Positions 1 through 64,000 of a stretch of 64,000 nt of DNA are shown here, piece by piece. Location: positions 1,331,501 through 1,395,500 of the forward strand of contig CANXME010002538.1 of the NCBI GenBank assembly GCA_948144175.1. The letters are read 5' to 3'. Below the pieces are notes generated by a model. The model saw only the letters and a list, made by a program, of their open reading frames with translations. It did no database searches and was not told where the DNA came from. The stretch's first letter is position 1; each line of letters opens with the position of its first letter. Made by a program: the position numbers and the translations under genes. This DNA is from Closterium sp. NIES-65. Taxonomy: Eukaryota; Streptophyta; Zygnematophyceae; Desmidiales; Closteriaceae.

Positions 1-1232
1 CACAAGGCCAGCATGGCCTTGTTGTCTACGTACAGAACTGGAGGAGAACGAGGCCCCTCTCCTAGGTCAGTCAGCAGGTAGGTGAGCCAACGTAACTCCT
101 GTGCAGCCATGGCCCCCGCGTAGATCTCGGCCTCACAGCTGGAGCCGAGAACAGAAGACGAGCGGGTAGACCGCCACGAAACAGAGCCGGAACCAAGGCT
201 GAAGGTGTAACCCTGTGACGACCGCTGCAGAGCCTTGTCGTCAACCCAAGAAGCGTCTGCGTGACCTGTGAGGACCACTCAACGTCGCCCTCCAAGAACT
301 AGCCCCATGCCCAACGTACTCCACAAGTAGCGCAACACCCTCTTTGCTGCAGCCATGTGCTCTGGTCGGTGTCTCGTAGGAGCAACATAGCGTGCCAAGA
401 TGCTAAGAGGGTATGCAAGGTCAGGTCGTGTGCAGGTCATCAGGTACATGAGGCAGCCAACAAGCTCTGGGTACGGGCCACTCGACTCTACGGACTCATC
501 CGAAGGCAGAGCTGAGAGCGAGTGGCGAGTAGACAGAGGAGTGGCCCGAGGCGAGGAGTACATGAAGTCGAAGCGCTGAAGGACCTGCTGCACCATGTGT
601 GACTGAGTCAGGGTAATGGTGCGCTGTGCTCTGTCCCGGGTGATCTGCAAGCCAAGGTAGCTGCGCAGTTCACCCACGTCTGTGCACGTGTGTCTCTTCT
701 GCAGCTCGGACTTCACGTGGGCGAGTCTAGCAGTGTCAGCAGTAGCAAAGACCAAGTCGTCGACGTACACGAGGATGTAGAATAGCGGCAGAGAGGTGTC
801 GGTGCGTAGAAACAGCGACGGGTCGGCAGTAGAAGAAGCAAACCCAAGAGCCGCAAGTGTAGTCCTCAGTGTGTCGTGCCACTCACGGGGTGCCTGGCAA
901 AGAGCGTAGACTGGCCGCCGGAGGCTCCACTGGGTACCAGGAGGAAACGACCCAGTGAAGCGAGGAGGGCGGCGCAACCAGATCTCCTCGTGCAGGCTGC
1001 CCTGCACAAAAGCAGTGCTGAAGTCAGGAGAGTGAAGCTCGTAGTCGCGCTGAGCGGCTACGTGCAGCAGCACCCGAAGAGTGGTCATCTTCCGGGTGGG
1101 AGAGAAGATCTCAAAGTAGTCAACTCCCCGCCGCTGACTAAAGCCTCGAGCCACGTAACGCGCCTTGAAAACAGGCGGAGAACCCGGCGACCGCTTCACC
1201 CTAAAAATCCACATGCCACTGATGATGTTCGC
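1..1232 (-). pseudogene. Copia A reverse transcriptase and RNase H (partial)
   Basis: The RVT_2-type reverse transcriptase copies element RNA into DNA in the cytoplasmic particle. The open stretch 279-1214 begins near MWIFRVKRSPGSPPVFKARY and includes the DFSTAF motif and the intact catalytic box YVDD (756-767). It continues through the conserved SGPYPELVGCLMYL segment. A frameshift near 279 moves the reading frame into RNase H, which keeps the SCEAEIYA and YVDNKAML segments and is cut by the window edge. RT is the best-preserved part of element A. Substitutions such as YALCQAP for YGLRQAP and HSPDF for HSLDF suggest decay without selection. Confidence 0.88.
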
Positions 1233-2750
1233 CTAAGATGGGGGAACCTCGCCAACGTAGGTGCCTATGGACTTCCAGGAAGCCATCTTTGCGTCCATGG
1301 CTGACTGCCACTGAGAGGAGTAGGGACCCTCGATCGCCTCAGCGTACGATCGAGGAATTGGGATGTCTGGTGCATCCAGGTCTCCCTCAGGAGCAATCAG
1401 CGTGGACACGAGATGAAGCAAAGCAGCAGAAAAATACTGGAACTCCTCCTTCCTGTCCTCAAGGACATCCGTGCTAAGAGCACACTCACCCCCGACGGAC
1501 GGAGGAGAGACAAACGCAGACTCAGCAACGAGACTAGCAGCGTAGTCTAGACGACAGCGAGCAGCAAAGTCGACAAGCTCAGCAACTAGGGCAGACGCAG
1601 CAGTGGACTCAAAGGAAGGGCCAGTGACAGTAGTAGCCGGGAGACGCGTGAAAGTAGGACTGGCAGCACGGAGAGCGTCAGACTCCGGGTCAGCAAGGAC
1701 AGGAAGAGAGGACTCGGGAGGAGACGGCAACGGGACACGCAGAGGAGTAGTGGACGGACGCAGTTCCATCTAGTGTGTGGCTGGGACTACAGGAGGACGC
1801 GGACGCGGAGCACGACGACTAGTGCGAGTAGCACGAATAGGCGACGCAAGACGAGACGCAGGCTCACGACACTGAGCAAGACTTCCAGTAGGACCAGTGT
1901 AGGGAGAAGGTGCACGCAGGGGGGAGGCGGGCTGTAACTGTGACTGCGACTGGACAGGCGGTGGACACTCTAAGGGAGGAGCAGGACCAGTAGAGGGCAG
2001 GAGACCAAGAATCTGCTCAAGTAGCGGAACGAAGTACGGTCGCGGCCGTGTAGTGCCTCCAGAACCAGCAGGGACAGCACCAGTACCCCTAGCGGCAGCA
2101 CCAGTGTCAGCAGCACCGCCTGCGCCAACAGCGCCAACTCCAGTAGGAACGCACCAGTGCCGGCAGAACCACCAGCACCAGCAGTACCACCAGCGCCGAC
2201 ACCCCCAGCAGCTCCAGCTCCAGTTACTCCAAATGCTCCTACAGCACCAACTCCAGTAGGAACGGCAACTCCAGTACCGCCAGCAGCTCCAGCAGTACCT
2301 CCAGCAGCACACACAGCCCCAGCAGCTCCAATACCGCCAGTACGAGCACCTCCGAGACCAGCAGCAACAGTAGTACCTCCATCTCTAGCAGAATGGCTCC
2401 AGCGCTAGGAAAACCACTCGCGCAGCTCCTACGGAGAGAGCAGCTCCGGCCTCGACGAAGCACCGCGAGAGGTCACAAGAGCAGACCCAGCACTCCCAGG
2501 CTCCGCACCCCTAGGCTCAGAACCCCTAGGCTTAGCACCCCCAGACTCAGCACCCCCAGGCTCAGCACCCCCACACTCAGCACCCCCAGGCTCCGCACCC
2601 CCGGACTCAGCACCCCCAGGCTCCGCACCCCCAGACCCGGCACCCGCAAGCACAGCACCTCGAGCAGCACCAGAGTCAACAGCTACCTCGACAGGCTCAA
2701 CTGCGTCTACCTGGGACACACCTGGCGGGGCAGGATTCTGAGGGGGGAGG
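1233..2750 (-). pseudogene. Copia A integrase-RT linker and RT N-terminal region
   Basis: This is the hypervariable segment between integrase and RT. The part nearest RT (1233-1769) encodes the conserved lead-in LVAELVDFAARCRLDYAASL and IPRSYAEAIEGPYSSQWQSAM. Upstream lie alanine/glycine/threonine-rich runs (about 1970-2390) and then a GGAEPGGAES-type pentapeptide array (about 2490-2640). An LSP-ELREWF motif sits near 2416 and is broken by a stop. Several long frames overlap on both strands here because the DNA is repetitive and poor in stop codons. They are not separate genes. At least one frameshift separates the 1770-2312 stretch from its neighbours. Confidence 0.72.
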
Positions 2751-4377
2751 GGGTCTACCGGGGGTGGACGTGGCGCAAGGAAGAGTGGCGGCGGGGGGAG
2801 AGGCGCAGTGCGGTAGGGGAAGAGACGGTAGTAAGGCACCGACTCGTCAAAGGTGACGTCCTGGGAGGACAGAACACGGCGCGAGGTGGGGTGGTAAAAC
2901 TGCCACCCAGGCGCGTCAGGGGGGAAGCAAAGGAAGACGCGGGGAACAGCACGGGGGGACAGCTTGTCTGCAGACAAGTCGCGGACAAACGCCCGAGATT
3001 CCCAGACCCGAAACGCAGACGCATCGCCAACCTTCCCTGTCCACCGAAGGTGGGGGAGGTCTCAGGCAAGGAGACCCGGGGTTGAAGGTTGAGCTGATAC
3101 GCTGCGTACGGAACCGCATACGGCCACATAAAATGGGGGGCAGCCGTATGCATCATGGACGTACGAGCGACGTCCATGACCATGCCAATGCGGCGCTCAG
3201 TAATCCCATTTTGCTGTGGAGAGGCCGGAAGCGTGTAGGTCTAGTGGATGCCCTGTGCACGACAGAAGGCTCCTAGACGGGCAGAAGAAAACTCCCTGCT
3301 TCTGTCCGAGTGCAGACGCAAAACAGGAAAGTCCGAGCCGAAACTCTCTCTGAGCTGGAGACGAGCTGCGCGGATCCAGTCGATCAACACCTCAGTGACG
3401 TCACCCTTGCTGCACAAGGGGAAGACTGTGGTGTAACGCGAGTAGTCGTCAACCACCAACAGGAAGTAACGCTCGTGCCCTTGTCCACAGACGCGGGCGG
3501 GGCCCCACACGACCATGTGAAGAGTCTGCAGCGGAGCCTCTGTCGGAGGAAACTCGGAGGAGTGAGGGGCGGCGCGCTGTCGCCCCTCGACGCAGGGGAC
3601 GCAGGTAGGGGCAGGCCCCGGACGTAGGGGAGGGAGGGACCGGGAAAGACGAGAGACAAGGACACGGGAGGCAATGCCTCGGAGACGAGGAAGGGAGGGG
3701 TGACCAAGGCGGTGGTGCCAAAGGAGAGTCTGGTGGGATAGCAGACGACACGAGCAGGGAGTAGACTCAGGACCAGACCTGGACGCCGCAGCAAACACCT
3801 GACTCGACGCAACTACTTGACCAGACTCAGCAACCGGAGGAGACTTAGTAGTCAGTGTGTACACGCTCGACCCCGGCCGACGGGTGAATGTGGCCAAGTG
3901 TCGGCCTGTCCGAGCACACGTGCAGTGGGTCACCCGCTGACTCGCAGGAGTGAACTGGTCAATCCCCCTATCCTGTAGATCAGCTCCACTCACCAAGTTC
4001 GTAGAGAACGAGGGGAAGTAGAGACCTGACAGGGTGCCAGAGGGGGCTGCCGGGCACGGTAAGACAGTGGAGAAGCTAGCAAGGACAAGACCCCCAGAGG
4101 GGTCCGCCAGGGAGACCGCAACCGGCCGACTAAGCGGCGTAAGCGTGGTGCGGTCTTGAAAGAAGGAGCGGGAAGCACCCGAGTCAAGGGTGAAGGTGTG
4201 TAAGGCCTGAGCCGACATGGTACCTGAGAGAGCAGACTCACCAGCACCTGGGGCAGCAGACGCACTAGCACCTAGAGCAGCAGCCTCACCGGCACCTAGA
4301 GTAGCAGACTGGATACCAGGGTCAGGCGGCACACACAGGTGACAGACTCCCTCGGCACTAGTAGACAATGCATACAT
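2751..4377 (-). pseudogene. Copia A protease and integrase
   Basis: The stretch starts (on the minus strand) with an alanine-rich spacer and the aspartic protease motif TLDSGASRSFF near 4176-4200, which is intact here. The pre-integrase zinc-binding part follows (LLWHHRLGHPSLPRL, then CVPCVEGR, giving HHCC). The integrase core has LHMVVWGP, where the usual first catalytic Asp (LHMDVWGP) has become Val, then LRLHSDRSREFSS, and continues past 3241 in another frame. The integrase C-terminal segment (FLGFPPDAPGWQFYHPTSRRVLSSQDVTFDES, split across frames) ends near 2800. This protein normally inserts the cDNA copy. Here it is frameshifted and probably inactive. Confidence 0.85.
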
Positions 4378-4975
4378 TGCAGTGAGAATAGCATCATAGT
4401 CAAGAGAGAAATATCTACCCTCTGCCTAAGCAGCTCCACGCAGTCGGGGAGCTCAGCGTCGTCACCAAACTCTGTACGCCAAGTGTCGCTCAGACGGGGA
4501 AGCAGCAGGACTCTGTGTGACCACGCGTCCCGCAAGTTTGACCAGTCCGGACACTAGTGCTAATAACGTACGGGCAGCGAGCAGTACTCAGCGACCCTCC
4601 ACTCTGACGTACCACTCACGAAGCTGGTGGGGTGAAGGAGTCTCGCGCGGACAACGTTGCTGCTGCATCGGGCCACTAGAAGAATCTCCCGAACTACCCA
4701 CTCCAGGACGACTCCCACTACTGCCACCCCGACAACCCCAACTGGTGTACCACTCACGAAGCTGTTGGGGGGTGAGGGACTCACGTGGGCGACGCTGGAG
4801 CTGCATCCTGCCACTACAAGCAACTGCGGAACTACTCACTCTAGGACGACTCCCACTACAGCCACCTCGACAACTTCAACTAGCGTACCACTCACGAAGC
4901 TGTTGGGGGGTGAGGGACTCACGCGGGCGACGCTGGAGCTGCATCTCGCCGCGCCAGAAGCAGCAAAAGCAGTAG
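4378..4975 (-). pseudogene. Copia A gag C-terminal remnant
   Basis: Only the C-terminal part of the capsid/nucleocapsid gene is left. Three tandem copies of a segment encoding a PQQLREWY motif are visible (WY at about 4610, 4748 and 4886). In elements B, C and J this motif occurs once, just before the nucleocapsid zinc knuckle. The normal N-terminal gag (starting MATPSVLTFD in the related copies) is absent, and the coding sequence gives way to GC-rich leader repeats near 5100. The segment next to protease (4296-4535) keeps a degraded DTWRTEFGDDAELP motif. I infer a deletion of roughly 0.8 kb of gag plus triplication of the motif. Confidence 0.7.
4610..4960 (-). repeat. 138-bp tandem triplication in gag remnant
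   Basis: The string TACCACTCACGAAGCTG recurs at 4610, 4748 and 4886, giving two exact 138-bp periods (46 codons). Each unit ends with a block encoding the PQQLREWY motif. Because the period is a multiple of three, the triplication keeps frame. Confidence 0.85.
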
Positions 4976-5105
4976 AAAGAGCAGCAGTAGTAAAAGCAGC
5001 AGTAACAGCAGTACGGGCAGGGCAGTGTTCACCAGTGGCGAGAAGGGCAGGCGTAAGACGGCGGCAACAGATAAGCCGCTACCACTGTAGAGCGAGAGCT
5101 CCACG

Positions 5106-5530
5106 GCAGCTGCAGAGGTGGCTGCTCCAGGGGCGGCTACTGCAGTTGCGGCTGCTCCAGGGGCGGCTGCTGTAGTGGTGGCTGCTCTAGGGGCGGCTGC
5201 TGCAGTGGTGGCTGCTCGAGGGGCAGCTCCTGCAGTGGCGGTTGCTCCAAGGGCGGCTGCAGCAGTGGCGGCTGCTCCAGGGGCAGCTGCTGCAGTGGCG
5301 GCTGCTCCAAGGGCGGCTGCTTTAGGGGCGGCTGGTGCAGTAGCGGCTGCTCTAGGGGCGGCTGCTGCAATGGCGGCTGCTCCAGAGGCGGCTGCTCCAG
5401 GGGCGGCTGCTACAGTGGTGGTTGCTCCAGGGGCGGCTGCTGGAGTGGTGGGTGCTCCAGGGGCGGCTCGGGTGCTGGGTGACTCGGCGGCTCAGGTGCT
5501 GGGTGGCTCGGCGGCTCAGCTGCCCGCTAG
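5106..5530. repeat. 30-bp GC-rich tandem array in copia A leader
   Basis: About 14 imperfect copies of a 30-bp unit based on GGGGCGGCTGCTGCAGTGGC. Read either way the unit lacks stop codons, so long Ala- or Gln/Pro-rich frames exist on both strands. They are by-products of the repeat. The same 30-bp unit forms the array in element F (8030-8500), a sequence link between the two leaders. Confidence 0.85.
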
Positions 5531-6350
5531 GGGCAGCGACGCGGCTGGGTAGGGGCGGTGAGGGGGCCGCTCGGGGCGGTGACGGGGCCGCGTAGGGAGG
5601 GGAGCGGCGACGGGGCCGGTAGGGGCGGCGATGGGGCCGCATAGGGGCGGCTACGAGGCCGCGTAGGGGCGGCGACGGGGCCGTGTAGGGAAGGGAGTGG
5701 CGACGAGGCCTCGTAGGGGCGGCAACGAGGCCGCGTAGGGACGGCAACAAGGCCGCGTAGGGAGGTCAGCGGCGACGGGGCCGCTAGGGGCGGCGACGGG
5801 GCCGCTAGGGGCGGCAACGGGGCCGCGTAGGGGCGGGGACGGGGCCGCGTAGGGGCGGCGATGGGGTCGCGTAGGGAGGGGAGTGGCTACGGGGCCGCTA
5901 GGGGCGGCGACGGATCCGCGTAGGGGCGGCGACGAGGCCGCGTAGGGGCGGCAACGGGGCCGTGTAGGGAGGTCAGCGGCGACGGAGCCGCTAGGGGCGG
6001 CGACAGGGCCGCGTAGGGGCGGCTACGGGGCTGCGTAGGGAGGGGAGCGGCTACGGGGCTGCTAGGGGGGGCGACGGGGCCGCTAGGGGCCGCGACGGGG
6101 CCGTGTAGGGGCGGCAACGGGGCCGCGTAGGGAGGGAGGCGGCAACGGGGCCGCTAGGGGCGGCGACAGGGCCGCTAGGGGCGGCGACGGGGCCGCGTAG
6201 GGGCGGCAATGGGGCCGCTAGGGGCCGCGAGGTGCCTGGAAGGGCGGCTACGAGGCCGCTAGGGGCGGCGATGGGGCCGGTGAGGGTGGCGCGAATGGCC
6301 GTGAGAGGGGCCTCTAAGAGAGGTCGACAGAAGGGCAGCCCACAAGGCGC
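5531..6350. repeat. GC-rich GGGGCCGCGTAGGGGCGGC array in copia A leader
   Basis: Many imperfect copies of a roughly 20-30 bp unit alternating GGGGCCGCGTAG and GGGGCGGCGACG. It lies between the primer site and the gag remnant of element A, the same place as the arrays in B, C, E, G and J. No protein-coding signal is seen apart from stop-free repeat frames. Confidence 0.8.
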
Positions 6351-6426
6351 GCCTCGGGCAGGAGCGTCTGACGCTCCGGTCAGAAAAAAAGTTTCAGTGG
6401 TGGGCCCAAGGAAGCGTTCCCACTAG

Positions 6427-6444
6427 GGAACCTGGTGTATACCA
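6427..6444 (-). other. Primer-binding site of copia A
   Basis: On the minus strand TGGTATACACCAGGTTCC directly follows the 5' LTR. It resembles the initiator-Met tRNA 3' end complement (TGGTATCAGAGC) in its first bases, and matches the sites in elements B and C except in the middle. Confidence 0.7.
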
Positions 6445-6570
6445 TGTGAAGAAATGAGGAATGAATGAACTAGCAAGCAAGTGAGTACAAGTAGGAAAAC
6501 CTAGAAGTGTTGTACCCCATATTGTCTACCCCACTACAGCCTACACAGACTATAGCGTATGAGTTTGACA
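6445..6570 (-). repeat. 5' LTR of copia A (126 bp)
   Basis: Begins TGTGAAGAAATGAGG and ends GAGTTTGACA in plus-strand reading. It shares the core GTACAAGTAGGAAA...GTACCCCATATTGTCTACCCC with the left LTR of element C, placing A and C in the same subfamily. The partner LTR lies outside the window. Confidence 0.85.
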
Positions 6571-6953
6571 CTCCACTGCATATGCCTCTGCTCACGACGT
6601 GGTCGCTCTTAACGGGGGTGACACGCCTTATAGTAAAGGAGGATGGTTTGCTGTGGGCGGTTAGTGTCGTGCCGTGTCACTGGCGCGTTGCTCGACCATC
6701 GTTAGCCAGTCCCTACCTTTAGCGCCACGATCAAGTGCCAGTTGTGCAGTGATACAAGCCGCCATGGACCGTTCGCGCTTTGGCGATGACTGTCTTGCAG
6801 TCACAGCCTTCTTTGACGGTATACTTAATGCGCTCACAAGCTTCAAACAGGCTAGTTGCTTCATAGGCCGATTCTCAACTCTTAGATGGATCTATAACAC
6901 ATGGGCTCTTTGCTGCGAAATCTGCAATAGATGGCTCTCCAACGCCCAAGTTT
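6571..6953. other. Unassigned segment between copia A and the Plavaka-like gene
   Basis: The sequence has no recognisable transposon coding motif on either strand and no repeat structure. It may be the 5' part or upstream region of the Plavaka-like gene that starts to be recognisable near 6954. Short open frames are present but match nothing I recognise. Confidence 0.4.
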
Positions 6954-7228
6954 ATGGCGGTCATAAGTCACCGCGGACCCCTTGTCAAAGGCTTTCCGCG
7001 ATCTGCACCGTTTGCTGGTCTACACACTCTGCTATTCGTCCACGACATACTGTCGGACGCTCCAGATGCTCCCGCTACACCTACAGCGTCTAACGCATCT
7101 AACTCCGTCAGTGCAAGCGGTCCTTTTCGCGTGCCTGAAGCTTACATTGACGAAACTCCCTCGGCTGTGAACGAGGGAGCTCCTCAAGATGAACATCAAC
7201 CACCACCAGGAACACCTGCAGCTGTCAC
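6954..7228 (+). pseudogene. Plavaka-like transposase, 5' exon before the hAT insertion
   Basis: This frame encodes PFRVPEAYIDETPSAVNEGA followed by PQDEHQPPPGTPAAVTS, then is broken by element F (7234) and the hAT element (9175). If the hAT, element F and the duplicated target bases are removed mentally, the frame runs from AAVTS straight into DHPESRPEGSHAALPT at 34253, with no stop. That continuity is the main evidence that this piece belongs to the transposase gene at 34249-37861. I see no start codon I can defend. The exon may begin at a splice acceptor, or the protein may start at the Met at 6954. Confidence 0.6.
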
Positions 7229-7233
7229 GAGTG

Positions 7234-7441
7234 TGTTGAGCATACTAGAACGAGTTTGGCTTAGGAGCCATAGTTGTTTAGGAGTGAGTTCGAGTTTTAG
7301 GGTGTAAGTGAAATGTCGAGAGAATTGTGGAAGGAGAATGTTGAAACTAGAAAGGAGGGGGATACAAGTAGTAAGCCCTAAAAGGGTTATACTCACTTTT
7401 GAGTACCCCACTACAGACTAGACATGCATTATAATCTAACA
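7234..7441 (-). repeat. 3' LTR of element F
   Basis: 208 bp, TGTTGAGCATA to ATAATCTAACA in plus reading, nearly identical to the right copy with scattered substitutions. Bounded on the left by the TSD GAGTG. Confidence 0.92.
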
Positions 7442-8029
7442 CACCCCCATAGTCAAAGTGGGGTATAATCAGTACAGCATGCAGGCATAGAGCAAGAGTT
7501 CACAATAGTTAAGTAAGGCTAGAGCTAATCACAAAGGGCAAGTGAGGAGGAGGAGAGACTGTGGGGGGAGAGAAAGATGGGAGGCGACTGCTGACTCTGC
7601 AGACACACAGACGAGCTGCTGGCTCAGTGGCTACCGAAGCAAAGGCCCGGACTACACGAGTAACTGGCTCCGCGGCTAAAAGTAGCGGTAGACGAGCAAC
7701 TGACCCACAGGCGACTGGCGACTACCGGAGATTGTAGCCTCCGGACTGCTGGTGCTGCTGACGACAAGACTGGTGCCTCCACTCAACCTCCCCCAGCTGC
7801 CCAACGCCCCTCTCACACACCCCCTGCTCAAACCCTAGCCCTACACCCTCAGCACCCCCTTAAACCCTAAACCCCAAACTCCCACACATCCACCCCCCTC
7901 AGCGATAGCTGCAGCAGTGGGAGACGAAGGAGGAGGAGGAGGAGATGGCACGCACAACCAACACCCCCACAACCATCACCCTCACACCCACCCTCCCACG
8001 GCTGCACCGGGTCCAGGAGCGGCTGCTGC

Positions 8030-8500
8030 AGGGGCCAAGGGCGGCTGCTGCATGGGCTGCTGCTGCTGGGGCGGCTGCTCCAGGGGCTGCTGCTATTGGG
8101 GCGGCTGCTCCAGGGGCTGCTGCCACTGGGGCGGCTGCTCCAGGGGCTGTTCCTGCTGGGGCGGCTGCTCCAGGGGCTACTGTTGCTGGGGCGGCTGCTC
8201 CAGGGGCTGCTGCTGCTGGGGCGGCTGCTCTAGGGGCTGCTGCCGGGGCGGCTGCTGCTGCTGGGGCGGCTGCTCCAGGGGCTGCTGCTGCTGGGGCGGC
8301 TGCTCCAGGGGCTACTGCTGCTGGGGCGGCTGCTCCAGGGGCTGCTGCTGCTGGGGCGGCTGCTCCAGGGGCTGCGGCTGCTGGGGCGGCTGCTCCAGGG
8401 GCTGCTGCCGCTGGGGCGGCTGCTCCAGGGGCTGCTGCTGCTAGGGCGGCTGCTCCAGGGGCTGCTGCTGCTGGGGCGGCTGCTCCAGAGGCTGCTGCTG
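8030..8500. repeat. 30-bp tandem array inside element F
   Basis: About 15 copies of a 30-bp unit (GGGGCGGCTGCTCCAGGGGC plus TGCTGCTGCT). It reads as (GAAAPGAAAA)n in one frame and stays open on both strands, creating artefactual frames of up to about 400 codons. Confidence 0.9.
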
Positions 8501-8959
8501 CAGCGGAAATTAGGAGGGAGGTGAGGGGAAGGGCGCGGCCCACAGAGTGCCCTGACGAGCGACGTGCTAGGGAGCTGCGCAGGCCCCCGAAAGTGCCTCG
8601 ACGGGCGATGGGAGGGGACCGCGTGCAGGCCCCTAAGACGCCGCGACGAGGCAATGGGAGGGGCCGGCTCGCAGGCCCCGAAAGTGCCGTGACGAGGCAA
8701 CAGGAGGGGCCTGCGTGAGGGCCCCCAGAACGCCGCGACGAGGCGACGGTCAAGGCCAGTGCGCGGGCCCCCAGGACGCCGCGACGAGGTAGGAACCCGC
8801 CGCGCGCCTCGAGGCGCACGGCGGGCAGAAAACCGCCACGCGTTCCGAGCGCATGGCGGGAAGAAAAATAGGATGTCGCGAGCCACGGGGCGCGCGACAC
8901 ATAGTAGGGCAGCGGAAGCAAGTGGGCCCACAGGCCAGGAGCTTTAAGCTCTGATAGCA

Positions 8960-9167
8960 TGTTGAGCATAATAGAACGAGTTTGGCTTAGGAGCAATAGT
9001 AGTTTAGGAGTGAGTTCGAGTTTTAGGGTGTAAATGAAATGTCGAGAGAATTGTGGAAGGAGAATTTTGAAACTAGAAAGGAGGGGGATGCAAGTAGTAA
9101 GCCCTAAAAGGGTTATACTCACTTTTGAGTACCCCACTACAGACTAGACATGCATTATAATATGACA
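8960..9167 (-). repeat. 5' LTR of element F
   Basis: 208 bp, TGTTGAGCATA to AATATGACA, followed by the TSD GAGTG (9168-9172). The primer site is immediately to its left on the minus strand. Confidence 0.92.
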
Positions 9168-9174
9168 GAGTGAC

Positions 9175-9350
9175 TAGGGATGATCACGAGGCGAATACGA
9201 ACATGCTCGCGTTCGCCTTGGCTCGAACAAGGTTGTTCGGCGAACCGAACTTCGCCCGAAGGGGTGTTCGAAGTTCGCCTTCAGAGGCGAACATTTCGAA
9301 CACTAAGGCGAACATGCACATGTTCGAGTTCGCCCTTGAGGGCTTTGCAA
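9175..9350. repeat. hAT left TIR and subterminal repeats
   Basis: After TAGGGATGATCACGAGGCGA the segment is filled with short motifs built on TTCGCC, CGAACATG and GTTCGAA in both orientations. The right end (34034-34246) has the same kind of motifs. Subterminal repeats of this type usually bind hAT transposase. The binding role here is inferred. Confidence 0.8.
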
Positions 9351-9539
9351 AATAAAACACATAAACTACAACACTGTAAAGGGTTCCAACTAGAAGGGTA
9401 TCTGCTTTGGTATTGATTTGACTTACCCTTGACGTGTTTATAACAACTTAAAAGAGCATAAATAAAGTGTGCAAGAGAATATGTTCACAGTCAAAGGAAT
9501 GAACATGGGAGGGTCACAAAGGGTTCCCTCCATACCCCC

Positions 9540-10760
9540 CTAACAAAATGTATAGCCCAGTCCCAGCCCCGCCTCCAACGCCACCATCCTCGCTACCTCC
9601 GGCTGCTGCATCCGCCCCTCTCCCCTCCGCCGCGTCCTCAAACACCTCCTCCGCTGCCTCCCCCTCCACCTCCTCCTCCGCCTCCTCCTCCTCCTCCTCC
9701 TCCTCCTCCTCCTCCTCCTCCTCCTCCTCCTCCTCCTCCTCCTTCTCCTCCTCCTCCTCCTCATCCTCCTCCTCCTCCTCTTCCTCCGCAACTCCGCCCT
9801 CAATAGCAATTTACAGAGTTGCGACCCCTTTCGTGCGGCGGCCCTCACCGATTCTCTGGCCAGGGTGCAATCCATACCATTATCTCAGAATCATGCAGGA
9901 TCGCGCCCTCTTGGAGTTCAGCCGGTGACGCTTCCATGAAATGAGGTTGGGGCCCAAGGAGAACACGTGCTCGCTTGCCGCAGACGTGGCCGGGATCGCG
10001 AGATGATCCCTTGCCATCCTCTTCAGCGTCTCCATGTTCGTGGAGGTGCGCCAGTACTCTAACGCTGACACGTCGTACCGCACCCTCTCAGACAAGTACC
10101 TGCTGACCTCATCATCATGCAAAAGACCACTTCCCCCCCGCTGCTTGGCTCGCAGACAGACGCGCCGCAAGGCGTTGGCGACTAGGGAGGTACAGGTCAT
10201 CGTCGTCCTCCCCCCCCCACCTCTCCCTCATCCTCCTCTACAACCGTGGGAAGTGCCGTGGGCCTAGGAACGAGCTACCTCACCGCTGCCTGGTACTCGG
10301 CCACCCGATCTCGTACCAGCGCGATCACCACGCTTGACGGTGGGCGCGGCCTATCCCTATGCTCCGTCTCTGAATGCTGTGTCTCCCAGCGGGGGTCGTC
10401 GAACCACGCCGCCTTCATGGAAGGATTCAGGAAGGTGGCGATCCAGCCCTCGTTGCTGCTGATCTACGCGTACTTCTTCAGGATTTTCAGCACCTTTTCG
10501 ACTAAAGGCTTCAGCAGCGCCGAGGGCCCCTTTGCCAGTTTGGCCTCTATGGCGTCGATGAGGCCGTTGTAGTACGGCACCACCATCAACAGTGTCGGGT
10601 ACGCCGTCCCCTCGGCTCCCTTGGAGACCTTGTTGAAGGGGCTGAGAAAATTCTTCAGCTCCCTCAACATCCCCCACTGCTCATCTCACAGGCGCATCTT
10701 CTCCACTTTCTCCTTGTCCGCCTTCAACAGGCCATGTCAGTCAAGGTTTGGGTTTTGTGG
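9540..10760 (-). pseudogene. hAT transposase, C-terminal half
   Basis: The stretch 9880-10200 carries the hAT dimerisation domain: ALEYWRTS, then MARDHLAIPATSAASEHVFS, then LISWKRHRLNSKRARSCM. Upstream (10464-10670) the sequence MLRELKNFLSPFNKVSKGAE continues to PYYNGLIDAIEA, the helical part before the domain. In-frame stops lie between MRL and DEQWGML (about 10690), after LKILKKYA (about 10465) and after EYQAAVR (about 10270). Downstream of the domain a GAG-rich run would give an acidic Glu tail (9640-9790). The transposase cuts and joins at the TIRs as a dimer. Here it is split, nonsense-laden and inactive. Confidence 0.85.
9640..9790. repeat. CTC/GAG trinucleotide microsatellite
   Basis: A nearly pure (CTC)n run, interrupted by a few T and A changes, lying just after the hAT dimerisation domain. 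On the transposase strand one frame reads as poly-Glu. The plus-strand poly-Ser and minus-strand poly-Arg frames are shadows. Confidence 0.9.
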
Positions 10761-10814
10761 GTCATATGAGTGTGATGGTTTTTGGGGATAGGTATCGTGT
10801 GAGGGTACGACGGC

Positions 10815-11263
10815 TGTCAGAACGTTATATAGCTTATGCTGTTGTGTAGGCTATAGTGGGGTATCCCATAGGGGGTACAACCCAATTAGGGTTTCCTATA
10901 TGTACTCACTTCATTCATAGTTCATTCATTCTTGTTCTATTCTTCTCATGGTATCGAGCAGGTTCCCCTGTGGGAACTGCGCCTAGGGCCCACCACTCGA
11001 TTTTTTTTTCTTGCCCGAAGCGCACTCATCCCGAGTCGCGCCTCGGGCCATTCTCTTACCGAGCCGCCCTAGCGGCCGACCCTACGATCGCGGCCCCGCC
11101 GCCCCTTGATCGCGGCCCCGTCGCCCTTACCTCGCGGCCCCGCCGCCCTTACATCGCGGCCCCGCCGCCCCTGCTCTCGCGGCCCCGCCGCCCTTTGATC
11201 ACGGCCCCGCCGCCCCTGCTCTCGCGGCCCCGCCGCCCTTACCTCGCGGCCCCGTCGCCCTGC
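10815..11263 (+). mobile_element. Copia remnant E: LTR, primer site and leader only
   Basis: A 134-bp LTR (TGTCAGAACGTTATATAGC to ATTCTTCTCA, 10815-10948) is followed directly by the primer site TGGTATCGAGCAGGTTCC (10949-10966) and the GGGCCCACCACTCGA segment seen at the same place in G. A GC-rich CGCGGCCCCGCCGCCC array (about 11085-11260) follows. No gag or pol remains. Where gag should begin the sequence becomes the LTR of gypsy element D. The orientation is plus, opposite to elements A, B and C. The right half is missing, so no TSD can be checked. Confidence 0.8.
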
Positions 11264-11633
11264 TGTCGAGAACGGCTTATGCCAGCTATGCTTGCTTGCC
11301 TTAACTTTAGTATGCTATTTCTAGCATAGGATAATTATATGCATGCATGAATTTCTTGATTTCCTAGGCTAGGTGCTTTCCTATATTTTATTATAGTTAT
11401 AGCACCGAGCTAGGTTGCGTGCACCGATTTCTGGGCTTTTCGGTTGCCACCAAATCGCCTTCTACCGAATTCGGAAAGGATGTGTTCGGGACGCTTCCCA
11501 ACCCTCGGAACCTTCGCGTAACACCTGGTTACGAGTCCTTGTGTCGAGCCTATATATAGCCTCATGTTGTACCCAGGTGATCATTCAATTCAATTCAAAC
11601 GCTCTTTTCTGAGCTCGATCCTAGATCCTCACA
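11264..11633 (+). repeat. 5' LTR of gypsy D (about 370 bp)
   Basis: Runs from TGTCGAGAACGG to GATCCTCACA. It holds a TATATATAGCC box near 11550 that could be the promoter, with the transcript start soon after. The last 123 bp match 31155-31276 closely. Confidence 0.75.
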
Positions 11634-11635
11634 CT

Positions 11636-11648
11636 TGGTAATCAGAGC
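11636..11648 (+). other. Primer-binding site of gypsy D
   Basis: TGGTAATCAGAGC, two bases after the LTR. This is the initiator-Met tRNA complement TGGTATCAGAGC with one extra A. Confidence 0.75.
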
Positions 11649-12059
11649 CTGTTTGCAAGCGAAGTTTTTCGACCGCTTAAACCTAGCTTTTAAAACCGTG
11701 GGGGCGACGACGGAAAGCGCCGATTTCGGGTATGTAAACCAGTTCCGCGTTATTTTCTAACATCCCTCTCGAACCGGTTTTCGATCACTCCTCAGGTCCA
11801 GTGGCGAAAAAGTTGGAATTTCGACCGTCAGATCGATTCGAATCTCAACGGCCCTGAGAATTTCGCCCAAAAAAGTTGGAATTTGGAGCGCCAGATTGAA
11901 TTTCTTCTCAACGGCTGAGATCGGACGCAAATTTCAACTAAGGGAGAAGTACGCAACCTACAGAATTAGCGCCCGTTATTTCTACAGTTGATTCGACTCA
12001 CAGTAACATGACCAGCGCCTAGAATTCAATTATTTTCGTCGCACATCTTCCTATAAATC

Positions 12060-13454
12060 GCCAAATGGAGGAAAATGGTGATAATTCAGTACGAAAAAAT
12101 TACGGAGTTACACACCGGCTTGGACCAGACGCGAGCGGCACTCCAGCAAATAGAGGAACTTCTCGCGAATTAGTCGGCAGCCGCCATAGCAGCAGCAAAC
12201 GCAGCAGCGACGGCAGCATCAGCAGCAGCGACACCGACACTTCACCCAGCAACAGCGGTAGTGGCTATGGTGAATCTTAAGGCGGCACTTCCAAGGGAAC
12301 CGGAGATGTTCGATCCGAATGCTAGAGACACCGATGTCCGTCGATTCATTGCGACCCTCAAAATTTACTTCGAGGCCATTGGCTGTACGACCCCGACACA
12401 TCATGCAATGTGGATTCGGCTCGCAGCGACACCGTTATGAGGCACGGCGCTTGAGTGGACTTACAATAACAACAAGGTCTGAGGCGAGGGGTCATGGACG
12501 CAGTTTTGGGAAGCTTTAATTCAACGTTTCGAACCAATCAACTCCAGCTACATGGCGCGGCAGCAGATTCATCGGCATAAACAGTTTGGCAGTGTAACAT
12601 AGTACTCGCAGCAGATGGAGAGCCTCTTCAACTGAATAACGGACCTGACCGAAGGGGAAAAAATCCAAGCGTATACTGAGGGGCTAAAAATGGAAGTTCG
12701 CCGACAGGTGATTGCCACGAACTACAACTACTACCGCGACATGGTGTGTGCAGCAGAGAGATTCGATGCGCTGACACGAGGTCAACCTGAGATACGACGC
12801 CACGTGCCAAACCGATCATTTGGCATGAAGCAATCGGCACCACCCACGACTGCCGACCCGATGGATATCGACAAGATCGACGCGAAGCAGCGGCCGACAA
12901 AATATGAGAAGTGCAAATTTTGCGGCGCAGCAGGACATCGACTTTTGGCGTGTTGGAAAATGAAGAAGGCACAAGCAAAGCTACATGGCAACAACGGTGC
13001 GACATCCACGATGGCGAAAAAAGGAGGACACCATGGCGCGAATTTAAAACACCACGACCGGCCGGCAACAGAGAAAATTGCTGAGACAAATGGAGGCTCC
13101 ACGAAACAAGACTCTGCACTGACAGGAAAACTCCAGCCGAACACCCCCGAGAGTAAGAATATTCCTTGTCGAGGTTTTCAAGCCTTTAAAAAATTCAGGG
13201 GAGATTTCAAGGCCAAGAAAAAGCCTTCAGACATTATTCAGGTACCTAAGGGGTTGGGCAAACCACTCCGGAGGGTTGAAAAGGGTCGTGCGTTCCAAGG
13301 AGTTGATATTCTCTCCACGCAGCTCAGTGTTAAGGCTCCCAATAGCCCACTAGTGAAGCCGACACAACTGCAAAGGCTTAGGGGAAGGCCCCAGGCCCAA
13401 ACGAAGCTGAATCGGTCTCGGATAAATCCTTCTAACCCAGCTCAGTTGAACTGA
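12060..13454 (+). pseudogene. Gypsy D gag polyprotein
   Basis: The capsid region near 12270-12660 reads MFDPNARDTDVRRFIATLKI, then WTQFWEALIQRFEPINSSYM, a Retrotrans_gag-type pattern, with several stops and frame breaks. The open stretch 12690-13454 starts MEVRRQVIATNYNYYRDMV and contains a canonical zinc knuckle CKFCGAAGHRLLAC (CX2CX4HX4C) near 12915-12955. A basic, Lys/Arg-rich tail follows. Gag packages the element RNA into particles. The Met at 12690 is internal. The real start is upstream, perhaps the Met at 12065 or one near 12272, and cannot be fixed because of the lesions. Confidence 0.85.
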
Positions 13455-13455
13455 T

Positions 13456-13905
13456 ATGGAGTCAGCAGCTTCGAGCGCAGAACCGAGGGATGATCTATTC
13501 GACATACCTTACGATTCTATAAGCGAGACCATCTACGGTTACCCGGAGCAGCAACAACCACTACTACTCGAGGTGATATGCAACGGGCGATACCTCCAGG
13601 CACTGGTGGACAGCGGTGCGTCTCACTCAGTGTGCGACCATGGGACGTTGGACAAAATTGGAGAATTCAGAGGAGACCAAGTTCATGGCAACGATGGTGG
13701 ATGGTACGTGACTTCCCATCCACGGCGAAGCATCACTGCAGCTGCACATAGGGGCGCTGAAGTGGAAGCCGACGTTGCCGATCACGAACATCAAGGGATC
13801 ACATTTCATCTTGGGGCGAGATTTCTTGAAGCAGTTCAACCCTGAGATCGATGGGGTCAAGAGGAAGGTGTGCATCTACAACAGCGAGAAGCGGATAGCA
13901 CTATG
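13456..13905 (+). pseudogene. Gypsy D aspartic protease
   Basis: The frame reads LLLEVICNGRYLQALVDSGA, then SHSVCDHGTLDKIG, the pepsin-like active site (DSGA at about 13612-13623) of a retroviral-type protease. A frameshift follows. The conserved FILGRDFLKQFNPEID segment appears in a different frame at about 13805-13855. The coding sequence is cut at 13905 by copia C and its CTATG duplication and resumes at 28583. The protease would cleave the Gag-Pol polyprotein. Confidence 0.85.
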
Positions 13906-14029
13906 TGACGAGAAATGAGAATGAATGCATTGAGCAGAGAGGAGAGTACAAGTAGGAAACCCTAAAGTGTTGTACCCCATATTGTCTACCCCACTACAGT
14001 CTACACAGACTATAGCATATATGCTGACA
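13906..14029 (-). repeat. 3' LTR of copia C
   Basis: 124 bp from TGACGAGAAATGAG to ATATGCTGACA. On its right is the polypurine tract (minus reading CTATGGGGGTG). It differs from its partner at many sites, so C is clearly older than B. Confidence 0.92.
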
Positions 14030-14229
14030 CACCCCCATAGGCAAACTGGGGGAGAAGAAGGAGTCAAAAGACCAGTCAAGCGAAACAAAGCAAGCTCATG
14101 GTGGATCGCTATGTCACCACACAGTCCGAGCACAAGAGCAAGGCCACAAGGCCTGTTCACATGCAAGATCATATATATAAAGGTAAACAAGCAAGTGCAG
14201 GTATAGAAAGATCACGGTACAAGCAAGGT

Positions 14230-14596
14230 CAAGAAGTGAGCAAGTGAGGCCAAGTAGGCACAAGACCTAGCATAGTACAGAAGCGCTGATGAAAACAAGG
14301 CGGAAGGGCCTTGGTGAAGATATCAGCAGTGTTGGCCTCAGAGGCCACGTAGGTGAGGCGGAGCTGACCACACTGCTGCAGCTCACGAGCCAGGAAGTAG
14401 CGGAGAGCAATGTGCTTCGTTCTGTGCTCTCGACACAAGGCCAGCATGGCCTTGTTGTCTACGTACAGAACTGGAGGAGAACGAGGCGGCTCTCCTAGGT
14501 CAGGGAGCAGGTAGGTGAGCCAGCTCCTGTGCAGCCATGGCCCTTCCGTAGATCTCAGCCTCACAGCTGGAGCTGAGAACAGAAGACGAGCGGGTA
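14230..14596 (-). pseudogene. Copia C RNase H C-terminal part
   Basis: The frame encodes YVDNKAMLALCREHRTKHIA, LRYFLARELQQCGQLRL and EANTADIFTKALPP, ending with WPHLLTS. This is the last third of copia RNase H. The other part lies at 21987-22419, on the far side of element B. Both sides carry GGGTA at the break (14592-14596 and 21987-21991). Confidence 0.88.
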
Positions 14597-14731
14597 TGTT
14601 GAGATAGAGGCGAGGAATGAGTGCACTATGAAATGAAACAAGTACAAGTACCAACCCTAATTGCGTTGTACCCCCTATGGGCTACCCCACTACAGCCTAA
14701 ATATATGCATCAGTAATATAATCATCTGACA
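14597..14731 (-). repeat. 3' LTR of copia B
   Basis: 135 bp, TGTTGAGATAGAGG to AATCATCTGACA. The polypurine tract with TATGGGGGTG (minus reading) abuts it at 14732-14750. Confidence 0.95.
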
Positions 14732-14951
14732 CACCCCCATAGGCAAAGTGGGGGAGAGCAAGGGGTCACAAGACCAGTCAAGCAAAGCAAAGCAAAGCAA
14801 AGCAAGCTCAGGGTGGATCTCAAGGATACCACACAAATTCCGAGCACAAGATCAAGGCCACAAGGCCAGTTCACATGCAGCAGAGCATATATATATAACA
14901 GCGCTAAACAAGCAAGAGCAAGGATATATATGTGCAGCAGTACAAGCAAGG

Positions 14952-16589
14952 TCAAGAGGTAAGCAAGTGAGGCCCAGTGGGCACAAGGCCTAGCAGAGTG
15001 CAAAAGCGCTGATGGTCACGAGGCGGAAGTGCCTTGGTGAACACATCAGCAGTGTTGGCCTCAGTGGCCACGAAACGCAGGCGAGGCTGACCACGCTGCT
15101 GCAGCTCTCGAGCAAGGAAGTAGCGCAGAGCAATGTGCTTCGTCCTGTGCTCCAGTCTGTGCTCCTCACACAAGGCAATGGTTGCCTTGTTGTCGACGTA
15201 GAGCACTGGAGGAGAACGAGGCCGCTCTCCAAGGTCAGTTAGCAGGTAGGTGAGCCAGCGAAGCTCCTGGGCAGCCATGGCCGTGGCGTAGATCTCAGCC
15301 TCACAGCTGGAGCTGAGAACCGAAGAAGAGCGAGTAGAGCGCCAAGAGACAGAGCCAGAGCCAAGACTGAAGGTGTAACCCTGAGACGACCTCAAAGTAG
15401 CCAGGTCGTCAGCCCAAGAAGCGTCTGAGTGCCCGGTGAGCACAGGCCGCTCACGCCCTCCAAGCACTAGCCCCATGCCCGACGTACTGCACAAGTAGCG
15501 CAACACCCTCTTAGCTGCATCCATGTGCTCCTTCCGGTGACGGCCGGGAGCAACATAGCGTGCTAAGATGCTGAGAGGGTATGCGAGGTCAGGTCGAGTG
15601 CAAGTCATCAGGTACATGAGGCAGCCCACAAGCTCTGGATACGGACCACTCGACTCTACGGACTCATCCGAAGGCAGAGCTGAGAGCGAGTGTCCCGTAG
15701 GCAGAGGAGTGGACTGAGGCGAGGAGTACGTGAAGCCGAAGCGCTGAAGGACCTGCTGCACCATGTGTGACTGAGTCAGGGTAATGGTGCGGCGTGCTTT
15801 GTCCCGGGTGATCCGCAAGCCAAGATAGCTTGTCAGTTCACCCAGGTCTGTGCACGTGTGTCTCTTCTGCAGCTCGGACTTCACGTGGGCGAGTGCGGCA
15901 GTGTCCGCAGTGGCAAAGACCAAGTTGTCGACGTACACGAGGATGTAGAACGGTGGCAGCGAGGTGTCGGTGCGCAGAAACAGCGACGGGTCAGCAGTAG
16001 AAGGAGCAAACCCAAGAGCCGCAAGTGTAGTCCTCAGTGTGTCGTGCCACTCACGCGGCGCCTGGCGGAGACCGTAGACTGGCCGCTGGAGGCTCCACTG
16101 GGTACCAGGAGGGAACGACCCAGTGAAGCCAGGAGGGCGGCGCAGCCAGATCTCCTCGTGCAGGCGGCCTTGCAGGAAAGCAGTGCTGAAGTCAAGAGAG
16201 TGTAGCTCGTAGTCACGCTGAGCAGCGACGTGCAGTAGAACCCGAAGAGTGGTCATCTTCGGGGTCGGGGAGAAGGTCTGAAAGAAGTCAACTCCCTGTC
16301 GCTGACTGAAGCCACGAGCCACGTAGCGCGCCTTGAAGACAGGCGGAGAACCCGGCGGCCGCTTCACCCTGAAGATCCACATGCCACTGACGATGTTCGC
16401 CCCAGGAGGGGGGACAGCGTCAACGTAGGTGCCTGTGGACTTCCAGGAAGCCATCTCTGCGTCCATGGCTGACTGCCACTGAGAGGAGTAGGGACCGGCC
16501 ATCGCCTCTGCGTAAGAGTGTGGGGTCGGGATGTCTAGAGCATCCGGGTCTCCCTCAGGGGCAACAAGCATGGACACGAGATGGGGCAA
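14952..16589 (-). CDS. Copia B reverse transcriptase and RNase H
   Basis: A 545-codon open frame, the longest intact pol segment in the window. RT motifs in order: NIVSGMWIFRVKRPPGSPPV, ARGFSQRQGVDFFQTFSPT, HSLDFSTAFLQG with the first catalytic Asp, YGLRQAPREWHDT, and the box FYILVYVDNLVFA (15924-15935), where the second Asp of YVDD is Asn. Two Asp are normally needed for metal binding, so polymerase activity is doubtful. RNase H follows with SDASWADD, SSCEAEIYA, YVDNKATIAL and EANTADVFTKALPP, ending WPHLLTS-like (GPHLLTS). The Met chosen is internal to the polyprotein. Upstream sequence is joined by a one-base frameshift near 16772. Confidence 0.9.
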   Translation of the reverse strand: MPHLVSMLVAPEGDPDALDIPTPHSYAEAMAGPYSSQWQSAMDAEMASWKSTGTYVDAVPPPGANIVSGMWIFRVKRPPGSPPVFKARYVARGFSQRQGVDFFQTFSPTPKMTTLRVLLHVAAQRDYELHSLDFSTAFLQGRLHEEIWLRRPPGFTGSFPPGTQWSLQRPVYGLRQAPREWHDTLRTTLAALGFAPSTADPSLFLRTDTSLPPFYILVYVDNLVFATADTAALAHVKSELQKRHTCTDLGELTSYLGLRITRDKARRTITLTQSHMVQQVLQRFGFTYSSPQSTPLPTGHSLSALPSDESVESSGPYPELVGCLMYLMTCTRPDLAYPLSILARYVAPGRHRKEHMDAAKRVLRYLCSTSGMGLVLGGRERPVLTGHSDASWADDLATLRSSQGYTFSLGSGSVSWRSTRSSSVLSSSCEAEIYATAMAAQELRWLTYLLTDLGERPRSPPVLYVDNKATIALCEEHRLEHRTKHIALRYFLARELQQRGQPRLRFVATEANTADVFTKALPPRDHQRFCTLLGLVPTGPHLLTS

Positions 16590-18184
16590 AGCGGCGGCAA
16601 AGCACTGGAACTCCTCCTGCCTGTCCTCAAGGACGTCCGTGCCAAGAGCACAGTCACCCCCGACGGACGGAGGACAGGCAGACGCAGACGCAGACTCAGC
16701 AGACTCAGCAACAAGACTGGCAGCGTAGTCCAGACGACACGCAGCAGCAAAGTCGACCAGCTCAGCAACTAGGGAGACGCAGCAGCGGACTCAAAGGAAG
16801 GGTCAGTGACAAGAGTAGCAAGAAGACGCGTGACAGTAGGACTGGCAGCACGGTGAGAGTCCGACTCCGGGTCGGCAAGAGTAGGAAGAGAAGACTGAGG
16901 AGGAGAAGGCAAAGGGGCACGCAGAGGAGCAGTGGACGGACGCAGAGACATCTGGTGCGTGCCAGGGACAGGAGGAGGACGCTGACGCGAAGCGCAACCA
17001 CTAGTGCGAGCAGCTCGGACTGGCGACACAGGGCGGGACGCAGGCTCACGACGCTCAGCAAGACCTCCAGTAGGACCAGCGTAGGGAGAAGGAGAAGGCA
17101 GAGGAGAGGCGGGCTGTAACTGTGACCGTGACGGGACAGGCTGCGGACACTCTACGGGAGGAGAAGGACCAGTGGAAGGCGGGAGACCAAGAACCTGCTG
17201 AAGGAGCGGAACGAAGTACGGCCGAGGCCGCGCAGCACCGCGAGAGACAGCAGGGACAGCACCAACACCTCCAGAGGCAGCACCAGCACCAGTAGCAGCT
17301 CCAACTCCAGAGGCACCCCCGGTCCCGGCAGCTCCAGTACCCTGAGTACGAGCACCTCCGGGACCCGTGGTACCAGCTCCCTCGGCAACAACGGAACCTC
17401 CAGCACCCGCAGTACCCCCGGCTCCAGCAGCTCGCCTCCAGCGCCGGGCAAACCACTCACGCAGCTCCAGAGGAGAGAGCGGCTCGCGGCGCGAAGAACG
17501 GTCTGGAGAACCACCAGGAACAGAAGCAGTAGGCGCAGCACTCCCAGACGTAGAGCCCCCAGGCTCAGCACCCCCAGGCACAGCACCCCCAGGCTCAGCA
17601 CCCCCACGCTCAGCACCCCCAGTCACAGCACCCCCAGGCTCAGTACCCCCAGGCTCAGCACCCCCAGGCTCAGCACCCCCAGTCGCAGCACCCCCAAGCT
17701 CAGTACCCCCAGGCTCAGCACCCCCAGTCTCAGCACCCCCAGTCTCAGCACCCCCAGGCTCAGCACCCCCAGTCTCCGCACCCCCAGTCTCAGCACCCCG
17801 AGGCTCCGCACCCGCAGCAGCACCAGAGTCACCAGTGACCTCGACAGGCTCGACCGCGTCTACCTGAGACACACCTGAAGGGGCAGGACCCTGAGGGGGG
17901 AGGGGGTCTACCGGGGGGGGACCTGGGACCAGGAAGAGGGGCGGGGGGGGGGAGGGACGGAGTGCGGTAGGGGAAGAGCCGGTAGAAGGGAACCGACTCG
18001 TCGAACGTGACGTCCTGGGAGGACAGAACACGACGAGAGGTGGGGTGGTAAAACTGCCACCCAGGTGCGTCAGGGGGGAAACCCAGGAAGACGCAAGGAG
18101 CAGCACGAGGGGACAGCTTGTCCGCAGACAAGTCGCGGACAAACGCCCGAGATCCCCAGACACGGAACGCCGACGCATCGCCAA
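16590..18184 (-). pseudogene. Copia B integrase C-terminus, linker and RT lead-in
   Basis: From 18184 down, the frame starts in integrase C-terminal sequence and shifts near 17940 at a C-rich run. It then gives a linker of GGAETGGAEPGGAE pentapeptides (17560-17820) and the motif LSPLELREWFARRWRRAAG (about 17430-17480), followed by Gly/Ala and Ser/Pro runs. The RT lead-in (LVAELVDFAAACRLDYAASL) is reached after a single-base loss near 16772 compared with element A. The LSPxxLREWFA motif also occurs in the gag of this same element. No known function is assigned to the linker. Confidence 0.78.
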
Positions 18185-18611
18185 CCTTCCTCGTCCACAG
18201 CAAAGCTGGGGAGGTCTCCGTTCTGGAGACCCTGGGCTGAAGGTTGATCTGATGTGCGGCGTACCTCACCGCAAATGGCCACAGAAAATGGGGGGCAGCC
18301 GCATGCACCATGGACGTACGGGCGACGTCCATGACAATGCCGATGCGGCGCTCAGCAATCCCATTCTGCTGTGGAGAGTCCGGAAGCGTGAAGGTCTGGC
18401 GGATGCCTCGTGCCTGACAGTAGGCTCACAGAAGGCCGGAGGAGAACTCTCCGCCTCTGTCCGAGTGCAGACGCAAAACAGGAAAGTCCGAGCCGAAGCT
18501 CCGCCTGAGCTGGAGACGAGCCGCGCGGATCCAGTCGATCAACACCTCAGTGACCTCACCCTTGCTGCGCAAGGGGAAGACTGTGGTGTAACGCGAGTAG
18601 TCGTCAACCAC
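17829..18611 (-). pseudogene. Copia B integrase core
   Basis: This is the part of integrase with the second catalytic Asp (LRLHSDRGGEFSS) and the Glu (QQNGIAERRIG), giving the DDE triad with the Asp in LHMDVWGP upstream. The frame is interrupted by a stop near 18424 (after EFSSGLL) and another near 18640 (CAG changed to TAG before GHERYFLL), but the frame itself is kept across both. The C-terminal section FLGFPPDAPGWQFYHPTSRR followed by VLSSQDVTFDES is well preserved. Only nonsense changes separate it from a working frame, consistent with a recent insertion. Confidence 0.85.
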
Positions 18612-18635
18612 CAGCAGGAAGTAGCGCTCGTGACC

Positions 18636-20455
18636 CTATCCACGGACGCGGGCTGGGCCCCACACGTCCATGTGAAGCGTCTGCATCGGGGCCTCCGTCG
18701 GAGGAAACGGGGAGGAGTGAGGGGTAGCCCGCAGTCGACCCTCGACACAGGGGACACAGGGAGGGCGAGGCCCCGGAGGAAGGGGAGGGTGGGACCGGGG
18801 AAGGCCAGAGACAAGAAGGCGAGAGGCCATGCCCCGGAGACGAGGCAGGGAGGGGTGACCCATCCTGTGGTGCCACAGGAGGGTCTCGTGGGACAGGAGG
18901 CGACACGAGCAGGGGGCAGACTCAGGACCAGACCTGGACGCTGCAGCAAACACCTGACCCGACGCAGCTACCTGACCAGACGCAGGAGGAGGAGACGGAA
19001 CAGTGAGTGTGTACAGGCTCGACCCCGGCCCACGTGTGAACGTGGTCAAGTGTCGACCCGTGTCCGCGTCCGTGCAGTGGGTGTCCCGTCGGCGTGCAGG
19101 GGTGAACTGGTCGACCCCTGCATCCTGTAGGTCAGCACCCGCCACCAAGTTCGTAGAGAACGAGGGGAGGTAGAGACCGGACAGGGCGCCAGACGGGACC
19201 GCAAGGCACGGCAGAACAGTGGAGTAGCGAGCCAGAACAGGACCCCCAGAGGGGTCCGCCAGGGAGACCGCCACTGGCCGACTAAGCGGCGTGAGTGTGG
19301 TGCGGTCTCGAAAGAAGGAGCGAGACGCCCTTGAGTCAAGAGTGAAGGTGAGAGAGGGCGGAGCCGACGCAGTACCTGAGAGAGCAGACTCACCAGCACC
19401 TGAGGACACAGACTCATTGGCACCTAGAGCGACAGCCTCACCAGCACCTGGAGCAGCAGCCTCAACAGCACCTAGAGCCGCAGTACCAATGCCCGAGTCG
19501 GGCGGGAAACACCGGTAACTATCACCCTCCTCAATAATAGTCACAGCATACATGGCAGCAACAATAGCATCAAAGTCAAGATCAAAGATAGCTACTCCTG
19601 CCCTAGACAGCTGGTCCCAGCGAGGGATCTCAGAGGCGTCAGGAAACTGGCGGCGCCAAGCGTCAGTCAGGCGGCCGAAGCAGCGCTGGGCGGGGTGTGG
19701 ACCACCACACGGCTCACCCGCACGGTCGCCCGTGCGCAAGACGTAGGTGCACGGACCAGTACCCCCACCCCTCTGACGTGCAGCGTACCACTCACGGAGC
19801 TGCTGCGGGGAGAGGGTCTCCTGACCAAGCTGCTGCCGCTGCTGTTGGCGCTGACCGCCACCGGAGCCACTCCTCTGCGACGAGCCACGACCTCCTCCGC
19901 CGCCTCCTCCGCCGCCGCCGCCACCACCTCCGCTGCCACCGCCACTCCCACCGTCGCTGCCGCCACCGCCGCCTCCGCCTCCACTCCGACCACCACCGCT
20001 GCTGCCACCCCCGCCTCCTCTGCCACCGCTGACACCTCCACTCCCGACACCACTCCCGCTACCACCCCCACCTCCTCCGCTGCCTCCACCGCCGCTCCCA
20101 CCGCCCCCGCCGCCTCCACCACCGCTCCTGCCCCCTTTGCCCTTGCCAGAGCGACGTCTCCCACTGGGGGCAGACGCCGCACCGACCGACTCAAAACCAA
20201 CTAGGTCGGCCGTAGCAGCAGAGGCGACAGAGGGCAGGAGGGGGGAGGGGGAACACCCCTCAAAGATGGGGGTGCGCGGGTCACCACGAGAGGCCCCTAC
20301 AGCGAGAATGCTCTTCTCGGCTGCTAGGAGGGACTTCTCGAGGATGTTAACAGTGAGAGTGGTGGGGCAGACTGAGAGTAAGTCGTCCCTGACTCCGCGG
20401 AGGGAGTCAGGGAGGCGGGTGACAATGTAGTAGAGAGTGAAGTATTGGGGGGGGG
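18636..20455 (-). CDS. Copia B gag C-terminus, protease and integrase N-terminus
   Basis: A long open frame entered after the poly-C tract. It reads YFTLYYIVTRLPDSLRGVRD (end of capsid), DPRTPIFEGCSPSPLLPS, a basic GRRRSGKGKGG patch and a ~90-residue poly-Gly/Ser tract. Then come LSPQQLREWYAARQRGGG and the odd zinc knuckle C-x13-C-x3-H-x4-C (about 19680-19760). Protease follows with TLDSRASRSFF, where the flap-side Gly of DSGA is Arg, then the HHCC region LLWHHRMGHPSLPRL...CVPCVEGR and integrase LHMDVWGPARVRG, ending at a stop at 18636. Gag forms particles, protease matures them and integrase inserts the cDNA. Confidence 0.85.
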
Positions 20456-20943
20456 GGGTTCTTGGCGCAGAAGTCAGCAGGAAGCGCAGCGCGGAAGCGA
20501 GCGTCACTAGTGCGCAGGTGGGTAATGAGGTCGGCGACTGTGGCAAAAGAAGCAAGGTTGGGAAAGAGGTACGGTAGCATGAGGCGGCTCAGTGCAGCAG
20601 TGGCAGGGGTGGAGTAGCGTGCAATAACGGCGTCGTACAAGGTCTGAGCACTCTTGTACGACCCAAAGTGTGCACACTCAGAGGGAGGGAGGTGGGGACG
20701 CACAGCAAGACGTGCAGCAGCATCGCGTGTGGCCCACTGTGAGCGAACAGTGGCATCTCTCAGTGAAGTGAGATCAAAGAGAGAGAGGCCGTCAGCTCTG
20801 TCGCACTGTAGGAAAAGCAGCAGGTCGTCTACCCACACGTCAAAGTCGATGGCTCTGCCCTCAGCGTCGAAGGTGAGGACACTGGGGGTAGCCATGACAG
20901 CAGTAGGGTGAGGGCAGTGCGCAGAGTAAAGCTCAGTGCTCAC
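20407..20943 (-). CDS. Copia B gag N-terminal domain
   Basis: The frame contains MATPSVLTFDAEGRAIDFDV (Met at about 20895), matching the gag starts of elements C and J, so that Met is the likelier start than the one at 20943. It continues WVDDLLLFLQCDRADGLSLF, SQWATRDAAARLAVRPHLPP and LYDAVIARYSTPATAALSRL, a helical copia capsid fold of the UBN2/DUF4219 type. At the poly-C tract (20447-20458, 12 bases) the frame moves away from the downstream gag frame. One base fewer or two more would join them. Confidence 0.85.
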   Translation of the reverse strand: MSTELYSAHCPHPTAVMATPSVLTFDAEGRAIDFDVWVDDLLLFLQCDRADGLSLFDLTSLRDATVRSQWATRDAAARLAVRPHLPPSECAHFGSYKSAQTLYDAVIARYSTPATAALSRLMLPYLFPNLASFATVADLITHLRTSDARFRAALPADFCAKNPPPPILHSLLHCHPPP

Positions 20944-21700
20944 CAGACGGGGCAGTGCAGGCGGCTCGGGCGGCTCGGGCGGCTCGTGCGGCTCGGGCGG
21001 CTCGGGCGGCTCGGCGTCTCGGCTGCTGGGCGGCTCGGGCGGCTCGGCGGCTCGGGCGGCTCGGGCGGCTTGGCTGCTGGGGCGGCTCGGGTGCTGGGGT
21101 GGCTCGGCTGCTGGGGCGGCTCGGCTGCTGGGGCGGCTCGGCTGCTGGGGCGGCTCGGCTGCTGGGGCGGCGGGGCCGGGAGATGCAGTGGCGGGGCCGC
21201 CAGGGATAGCGACGGGGCCGGTAGGTGCAGTGGCGGGGCCGTCAGAGGGGACGGCGGGGCCGTCAGGTGCAGCGGCGGGGCCGTCAAGTGCAGCGGCGGG
21301 GCCGTCTGAAGCAGCAGCGGGGCCGGCAGGTGCAGCGGCGGGGCCGTCAGGTGCAGCGGTGGGGCCGGAAGGTGCAGCGGCGGGGCCGTCAGGTGCAGCG
21401 GCGGGGCCGTCTGAAGCAACGGCGGGGCCGTCAGGTGCAGCGGCGGGGCCGTCTGAAGCAGCGGCGGGGCCGGCAGAGGGGACGGCGGGGCCGTCAAGTG
21501 CAGCGGCGGGGCCGACAGAGGGGATGGCGGGGCCGTTAAGCGTAGCGGAGGGGCCGGTAGAGGGGACGGCGGGGCCGTCGCAGGTGATCGCGGGGCCGGC
21601 AGAGGGGACGGCGAGGTCGCGAGGGTCAGAGGGGGGCGGCGCGCGACGCGGCGCGGCCGTCTAGGGGCAGCACGACGAGGCCGCGGAAGTGGCGCGCCAA
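20940..21700. repeat. Leader tandem arrays of copia B
   Basis: Two arrays lie side by side: GGGGCGGCTCGGCTGCT units (20955-21170), then a 21-bp unit GGTGCAGCGGCGGGGCCGTCA (21180-21600). They lie between the primer site and gag. All three frames are nearly free of stops, on both strands, because of the repeat unit. Confidence 0.85.
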
Positions 21701-21851
21701 AAAAAAAAGCGGGCGGCTCGACACGATCGGGCCGCCAAAGGAAAAAAAAAGGCCCAGCGCGACTCGGGCTAGGGCAGAGCGCGCTCCGGGCAGGACGAAA
21801 TAGTGGGTGGGCCCTAGGAACAGTTCCCACTAGGGAACCTGCTCGATACCA

Positions 21852-21986
21852 TGTTGAGATAGAGGCGAGGAATGAGTGCACTATGAAATGAAACAAGTAC
21901 AAGTACCAACCCTAATTGGGTTGTACCCCCTATGGGCTACCCCACTACAGCCTAAATATATGCATCAGTAATATAATCATCTGACA
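21852..21986 (-). repeat. 5' LTR of copia B
   Basis: 135 bp, one mismatch to the 3' copy. Flanked on the right by TSD GGGTA and on the left by the primer site complement (GGAACCTGCTCGATACCA, 21834-21851). Confidence 0.95.
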
Positions 21987-23571
21987 GGGTAGACCACCAC
22001 GAAACAGAGCCGGAGCCAAGGCTGAAGGTGTAACTATGTGACGACCGCTGCAGAGCCTGGTCGTCAGCCCAAGAAGTGTCAGCGTGACCTTTGAGGACTA
22101 CTCGACGGCGCCCTCCAAACACAAGCCCCCTGCTCGACGTACTGCACACGTAGCGCAACACCCTCTTCGCTGTAGCCATGTGCTCTGGTCGGTGTCTCCC
22201 AGGAGCAACATAGCGTGCCAAGATGCTAAGAGGGTATGCAAGGTCAGGTCGTGTGCAGGTCATCACGTACATGAGGCAGCCAACAAGCTCTGGGTACGGG
22301 CCACTTGGCTCTACGGACTTATCCGAAGGCATAGCTGAGAGCGAATGGCGAGTAGACAGAGGAGTGGCCTGAGGTGAGGAGTACGTGAAGCCAAAGCGCT
22401 GAAGGACCTGCTGCACCATGTGTGACTGAGTCAGGGTAATGGTGCGCTGCGCAGTTCACCCAGGTCTGTGCACGTGTGTCTCTTGTGCAGAAACAGGGAC
22501 AGGTCGGCTGTAAAAGGAGCAAACCCAAGAGCCGCAAGTGTAGTCCTCAGTGTGTCGTGCCACTCACGGGGCGCGTGGCGGAGATCGTAGACTGGCCGCC
22601 GGAGGCTCCACTGGGTACAAGGAGGAAACGACCCAGTGAAGCCAGGTGGGCGGCGCAGCCAGATCTCCTCGTGCAGGCTGCCCTGCAGGAAAGCCTTGCT
22701 GAAGTCAAGAGAGTGAAGCTCGTAGTCACGCTGAGCGGCTATGTAGCAGCACCCGAAGAGTGGTCATCTTCGGGGTGGGAGAGAAGGTCTCAAAGTAGTC
22801 AACTCCCTGCCGCTGACTGAAGCCTCGAGCAACGTAACGCGCCTTGAAGACAGGCGGAGAACCCGGCGGCCGCTTCACCCTGAAGATCCACATGCCAGTG
22901 ACGATGTTCACCCCAGGTGGGGGAACCTCGCCAACGTAGGTGCCTGTGGACTTCCAGGAAGCCATCTCTGTGTCCATGGCCGACTGCCACTGTGAGGAGT
23001 AGGGACCCTCGATCGCCTCAGCGTACGATCGAGGAGTCGGGATGTCTGGTGCATCCGGGTCTCCCTCAGGGGCAAACAGCGTGGACACGAGATGGGGCAA
23101 AGCAGCAACAAAGCACTGGAACTCCTCCTGCCTGTCCTCAAGGACGTCCATGCTAATAGCACACTCACCCCCGACGGACGGAGGACAGACAGACCTAGAC
23201 TCAGCAACGAGACTAGCAGCGTAGTCTAGACGACCGCGAGAAGCGAAGTCAACAAGCTCAGCAACTAGGGTAGACGTAGCAGTGGACTCAAAGGAAGGGT
23301 CAGTGAGAAAAGTAGAAAGGAGACGCGTGACTGAAGGACTAGCAGCACAAAGAGAGTCAGACTCCGGGTCAGCAAGAGAAGGAAGAGAGGACTCTGGAGG
23401 AGACGGCAACGGGACACGCAGAGGAGCAGTTGAAGGACGCAGCGCCATCTGGTGTGTGCCGGGGACCGCAGGGTGACGCGGATGCGCAGTACGCCGACTA
23501 GTGCGAGCACCACGAACAGGCAATGAAGGACGAGACGCATGTAGAGAGAAGGTAGAGATGACACTCAACAA
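21987..23571 (-). pseudogene. Copia C reverse transcriptase and RNase H N-terminal part, RT core deleted
   Basis: The frame 22726-23571 encodes the RT lead-in (LVAELVDFASRGRLDYAASL), NIVTGMWIFRVKRPPGSPPV and ARGFSQRQGVDYFETFSPT. RT then continues in another frame with the DFSKAFLQG and PREWHDT segments (22520-22730). Compared with A and B, the region with the YVDD box and HVKSELQKRHTCTDLGEL is largely missing at about 22450-22495. The sequence passes from FLHKRHTCTDLGE-like remnants directly to HMVQQVLQRFGFTYSSPQ. RNase H follows (21987-22419) and is broken by element B. No polymerase can be made. Confidence 0.85.
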
Positions 23572-24430
23572 GACCTCCAGTAGGACTTGTGTAGGGAGAA
23601 GGAGCAGGTAGAGGGGAGGCGAGCTGTAACTGTGACTGTGACTGGACAGGCTGTGGACACTCTAAGGGAGGAGCAGGACTAGTAGAGGGCGGGAGACCAA
23701 GAACCTGCTCCAGGAGTGGAACAAAGTACGGCCTCGGAACCAGCAAGGACAGCGCCGGTACCCCCAGCGGCAGCACCAGCGCCAGCAGCACCTCCAGCTC
23801 CAAGAGCGCCAACTCCAGCACCCACAGAAGCTAGCGCTAGCAGCACCACCAGCGCCAACACCTCCAGCAGCTCCTGCTCCAGCACCTGGAGTTCTAGCTG
23901 CACCAGCTCCAGTAGGACCGTCAGCTCCAGTAGCCTCAGCAGCACCCCCAAACGCACCAGCACCAGTAGAAACACCAGCGCCAACACCCCCAGTAGCTCC
24001 AGCTCCAGCAGCACCAGCACCGCGAGCAACTCTAGCAGGACCAAGTCCAGTAGCCCCAGCAGCTCCCCAAGTCGCAGCAGCTCTAGGACCGCCAGGACGA
24101 GCACCTTAGGGACCAGCAGTAGCCTCTGCAGCTCCTGTAGCACGTCTCCAGCGGCGGGCAAACCACTCGCGCATCTCGTATGGAGAGCGTGGCTCCCGCC
24201 TCGACGAGGCACCGTCGGGGGCCACACAAGCAGGCCCAGCGCCCCTAGGCTCCGCACCCCCAGACCTAGCACCCCCAGGCTCAGCACCCCCAGACTCAGC
24301 ACCCTCAGTCTCAGCATCCCCAGACTCAGCACCTCCAGACCCGGCACCCGCAGGCTCAGCACCTCTAGCAGCACCAGAGTCAACAGCTACCTCGACAGGC
24401 TCGACTGCGTCTACCTGGGTCACACCTGAC
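23572..24430 (-). pseudogene. Copia C integrase-RT linker
   Basis: Low-complexity coding DNA: the motif RSPYEMREWFARRWRRATGA near 24140-24200, GGAESGGAEPGGA repeats near 24240-24370, then long leucine/valine- or Ala/Gly-type runs depending on frame (23750-24100). Homologous to the linkers of A, B, G and J but with different repeat numbers and order. Frame breaks are present and no enzymatic motif is seen. Confidence 0.7.
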
Positions 24431-25500
24431 AAGGCAGGACCCTGAGGGGGGAGGGGGTCTACCTGGGGGGGACCTGGCACAAGGAAGAGCGGGGGCGGGG
24501 GGAGGGACAGAGTGCGGTAGGGGGAGAGACGGTAGTAAGGCACCGACTCGTCAAAGGTGACATCCTGGGAGGACACAACACCGCGCGAGGTGGGGTGGTA
24601 AAACTGCCACCCAGGCGTGTCAGGGGGGAAGCCAAGGAAGACGTAGGGAACAGCACGGGGGGACAGCTTGTTCGTAGACAAGTCGCGGACAAACGCCCGA
24701 GATCCCCAGACCCAAAACGCAAACGCATCGCCAACCTTCCCCGTCCACCGCAAGACGGGGGAGGTCTCTGGCAAGGAGACCCGGGGCTGAAGGTTGAGCT
24801 GATGCGCGGCGTACTCAACCGCAAACGGCCACAGAAAATGGGGAGCAGCCGCATGCATCATGGACGTACGAGCGACGTCCATGACCATGCCATTGCGGCG
24901 CTCAGCAATCCCATTTTGCTGTGGAGAGGCCGGAAGTGTGAAGGTCTGGCGGATGCCCTGTGCATGACAGAAGGCTCCCAGACGGGCAGAGGAAAACTCC
25001 CCGCCTCTGTCCGAGAGCAGAAGTAGAAGAGGAAAGTCCGAGCCGAAACTCTCCCTGAGCTGGAGACAAGCTGCGCGGATCCAGTCGATCAACACCTCAG
25101 TGACGTCACCCTTGCTGTGCAAGGGGAAGACTGTGGTGTAACGTGAGTAGTCGTCAACCACCAGCAGGAAGTACCGCTGGCGCCCCTGCCCACTAACGCG
25201 GGCGGGGCCCCACACTTCCATGTGGAGAGTCTGCAGCGGAGCCTCTGTCGGAGGAAACTCTGAGAAGTGAGGGACGGCGCGCTGTCGCCCCTCGACGCAG
25301 GGGACGCAGGTAGGGCCAGGCCCCGGAGGTAGGGGAGGGAGAGACTGAGGGAGACCAGAGACAAGGACACGGGAGGCCATGCCTCTGAGACGAGGCAGGG
25401 AGGGGTGACCAAGGCGGTGGTGCCAAAGGAGAGTTTGGTAGGACAATAGATGGACATGAGCAAGGAGCAGACTCAGGACCAGACCTGGACGCTGCAGCAA
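24431..25500 (-). pseudogene. Copia C integrase
   Basis: The open frame 24106-25500 includes LLWHHRLGHPSLPRLRGMAS, CVPCVEGRQRAVPH (zinc-binding HHCC), LHMEVWGPARVSGQGRQRYF, LLLLSDRGGEFSSARLGAFC and SPQQNGIAERRNGMVMDVAR. In the DDE triad the first Asp (LHMDVWGP in B) is Glu here (LHMEVWGP), so activity is doubtful. The C-terminal region FLGFPPDTPGWQFYHPTSRG follows. A frameshift near 25450 separates it from the protease frame. Confidence 0.88.
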
Positions 25501-26977
25501 AAACTTGACTCGACGCAGCTACATGGCCAGACTCAGCAGCCGGTGGAGACTCAGTAGTAAGGGTGTACAGGCTCGACCCTGGCCGACGGGTGAACGTGGC
25601 CAAGTGTCGGCTTGTCCGAGCACACGTGCACTGGGTCACCCGCTGACTCGCAGGAGTGAACTGGTCAACCCCGCAATCCTGTAGGTTCGCTCCACTCACC
25701 AATTTCGTAAAGAACGAGGGAAGGTAGAGACCCGATAGGGTGCCAGAGGGGGCTGCCGGGCACGGAAAGAGAGTGGAGAAGCTAGCAAGGACAGGACCCC
25801 CAGAGGGGTCCGCCAGGGAGACTGCAACCGGCCGACTGAGCGGCGTAAGAGTGGTGCGGTCTCGAAAGAAGGAGCGGGATGCACACGAGACTAGGGTGAA
25901 GGTGTGTAGGGCCTGAGCCAACGTAGTACCCCAGAGAGCAGACTCACCAGCACCTGGGGCAGCAGACGCACTAGCACCTTGGGTAGCAGACGCCCTAGCA
26001 CCTAGAGCAGGTGCCTCACCAGCACCTAGAGCAGTGGCCTCAATGCCCGGGTCATGCGGTACACACAAGTAAGAGTCACCCGCAACACTTTCATCAACAG
26101 CATACATGGCAGCAAGAATAGCATCAAAATCAAGATCAAAGATAGCAGCCCCCGCCCTAGACAGCTTTCCCAAGCGAGGGATCTCTGAGGCTCGAGGGAA
26201 CTGGTGACGCCACGCGTCCGTCAGGCGGCCGAAGCAGCGCCGGGTGGAGTGCGGGCCCCCGCACTGCTCACCGGCGCGGTCGCCGGTGCGGAGAACGTAG
26301 GTGCAAGGCCCCGTACCCCCACCACGCTGAGGCGAAGCGTACCACTCACGAAGCTGCTGAGGGGACAGGGTCTCATGACTGCTCTGTTGCTGCTGGCGCA
26401 TACAACCACCGAAGCCACTCCTCTGCGCAGAGCCGCGACCAGGTCCACTGCTGCCACTGCCGCCTCCGCCACCTCCGCCGCCTCCGCCGCCTCCACCACC
26501 TCCGCCACCTCCAATCCCTCCACCACCGCCGCCGCCTCCTCCGCCTCTAGTGCTGCCACCGACACCTCCACCTCCCCCACTACTCCCACCACCACACCCA
26601 CCCCCTCCACTGCCTCCACCACCACCTCCACCGCCCCCGCCAGCCCCTCCGGCGCCCTTGCCCCCCTTGCCCTTGCCGGTGCGACGTCTCGCGCTCGGGG
26701 CAGACGCAGCGCCGTATGACTTGAAACCAACGAGGTCGGCCGCAGCAACAGAGGCAACAGAGGGCAAGAGGGGGGAGGGGGAACACCCCTCAAAGACGGG
26801 GGTGCGAGGGTCACCACGAGAGGCTCCTACAGCGACTATGCCCTTCTCTACTGCTAGGAAGTCCTTCTTGAGGAGGTCAACGGTGAGAGTGGTGGGGCAA
26901 ACTAAGAGGAAGTGGTCCCTGACTACGCGAAGAGAGTCAGAGAGCCGGGTGACTATGTAGTAGAGGGTGATGTACAT
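25501..26977 (-). pseudogene. Copia C gag C-terminus and protease
   Basis: After the poly-C tract the frame reads MYITLYYIVTRLSDSLRVVR, DPRTPVFEGCSPSPLLPS, the RRRTGKGKGGKG basic patch and a poly-Gly tract. It continues with LSPQQLREWYASPQRGGG and a zinc knuckle with the same C-x13-C-x3-H-x4-C spacing as element B (CTYVLRTGDRAGEQC, then GGPHSTRRC). The protease active site DSGAS has become VSCAS (TLVSCASRSFF), losing the catalytic Asp. The frame then drifts out of the integrase frame after about 25490. Confidence 0.85.
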
Positions 26978-26992
26978 GGGGGGGGGGGGGGG

Positions 26993-27453
26993 TTCTTGGC
27001 GCAGAATTCAGCAGGAAGCGCAGCGCGGTAGCGAGTGTCACTAGTGCGGAGGTGCGTAATGGGGTCAGCGACTGTGGGAAAGGCAGCAAGGTCAGGGAAG
27101 AGGTACGGTAGCATGAAGCGGCTCAGTGCAGCAGAGGCAGGGGAAGAGTAGCGTGCAACTATAGCGTCGTACAAGGTCTGAGCACTCTTGTACTGGCTAA
27201 AGTGTGCACGCTCAGTGGTCGGTAATTGGCGACGCGCAGCAAGGCGAGCAGTAGCATCACGCGTGGCCCATTATGAGCGAACAGTGCTGTCAGGAGTAGC
27301 AGGCGGGGCAGGAGAGGCACCTGAGGTGAGATCGAACAGAGAGAGTCCGTCTGCCCTATCGCACTGGAGAAACAGCTGGAGGTCATCTACCCAGACCTCA
27401 AAGTCAACAACACGGCCCTCAGCATCAAAAGTAAGGACACTGGGGGTAGCCAT
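26993..27453 (-). pseudogene. Copia C gag N-terminal domain
   Basis: Begins MATPSVLTFDAEGRVVDFEV at 27453, the same start as in B, with WVDDLQLFLQCDRADGLSLF. A TAA stop (near 27272) interrupts just before WATRDATARLAARRQLP, after which the capsid sequence goes on in frame to AEFCAKNPPPPP. It then leaves frame at the poly-C tract (26978-26992, 15 bases). Confidence 0.85.
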
Positions 27454-27499
27454 GACTGCAGTGGCCTAGTAGGGAGTGAGCTCACCAGTCGAGGATGGA

Positions 27500-28370
27500 G
27501 GGCCGGTTCGCACCGGTAGGAACACCAGCGGCTCGACAATAGGGCGGCTCAGTTGCTCGGTTGCTGGGCGGCTCGACGGCAGGGCGGCTCGGCTGGTGGG
27601 CGGCTCGGCGGCAGGGCTGCTTGGCTGCTGGGCGGCTCGGTCGCTGGGCGGCTCGGCTGCTGGGCGGCTCGGTTGCTCGGCAGGTGGGTGGCTCGGCTGC
27701 TGGGCTGCTCGGCGGCTTGGTCGCTGGGCAGCTTAGCGGTGACAGTGCCGCTAGGGGAGGTCGACGCGGCCGCACGTGACGGCGACGGGGCCGTAGGTGG
27801 CGGCGACGGGGCCGCAGGTGGCGGCGACGGGGCCGCAGGTGGCGGCGACGGGGCCGCACGTAATGGCGACGAAGCCGTTGGCGGCGGCGACGGCGCCGCA
27901 GGTGGCGGCGACGGGGCCGTAGGTGGCGGCGGGGCCGCAGGTGGCGGCGGCGTGGCCGCAGGTGGCGGCGACGGGGCCGCAGGTGGTGGCGACGTGGCCG
28001 CAAGGGGCCTAGATGGGGCCGCGGAGGGGCCGTAGGGGGCCTAGGCGGGGCCATAGAGGGGTCCCAAGGGGCCTAGACGGGGCCGAAGAGGGGCCGCAAG
28101 AGGCCTAAACGGGGCAGCGACGGGGCCGTAAGGGGCCGGAAAGGGCGCCGCGAGGGGCCAAAAGGGGCCGCGCGAGGGCCGGAAGGGCGACGCGAGGGGC
28201 CTTAAGGGGTCGTAAGGGGCGGTAAGGGCGGTGCGAGGGGCCGTAGAGGGCGGCGCGAGGGGCCGTAAGGGCGCCGCTAGGGGCCGTAAGGGTGGCCAAA
28301 GGGGCCGTGAGATGGGCCACTAAGGGCGGCTCGAAGGTAGGGAGGGCACACAGAGCTTCACAGGGCAAGA
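27500..28370. repeat. Leader tandem arrays of copia C
   Basis: GGGCGGCTCGGCTGCTG-type units (27540-27740), then a 21-bp unit near GACGGGGCCGCAGGTGGCGGC (27770-28010), then looser GGGGCCGTAAGGGGC units (28010-28340). Same position relative to primer site and gag as in B and J. Confidence 0.85.
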
Positions 28371-28453
28371 GTGAAGCGCGCTCCGGGCAAGGAAAAAAAA
28401 GTATCGTGGTGGGCCCTAGGTAGTGTTCCCACGAGGGAACCTGTTTGATACCA

Positions 28454-28577
28454 TGATGAGAAACAAGAATGAGTGCATTGAGCAGAGAGTGGAGTACAAG
28501 TAGGAAACCCTATATGAATGTACCCCATATGAAATGCCCAACTACGCCTACACAAACTATAGCATATATGCCTGACA
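28454..28577 (-). repeat. 5' LTR of copia C
   Basis: 124 bp, TGATGAGAAACAAG to ATATGCCTGACA, with TSD CTATG on its right (28578-28582) and the primer site complement GGAACCTGTTTGATACCA on its left. Confidence 0.93.
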
Positions 28578-28582
28578 CTATG

Positions 28583-30080
28583 AATCTAGACGGATACAGG
28601 GAATGTTCCTAAAACGACACTTGCACGGTTTGAACGGACGATGAACGAGAGTAGCACGGGTTACTTAGCACTCGTTATGGCAGCAACAAAGGAGGAGAAG
28701 CCGAGTTCGGAGCTACCTGCAACAGTGAAGGAGGTCTTGGAGCAGTACAAGGATATAATGCCCGACGACCTACCTGCAGGCGTACCTCCAGCATGCACCC
28801 ACGAGCACGAAATTCGTGGAGGAACCAGGTGCGAAACCCGTCTCACGTGCACCATACCGACTGAGTCCAACCGAACTAACAGACATGAAGAATCAGATAG
28901 AGTGTCTACTGGACAGACAAATGATCCGCCCATCCACCTCTCCCTACGGTGCACCAATTCTATGATCCATCCAAAACCAGACGGCAGTTTATGGATGTGC
29001 ATCGACTACCGCGTACTGAACAAACAGACAGTAAAAAACAAATATCCCATACCGCGCATAGACGACCTACTAGACCAACTGCATTGAGCAACAATCTTTT
29101 CGAAGCTGGACCTTCGGTCGGGTTACTGGCAGATCAAGATGGCAGATAACTCGATCCACAAGACGGCGTTTCGTACTAGATACGGCTCCTACGAATACTT
29201 GGTGATGCCGTTCGGACTCTGCAATGTACCAGCAATGTTTCAGGCGGAGATGAATCGCATCCTACGACCTCTGCTGGACGAGTGCGTGGTGGTGTACCTG
29301 GACGCCATTCTCGTCTACTCCAAGAACATGAAGGAGCACGTGGAGCATCTGCGGAAGGTGTTTGAGATCCTGCAGAAAACCAAGTTCTACGTGAAGCTAT
29401 CGAAGAGCGACTTCGCCTTGAAGAAGGTGCAGTTTCTCGGGCACATGGTGAGTGTCGAGGGCGTACACGTGGACCCGCGGAAGATCGAAGCCATCAAGAA
29501 GTGGAAAGTTCCGGAGAACGTGAAGGAGTTGCAGCAGTTCCTAGGCTTCGCCAACTATTACAACAGGTTCGTGCCGCATTATGCTAAGATAGCAGCACTA
29601 CTGACCGACCCACTGAAAAAGGATACGCCCTACAAATGGGATACTCCTCATCAGCAAGCCATGGAGTAGCTGCAGACAACACTGACTACAGCGCCAGTAC
29701 TAATCCTACCGGACCCAGACAAGGACTACGTGGTGGAAGCAGACGCTAGTGACCAAGCAGTCGGAGCAGTACTGATGCAAGATCACGGACGCGGTTTGCA
29801 GCCCATCGCCTACCTCGGTAAGAAGCTACACAGAGCAGAACTGAATTACCCCATCCATGACAAGGAAGCCTTAATGATATTCATAGCCTTCAAGGCGTGG
29901 AGGTGTTACCTAGAGGGATCCAAGACCACTGTCTATATTGACCACTGCAGTCTCAAGTACCTTAAGTCACAGCCAACGCTCTCACGACGACAGGTGCGGT
30001 GGATGGACTTCTTGGAAACTCACTTCCACTACGACATCGTCTACAAGCCCGGGCTACACAACAAGCAGACGCATTGAGCC
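28583..30080 (+). pseudogene. Gypsy D reverse transcriptase and RNase H
   Basis: Resumes after the copia C insertion. A lead-in [15 protein letters not shown] is followed by a frame-disturbed stretch, then [20 protein letters not shown], a stop, FSKLDLRSGYWQIKMADNSI, YLVMPFGLCNVPAMFQAEMN and the box VVYLDAILVYSK (29295-29306). There the second Asp of YLDD is Ala. RNase H of the Ty3 type follows: VVEADASDQAVGAVLMQDHG, LNYPIHDKEALMI and DHCSLKYLKSQPTLSRRQVR. In-frame stops occur at about 29086, 29668 and 30076. The two-Asp box is essential in this family, so the enzyme would be dead even without the stops. Confidence 0.92.
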
Positions 30081-31154
30081 ACCTCGGACATGTAGCACGG
30101 ATGGATGAACCCTCTGCTCAAGGGTCTATTCCAACATGGGTACTCCGTGGACGTAGAGATAGCTACAGCACAGACCAAGAAGCTGTAACAGTGGGAGAAA
30201 GTCTTAGCTGTCAGAAAGGGTTCAGGATTGATTTGGGTACCGAATCACGCCCCGCTATGGCAGATCCTATTGGAGGAGTTTCATGACGTACCATACGCGG
30301 GACACTTCGGGAGCAACAAGACATTAGCGGGAATAGCGAAGTATTACTACTGGCCCGGGATGGCAGCAGACGTGCAGCATTTTGTTACCTCATGCGATAC
30401 GTGCCAGCGGATGAAGAGCAGCAAGCAAAATAAAGCAGGGTTACTTCAGCCTCTACCCGTACCGGAGCAGCCATGGCAGGTCGTTAGCCTCGACTTCATC
30501 ACGGGACTTCCTTCGACCTCACGAGGGCATGATTCTATCCTCGTAGTGATCAATAAGTTCTCCAAAATGGGTAACTTCATCCAGACCAACGCCACGGCTA
30601 CAGCTGAAGCAACTGCTCGCCTCTTCTTCGATCGCATCATCACCATCCACGGCATCCCCGCTACACTTATCTCAGACAGAGACCCTAAATTCACAAGTAA
30701 TTTCTAGAAGGAGCTCATGGGATTATTGGGGACCAAACTTGCGATGTCCTCAGCATACCACTCACAAACTGATGGACAGACAGAGCGACTCAATCAGGTG
30801 GTTGAACAGTTACTACGCACAGCTTGCAAAGATGACGTCAGCCACTGGGACACACAGTTACCGACCCTAGAGTTCGCTTACAACAACGCATCACATGCGG
30901 CCACAAGGAAAACTCCTTTCTTCTTGTGTTACGGATGGGAACCACTCACACCACAGCAGCCAACCACACCGGCACACGTCCAAGCCGCACATGACTTCGT
31001 CACCACCATACAGCAACTATGGGAGAAGACTCAGCGACGACTCACCATGATGCAGACCTTCCAGAAGCAGTATGCCAATCGTCAGCGACATGATCAGACA
31101 GTAGCATTCGGAGATCAGGTGCTTCTTGACATGCGCAACTTGAACTTGTCTCAC
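30081..31154 (+). pseudogene. Gypsy D integrase, C-terminus lost
   Basis: The zinc-binding region reads HDVPYAGHFGSNKTLAGIAK, then FVTSCDTCQRMKSSK (HHCC). The catalytic core has VSLDFITGLPSTSRGHDSIL (Asp 1), LISDRDPKFTSNF (Asp 2), a stop at 30705, and SQTDGQTERLNQVVEQLLRT (Glu). The frame continues to GDQVLLDMRNLNLSHL, just before the chromodomain/SH3-like tail, and is then fused to LTR sequence at about 31155. The missing piece includes the C-terminal domain, polypurine tract and the 5' two-thirds of the right LTR. Confidence 0.92.
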
Positions 31155-31276
31155 CTTCGCGTAACACCTGGTTATGAGTGCTTGTGTCGACCATATATAT
31201 AGCCTCGTGTTGTACCCATATGATCATTCAATTCATTTCAAACGCTCTTTTCTGAGCTCAATCCTAGATCCTCACA
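31155..31276 (+). repeat. Truncated 3' LTR of gypsy D
   Basis: Starts abruptly at CCTTCGCGTAACACC and ends GATCCTCACA, matching the last 123 bp of the left LTR. The junction shares CCT with the integrase sequence, suggesting a microhomology deletion. Confidence 0.85.
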
Positions 31277-31289
31277 TCTCGCAATTCAT

Positions 31290-31450
31290 GCAACCAACAA
31301 CCATGCCATACACATGGCACACACATGCTGCACGCATGCCACATACATGCCGCACACATGCCCGCATACATGCCATGCCACACACATGCTGCACACATGC
31401 CCGCATACATGCCATGCCACACACATGCCGCACACATGCCACACACATGA
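31290..31450. repeat. ACATGCC/CACACATG minisatellite
   Basis: Tandem, imperfect units of about 54 bp built from CACACATGCC and GCATACATGCC. It begins right where hAT coding sequence stops being recognisable (the DSPTHVM segment), so it probably occupies an intron or replaced an exon. Confidence 0.85.
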
Positions 31451-33666
31451 CGTGGGTAGGACTGTCCTACACTAGCTTCAGGGCTGGTTTCTTGATACGG
31501 GCCTGCTGGTTCAGGCCCCGCTGAAGTCCCAAAAATGCCGACGAGCGTTTAGGCGAGTACTCGACTCAGGATGCCATGTCTTTGAGCACCTTCAACAAGG
31601 CGCAAATGGCCTCCACCTTCAGTCCTGCCTGCACTGCCAAGTTGTCCACATGTGAGACACACATGCAAACCATAGCACCACAGGCATGGATTTCGGAGGT
31701 AGTGGTGCATGGTCTTTGGTTGACGTGGCGTGGGAGATTACTAGAACTCCGAGTGACCCCACTCAACCCCCACACCGCCGTTCGCGGCCTGCCACCCCGA
31801 TATCACCCCCACACCATACACACTCATACCTGAAGTGCAGGCGGGAGTTGAAGAAAGCTTGACCACCACCCTCCTCCGACAGCCATCTGTACGCGGTGAT
31901 ATTGGCTGAGGCGTTGTCTGTGGTGAGGCCCAGACAACACCCCTCCAACCCCCACATCACCACCGTGTCCTCCACGATTTGCGCGATCTGTGCTATGCCA
32001 TGGCGACCCGGTAGCTCGCGAAACTCGAGCAGTGCCTCGCGTAGCTGAAACGACTCGTCGATCTAGTGACCTGTCACAACTAACCAAGCTTTCCCATTGG
32101 GCGCAATCCAAATGTCAATAGTGTACGACACCTTGCATCCCAACTCCCCCTCCTTCCCCTACAGCTCCGCCTTGGCTGCATGCCGAGCGGCCGCTGAAAA
32201 CGCCACCGTGTCGCATGCCACTGTCCAGCACGAAGGTATGAAGCTCTTCTGCCCGCACTGCTGGTTGCACAGGATCAAAAGCTCGCGAAACTGGTGGGGT
32301 GGGTGGAGGGAGATCATACAACGAGCATGCGTTGAGTCTCGCTTAATAGTTACGAATGCCCGACCCAACCCAGCCCAACACCCTCCCCTCAACATCATGC
32401 GCTCGTCGTCTCTACAAAACTTGCAAACTGTCACGTCCGAGCCAACCAACCAGACCACACCAGTCACGCCCAGCAGCCCTATACCCTTACCTCCTCAGCC
32501 TCCACAATTTTGATGGGTAGGTCACAGGTTACCCCCAGCTTGGCGATCGCTTGACGAAGCTCCACTTCTGACAGCTTCTTCGACATGTAGCTCTTGATCC
32601 CAGCCTCGCATGACCCTGCCGCCCCTCGCCCCTCTGCCTTCCCTCCCTTCTTTGGGATGTTTGGCCAGCTTTCTACATGTGGCCAATAATACACGTAGCC
32701 ATCAGGCACTCCGACGTAACCCCCCCTCGGAAACGTCTCGCCCGGCAGTTGCAGATGTGGATTGTGGAAACGGTGGAACCACACATCCATATGAGCAGTG
32801 TGGTAGCTCTCAACGTGGCGCTCGCCTGGTGTAGGTGTAGAGCTCTTCCACGAAATCCGATTTGTGCAAATCTTGCATTGCCGTTTCTCGTCGGTCCCCA
32901 AAGGCCCAAACATCTGAACTTGCCACCTCGGCTTCTTCCTCCCCTTGCCACTCCCCTTGCTGCTCTCTTGCTCTCCCTCCTTGTCAAGAAACTATAGAAA
33001 AACCACGCCCTCGCTCAAATCCACCCCTTTGAAGGTGCAAGGATACGCTCGGGTCCGCAGCTTCTCGGGTTTCTTCTTCCTGTTCCCAATTAACGGCCTC
33101 TTTCGCCCAACCTTAACACCGCCACCGCCACGCACTGGCTGTCTACCCACATGCTGAGATGCCTCCTTTGCGGCAGCCGCGGCAACCCCTCCTCCCTCAC
33201 CAACCCCCTCCTCCACCCCCTCAGGTTCCAACCCTTCCATCTCCTCGTCTTCATCTCCTCCTCCGTCCCCAGCACCGCCATGCGTCCGGGGTGTCCACCC
33301 CGGCTCACTATCATCACCGCTCCCCTCCTCGTCCTCCTCCTCCTCCTCTCCCTCCCCCTCATCATCCCCCTCATCGTCCCCCTCATCGTCCCCCTCCTCC
33401 TCCTCCTCCTCCTCGTCTGCCACACTATCAGTCTGAGTGGTGGTGCGCGTGTGCCCAGAAGTACGGGGTCGAGTACCCGAGTAACGGAACGAACGATGGG
33501 TTGACGGCACCGGCATGGACAGTAGCCCACCGACGAAACAAGCACCCACTCCTCCAGGGCCGTCACCTACTCGACCCTGCATAGGACGTGGTGCAGACGA
33601 TGGAGCAGAGGCCTGACTTCCACCGCGACCACCCCGCCCTGCACTAACTTGTTGGTGGGTGGACAT
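31450..33666 (-). pseudogene. hAT transposase, N-terminal half with catalytic core
   Basis: The minus-strand gene starts near the Met at 33666 (MSTHQQVSAGRGGRGG) with an acidic, low-complexity region (33350-33420). A BED-type zinc finger is at about 32790-32880 (CKIC, then HVESYHTAH). The RNase H-like core has YTIDIWIAPNGKAWLVVTGH (first Asp near 32120), then IDESFQLREALLEFRELPGR, and WGLEGCCLGLTTDNASAN (second Asp near 31910). The hAT motif HACGAMVCMCVSHVDNLAVQAGL is near 31620-31690, and SPKRSSAFLGLQRGLNQ leads to DSPTHVM near 31450. A stop replaces Trp in GHWID (near 32065). Introns are likely between 31700 and 31830 and elsewhere. The rest of the gene is 20 kb away at 9540-10760. Confidence 0.85.
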
Positions 33667-34033
33667 TTCCGCGACCGCCGAAATAACCTACACCCTCTCT
33701 AGAACGGTAACGCGGCAAGGAGGTGTGGGGAGGGGAATGTCACATTGATACTAAACCTAACGCCCTAAACCACTTTAACGGTGGAAACCCAAATGGAATC
33801 CCGCCCCTTCAACTTACGAGTTTGGAGTAGGTGCTACGTTCTATTGGAAAACATCGAAATCACTTGATAGCCTAAACGCCATAGTTGAACAAATTTAAGC
33901 ACTATGCTACTACTAGAAGGTGTGGGTGTGGTTTGTGATAGTGGGGTGGACGGGCTGGTGGGAACGACATGGTGGCTACGCTCAACAAAATGAGCCACAA
34001 TTGAATGGGCCGCGAACCTAAATTAGGTCGCGG
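33667..34033. other. hAT 5' non-coding region
   Basis: Moderately AT-rich sequence upstream of the hAT Met, with no repeat or coding signal. It may hold the transposase promoter, which I cannot place. Confidence 0.4.
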
Positions 34034-34246
34034 CCTTTTCGTCGACGAACATCTGAGGTGTTCGTCGATGTGCGTGTCGAACACAAAACATGTTCGACAC
34101 TTCGCGGCCGGCTAACACCAAACATGTTCGGGCGAACACGCACATGTTCGAACCCAACATTTTTTGGCAAAAAAAAATCCCGTTCTGTTCGACCCGAACA
34201 TGTTAGAGTCGAACCGAACGGGTGTTCGGCAAAATGCTCATCCCTA
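34034..34246. repeat. hAT right TIR and subterminal repeats
   Basis: Repeated ACATGTTCG, GTTCGGGCGAACA and CGAACGGGTGTTCGG motifs in both orientations end in the TIR GCTCATCCCTA at 34246. The TSD CGAGTGAC follows at 34247-34254. Confidence 0.85.
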
Positions 34247-34248
34247 CG

Positions 34249-37200
34249 AGTGACCATCCTGAGAGCCGGCCTGAAGGGAGTCATGCCGCACTGCCGACAA
34301 TCATCTCCGAACAGAGCAATGCTACGCCCCTCAATCCGCTCGCTTTGAAGCTGCTGCATTTCGTTCGGCACGTGAATGGTGGAATGGGAATGGCGGAACG
34401 TGACATCAACGGCCTGCTTCAGCTCGTGGTAGAGCCCGGCCTTGCGCCTCTTGTGACCTCGGAGCTCCGGAATTGTAAGGATCTGGAGCGGTTCGAGATG
34501 GAGCGCTTGGTAGGGCTCAATCGCGGATGGTCGGTGGCGACCTTCGAGATTGCCGGTCATCCACCACAACGCTTGCTCTTCCAAAACTCAGCTCGGGTAA
34601 GCCGACTCTGAATTCTTGGGTGTGAAATGCCGATGAGGCAAACAGGGTTTGTGTGTATGAAGTTATCCTTGTATTAACCGTACACCCACCTACACCGCCA
34701 CTAACCATGCCCCTCCTCTCACCTGCGTTCGCCACCATAAACCAGGCATTCGCTGAAATGTTTGGGCATCCCAACAACGCGCCTGGCTTCAAGCTCAAGG
34801 CGCATGTTGATGAGGACCCTGACACATGCGGCCGTCGCTATACCACACCTGAAACATGAACGTGGTGGAATGATGCCCAGGCAAGGAAATACCACGTTGC
34901 CACCACAAACCCAATCCTTGCTCATGCCTCCATCGTTGCGCTGATGTGTCTAGAAAATCTTGAGTGTTTGATCATATGTCTGTTGCCACTTTGTCGTGCA
35001 TTGCAGGATCACTTCGGATGGTCCGAAGTTGTGGGGGGGATCATCCTATATTCGGATGTGATGCACATGAGCAACAACGGCCGGAAGAAGGCGTGGCCGC
35101 TCATGATGATGCTGGCCAACATCTCCTAGGCCAAGCGATGGGAGAAAGCCGGTCACACGCTACTTGCCCTCCTTCCTATCCCCCCGTCTGCAATTTCTAC
35201 CGTGGAGAAGGTGATGCTCTTCCAGCGATGCGTCTTCACCGTGCTGCAGCCGCTTCTTGATGGCATGGAAAGGTCCGTACTCGGTTTGCATCTTGCTGTG
35301 TCATCACCCAATCACATGCATAGTATGCAAAGCGTCTCTATATGTAGCATGCCCCTTTGCCCCTCCTCGTTCCTCCCTAAAGCCCGTCCTCCGAATTCCT
35401 GACGCCACTCTACCTATTCCTTGCAGCGGGTTCCGTCTCAGGGACCCTTTCGGTGATTGGCAAACCGTGCGGCCCCTTCTGTACGCCTGGGTGTGTGACT
35501 ACCCCGAGAGCAGCAAGATCAGTTGCACACTCTCGCATGGACCGCGGATGCCACGCAGCATATGCTATGCTGCAAGAGTGAGGTTACGTGTCATGTGCAC
35601 GCATTCAAATACATTGTCGTTTGAGGGTCTCCTAATAGAACCCATATAGTTACCACCCTTACGTTTGTATCCCATCCCTCACCCCCGTGCTACACCAGGA
35701 GCATCTGGTTGCTGTTTAGGCACGGAACACGCCGCGCACGCCTGAACAGCAGCAATGGATCGTTAACGTGGCGGCTGGGACGACAACTAGCCAGGACAAC
35801 CCTTGCAAGTCCTACTCTACCTACCCTGTTGAGGTGAGTGACCTCTCCGCGGCTACTGTGTAGTCTATGCACTGTTCACTGTCATGAATTGCCTATGTGC
35901 TCTGCCCCATTGAACTCACCCCACATGTGGTTTAGGTTAGCTATCCACTCTCACAAGTACATTTCTCCTACATTCCGAACCACATCCCCATTTCCAGTGC
36001 GTGCTCTGGAAGTGGGATGTCCCAGGGACCGCGTAGGGCAACCCCTACCTCGTAGTCATGCCTGGCATCATGCACCAGGCGGACCTGAGCATCATGAGCC
36101 ACATTGTGGCTGTTGTGCGCAAGATGAAGAAGCGGTGTGTGAAGCAGATGGACAGGTCAGTGTTTTAGGGATTCGATTTGTTGCTCTTGGTCACATTTAC
36201 TCAAAGCATAAGTACTGTCCTCCTACTGACATGTTTCTGCCCTTGTGCCACCGTTGAAATAATGTGTATGGGCAAGCGCCTGTCACTCATTCGCGACCAC
36301 ACACACCTGAATCACATGCGCCTGCCGGAGAGCGCCTACTTTGAGAACGAAGCATGTGTCGCGGCCTATGAGCACGGGGCCGTCATGCAGATATGAAAGC
36401 CTTGAATGTTGTCGTCTTGTGCAATAGGCTACACCCGATACTCACAGCAACCCGAATCCATGTTAAACCCACACACCCTGCCCCCTGCCCCCTCCTCCAT
36501 TCCCTGTTGCTTGTCCTGACCGCCCCTCAACGAGTCTGCTCATGCTGCAACTCTTTGTCCCTACTCCTCACACCATCTGTTCTCACCCTCCTCTTTGTTG
36601 CTATCCACAAACTTTGAAGGTCATGGTGTTTATTTTTGCCAACCTACTTTGCCAGCCCCAGATGGATGTCGTTCGTGCCTATCTTGGCTGGTACCTCTTG
36701 TGCTCCCAGCCACAGGGGCACACTGAGCGGTCCCTCCGGGAGCTGAAGAAGATGACCTCCCGGTACTAATACCACGCATGTAAACCCCTATGCATGGGAT
36801 GAATGCTTGGCTACTGTAAATGTGCTCTTGTAGGAGGCAATCTTGTGTGGATGTTGTTGCTAAACCTTGATAGGAAAGGATCAAGAATAGGAAAGCCATA
36901 TGAATAAGTAGACTCTGATATGATTGCATGTGTTATCGTCTCCCACTCCCATCAGGCCCGTTGAGCAGTTGCAGGCTGCCTTTCCAAAGCAGCCATCCTC
37001 TTGGTGCCTTGTGAAAACACATCTCATGTCGCACTACATCGACTCCATTCATCGTGCGGGTCATGTGACTGAATTTAGCACCAGCATGTTAGAGCACTTG
37101 CATGGACCGTTGGTAAAGAGGATCTACCGTCGGTCCAACAAGCGCAATGTAGATGGGCAAATCATGAAGTTCCATGCTAGGCGCATTCCGGATGTGGTGC

Positions 37201-37861
37201 CGGTGGATGATCCGGCTGGCCGGGGCACACGGACTCTTATCAAGGAGTCATGCTTCCTCCTTGTGGAGTTACCACAAAAACCCACCTCCACCAACTGGTT
37301 TGCAAGGAAGTGGGCCAAGCAACACCCTAGTGCCGAAGCTGCCCTCAAGGATGCGCTTATACGTTATGCAAGATGCGTCACCAAGATTCGAGTAAGTAGT
37401 TGAAAGTTTATGCAATCAACCATCATTTGGTTGGCTCGTATCATACATGACTAACATCAATTGTTATGTAGGCCCATGCATTGACGACAATCCCTGCAGT
37501 AGACGACGCCAGCTTCTCAAGAGTTTCTCACTTCGTTCGAGCGCCCCCTGACTATTTTGAGAGGCCATTGTAGTCGGATGTTGCAGTGGAGGGTGTAAGG
37601 TATGGTCGGAGAGAGGAGTGGTATGCAAGGTTGCTTCTGTTGTTCCATACAAAAATACGTGGAGAGAGGGAGGAGTTGGCTTACGTTAGACATTGGAATG
37701 CAAGTGGAGATGATGTTGCAACAGGATGCCTTCGCCTCAAGTGGACGACAGGAATGTACGCGTACTCCGTGATTCCGATTGAAGCGCTACTCCGCCACGT
37801 CCATGTGGTGAAGGCATTCCATCTGGACAGTACCTATCTCCTTAATAAGTTTCAGATGTGA
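34249..37861 (+). pseudogene. Plavaka-like transposase, main body (multi-exon)
   Basis: Exon 34249-34611 reads LALKLLHFVRHVNGGMGMAE and ends GWSVATFEIAGHPPQRLLFQ, a pattern I associate with fungal and oomycete Plavaka transposases of the CACTA group. Later segments fit the same family in order: NNAPGFKLKAHVDEDPD (34760-34860); DHFGWSEVVGGIILYSDVMH (35007-); RDPFGDWQTVRPLLYAWVCD (35430-); GNPYLVVMPGIMHQADLSIM (36040-); KTHLMSHYIDSIHRAGHVTE (37010-); RRSNKRNVDGQIMKFHARRI; EELAYVRHWNASGDDVATGC (37670-); VIPIEALLRHVHVVKAFHLD. GT-AG introns are visible, for example about 34946-35006, 35832-35997 and after 37391. Stops after RRYTTPET, LANIS, HLVAV and FERPL show decay. Confidence 0.75.
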
Positions 37862-38082
37862 TGCATTTATCTTGTAAAATAGCCAGCTTAGTTATCCAGC
37901 AGTCATTTTACAGGGTAACAAATTTGGCACGCTCCAAATAGACGAAAATGTACCGGAGTCGCAAATTGGATTTCGACTCCGACAAACAAACGCGGTCGGA
38001 TTTCATCCCGTGATTGGTCGCGATTTTGTTTCGGAACTTTGCCAACCAAAACAACTGAACAGTACCCCCCTTCGAACCCCCT
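37862..38082. other. Downstream flank of the Plavaka-like gene
   Basis: About 220 bp with no coding signal. The repeated phrases GGAGTCGCAAATTGGATTTC and CGACTCCGACAAAC might belong to a transposon terminus, but no partner repeat is visible near 6571. Interrupted at 38083 by copia G. Confidence 0.45.
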
Positions 38083-38087
38083 TCAAA

Positions 38088-38209
38088 GGTCAGATTTATG
38101 CTCTAGGTTGTAATGGGGCACTCTTTATGGGGTACAGCCCAATTAGATTTTGCCATACAAACCCTGTACTGCTATCATTCTAGTCATTCATTCTTCCTAC
38201 ATTCTGACA
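38088..38209 (+). repeat. 5' LTR of copia G
   Basis: 122 bp ending ACATTCTGACA, preceded by TCAAA and followed by the primer site. Divergent from its partner over the first ten bases, then closely similar. Confidence 0.88.
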
Positions 38210-38401
38210 TGGTTTCAGAGCAGGTTCCCTAGTGGGAACGTTTTTTTAGGGCCCACCACGATAACAATATTTTTCGTGCCCTGCTCAAAGCGCGCCTCGC
38301 GCCTGCCTCACCTGCACCGTCGCGCGCCCTGCTTTATTGCCGCCCGTAGAGGCCCTGCCCTCCCGGCCTGTCGCAGCTCTGCCCTAGAAGCTCGTTGTGG
38401 C

Positions 38402-38538
38402 TGTCAAGCTATAATTCTATAATTTGTGTAGTTCTAGTCTAGGTTTTCTCCCTTATGTTGTTTTCTGCTTGCACTAGGGCTAGGTTTTGCATATATCTTG
38501 TTTGTACTTTTTGATTTACTCAATTTTACATTGTGACA
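38402..38538 (+). repeat. 5' LTR of copia H
   Basis: 137 bp, TGTCAAGCTATAATTC to TTTTACATTGTGACA, next to the primer site at 38539. Confidence 0.94.
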
Positions 38539-38539
38539 T

Positions 38540-39844
38540 GGTATAGAGCTAGGTTAACCCTAGCGAGATTCTCCCCTTAGGAAAAATCACTCGACTATCA
38601 TGGGCCCACCTAGTCGCGCCCCGTCCTAGACCGCCTGTAGCGCGCTTACCTTAGCCACGTCACCTGTAGACCCCCCCCCCCGATCGCCAGTCGCCCGTCG
38701 CCCGTTTCCCCCCGTCGATCGCGGCCGTTTCCTCTTTTTTTTTTCCTGTCGCCCATCACCCATCGCGGTTGTTCGTTAGCGGGCCCCACGGCCCTTCGTT
38801 AGCGGGCCCCGCGGCCCTTCGTTAGCGGGCTCCGCGGCCCTTCGTTTGTGGACCTCGAGGCTCCTTCGCTAGCGGCCCCCGCGGCCCCGTAGTTAGTCGC
38901 ACGCACGCACAGCAGCAGCCGCGCGCACGAGCGACCCGTCGCCCCACCTGTTTCCCACCGTCATAACCGCCGCCCCACCTGTTAGACGCGGCCCCACCCG
39001 CTGCCTTACCCACCGCCCTGTCTGTTAGTCGTCGCCTCACCCGCGATCTGCCGCCCCACGAGCAGAAATTCACCGCCACACCAGAAATCGGACTGAACTG
39101 CACAGAACCGCACCCGCTGCCCCACCCGTCCCAGCCAGAGCTGCTGCTCCACCCGCTCTAGTCACCTCACCCAAAATCAGCCTCCCCACCCGGTACTCTC
39201 CACCCCGCAGAACCGCACAGAACCGCACAGAACTGCGCAGAACCGCACTGAACTGCACAGAACCACACAGAACCACACCCGCTGCCCCACCCTTTCCAGC
39301 CAGAGCTGCTGCCCCACCCGTTCTAGTCACCTCACCCGAAATCAGCCTCACCACCCGGTACTCTTCACCCCACGGACTGCACAGAACCGCACAGAACCGC
39401 GCAAAAACGCACTGGATTGCACAGAACCACACAGAACCGCACTCGCTGCCCCACCCGTTCCAGCTAGAGCTACTGCCCCACCTGTTCCTGTCACCTCACC
39501 CAGAATCAGCCGCCCCACCCGGTACTCTCCACCCCGCAGAACCACACAGAACCGCACAGAACCATTCACAACCGCATAGAACCGCGCAAAACCGCACTGA
39601 ATTGCACAGAACCGCACCAAACCGCACCCGCTGTCCCACCAGTAGCAGCAGTTTAGGCTGCCCCCAGCAAAACCAGAAGCAGCATAGGCTGCCCCAGCGC
39701 TCGAGCAGCAGCTTAGGCCACCGCCAGTGCACCATCAGCAGCTTAGGCTGCCCCCAGTGCACCAGCAGCAGCTTAGACTGCCCCCAGCAGAACGAACAGT
39801 AGCTTAGGCTGCCCCCAGCAGAACCAGCGGCAGCATAGGCTCAC
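38540..39844. repeat. Leader of copia H with 165-bp tandem repeats
   Basis: A GC-rich run of GTTAGCGGGCCCCGCGGCCC units (38770-38900) is followed by three to four units of about 165 bp starting CACCCGCTGCCCCACCC at 39111, 39276, 39440 and 39624. Shorter AGCAGCTTAGGCTGCCCCCAG repeats (39650-39840) follow. Minus-strand frames here (for example 39070-39620, rich in WFCAIQC-like words) are repeat artefacts. Confidence 0.85.
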
Positions 39845-41353
39845 ATGGCATGTACTAGAGTTCTACAGCAGCAGGGCCAGCCGCAGCACTCCCGGCAGTG
39901 GGGACCTGCGGGTCCAAAGGGTGGAGCCCCCAGCAGTGGCTCAGCTAGCAGTGGGCAAGACGTCGGCCCCTGCGGGTACCGGGCCCCGACAAGCCCTGGT
40001 GCTGGCACAACCTGCTGGAGTCCTGACCACTCTGCGTCCACCTACTACCGTCGACTCGACGACCTCCACCGTGAGCGTTTTGGTCCTCACGCTATTACAC
40101 CGCACTGGCCCTTGCGACTTTGCCAGCGCACTACTGCACCAGTTGAGTCTCACCTACTTGGTCTAGGACCGTTCTCGACTGCACGAGTAGAGACATGTGT
40201 TTCTAGTCTTGGTGCGTGTGTTGTTTCCAATCCAGGCGCCTCTGCGGGTCTTTGTGTAGGAGCTGCAGCTACCACTAGTCTACCAGCCTTTGTAGCTGGC
40301 TCGGGTGCGACCTCACAGACTGCACAGCTTTCCTTCACCCTAGACTCTGGAGCGTCCAGCTGTTTCTTTCGCGACTGTACTAACCTCACACCACTGCGCT
40401 CTCCAGTCACTGTCGCCTTGGCTGATCCCTCTGTGGGACCTGTAGTTGCCCGCAGCACCACCACTCTCCCGTGTTCGGCGGCTCCCTCTGGGTTCCTCAC
40501 AGGTTACTACACCCCCTCGTTCTCTATGAACCTGGTGGGTGTCAGTCACCTGCACGACTTAGGTGTAGTCACTACTTTCCCAGTCGACAAGTCTGTTGCC
40601 TCTTGCACAGTCAGTACCACTAGGGCCCCTCTGGCCCCTCTGGCCACTTTTCACAGGGAGCCGGGCTCTGGTCTGTACTCACTACACACTAGGTCCCACC
40701 ACACTTGGTCAGGCCAGGTCAGGTCAGGTCAGATAGTTGCTGTGTCGTGTGACTGTCGGTCCCTCACCCACCCGTCGGTCCTCTGGCACCACCGTCTAGG
40801 TCACTCGTCGTTTTCGCGTCTCAGTAGGATGGCACGTTACCATCTGGTCTCAGGTCTCCCAGAGTCGCTTGCACCGCTTCCTCGCTCGCCTGCGCCGCTA
40901 TGCACTCCTTGCGTCAAGGGTCGGCAGCATGCTGCCCCTCACTCCTCCTCGTTCCCCCCCACCACAGCTCCCTTCCAGACCCTGCACTTGGACGTCTGGG
41001 GCCCCTCCCCGGTCCTTGGGCAACATCAGGAGCGCTACCTCCTGATTGTGGTGGACGACTACTCCTGCTACACCACGGTTTTCCCCTTGCGACGGAATGC
41101 CAACGTGCCTACCGTCCTCGAGCCGTGGCTACTAGCGTGGGGTGGCGCCCAGAGCCTGTCTGGGCTTCGCCTACACTCAGATCGTGGTGGTGAGTTTTCT
41201 TCCACCCGCTTGGAGACGTTCTGTCAGGGTCGGGGGATCATCCAGTCCTACACACTACCAGCCTCACCGCAGCAAAACGGGGTAGCCAAGCGACGCATCG
41301 GCCTGGTCATGGAGGTTGCCCGGACCTCCATGTGCCATGCCGGTGCCCCCTAG
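39845..41353 (+). CDS. Copia H protease and integrase
   Basis: A 502-codon open frame. The first ~90 codons are low complexity with a weak match to the gag C-terminus (YYRRLDDLHRERFGPHAITP). Protease TLDSGASSCFFRDCTNLTPL (about 40340) keeps the DSGA box. Pre-integrase LWHHRLGHSSFSRLSRMARY and CTPCVKGRQHAAPHSSS give HHCC. The catalytic core has LHLDVWGPSPVLG, LRLHSDRGGEFSSTRLETFC and SPQQNGVAKRRIGLVMEVAR, where the Glu of the usual AERRIG segment has become Lys. It ends at a TAG (41351) inside the core, and the next codons FLWPQAVRYAAHQLNLWP continue the family sequence. The Met at 39845 is a convenient start, not a proven one. Confidence 0.88.
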   Translation: MACTRVLQQQGQPQHSRQWGPAGPKGGAPSSGSASSGQDVGPCGYRAPTSPGAGTTCWSPDHSASTYYRRLDDLHRERFGPHAITPHWPLRLCQRTTAPVESHLLGLGPFSTARVETCVSSLGACVVSNPGASAGLCVGAAATTSLPAFVAGSGATSQTAQLSFTLDSGASSCFFRDCTNLTPLRSPVTVALADPSVGPVVARSTTTLPCSAAPSGFLTGYYTPSFSMNLVGVSHLHDLGVVTTFPVDKSVASCTVSTTRAPLAPLATFHREPGSGLYSLHTRSHHTWSGQVRSGQIVAVSCDCRSLTHPSVLWHHRLGHSSFSRLSRMARYHLVSGLPESLAPLPRSPAPLCTPCVKGRQHAAPHSSSFPPTTAPFQTLHLDVWGPSPVLGQHQERYLLIVVDDYSCYTTVFPLRRNANVPTVLEPWLLAWGGAQSLSGLRLHSDRGGEFSSTRLETFCQGRGIIQSYTLPASPQQNGVAKRRIGLVMEVARTSMCHAGAP

Positions 41354-42272
41354 TTCTTGTGGCCTCAAGCAGTCCGCTACGCCGCGCACCAGCTGAACCT
41401 GTGGCCCAGTGACGCACAGCCACGGGTGACGCCGGTCTCCCTTTGGACAGGTTCTCCGGGCGTAGCAGCTGACTTCCGTGTCTGGGGTTGTCAGACTCAC
41501 GTTCATGCCCCTGCTGCAAACAAGTTGTCTCCACGCACTCATGCCTGCGTCTTTCTTGGCTTCCCTTTGGACGCCTCCGACTGGGTGTTCTACGACCCGG
41601 TCACCTACTAGTTCTTTGCTTCTAGGGACGTCACGTTTGAGAGTCTGTCTGTTACTATAGGAGTCGCCCCACCGAGGTACTGAGGTCTTCCCCCCCCCCC
41701 CCCCCCTCTGTTCCTCACCCTTGAGCCCCCACCGGTCGCCCCGGTAGCCCCCCCCCCCCCCCCCCTCGCGTCCTGCCCCGTCAGGTGTGTCGCACGTCAC
41801 TCCGCAGTCTTCACCCCCGCAACGTCCAGTCCCTGTCGTGTCTGGGGGTGCGGGAGGTGCACTTGCGGAGGGTGAGGGTACTGGGGCTACAGGGGCTGGT
41901 GGTGTCAGCTCTGGGGGTGCAGGGGCTGTGGGCGTGGAGGTCACTCCTGTGGAAGACACGGCAGCCTCGACTCGGCGGCCTCGACCCGCCTCACCCCCTG
42001 GCTTTCCGTCTGTCCCGCAGTTTCCTCCTCGTTCTTCTTTGCGGCCGGTTGTTGCGGAGCCTGGGGGTGTTCTTGCGGGAGGTACTGGAGGCCCTTGGGG
42101 TGTCGGTGGTGGAGGTGCTAGTTCGGGGGGTGCTGGAGCTGGAGGCACTAGCACTGTGGCGCCTACACCGCGCACTGTACGTTTCCTGACCCGTGAGCAG
42201 CGTCTCCTTAGGTTGGAGAGGGAGGAGTGTGAGCGGTTTGAGAGGGCACAGCAGCAGTAGCAGCAGCAGCAC

Positions 42273-42320
<48 letters not shown>

Positions 42321-43301
42321 AAGCAGCAGCAGCCGCAGCAGCAAGAGGAGAGAGTAGAGGAGGAGTCACAACCGCAGCAGGAGAGGGTAGAGGAGGAGTC
42401 ACGATAGCACCAGGAGAGGGTAGAGTAGAAGTCCCGCCCGCAGCAGCAAGTGCAGTTACAGACCCAGCATGAGAGAGTAGAGGAGGAGTCACGGCCGCAG
42501 CAGGAGAGGATAGCACAGGAGTCTCGGTTGCATCAGCGGGTGCAGCTGCAGTCACAGCAGGAGATGGCAGATGCGGAGCCACAGGAGCAGCAGCAGGGGC
42601 CGGTACCATCGCAGCAGACGCCAGAGGAGGCGGAGCAGCAGCGACTGCGACTACGCGACCTCCCCGGACCCAGCACCTGCACGCTTTGTTCATGGTCCCC
42701 TACCATCCCCTCCTGTTCCCCCTGTTGAGTCCCTTTCCTCGTCCCAGTGGACTCGTCGTTCTCCCCTCAGTCGTGCTGTGTCCCCAGAGCGTCGCCGGTC
42801 CCGTTATCGTGCACACGGTCCGTTCCACTTTGTTCTTCGCTCTCGTGTTCCACCTCCTCCTGTCCTTCCACAGCCTCTTGAGTCGTCCCTCACTGTGCGT
42901 CACGACCCGTTGTCCGACTACCTTCGTGCCTCCCGTCCTGTCGTCTCCCCTGTTTTGTCCGCGTTGGTCACTCACCCGACTGCACCCCTTTCGTCTGTCT
43001 CAGCACTTGTTACCACTGTCGCTGGCTTTGCCTCTTCCCACCGCCTTGACTACGCCGCTCACTTGGTGAGTGGTCCCGCTCGTTCTCCGTCCTCTGGGGG
43101 TGCTCCTGTCTTTCCCCCGGAGGTCCTAGAGGACAGGCAGTTTGAGCTTGGTTTCCTTGCGGCTGCTGTTCCTCATCTCTGTGCCATGCTGCTTACCCCT
43201 TATGGGGATCCAGACACTCTTGACTCCCGATCCCTCGCAATCACGCTGAGGCGGTCTCGGGACCGTGGGCCTCGTACTGGATAGCAGCTGAGGAGAAAGA
43301 G
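41354..43301 (+). pseudogene. Copia H integrase C-terminus, linker and RT lead-in
   Basis: Integrase C-terminal VFLGFPLDASDWVFYDPVTY ends at a stop (about 41610). Poly-C runs (41690-41765), Gly/Ala/Val-rich sequence (41787-42250), a CAG/glutamine-rich tract with several stops (42245-42600) and a Ser/Pro-rich part follow. The RT lead-in reads LVTTVAGFASSHRLDYAAHL (about 43010) and EVLEDRQFELGFLAAAVPHL. Frame changes prevent continuous translation. The long minus-strand frame at 41264-42175 is a shadow. Confidence 0.75.
42245..42345 (+). repeat. CAG trinucleotide tract
   Basis: Nearly uninterrupted CAG repeats with a TAG and a few CAC changes. In the element frame it encodes polyglutamine in the integrase-RT linker. 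Confidence 0.9.
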
Positions 43302-44216
43302 ATGGCATCTTATAGGTCCACAGGCAATAACGTCGACGCAGTCCCACCACCTGGGACGAACGTCGTCAGTGGCCGATGGCTCTACAAGGTGAAGCGGCCG
43401 CCTGGATCACCACCTGTGTTCAAGGCGCGCTATGTGGCGAGAGGCTTCAGTCAGCGAGAGGGGGTGGACTTCTTCCAGACCTTTGCGCCCACCCCAAAGA
43501 TGAGTACTCTTCGGGTGCTGCTGCATATTGCAGCCCAGCGCGACTATGAGTTGCACTCCTTGGACTTTTCCACCGCTTTCCTTCAGGGGAGCCTGCACGT
43601 GCAGATCTGGCTGCGTCGCCCGCCTAGCTTCACTGGCTCTTTCCCACCTGGGACCCAGTGGCAGCTGCGTCGACCAGTCTACGGCCTGCGTCAAGCTCCA
43701 CGTGAGTGGTACGACACACTTCGCTCGACCTTTGCAGTGCTCGACTTCTTTCCGTCGTCTGCCGATCCGTCACTGTTCGTCCGCCGTGGCTCGACCCCGT
43801 TCTTTGTTCTGGTCTACGTCCATGACCTAGTGTTCGCCACTCCCGACCGGCGCGCGCTGGCCTCCGTGAAGGAGGAACTGCAGAGGAGACACACTTGCAT
43901 TGACCTTGGTGAGCTGCAACACTACCTTGTTCTGCAGATCACCAGGGACAGGGCAGCTCGCACCATTACGCTCACGCAGTCGCATATGGTCGCAAAAATC
44001 CTCACACAGTTTCGCTTCCCGTTCTCCAAGGTACAGCTCACCCTTTTTGCTATGGATCATGGGCTCACGGCTCCACCTTCGGACGAGTCATTTGAGTCCA
44101 GTGGTCCATATCCTGAGCTGGTGGGTTGTCTCATGTACCTGATGACCTGTACTCGCCCAGACCTAGCTTACCCTCTTAGCGTGCTTGCGCGCTTTGTTGC
44201 GCCTGGGAGACACTGA
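43302..44216 (+). CDS. Copia H reverse transcriptase
   Basis: A 304-codon open frame holding most of RVT_2: NVVSGRWLYKVKRPPGSPPV, ARGFSQREGVDFFQTFAPTP, HSLDFSTAFLQG, YGLRQAPREWYDT and FVLVYVHDLVFATPD (43815-43826). The third position of the YVDD box is His, so a catalytic Asp is lost. The frame continues SGPYPELVGCLMYLMTCTRP and stops at 44214 (TGA after APGRH, where relatives have RKEH or RPEH). RNase H continues 30 codons later in a neighbouring frame. Confidence 0.88.
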   Translation: MASYRSTGNNVDAVPPPGTNVVSGRWLYKVKRPPGSPPVFKARYVARGFSQREGVDFFQTFAPTPKMSTLRVLLHIAAQRDYELHSLDFSTAFLQGSLHVQIWLRRPPSFTGSFPPGTQWQLRRPVYGLRQAPREWYDTLRSTFAVLDFFPSSADPSLFVRRGSTPFFVLVYVHDLVFATPDRRALASVKEELQRRHTCIDLGELQHYLVLQITRDRAARTITLTQSHMVAKILTQFRFPFSKVQLTLFAMDHGLTAPPSDESFESSGPYPELVGCLMYLMTCTRPDLAYPLSVLARFVAPGRH

Positions 44217-44760
44217 CCGTCCCACTCGTCCGCTGCTAAGAGAGTGGCGAAGTATGTGGCGAGTACATCAGGCATGGGACTTGTCCTTGGAGGGAAGCAA
44301 CCAGTTACACTCACAGGTTACTCAGACTCGTCGTGGGCCGACGTCGCGGAGACATGTCGGTCTACACAGGGGTACTCCTTTAGCCTCGGGACAGGTGCTG
44401 TCTCGTGGCGGTGGACTCGAGCGTCGTCCATCACCGGTTCCAGCTGTGAGGCAGAGGTGTATGCTGCGGTCATGGCCACTCAGGAGCTTCTCTGGCTGTC
44501 TTTCCTTCTCACCGACCTTGGTGAGCGGCCTTGCTCTCCCCCAGTCTTGTTCGCCGACAACAGGTCTGCTGTCCTGTTGTGTAAGGAGCCCCGGTTGGTT
44601 GGGAAGGCGAAGCACATCCAGCTTCGTTACTTCCTTCTGCGTGAGTTGCAGCGGCGTGGCCAGGCGCTCGTTCGGCGTGTTGTCTCTGAGGCCAACACGG
44701 CAGATATCTTCACCAAGGCGTTTCTGCACCCAGCTTGGCCTTGTGCCTGCCCGTCCACAC
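44217..44760 (+). pseudogene. Copia H RNase H
   Basis: The frame from 44244 reads MAKYVASTSGMGLVLGGKQP, SDSSWADVAETCRSTQGYSF, GSSCEAEVYAAVMATQELLW, FADNRSAVLLCKEP and EANTADIFTKAFLHPAWP. The catalytic Asp/Glu positions (SDSSWAD, EAEVY, FADN, TAD) look intact. The frame runs past the usual LTS end into 3' untranslated sequence. It removes the RNA strand during reverse transcription. Confidence 0.86.
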
Positions 44761-44988
44761 TTGCTTACGTAGAGATGCCTTGTCCTGCATGTCTTGTACT
44801 CTTGCATCTCATTATATTTGCTATATACCTGCATGTGGACTGGCCTTGTGGCCCCTTGTTTGCTCTCGGAGTGTGTGGTGCCTTTGAGCTCCACCCTGAG
44901 ATTTGTCTTGTTCTTGTGGACTGGTCTTGTGACCGTTGCTTGCTCTTGTTGTTTCAACAGGACTATCGTCACCTAGACTATGGGGGTG

Positions 44989-45125
44989 TGTCAAACTATA
45001 ATTCTATAGTTTGTGTAGTTCTAGTCCAGGTGTTCTCCCTTATGTTGTTTTCTACTTGCACTAGGGCTAGGTTTTGCATATATCTTGTTTGTACTTTCTG
45101 ATTTAGTCAATTTTACATTGTGACA
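44989..45125 (+). repeat. 3' LTR of copia H
   Basis: 137 bp, starting directly after the purine tract ACTATGGGGGTG and followed by TSD GTGGC (45126-45130). Confidence 0.94.
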
Positions 45126-45835
45126 GTGGCCCTGACCTAGCTGCCCGTCGCGGCCCTGCCTTATCACCGCCCGTCGCGGCCTGACCTAGCCGCTCGTGGC
45201 GGCCTCACCTAGCCGCCCATCGCGGCCTCACCTAGCCGCCCGTCGCGGCCCTGCCCTGGCACCCCCCATTGCGGCCCTGAACTCGCCGCCAGTCGCAGCC
45301 CTGCCCTGCCGCCACCTGTTGCGGCCCTGCCCTGCTGCCGCCTCGTCGCGGCCCTGCCCTGCCACCGCCTCGTCGCAGCCCTACCCTACAGCCGCCCCAT
45401 TGCGGCCCTGACCTAACCGCCCGTCGCAGCCCTGCCCTGCATCCCGGCCCTGGTAAGCGTGTGCCCTGCTAAGCGCGCCGTCGCGCCCGCTCCCTGCCGC
45501 CACCGCGCCCGCTGCCTGTCATGCTGCCCCGCGCACGCCCTGCCCTGCCCCACGTCGCGTTGCATCGCGCACGCCCTACCCTGCCCTATTAGGCCCGCCG
45601 CAGGCCCTGCCTTCGCGCCGCCGCGCCTACCCGTTCGGCCCGTCACGGGCCTATCTGCTATGCCAGCCGCGGGCCCGCCCCTTGCATCCGCCGTGCCTGC
45701 GTTTTGCGCCCGCCGCGAGCCTCCACTCGCGCCAGCGCCCTACCCTACCAACGCGCCACCGCCCTGCCCTGCTGCGCACTCGCGCCCTGCCCATGCCTTG
45801 CCCGAGTAGCCTCCTGCAGCGCCCTGTGCGCCCTG
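45126..45835. repeat. Leader array of copia G (continued)
   Basis: CGCGGCCCTGCCCTGCCGCC-type imperfect repeats of about 20-27 bp with CGTCGC alternation. It continues the array broken at 38401 and runs into coding sequence at LQRPVRPAVALHTFTLDSGA with no gag between. Confidence 0.8.
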
Positions 45836-46986
45836 CCGTGGCCTTGCACACCTTCACGCTTGACTCAGGTGCTTCCCGCTCCTTCTTTCGCGACAGCACC
45901 ACACTCACGCCGCTCAGTCGGTCAGTTGCACTCTCCCTAGCGGACCCCTCCGGGGACCCAGTCCTTGCGCACTCCTCTACAGTTATGCCGTGTCTAGTGG
46001 TCCCGTCTGGCTGCACTGTCGTGTCTTTACCTCCCCTCGTTCTCTACGAACTTGGTGAGTGGAGCTGACCTCCAGGACGTGTGGGTTGACCAGTTCACTC
46101 TTGGAGGTCAGCGGGTGACCCACTGTACGTGTACTCGGAGAGGCCGCCACTTGGCCACGTTCACCCGTCGGCCTCGGTCGAGCTTGTACACACTGGCTAC
46201 TAAGTCTCCTCCCGTTGCTGAGTCTGGTCAAGTAGCTGCGTCTAGTCAGGTGTTTGCTGCCGCGTCTAGGTCTAATCCGGAGTTTGCCCCCTGCTCGTGC
46301 CGTCTCTTGTCACACCGAACTCTTCGTTGGCACCACCGGAGGTATGGCCCTCCCTACCTCTTCTCCGAGGTATGGCCTCCCGTCTCCTTCTCACTGGTCT
46401 CCCCCGGTCTCTCCCTCCCCTCCCACCGGGGCGTGCCCCTACTTGCGTTCCTTGCGTCGAGGGACGGCAGTGCGCCGCTCCTGACTCCTCCGAGTTCCCT
46501 CCGATGGAGGCTCCCCTACAGACTCTCCACATGGACGTGTGGGGCCCAGCCCGCGTCCGTGGACAGGGTCACGAGCGTTACTTTCTGCTGGTCGTTGACG
46601 ACTAGTCGCGTTACACCACAGTCTTCCCCTTGCGCCACAAGGGTGATGTCACTTAGGTGCTAATCACCTGGATCCGCGCAGCCCGTCACCAGCTCAGAGA
46701 GAGTTTCGGCTCGGACTTTCTTGTTCTGCGTCTGCACTCCAACAGAGGTGGAGAGTTTTCCTCCAACCTTCTGCGGGCCTTCTGTCGTGCGGAGGGCATC
46801 CGCCAGACGTTCACGCTTCCGGCCTCCCCACAGCAAAATGGGATTTGTGAGCGCCGCATTGGCATGGTCATGGACGACGCTGGTATGTCCATGATTCATT
46901 CGGCTGCTCCCCATTTTATGTGGTCATTCATGGTCCAGTACGCTGCGCATCACCTCAACCTCCAGCCCCATGTCTCCGTGACGGAG
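45836..46986 (+). pseudogene. Copia G protease and integrase, first part
   Basis: TLDSGASRSFFRDSTTLTPL (protease, intact DSGA) is followed by a frameshift near 46050, then VSGADLQDVWVDQFTLGGQR and SCRLLSHRTLRWHHR. A second shift follows in the pre-integrase region, then CVPCVEGRQCAAPDSSEFPP, LHMDVWGPARVRGQGHERYF, a stop in DDYSR (DD*SR at about 46603), LRLHSNRGGEFSSNLLRAFC (the second Asp is Asn) and SPQQNGICERRIGMVMDDAG. The frame is cut at 46991 by element I and resumes at 48516, VTET joining TPALRWTGKVGNASAFRF without frame change. Confidence 0.88.
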
Positions 46987-46991
46987 ACCAC

Positions 46992-47134
46992 TGTCAGAAT
47001 GTGATGTTTATCTACCCTACAGTGGGGTACTCTTTAGCGAGTACAACCTGAATTAGGGTTTGCTATATGTACTCAGCTTCTTGCTAGTGAAAACCCCCTT
47101 TCTTGTTCTATCGTTTCAGCGTGCTGTTTTAACA
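46992..47134 (+). repeat. 5' LTR of element I
   Basis: 143 bp, TGTCAGAATGTGATG to GCTGTTTTAACA, next to TSD ACCAC. Confidence 0.93.
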
Positions 47135-48367
47135 TGCTATCAGAGCAGGTCGACCCTCTTGGGTCGATGCTATGGATGGGCTCGCCACCTAATGCTTCTG
47201 CTGCTGTCCTGCCTATCGCGCGCTCTGGGTGCGCGACGTGTTCTACTTGCCGCGCGCTCGGGTGCACGGCGTATTTTTCATCCCGCTGTGCGCTCGGGGC
47301 GCGCGGCAGTTTTCTGCTCGCCGTGCGCCCCGAGGCACGCGGCAGTTTTCTGCCCCGTCGATCCGCGCGTCGCCCCCCGTCGCCCATCGCATCGCCCCCG
47401 GGGAACCCCGCGTCGCCCCCCATCGCCCATAGCGGCCCGCGCAACCTGCGCCAGGCCCACACGCGGCCCGTACGTCCTGCGCCAGGCCCGCGCGCGGCTC
47501 GTACGGGCTGCGCCAAGCCCGCGCGCGGCCCGGACAGCCCGCGCGCAGTCCGTATGGCCTGCGTCAGGCCCGCGCGCGGCCCGTACGGGCTACGCTAGGC
47601 CTGCGCGCAGCTCAGGCAACCCGCGCGCGGTTCATCCGGCCTGCGCCAAGCGAGTGAGCGGCCCGTACCATCTGCCCCAGTGCCGCATGCCGTCTCCCGA
47701 GCTTCTGACCGCACTCCTGTGTTAGGGTTTGGGGGTGGAGAGTATGGGGGTGCCGTGTGTGTGAGTCGTCCCCTGCTCCTCCTCCTCCGTCTCCCACTGC
47801 TACAACTGCCGCTGACGGGGGTGGATGTGTTGGAGCCGTCGGAGTGGTAAAAGGGGGGTGGCGTGTGAGCGGTGCTAGTGGTTTAGCAGGGGGTGTGTCA
47901 AAGGGGTGTGAGACATTTGAGGGAGGTTGACCGGAGGTAGCCGACTTGTCCTCCGCAGCGCGTGAAGTCCAGAGAGCCACGACCCCCTGTGGCCATGTAG
48001 TCCGGGGCTCTGCGCCCGGTAGCCATAGTGTGAGCACTCCTGGTAGTCCAGAGAGCCACGACCCCCTATGGCCGTGTAGTCCGGGGCTCTGTGCTCGGTA
48101 GCCACTGTGTAAGCACTCCTGGGAGCACAGTGAGCCAGCTGCGCGTGTCGCCTTGTAGCCCGGGTTTAGCCTGGTAGCATCAGTGCTGCGCACTCCTATT
48201 GCCCGTGTGTCTGCAGCTTCAGCCGTCGCCTCTCATCTTCTCGCCCTCCATAGTTTCTCCTCCTCCTCACTTGCCCTCTGTGATAGCCTCTAGCTTTGCG
48301 TATCATTGTGAACTATTGCTATGACTGCTTGTTGTGCTGATTGTACCCCACTTTGATTTTGGGGGTG

Positions 48368-48510
48368 TGTCAGAATGTGATGTTTGTCTAGCCTACAGTG
48401 GGGTACTCTTTAGCGAGTACAGCCTGAATTAGGGTTTGCTATATGTACTCAACTGCCTGCTAGTCAAAACCCCCTTTCCTGTTCTATTGTTTCAGCGTGC
48501 TGTTTTAACA
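48368..48510 (+). repeat. 3' LTR of element I
   Basis: 143 bp, preceded by purine tract TTTTGGGGGTG and followed by TSD ACCAC (48511-48515). Confidence 0.93.
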
Positions 48511-48515
48511 ACCAC

Positions 48516-49870
48516 ACCTGCTCTGCGGTGGACGGGGAAGGTTGGCAATGCATCTGCGTTCCGTTTCAGGGGATCACGAGCTTTTGACCGCGATTCTTCC
48601 GCGGACAAGCTGTCCTCCCGTGCTGTTCCCTGTGTCTTCCTTGGCTTCCCCCTTGACGCGCCTGGTTGGCAGTTTTACCACCCCACCTTGCGTCGTGTTC
48701 TGTCCTCTCAGGACGTTACGTTTGATGAGTCGGTTCCTTATTACCATCTCTTCCCCTACCGCGCTGCCCCTCTCCCCCCCCCCCCGCTGCTCTTCCTAGC
48801 ACCAGGTCCTCCTCCGGTAGACCCCCTTCCCCCTCAGGGTCCTGCCCCCTCAGGTGTGTCTCATGTAGACCCTGTCGAGCCTGTCAAGGAAGTTGTAAAG
48901 TCTGGTGCATCTAGGGGTGCTGAGCCTGCGGGTGCGGGGCCTAGGGGTGCTGAGCCTGGGCGTGCGGAGCTTGGGGGTGCTGAGCCTGGGATTGCTGAGT
49001 CTAAGGGTGCGGAGCCTGGGGGTGCTGAGCCTGAGCGTGCGGAGCCTGGGGGTGCTGAGCCTGAGCATGCTGCGCCTGGAGGTACTTTGTCCTCTGGAGG
49101 TCCTTCGGGTGTCTTGCCACGGCGGGAGCCACTCTCTCCACCGCAGCTGCGCGAGTGGTTTGCTCGGCGCTGTGGCCGAGCTGCTGGAGCCGGGGGGCCT
49201 ACCGCTAGAGGTGCTGCTGGCGCTGGAGGCACTGCTGGTGCCGTAGCTGCTGGAGGCGCTGGTCGCGGAGGTGCTCTTACTGGAGGTACCGGAGCTGCTG
49301 GAGCTGGAGGTGCTACTGGAGCTGGAGTTACTGCTGCTGCTGGAGCTGCTAGAGGTAATGGAGCTGGTGGTCCCGGAGGTGCTCGTACTGGAGGTACTGG
49401 AGCTGCTGGAGCTGGTGGTGCTGCAGGAGTTGGAGCTGGAGGCGCTGGAGCTGTTTTTGCTGGAGGTGCTGCTGGAGCTCGAGCTGCTGGAGGTGCTAGA
49501 GCTCGAGGTGCTGGAGCTGGTGGTGCTGCAGGAGTTGGAGCTGGAAACCTTGGAGCTAGGGTACTGGTGCTGTCTCTGCTGGTTGTCGCGGTGCTGCGCA
49601 GCCGTACTTCGTTCCACTCCTTCAGCAAGTTCTTGGTCTCCCGCCTTCTACTGGTCCTACTCCTCCCTTACTATGTCAACCACCATGACCAGTCATAGTC
49701 GCAGTTACAGCCCGCCTCCCCACTGCTTAGTCCTTCTCCCTACACTAAGTCGACCAGAGGTCTAGCGGAGCGTCGTGGGCCTGAGTCTCGTCCTGCGTTG
49801 CCTGTTTGCGCTGCTCGCACTGGTCGTCGGGTTCCTCGTTAGCGTCCTCCTCTTGTCCCCGGCACGCACC
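48516..49870 (+). pseudogene. Copia G integrase C-terminus and linker
   Basis: TPALRWTGKVGNASAFRFRG, VFLGFPLDAPGWQFYHPTLR and VLSSQDVTFDESVPYYHLFP form the integrase tail. A proline run PPPPLLFLAPGPPPVDPLPP is followed by GAEPGGAEPERAEPGGAEPE pentapeptides (48890-49080), LSPPQLREWFARRCGRAAGA (about 49130) and a long Gly/Ala-rich run (49190-49570). The frame 48436-49698 is open across all this, one of the least damaged linkers in the window. Minus-strand Ser- or Pro-rich frames at 48850-49628 are shadows. Confidence 0.8.
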
Positions 49871-51765
49871 AGATGGCACTTCGTCCTTCCTCTGTTCCAC
49901 TGCGTGTCCCTCTACCATCTCCTCCTACGTCCTCCCTTGCTGACGGTCAGGACCCCGAGTCTGACTCTCTTCGTGCTGCCAGCCTTACTGTCACACGTCT
50001 GCTAGCTACTGTTGACCTTGACCATTTGAGTCCACTGCTGTGTCTGATATACTTGCTGAGCTTGTCGACTTTGCTTCTCACTCTCGTCTCGACTACGCCA
50101 CTAGTCTTGTTGCTGAGTCAGAGTATGTCTGTCCTCCGTCCGTCAGGGGTGAGTGTGCTCTTGGCACGAACGTCATTGAGGACAGGCAGGAGGACTTTGA
50201 ATGTTTTGGAGATGCTGTACCTCATCTCGTGTCCATGCTGATTGCACCTGAGGGAGACCCGGATGCATCATACATCTCGACCCCGCACTCTTACGCAGAG
50301 GCGATAGAGGGTCTGTACTCCTCTCAGTGGCAGACAGCCATGGACGCAGAGATGGCATCCTGGAAGTCCACACGCACTTACGTCGACGAGGTTCCCCCAC
50401 CTGGGACGAACATCGTCAGCGGCATGTGGATTTTCAGGGTGAAGCGATCGCCGGGTTCTCTGCCTGTCTTCCAGGTGCGTTACGTTGCACGAGGCTTCAG
50501 TCAGCGACAGGGAGTTGACTTCTTCCAGACCTTCTCCCCTACCCCGAAGATAACCACTTTTTGGGTTCTGCTGCACGTCGCCGCTCAGCATGACTACGAG
50601 CTTCACTCTCTTGACTTCAACATTGCTTTCCTACAGGGCAGCCTCCACGAGGAGATCTGGCTACATCGCCCACCTGGCTTCACTAGATCGTTTCCAGCAG
50701 GTACCAAGTGGAGCCTCCAGTGGCCAGTCTACGGTCTCCGCCAGGCTCCTCGCGAGTGGCACGAGACATTGAGGACGACTCTTGCGGCTCTTGGGTTTGC
50801 TCCTCTACTGCTGACCCGTCACTGTTTCTACGCACTGACACTTTGCTGCCGCCGTTCTACGTCCTCGTGTACGTTGACGACTTGGTCTTTGCCACTGCTG
50901 ACACTGCTAGACTGGCCCACGTGAAGTCGGAGCTACAGAAGAGACACACGTGCACACACCTGGGTGAGCTGCGTAGCTATCTTGGCTTGCAGATCATCCG
51001 AGACAGAGCACAGCGCACCATTACCTTGACTCAGTCTCACATGGTGCAGCAGGTCCTTCAGCGCTTCAACTTCCAGTACTCCTCGCCATAGTCACTCGCT
51101 CTCAGCTCTGCGTTCGGATGAGTCTGTAGAGCCGAGTGGCCTGTATCCAGAGCTTGTGGGCTGCCTCATGTACCTGATGACCTGCACTCGATCTGACCTT
51201 GCTTACCCTCTTAGCATCCTAGCACGCTACGTTGCACCCGGGAGACACCGACGAGAGCACTCGAAGGCCGCTAAGAGGGTGATGCACTACTTGTGCAGTA
51301 CGTCACGCAGACGCTTCTTGGGTCGACGACTTGGCTATGCTGCCTTGGCTCCGGTTCTGTTTCGTGGCGGTCTACCTGCTTGTCTTCTGTTCTCAGCTCC
51401 AGCTGTGAGGCTGAGATCTACGCAGGGGCCATGGCTGCACAGGAGTTACGCTGGCTCACCTACCTGCTGGCCGACTTGGGAGAGGCGCCTCGTTCTCCTC
51501 CAGTTCTGTACGTCGACAACAAGGTCATGATTGCCTTGTGTTAGGAGCACAGACTGGAGCACATAGCGAAGCACATCGCTCTGCGCTACTTTCTTGCTCG
51601 AGAGTTGCACCAGCGTGGTCAGCTTCATCTTGTTTATGTGGCCTCTCAGGCCAACACTGCTGATATCTTCACCAAGGCACTTCAGCCTAATGATCATCAG
51701 CGTTTTAGTACTGTTCCAGGCGTTGTGCCAACTTGGACTCACTTGCTTACTCCTTGACTTTGCTT
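49871..51765 (+). pseudogene. Copia G reverse transcriptase and RNase H
   Basis: The frame 50040-50924 gives ILAELVDFASHSRLDYATSL, NIVSGMWIFRVKRSPGSLPV and ARGFSQRQGVDFFQTFSPTP. It continues with HSLDFNIAFLQG and YGLRQAPREWHETLRTTLAA, then shifts. The next frame (50708-51091) has VLVYVDDLVFATADTARLAH with an intact YVDD (50870-50881). A stop follows at TYSSP. RNase H is truncated by a deletion near 51300 that removes the SDASW segment, then shows SCEAEIYAGAMAAQELRWLT, YVDNKVMIALC, a stop and QANTADIFTKAL. The active-site box survives but the gene is broken in at least four places. Confidence 0.87.
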
Positions 51766-51973
51766 GTACTGTGATCTATATTCTTATACCTGCATGCTTA
51801 CTCTTGCTAGTTGTGATCACTATACTACTTGTTCTTCTTTACATAAAACTCTGCATGTGAATTGGCCTTGTGGCCATTTGCTTGTGCTCGGACTGCGCGG
51901 TGACGTTGTGATCCACCCTGAGCTTGACCTTGCTTCGTTCTCTTACTTGTCCCCCACTTTGCCTATGGGGGTG

Positions 51974-52095
51974 TGGCAAAACTATGCTCTAGGCTATAGT
52001 TGGGCACTCTTTCTTGGGTATAGCCCAATTTGGTTTTGCCTTACAAACCCTGTACTGCTGTCATTCTAGTCGTTTTTTCTTCCTACATTCTGACA
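51974..52095 (+). repeat. 3' LTR of copia G
   Basis: 122 bp, TGGCAAAACTATGCTC to ACATTCTGACA, following the purine tract GCCTATGGGGGTG. TSD TCAAA follows. Confidence 0.9.
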
Positions 52096-52100
52096 TCAAA

Positions 52101-52373
52101 ATCCTAGGTTTTTTGTGATGTCGATTTTCTGCTCGTCCACGTGAACCCTGATGTTTGTGTAGTTGGTTGTATGTTATTGGTCTAGCTGGTTCTAGGCTAA
52201 GGGTTTGGGAAAATTGTGATTGTTTGACTTATTGCGTGTTGAAATTGATCTCGCACCCAACAAGCACCAACAATCCTTGCTATTCACTACAACACCTTTG
52301 GTGTTGCTAGTTTAGCACTTTGGATTGTTGAAGATCGTTGTAGGGCGAGGGTTAGGATGGTTGAGTTTATCAA
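52101..52373. other. Unassigned sequence between G and J
   Basis: AT-richer sequence (TTTTTTGTGATGTCG..., TTGGGAAAATTGTGATTG) without coding or repeat signal. Removing J would join it to 59890 onwards, so it may be LTR or leader of element K1. Confidence 0.4.
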
Positions 52374-52378
52374 TTCGT

Positions 52379-52505
52379 TGATGAGAAGTGAGAATAGATG
52401 AACTATGAAACAGTTGGGTACAAGTACTAACCCTAATTGGGTTGTACCCCTTATGGACTACCCCACTACAGCCTACACAAATGTATAAGCTATAATGTTC
52501 TGACA
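52379..52505 (-). repeat. 3' LTR of copia J
   Basis: 127 bp, TGATGAGAAGTGAG to ATAATGTTCTGACA, bounded by TTCGT. The purine tract (minus reading CCAATGGGGGTG) is on its right. Confidence 0.93.
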
Positions 52506-52704
52506 CACCCCCATTGGCAAAGTGGGGGAGAACAAGCGGTCACAAGACCACTCAAGCAAAGCAAAGCAGGCTCAGAGTGGATCACAAAGTCACCACACAG
52601 TCCGAGCACAAGAATAAGGCCACAAGGCCAGTTCACATGCAAGAACATATATACAAAGGTAAACAAGCAAGTGCAGGTATAAAAATAGTACACTAGAAAC
52701 AAGA

Positions 52705-53907
52705 TCAATAAGTGAGCAAGTGAGGCCAGGTAGGCACAAGACCTAGCAAAGTACAGAAGTGCTGATGATCACAAGGCGCAAGGGCCTTGGTGAAGATATC
52801 AGCAGTGTTGGCCTTAGAGGCCACGTAGGTGAGGCGGAGCTGACCACGCTGCTGCAGCTCACGAGCCAGGAAGTAGCAGAGTGCAATATGCTTCATTCTG
52901 TGCACCAGTCGGTGCTCCCAACACAAGGCCAGCATGGCCTTGTTGTGTACGTACAGAACTGGAGGAGAACGAGGCTGCTCTCCTAGCTCAGTTAGCAGGT
53001 AGGTGAGCCAGCGTAGCTCCTGTGCAGCCATGGCCCCTGCGTAGATCTCAGCCTCACAGCTGGAGCTGAGAACAGAAGACGAGCGGGTAGACCGCCACGA
53101 AACAGAGCCGGAGCCAAGGCTGAAGGTGTAACCCTGTGACGACCGCTGCAGAGCCTGGTCGTCAGCACAAGAAGCGTCAGCGTGACCTGTGAGGACTACT
53201 CGACATCGCCCTCCAAGCACTAGCCCCATGCCCGACCTACTGCACACGTAGCGCAACACTCTCTTCGCTGCAGCCATGTGCTCTTGTCTGTGTCTCCTAG
53301 GAGCAACATAGCGTGCCAAGATACTAAGAGGGTATGCAAGGTCAGGTCGTGTGCAGGTCATCAGGTACATGAGGCAACCAACAAGCTCTTGGTATGGGCC
53401 ACTCGACTCTACGGACTCATCCGAAGGCAGAGCTGAGAGCGAGTGGCGAGTAGACAGAGGAGTGGCCTGAGGGGAGGAGTATGTGAAGCCGAAGCGCTGA
53501 AGGACCTGCTGCACCATGTGTGACTGAGTTAGGGTTTTGGTGCGCTGTGCTCTGTCCCGGGTGATCTGCAAGCCAAGGTAGCTTCGCAATTCACCTAGGT
53601 CTGTGCACGTGTGTCTCTTCTGCAGCTTGGACTTCACGTGGGTGAGTCCAGCAGTGTCAGCAGTGGCAAAGACCAAGTCGTCGATGTACACGAGGATGTA
53701 GAACGGCGGCAAAGAGGTGTCGGTGCGCAGAAACAGTGACGGGTCGGCTGTAGAAGGAGCATACCCAAGAGCCGCAAGTGTAGTCCTCAGTGTATCGTGC
53801 CACTCACGGGGTGCCTGGCGGAGACCGTAGACTGGCCGCCGGAGGCTCCACTGGGAACCAGGAGGAAACGACCCAGTCAAGCCAGGAGGGTCACCTTGAA
53901 AATCCAC
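52705..53907 (-). CDS. Copia J RT C-terminal half and RNase H
   Basis: A 400-codon open frame starting in GLTGSFPPGSQWSLRRPVYG. It has YILVYIDDLVFATADTAG (53677-53688; YIDD is a tolerated variant of YVDD) and runs through SGPYQELVGCLMYLMTCTRP. RNase H has HADASCADD (Trp lost), SSCEAEIYAGAMAA, YVHNKAMLALC (the catalytic Asp of YVDN is His) and ANTADIFTKALAP, ending WPHLLTY. About 250 bp upstream are missing: the sequence jumps from PPGFTG-type residues to the KMWIFRV lead-in at about 53890, removing the DFSTAF Asp. RT and RNase H would both be inactive. Confidence 0.86.
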   Translation of the reverse strand: MDFQGDPPGLTGSFPPGSQWSLRRPVYGLRQAPREWHDTLRTTLAALGYAPSTADPSLFLRTDTSLPPFYILVYIDDLVFATADTAGLTHVKSKLQKRHTCTDLGELRSYLGLQITRDRAQRTKTLTQSHMVQQVLQRFGFTYSSPQATPLSTRHSLSALPSDESVESSGPYQELVGCLMYLMTCTRPDLAYPLSILARYVAPRRHRQEHMAAAKRVLRYVCSRSGMGLVLGGRCRVVLTGHADASCADDQALQRSSQGYTFSLGSGSVSWRSTRSSSVLSSSCEAEIYAGAMAAQELRWLTYLLTELGEQPRSPPVLYVHNKAMLALCWEHRLVHRMKHIALCYFLARELQQRGQLRLTYVASKANTADIFTKALAPCDHQHFCTLLGLVPTWPHLLTY

Positions 53908-55690
53908 ATGCCACTAACAATGTTCGACCTAGGTGGGGGAACCTCGTTGACGTAGGTGCTTGTGGACTTCCAAGGAAGCCATCTCTGCGTCCATGGCCAA
54001 CAGCCATGTGAGAGGAGTAGGGACCATCGATCGCACCAGCGTACGATCGAGGAGTCGGGATGTCTGGTGCATCCGGGTCTCCCTCAGGGGCAATCAGCGT
54101 GGACACGAGATGGGGCAAAGCAGCAGCAAAGCACTGGATCTCCTCGTGCGTGTTCTCAAGGACGTCCGTTCTTAGAGCACACTCACCCCTGACGGACGGA
54201 GGACACACACACTCAGACTCAGCAACGAGGCTAGTAGCGTAGTCTAGACGACAGCGAGCAACGAAGTCGACAAGCTCAGCAACTAGAGCAGACGCAGAAG
54301 TGTACTCAAACGCAGGGTCAATGAAAACAGTAGCAAGAAGGCGCGTGGCCGAAGGACTAGAAGTACTAAGGGAGTAAGACTCCGGGTCAGCAAGAGAAGG
54401 AAGAGAGGACTATGGAGGAGACGGCAAGGGACACGCAGAGGAGGAGTGGAAGGACGCAGTGCCATCTGGTGTGTGCCGGGGACCGCAGGAGGACGCGGAC
54501 GCGCAGCACGAGACGCAGGACGAGACGCAGGCTCACGACGCTCAGCAAGACCTCTAGTAGGACCAGTCTAGGGAGAAGGAGCAGGTAGCAGGGAGGCGGG
54601 CTGTAACCTGTGACTGCGACTGGACAGGCTGTGGACACTCTAAGGGAGGAGTAGGACCAGGAGAGGGCGGAGAGACCAAGAACCTGCTCCAGGAGCGGAA
54701 CTAAGTACGGCCTCGGCCGCTCAGCGCCTCCAGAACCAACAAGGACTGCACCAGTACCACCAGCGGCAGCACCAGCGCCAGCAGCACCTCCAGCTCCAAC
54801 AGCGCCGACTCCAGCTCCAACAGCGCCAACTCCAGCACCCTCAGAAGCACCAGCTCCAGCAGCATCGCCAGCGCCAACACCCCCAGCAGCTCCAGCTCCA
54901 GCAGCACCAACTTCAGTAGGACTGTCAGCACTAGCAGCCTCCAGTAGGACCAGTGTAGGGAGAAGGAGCAGGTAGCGGGAAGGCGGGCTGTAACTGTGAC
55001 TGCGACTGGACAGGCTATGGACACTCTAAGGGAGGAGCAGGACCAGTAGAGGGCGGGAGACCAAGAACCTGCTCCAGGAGTGGAACGAAGTACGGCCTCC
55101 GCTGCTCAGCGCCTCCAGAACCAGCAAGGACGGCACCAGTACCCCCAGCAGCAGCACCAGCGCCAGCAGCACCTCCAGCTCCAACAGCGCCAACTCCAGC
55201 ACCCTCAGAAGCACCAACACCAGTAGCATCTCCAGCGCCAACACCCCCAGCAGCTCAAGCTCCAGCAGCACCAACTCCAGTAGGACCGTTAGCACTAGCA
55301 GCCTCAGCAGCACCCCGAGACGCACCAGCACCAGTAGAAACACCAGCGCCCACACCCCCAGCAACTCCACCTCCAGCAGCACAAGCATGACCAACTCCAG
55401 TAGCTCCAGCAGCACCCCTAGACTCAGTAGCACGTCTCCAGCGGCAGGTAAAACACTCGCGTAGCTCTTGTGGAGAGAGCGGCTCCTGCCTCGACGAAGC
55501 ATCGCTGGCGGCCACACGAGCAGACCCAGCACCCCCAGGCTCCGCACCCCCAGGCTCCACACCCCCAGACTCAGCACCCATAGGCGCAGCACCCCCAGGC
55601 TCAGCACCCCCAGTCTCAGCACCCCCCGACTCAGCACCCCCAGACCCGGTACCCGCAGGCTCAGCACCTCTAGCAGCACCAGAGTCAACA
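53908..55690 (-). pseudogene. Copia J RT lead-in and duplicated linker
   Basis: RT lead-in segments (PRSYAGAIDGPYSS, LVAELVDFVARCRLDYATSL) are separated by frame breaks in 53891-54300. The linker contains two copies of a 388-bp block (about 54553-54940 and 54942-55330), each starting with the TCCAGTAGGACCAGTGTAGG-type sequence. A GGAEPGGAE-type array lies at 55520-55670, with LSPQELRECFTCRWRRA near 55440-55490. No catalytic motif is present. Confidence 0.75.
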
Positions 55691-57404
55691 GCTACCTAGA
55701 CAAGCTCGACTATGTCTACTTGGGACACACCTGACAGGGCATAACCAAAAGGAGGGAGGGGGTCTACCTGGGGAGGACCTGGCGCAAGGAAGAGCGGCAG
55801 CGGGGGGGGGGGGGCGCAATCAGTAGGGAAAGAGATGGTAGTAAGGCACCGACTTGTCAAAGGTAACGTCCTGGGAGGACAGATCACAGCGCGAGGTGGG
55901 GTGGTAAAACTGCCACCTAGGTGCGTCAGGGGGGAAGCCACGGAAGACGCAAGGAACAGCATGGGGGGACAGCTTGTCCGCAGACAAGTCGCGGACAAAC
56001 GCCCGAGATCCATGAGCCTGAAACGCAGACGCATCGCCAACCTTCCCTGTCCACCGCAAGGCGGGGGAGGTCTCTGGGAAGGAGACCCGGGGCTGAAGGT
56101 TGAGCTGATGCACGGCCTACTGAACCGCAAACAGCCACAGAAAATGGGGGGCAGCCGCATGCATCATGGACGTACGAGCGACGTCCATGACCATGCCAAT
56201 GCGGCGCTCAGCAATCCCATTTTGCTGTGGAGAGGCCGAAGCATGAGGGTCTGGCAGATGCCCTGTGCACGGCAGAAGGCTCCCAGACGGGCAGACGAAA
56301 ACTCCCCGCCTCTGTCCGAGTGCAGAAGTAGAACAGGAAAGTCCGAGCCGAAACTCTCTCTAAGCTGGAGACGAGCTGCGCGGATCCAGTCGATCAACAC
56401 CTCAGTGACGTCACCCTTGCTGCGCAAGGGGAAGACTGTGGTGTAACGCGAGTAGTCGTCAATGACCAGCAGAAAGTACCGCTTGCGCCCTGCCCACTGA
56501 CGCGGGCTGGGCCCCACACGTCCATGTGGAGAGTCTGCAGCGGAGCCTTTGTCGAAGGAAACTCGGAGGAGTGAGGGGCTGCTCGCTGTCGCCCCTCGAC
56601 GCAGGGGAGTAGGGCCAGGCCCTAGAGGAAGGGGAGGGAGAGACCGAGGGAGACCAGAGAGAAGGACACACGAGGCCATGCCTCGGAGACGAGGCAAGGA
56701 GGGGTGACCAAGGCGGTGTTGCCAAAGGAGAGTCTGGTGGGACAGCAGATGACACGAGCAGGGGGCAGACTCAGGACCAGACCTGGACGCCGCAGCAAAC
56801 ACCCGAATCGACGCAGCTACCTGGGCAGACTCAACAGCAGGAGGAGACTCAGTAGTAAGGGTGTACAGGCTCGACCCTGGCCGACGGGTGAACGTGGCCA
56901 AGTGTCGGCGTGTCCGAGCACACGTGCAGTGGGTCACTCGCTGACTTGCAGGAGTGAATTGGTCAACCCCTCGATCTTGTAGGTCAGCACCACTCACCAA
57001 GTTCGTAGAGAACGAGGGGAGGTAGAGACCAGACAGGGTGCCAGAGGGGGCTGCCGGGCACGGAAGGACAGTGGAGAAGCTAGCGAGGACAGGGTGCCAG
57101 AGGGGTCTGCAATGGAGACTGCAACCGGCCGACTTAGCGGTGTAAGAGTGGTGCGGTCTCGAAAGAAGGAGCGGGACGCACCCGAGTCAAGGGTGTAGGT
57201 GTGGAAGGCCTGAGCCGACGTAGTACCTGAGAGAGCAGACTCACCAGCACCAGGGGCGGCAGACGCACTGGCACCTAAGGCAGTAGATGCACTAGTACCT
57301 AGAGCAGCACCCTCACCAGCACCTAGAGCAGTGGCCTCAATGCCCGGGTCAGGTGGTACACACAGGTAACAGTCACGAGCAACACTAGTATCAACAGCAT
57401 ACAT
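55691..57404 (-). pseudogene. Copia J protease and integrase
   Basis: Protease YTLDSGASRSFFRDRTTLTP (about 57160-57200) is intact in its DSGA box, but about 30 residues later a deletion and frameshift occur (DPSGTLSSLASP). Pre-integrase LLWQHRLGHPSLPRLRGMAS has Gln for the first zinc-binding His, and the CVPC segment is damaged. Core segments VLLLHSDRGGEFSSARLGAF and FVRDLSADKLSPHAVPCVFR remain, along with FHPTSRCDLSSQDVTFDKSV-type tail residues. At least three frameshifts separate them. Confidence 0.83.
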
Positions 57405-57530
57405 GGCAGCAAGGATAGCATTAAAGTCAAGATCAAAGATAGCAACCCCGACCTTAGCCAGATCTCCCCAGCAAGGGATCTCTTACGCCTCAGGGAACTG
57501 GCGGTGCCACGCGTCCATCAGGCGACCAAA

Positions 57531-58763
57531 TCAGCGATGGGTGGAGTGCGGGCCTCCGCAATGCTCACCCGCGCGGTCGCCAGTACGGAAGACGTAAGAG
57601 CAGGGATCAAAAACCCCACCGCGCTGACGCGCAGTGTACCACTCACGAAGCTCCTTAGGGGACAAGGTCACACCACTCCGCTGCTGCTGCTGGCGCTGAC
57701 CACCATCGGCGCCACACCTCTGCGCAGAGTCGCGACTCGCTCCACCACCGCCGCCTCCGCCGCCACCGCCGCCTCCTCCACCTCCGCCTCCTCCACTACC
57801 TCCCCCGCCTCCGCTCCCTTTGCCACCTCCACTGCCTCCGCCGCCTCCACTACTCCCGCTGCCGCCACCACCCCCGGCACCACTCCCACCACCACCCCCA
57901 CTCCCTCCTTTGCCTCCACTACCACCTCGACCGCCCCCTCCAGCCCCTCTTGCGCCCTTGCCCCCCTTGCCCTTGCTGGTGCGGCGTCTCCCGCTAGGGG
58001 CAGACGCAGCACCGACTGACTCGAAACCAACGAGGTTGGCCGCAGCAGCAGAGGCAACAGAGGGCAAGAGGGGGGAGGGAGAACACCCCTCAAAGACGGG
58101 GGTGCGAGGGTCACCACGAGAGGCTCCTACAGCAACTATGCTCTTCTCTATCGCTAGGAGGGCCTTCTCGAGGAGGTCAACGGTGAGAGTGGTGGGGCAA
58201 ACCGAGAGGAAGTGGTCCCTGACTACGCGGAGAGAGTCAGGTAGCCGGATGACTATGTAGTAGAGGGTGATGTACATGGGGGGGGGGGGGGGGGGGGGGG
58301 GGTTCTTTGCGTAGAACTCAATAGGAAGCACAGCGCGGTAGCCAGTGTCACTAGTGCGGAGGTGCGTAATGAGGTCAGCGGCTGTGGGAAAGGCAGCAAG
58401 GTCAGGGAAGAGGAACGGTAGCATGAGGCGGCTCAGTGCAGCAGTGGCAGGGGAAGAGTAGCGTGCAACTACAGTGTCGTACAAGGTCTGAGCACTCTTG
58501 TACTGGCTAAAGTGCGCACGCTCAGTGGTCGGTAGGTGGCGGCGCACAGCAAGGCGAGCAGCAGTATCGCGTGTGGCCCACTGTGAGCGAACAGTGGCGT
58601 CAGCATCAGCAGCAGGGGCAGGGGAGGCACGAGAAGTGAGGTCAAACAGGGAGAGGCCTTCTGCCCTATCGCACTGCAGGAAAAGCTGCAGATCATCTAC
58701 CCAGACCTCAAAGTCCACTGCCCGACCCTGAACATCAAAGGTGAGAACGCTAGGGGAGGCCAT
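57531..58763 (-). CDS. Copia J gag (intact)
   Basis: A 410-codon open frame from MASPSVLTFDVQGRAVDFEV at 58763, the family start. Capsid: WVDDLQLFLQCDRAEGLSLF, SQWATRDTAARLAVRRHLPT, LYDTVVARYSSPATAALSRL, FYAKNPPPPPPPPMYITLYY (the proline run comes from a 25-base poly-C tract), LRVVRDHFLSVCPTTLTVDL and DPRTPVFEGCSPSPLLPS. Then come a basic RRRTSKGKGGKG patch, about 80 Gly/Ser residues, LSPKELREWYTARQRGG and the start of the C-x13-C-x3-H knuckle (CSYVFRTGDRAGEHCGGPHS). The frame ends at 57531 where the last knuckle Cys (HRCF in B) should follow, changed to a stop. Gag would assemble the particle. Confidence 0.88.
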   Translation of the reverse strand: MASPSVLTFDVQGRAVDFEVWVDDLQLFLQCDRAEGLSLFDLTSRASPAPAADADATVRSQWATRDTAARLAVRRHLPTTERAHFSQYKSAQTLYDTVVARYSSPATAALSRLMLPFLFPDLAAFPTAADLITHLRTSDTGYRAVLPIEFYAKNPPPPPPPPMYITLYYIVIRLPDSLRVVRDHFLSVCPTTLTVDLLEKALLAIEKSIVAVGASRGDPRTPVFEGCSPSPLLPSVASAAAANLVGFESVGAASAPSGRRRTSKGKGGKGARGAGGGGRGGSGGKGGSGGGGGSGAGGGGGSGSSGGGGGSGGGKGSGGGGGSGGGGGGGGGGGGGGGGGGASRDSAQRCGADGGQRQQQQRSGVTLSPKELREWYTARQRGGVFDPCSYVFRTGDRAGEHCGGPHSTHR

Positions 58764-58829
58764 AATAGCAGTAGGCAGGTAGTGAGTACAGTGGGGCAGG
58801 GCAGTGCAGTGGCAGAGACTATGCTCCTA

Positions 58830-59660
58830 CCAGGCAAGTGGGGCGGTCGGGCGGCTCGGCGGTCGGGCGGCTCGGGTGCTCGGCGGCTCGGCGGTCGGGC
58901 GGCTCGGCTGGTGGGCGGCTCGGCGGTCGGGCGGCTCAGCTGGCCGGCGGTTCGGCTGCTCGGCGGTGCGGGTGCTGGGCGACGGGGCCGTAGGTGGCGG
59001 CGAGGTGGCAGGTGGCGGTGGGGCCGCAGGTGGCGACGGGGCCGCAGGTGGCGGCGGGGCCGCATGTGGCGACGGGGCCGTAGGTGGCGGCGGGGCTGCA
59101 GGTGTCGGCTGGGCCGCAGGTGGCGACTGGGACGCAGGTGGGGACGGGGCTGCAAAGGGGCAGTAGAGGGGTCGAAAAGGGGCCGCAAAGGGGCCATAGC
59201 GGGGCCGTAGAGGGGCCAGGCAGGGCCGTAGCGGGGCCAAAAAGGGAGGTGGGGGGCCAGACGGGGCCGCGGAGGGGCCTAGGCGGCGCCGCGGAGGGAC
59301 CGTAAGGGGCCAAACAGGGCCGCGGAGGGGCCTAGGTGGGGCCGCAAAAGGGGCCGTAAGGGGCCAGACGGGGCCGTAAAGGGGGCCAGACGGGGCCGTA
59401 AGGGGCCATACGGGAACGTAAAGGGGGCCAGACGGGGCCGCGGAGGGGCCTAGGCGGGGCCGCAAAGGGGACGTAAGGGGCCAGATGGGGTCTAGGCAGG
59501 GGCCGCGGAGGGGCCGTAAGGGGCCTAGGCGAGGCCGCGAAGGGGCCGTAAGGGGCCTAAGTGGGGGCCGTAAGGGGCCAGACAGGGCCGTAAGGGGCCG
59601 TAAGAGCGGCGCAAGGGGCCGTAGAAGGCGGCGCAAAGGGGCCGTAAGGGCGGCTCGAGG
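58830..59660. repeat. Leader tandem arrays of copia J
   Basis: CGGGCGGCTCGGCGGT units (58850-58975), then GGGGCCGCAGGTGGCGAC units (58980-59150), then GGGGCCGTAAGGGGCCAGAC units (59160-59650). Same three-part order as in copia C. Confidence 0.85.
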
Positions 59661-59764
59661 CGCTACTCGGGTTAGGAGCGAAGCGCGCTCTAGGCAGGGA
59701 AGGAAAAAAAAAGTTCGTGGTGGGCCCTAGGCAGTATTCCCACTCGGGAACCTGCTCGAAACCA

Positions 59765-59884
59765 TGATGAGAAGTGAGAATGGATGAAACAGTTGGGTAC
59801 AAGTACTAACCCTAATTGGGTTGTACCCCTTATGGGCTACCCCACTACAGCCTACACAAATGTATAAGCTATAATGTTCTGACA
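59765..59884 (-). repeat. 5' LTR of copia J
   Basis: 120 bp, identical in most of its length to the 3' copy apart from a 7-bp gap and scattered changes. Followed by TSD TTCGT (59885-59889). Confidence 0.93.
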
Positions 59885-59889
59885 TTCGT

Positions 59890-60256
59890 GTCATTTCAGA
59901 TTTGAATTCTTGCTAATCCTATTCCTAGATCTTATCCACATCTTCCTAGTAATTCCGCTAGTATAGCCCGTCGCACTCAAATCGCAATAGCGATCGGCCT
60001 AGATCTTTTTTGAAGGCGTACGTCACTATTCTGGAGAGTAGATATTGAGACCTTTGCAACGCGTACCTGACAATACTACAAGATTACGTGAGCTCCACGC
60101 AATGTTCTGTCGAAATCGGCGGACTTAATCTCATACTATGCTCTCTAGATTCGCACGCTTTCCATCAGTTGGATTAGAGCTGGTTAGGCCAGCGACATTC
60201 CCTGCTATTATCAAATTTGAAATTGGTTGAAGGACCTCTAGATCTAGGGTTGGCAA
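59890..60256 (+). other. Probable 5' LTR/leader of copia remnant K1
   Basis: Non-coding, AT-rich. Near 60171 the sequence TTGGATTAGAGCTGGTT resembles a degraded initiator-Met primer site (TGGTATCAGAGC), and a gag start follows at 60257. Joined through the J insertion to 52101-52373. LTR boundaries cannot be set because no partner LTR is visible. Confidence 0.45.
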
Positions 60257-61230
60257 TGGCCGAGAAATTAGATGGCCCTCCTAGGTTCACCGGCTCGGAC
60301 TTTTCGCTATGGTGGTTCCATATTACTCTTTGGCTAGGTATTAAAGACCTAAAGGGCGTATGGAGGGATTGAACTGAAGACCTGAAGCTGATGAGGAAGA
60401 TGCATCTGCTAAAGTATCTAGCCAAGTATAATCAGGAGCTAGAGGAGCCTTTAGCTCATCCACAAATGAGGGAAGTGGAGGTGGATCAGTAGCAACGTGA
60501 ACAGCAAGGCAGCGGCTTGGTGCAGAGGAGCTACTTAAGGCAAAAGAAGCATGGGATTGGAAGGACAAGCAAGCATCCCACCACCATTATTTGGCCTTGG
60601 AAGGCCAACTAGAGCTCCTGAAGATGCTGATTGACCTGAAAGGGAAGCAAGGAGCTGCTTCCCAAACATGGAAGAGAGTTCAAGATCGGCACTTGCAAAA
60701 AGGACTCCTAAGCATACTCACTTGGAGGAAGCAGGTTTACACCATGGAACGTAACTATGGCGATGGGGAGATCATGGTGTAGTACATCCTAAGGGTGGAT
60801 GAGTATGTGAGGGCCTTGGAGGAGTTGAACTACAAAGTGGATGAGAATGTGATCATCTATACCGCACTCCGGGGGCTGGACCAAGGAGCAAACAAGGCCC
60901 TACTGCAGTACCTTCACCTAGAGCAGAAGAAATGGACCGAGGCCTGGAGATGGGAGTTGTTGGTCTCTGATAAGGCTTGCAAGAATGATGCTGGTAGAGG
61001 AGTTGAAGGGGGAATCGGGGGCTGCAGGTAGGGTTGCCTCCAAGAAGTACCAGCAGCAGCAAGGAGGTGGGGAGGGGGGGGGAAGAAGGACCCCGACAAA
61101 TGCCTCGTCCTTGGATGCAAACGGAAGCATTCGTGAAAGGAGTGTTGGAGCCGGCCAGATGGTTGGAAGCCTCAAGGCTACCTAGGAGAGGCTCCACCTG
61201 TCACTAGGCCTGAGTGGGTGGAGAGGAGGA
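60257..61230 (+). pseudogene. Copia-like gag remnant K1
   Basis: Starts MAEKLDGPPRFTGSDFSLWW, then FHITLWLGIKDLKGVWRD and a stop. After frame breaks it continues WKRVQDRHLQKGLLSILTWR, GEIMV, a stop and YILRVDEYVRALEELNYKVD, then VIIYTALRGLDQGANKALLQ. These fit the copia capsid (UBN2-type) pattern and differ from the A-J group, so this is another family. The end is Gly/Arg-rich (61030-61100), as expected before a zinc knuckle, but none is recognisable. No protease follows. Confidence 0.72.
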
Positions 61231-62247
61231 TGAAGAACGGAGCCTGTAACTTGAAGGGCAGCAGATGAAAAGCGGCAACAGCGGCGGCAAACGATGATAG
61301 GAACGGAAAGGAGGACCCGTCGGATGATGGCTTTTTTTTTCTATCCTTGGAGAAGGAGACGGCTCTTGTTGGTTGTGTTATGTGATGCTATCACTTGCAT
61401 TCACGTCTGTCTGCCTCCCGAAACATGTTCATGCGTTGCATGCGTGGTGTGAGCGTGTGCAAGAATTTATGTTTGATGTGGTTCTGGTTTTTTTTTTAAG
61501 TGAGTGTGAATATTATTTGGCTTGAGAAGATATCTGAAGTGCCTCGACTGCTCAAGAGCTTTCCGACAAACCAAGTATTGCTTCAATCGGAGCACGAGCA
61601 AGAAAATTACAAACGTTAGAAGTTCGTATGCTTTCGATATTTGGTTGTGCTGACTATGGGAAGTTGTGGGGTTGACTCCATAAGGGGTATAGACTTTTGG
61701 GGGTTGGGAAATTCGTCAACATCACTGTAGATGCTGCCAAGTGGTTGGGAGGAGCCAAACCAGGTTGGCAAGTGTGGCCAAGTTGGGTAAGATGGATGGC
61801 ATGGGTTGGGAAAGTGACATGTGTCAAAGTTGGGGTACCTATAGAGAGGGGAATTGTGTGGCATGGGGTTTCATTGGTTGGGGACTCCTTGGGGACCTTC
61901 CCTCTCGTCCTCCTCTTCTCTCCCACCTGGTTTAGTGCTACCCTAACTTTCTTGTGTCAATCTTGTGAGACTCTTGTGATTGAGTTAAGATTCTATGGCA
62001 AGATACCCCCCTGTGCACCGAAACTGATAAGTCAAGTAATACTTCACCTCTTGATACGATTCAACTTAGGAATTGTAGCTACGCTCTATAGCTACAACAT
62101 AAACGAAATTGGTGAAGTTTTAACAGGGCGTTTTTTGTTGACGGCGTTTTTTGTGAGCGCAACATTTCTGTCCAGAATTCTAGCCCAATGATCTTGTGAA
62201 ATTTCGGCCCTCAATCTTCATAGACTCCGTCCTTAGTTTCAAACAAG
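61231..62247. other. Non-coding stretch, probably holding the LTR of K2
   Basis: No transposon coding motif. The right end (…TTTCAAACA) stops two bases before a canonical primer site at 62248, so an LTR probably ends at 62245. Its start cannot be set because the second LTR is not in the window. Open frames at 61697-62191 match nothing I recognise. Confidence 0.5.
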
Positions 62248-62259
62248 TGGTATCAGAGC
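62248..62259 (+). other. Primer-binding site of copia remnant K2
   Basis: TGGTATCAGAGC, the exact initiator-Met tRNA complement typical of plant copia elements, followed by TAATTAAGG. Confidence 0.8.
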
Positions 62260-62431
62260 TAATTAAGGACTTATTGGGGAGTCTACTGAAGTGTGAAGAC
62301 CCTCCTAGACCCACCATGGCCTGTGGGCGTGCCTAAGTGGAGTTCTAGAGGCTGGATGTGACTTCCGCTAAGGAGAAACTCTGCCGAAATTCCGTTGGCG
62401 CCGACACTTGTGAAAACATTGTGGGACTTCG

Positions 62432-63761
62432 ATGTCGACAGCAATGGGGGGAGCTGGAACCTATGATTGGGAGAAAGGAAGATGGGTCAAGGGAGTGGAG
62501 ATGCAGCTGAGAAGAGGAATGAGCCGCCACCATCTAAGATCGAGGAATGGAAAACCACCAGCAACGGCAGCGGCACCAGCAACGGCTAAAGCAACTACGG
62601 GAGGAGAGGAGACTGCACCAACTGATGGGGCCCTAGATGCATTCAAGAAGGTGCAGCAGCCACAGCACCAACATGGTGAGGTGCTTGCTGGTGTGGATGG
62701 GAGCGCTGCATGGGCAAAGGCTTCGCCTGGGAGTGGTGAGGCCGATTGGGAGACATGGTATGAAAGGCTATGCCATGCGAATTTTCCTATGCTGCAGAAG
62801 TTGGTTAAGGATGGGAGCTTGAAGGGGTTGGAGATGAAGGGGGCAGCGAAGGAGATTGGGGGCTGACCGACATGTCTTGAGACCAAATTCACAAAGTTTC
62901 TCTTCAGCAGCAGCACAGGACCAGCCAAGGCATCACTTGCGATTGTGCACATGGATGTGATGGGCCCTACGAGGGCCAATTCTCTCTCAGGCAGCCGCTA
63001 GTTCTTGACCATTGTGGACCACCACATGCGTGCGGTATGGGTCTACCCTCTGAAGACTAAGGGGGAAGTGGGCAGCGGATGTTCTTAAGGAGTGGATGCC
63101 GAGGGCACAAAGGGAGAGCGGACACAAGGTGAAAGTGATCCGCACTAACAACGGGGGAGAATTCATTGGCGTTGACTTTGAGGCGGTGCTATAAAAGAAG
63201 GGGATCCAGAATCAGCTCACGGTGCCCTACAACCCTCAGCAGAACGGTGTGGCTGAGCGGTTCAACCGGACCCTGCAGGAAGGTGCTCGCACTCTCCTTG
63301 GGCGTGCAGGGCTGCCGGATCCGTTTTTGGTGACTGCACTGCGGCAGGTCGCCCTTGTGAAGAACAGGGTGCTGGCGACTATGGGGGACAAGCACTGGGT
63401 CCCCTATACTAAGTGGTATGGGAGTGCACCAGCAGTCAACATGCTGAGAGCCTACGAGTGCATGGTCGTGTTTCATGTGCCTAAGGAGAAGAGGGGAAAG
63501 TTGGAGGCTTCTGAGAGATGGGGTGTGCACTTGGGGCTTGCTAGAGATCACAAAGGCTGGTTGATATGGGACTTGACCAGCCAACAGTTGATTGTGTCAA
63601 GGGATGTGAAGTTCCTCGAGTCCTTGTACTACAAGGAGTGGAAGCAGCAGCAGCAGAACCTTACTACTATACCGCTGATCATTGGGGCCGATGAGGTGCA
63701 GCGGCCTTCGAGGCAAGTAAAGGTTTCTGTCTCAGAGGAGGAGATTTCTGGGGTGAGTTGA
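62432..63761 (+). pseudogene. Copia remnant K2: pre-integrase and integrase
   Basis: The frame from 62432 starts MSTAMGGAGTYDWEKGRWVK, has an Ala/Thr-rich stretch and ends in ETWYERLCHANFPMLQKLVK, a GAG_pre-integrase motif (the H...H half). The C...C half follows in another frame. Integrase core: IVHMDVMGPTRANSLSGSR (Asp 1), a stop, FLTIVDHH, a frame-broken Asp 2 region (63120-63180), then VPYNPQQNGVAERFNRTLQE (Glu) and LLGRAGLPDPFLVTALRQVA. The tail is SERWGVHLGLARDHKGWLIW and SQQLIVSRDVKFLESLYYKE. Gag capsid and protease are missing upstream and RT is missing downstream. Confidence 0.8.
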
Positions 63762-63953
63762 GTAAGGGGGAGATGCACTTGACTTGCTACACCGACGCTA
63801 GCTTCAACTCTGTGAAGACGGATGGTACCAACATTGGAGGCTATGTGTGCATGTTTGGAGGTGGTGCAGTGAGCAGGCGCAACAAGAAGCAGAACGAGGT
63901 GGGGCAGTCCTCATGTGAGACAGAGTACATGGCCCTGCATCAGGGATGCGGGT
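63762..63953 (+). pseudogene. Copia remnant K2: RNase H start
   Basis: MHLTCYTDASFNSVKTDGTN, IGGYVCMFGGGAVSRRNKKQ and SSCETEYMALHQGCG are the N-terminal RNase H motifs (YTDAS with the first Asp, CETEYMA with the Glu). It begins within 20 bp of the integrase tail, so the whole RT (normally about 700 bp or more) is absent. It ends at about 63948 where another element begins. Confidence 0.82.
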
Positions 63954-64000
63954 AACTATGTAATAGAGAGTGATGTACATGGGGGGGGGGGTTCTTGGCG
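63948..64000 (-). pseudogene. Gag fragment of a further copia element (L)
   Basis: The last bases match the gag poly-C region of B, C and J: minus-strand AKNPPP, an 11-base poly-C tract (63981-63991) and MYITLYYIVT. The join with K2 RNase H is abrupt, so L is a truncated or recombined minus-strand copy continuing beyond the window. Confidence 0.8.

Follow-up and report, generated by a model that had tools for sequence, protein, structure and literature searches.

The 64,000-nucleotide stretch of the Closterium sp. NIES-65 genome analysed here (the window) holds what we are confident is a stack of successive transposon insertions. The deepest nesting path runs from a Plavaka transposase gene into a hAT element, and from there through a copia-type fragment (E), a gypsy element (D) and a copia element (C) to a second copia element (B). 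As read from the sequence, containment gives the insertion order as Plavaka, hAT, E/D, C, B, which bears out both the order and the element identities given in an earlier sequence-only reading. That reading had also held most of the edges to be proven by target duplications; this stands for three of the five boundaries on the deepest path, the edges of D and E being weaker than claimed.

The history that best accounts for the locus would have begun with the cut-and-paste insertion of the hAT element into the Plavaka transposase gene, with duplication of 8 bp that are seen in the sequence. Fragment E and gypsy D would then have entered the hAT transposase gene; their containment is observed, and we infer the act of insertion, since no duplication survives. 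Copia C would next have gone in between the protease and the reverse transcriptase of D, where a 5-bp duplication is found, and copia B into a putative RNase H-like region of C, where a 5-bp duplication is accompanied by uninterrupted paralogues. A short element, copia A, inserted within the left hAT duplication sometime after hAT, as the sequence shows. Deletion or recombination may also have shrunk the E/D region, with the loss of the 3′ part of E, most of the 3′ LTR of D and a short hAT coding segment.

The Plavaka gene and the hAT element

The outer Plavaka gene lies on the forward strand in two parts, at 6905–7232 and 34247–37858, which were located by tblastn of relatives and alignment and correspond to residues 6–120 and 119–875, respectively, of the 875-residue relative P0149. 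In tblastn, the gene is collinear with residues 6–875 of this protein in ten pieces, the match on the right beginning at 34246 and ending at the last residue. As these pieces span 6905–7232 and 34246–37858, the gene is nearly complete at its start and reaches its end, in a mutated copy with stops and other changes. The 36 matches listed for it are all Closterium proteins; the nine among them that were aligned are uninterrupted at the hAT site, and both sides of the gene were matched by six of seven relatives in tblastn, the seventh (P0162) beginning downstream. Joining the two flanks gives a single open frame that continues as in the relatives.

The assignment to Plavaka is made from the Pfam scores of the relatives, the model being above cut-off in all four scanned (P0001, P0004, P0009 and P0010), together with the collinearity with P0149; two of the seven window pieces match the model, both themselves below cut-off (E = 0.019 and 0.02). 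Terminal inverted repeats were sought by exact-match comparison of the flanks, which are cut by other elements; this gave one 9-bp match and nothing longer, and the ends of the Plavaka element were not found at the locus by this comparison.

The hAT element has outer limits at 9175–34246 and is placed on the reverse strand by its transposase. Both of its ends share the terminal inverted repeat TAGGGATGA. The C-terminal half of the transposase (9802–10736, reverse strand, from Pfam and tblastn) contains the dimerisation domain Dimer_Tnp_hAT (PF05699), above cut-off at E = 1e-11, and the N-terminal half, in several exons, is found by tblastn at 31443–33516 on the same strand; on the minus strand the retrotransposon block thus separates an N-terminal half on its right from a C-terminal half on its left. 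The 8-bp duplication, the short terminal repeat starting TAGGGATGA and the C-terminal dimerisation domain are all as in the hAT superfamily; the element was matched to no named subfamily. Closterium accounts for 111 of the 112 transposase matches listed, the remaining one, P0148, being at 21% identity.

The right copy of the hAT target duplication, CGAGTGAC, was identified by flank comparison at 34247–34254. The left copy is split: its first six bases, CGAGTG, are at 7228–7233, of which 7229–7233 also form the left duplication of copia A, and its last two (AC) follow the right copia A duplication GAGTG within 9168–9174. Once copia A is set aside, eight of eight bases are equal to those at 34247–34254, and the proposal that a Plavaka-like gene was cut by a hAT element with this 8-bp duplication is upheld.

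Copia A itself, which was absent from the text of the earlier reading, is a short LTR element of 1.9 kb at 7234–9167 on the reverse strand. Its LTRs of ~200 bp are 96.6% identical over the stretch aligned (K80 0.035). We take its type and orientation from primer-binding-like and polypurine-like sequence recognised by eye, and it is probably non-autonomous. Because it splits the left hAT duplication it is younger than hAT, and it may have arrived before or after any of E, D, C and B. In a comparison within the window, ~210 bases of copia A resemble a short element to the right of the nest (element I, 46992–48510) at ~83%, and the two may be one family of short, non-autonomous LTR elements.

The retrotransposon block

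Fragment E (10815–11263, forward strand) consists of a copia-type 5′ LTR, a primer-binding-like site and a leader, identified by blastn within the window. The same search found no 3′ end. The likeness of E to the other copia LTRs of the window extends to the base before D, and this halt at the first base of D supports the 5′ edge of that element.

Gypsy D, with C inside it, has outer limits at 11264–31276 on the forward strand, set by Pfam, LTR comparison and flank comparison. Its LTR sequences are unequal: the 5′ LTR, with a start that we infer from a TG and the end of E, is 370 bp long, and the 3′ LTR is represented by its last 124 bp only (31153–31276), adjoining integrase sequence. The layout is gag, protease, copia C, reverse transcriptase, RNase H and integrase, so that the Ty3/gypsy order of protease, reverse transcriptase, RNase H and integrase is found, with weak matches for the protease and the integrase core. 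When the stop-free pieces were scanned singly against Pfam, RVT_1, RT_RNaseH and Integrase_H2C2 were above cut-off, all to the right of C, and RVP (19.9 bits, cut-off 20.7; left of C) and rve (15.0 bits, cut-off 32.6) were below it. The flanks of D (CCTGC and TCTCG) show no target duplication.

The block is inside the hAT gene, as judged from the sequence, with part of the target sequence missing. Comparison of the hAT halves by tblastn with 11 of the 112 relatives listed showed 17–40 residues to be missing here in ten (17 in P0068, 26–28 in eight and 40 in P0040); in P0039, the gene model of which is without that segment, there is no gap between the halves. Of the claim that the hAT gene was cut by the E/D block, containment stands, and the claim is weakened by the lack of a D duplication, the single end of E and the missing target sequence. 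CATGC-type short repeats occur at 31301–31452, between the 3′ end of D and the hAT exon, and are possibly hAT intron or filler DNA.

A plausible refinement of the stacked-insertion history, to which we give slightly less than an even chance, is that the E/D block was shaped within the hAT gene by recombination between two copies of D, or by deletion. Such an event would explain the missing duplication of D, the truncation of its 3′ LTR to 124 of 370 bp next to integrase sequence, and the loss of the hAT residues in ten of the 11 comparisons; the lack of a 3′ end in fragment E also speaks for it. Against recombination between D copies, no second copy is among the matches in self-comparisons of the window, and a plain deletion accounts for the same facts, the two being indistinguishable here. 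Either event would add to the series of insertions rather than replace it.

Copia C (13906–28577, reverse strand, with B inside) lies within D between protease and reverse transcriptase and is bounded by the duplication CTATG. Short stretches of the D flanks, when joined at this site, give one frame save for two stops at the site itself. The duplication, the domains and the frame together support the D/C edge, in agreement with the earlier placement of C in D with CTATG. In C, gag_pre-integrase, rve and SH3 are above the Pfam cut-off and precede RVT_2, itself slightly under its threshold (30.7 bits, cut-off 31.6), so that C has the Ty1/copia order with integrase upstream of reverse transcriptase.

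Copia B (14597–21986, reverse strand) lies within C and is bounded by the duplication GGGTA; like C, it thus has the LTRs and 5-bp duplication of a Ty1/copia element. Its gag_pre-integrase domain is upstream of RVT_2, both above cut-off, and rve gave no match in the four pieces of B scanned, from which 18266–18638 was left out. The site of insertion, named by eye from the joined reading, appears to be the RNase H-like region of C. After joining, the flanks of C read through the site in one frame, a stop following ~20 residues further on, on the side of the B-proximal copy. Four other copia copies of the window run through this site and are matched by both halves of C, the halves overlapping by 3–5 bp: 7–317, 52928–53236, 15184–15485 (within B itself) and 51529–51342, the last matching only 35 bases to the right of the site. 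A fifth copy, 44562–44439, matches the left side only, at 72% identity. The flanks and these uninterrupted copies agree with the insertion of B into C with GGGTA as first described.

The expectation that each excision rejoins coding sequence was thus borne out at Plavaka/hAT, at D/C (with its two stops) and at C/B, and failed for hAT at the E/D block, where the 17–40 residues are missing relative to ten of 11 relatives.

Junction controls and relative ages

A perfect 5-bp duplication is present in seven of the eight LTR elements of the window for which both ends were called (A, B, C, D, G, H, I and J). The ends of J were placed with knowledge of the duplication, its 5′ LTR start not being TG, so that it is not independent and the cleaner count is six of seven. 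The initial end calls for I and J gave no matching duplications; the end of I was then moved one base, to the last base common to both LTRs, and those of J were shifted by one to three bases, guided by its duplication. In the controls, none of 56 cross-pairings matched, and nor did any at ten shifted positions. Chance matches were found in 298 of 200000 draws of random TG/CA pairs and in 11 of 200000 for random 8-mers.

These controls bear on the proposal that the junctions, in part or throughout, arose when dispersed transposon copies were misjoined in assembly, which we consider very improbable: misjoins would not leave matching duplications around the hAT element and seven of the eight LTR elements (six if J is omitted), against 0 of 56 cross-pairs, nor would they yield collinear coding sequence on either side of the junctions. 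A misjoin may still lie at the 3′ end of D and at the edges of the E/D block. On the strength of the duplication controls, we reject a general origin in assembly error, a judgement made from the assembled sequence.

The LTR distances (K80), calculated with approximate LTR ends and with gaps left out, are 0.035 for A, 0.007 for B, 0.145 for C and 0.076 for D. The LTRs of B differ at 1 of 135 sites and those of C at 16 of 122 (p = 5e-5), so that B is clearly younger than C, as the nesting demands. The insertion of B after C is therefore supported by LTR divergence, and that of C after D is not: the C LTRs (16/122) are more divergent than those of D (9/124), opposite to the nesting, a difference that is not significant (Fisher p = 0.14). 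That C is older than D and the order wrong for these two, as the counts taken at face value would have it, is highly unlikely, since the position of C within D, with its 5-bp duplication and a single frame around it, fixes the order; in addition, the difference is not significant, and the comparison for D covers one third of its LTR.

A second nest is found to the right of the first, at 38088–52095, where copia J, with the duplication TCAAA that guided the setting of its ends, contains element H (38402–45125, duplication GTGGC) and the short element I (46992–48510, duplication ACCAC). The J LTRs are more divergent than those of H and I combined (p = 0.006), in line with the nesting. Copia G (52379–59884, duplication TTCGT) is inserted on the right-hand side of J and is young by its LTRs, with 2 differences in 119 sites and 8 gap columns. 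In 60250–64000, more copia-like gag and integrase sequence was recognised by eye, together with an apparent additional copia fragment at the end of the window.

Plavaka and transposon nests in Closterium

Nested transposons are a known and ordinary phenomenon, and the example described here is an unusually clear and well-preserved one. In large plant genomes such as maize and wheat, the order of nested retrotransposons is read from containment and LTR divergence. The present locus is like those nests in having LTR elements within each other with short duplications, and unlike them in that its outer two layers are DNA transposons and that it belongs to a unicellular zygnematophyte alga.

Less familiar is the presence of Plavaka in a streptophyte alga. 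The relatives of the window gene are above the Pfam cut-off for Plavaka (CACTA/EnSpm-related, PF18759), and all 56 matches listed in a profile search are from Closterium, a search that scored the 7994 best candidates among proteins sharing short words only, so that absence elsewhere does not follow. A paper on Amoebidium (PMC11244446) reportedly contains the word Plavaka. Passages of PMC12730594 deal with Plavaka in fungi, and one of PMC12633428 mentions EnSpm-Plavaka in the chlorophyte Auxenochlorella. Repeat proportions of ~47–64% are given for four strains in PMC10407611; in its main text the word 'transposon' is absent, and the three occurrences of 'transposable' are confined to the introduction and the reference list. 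Among literature titles on Closterium transposable elements, nesting in Zygnematophyceae and algal Plavaka, none concerned this locus or a Closterium Plavaka, and none concerned nested transposons in a lineage close to land plants.

On balance, we lean somewhat towards the view that Plavaka, known chiefly from fungi, makes up a large family of long standing in the algal sister group to the land plants, old enough at this locus to be overlain by five or more later insertions (hAT, A, D, C and B), and that a number of genes annotated in Closterium are pieces of nests of this kind. The locus shows in what relative order members of several element families inserted, in a lineage near the land plants. 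Three proteins suggest that some predicted Closterium proteins derive from transposon nests: P0164 carries both Plavaka and copia reverse transcriptase domains, a copia SH3 domain is present in P0017, a match to the Plavaka query, and P0086, which was matched by the hAT query, includes a gag_pre-integrase domain. Predicted proteins of this origin could affect counts of gene copy number in Closterium.
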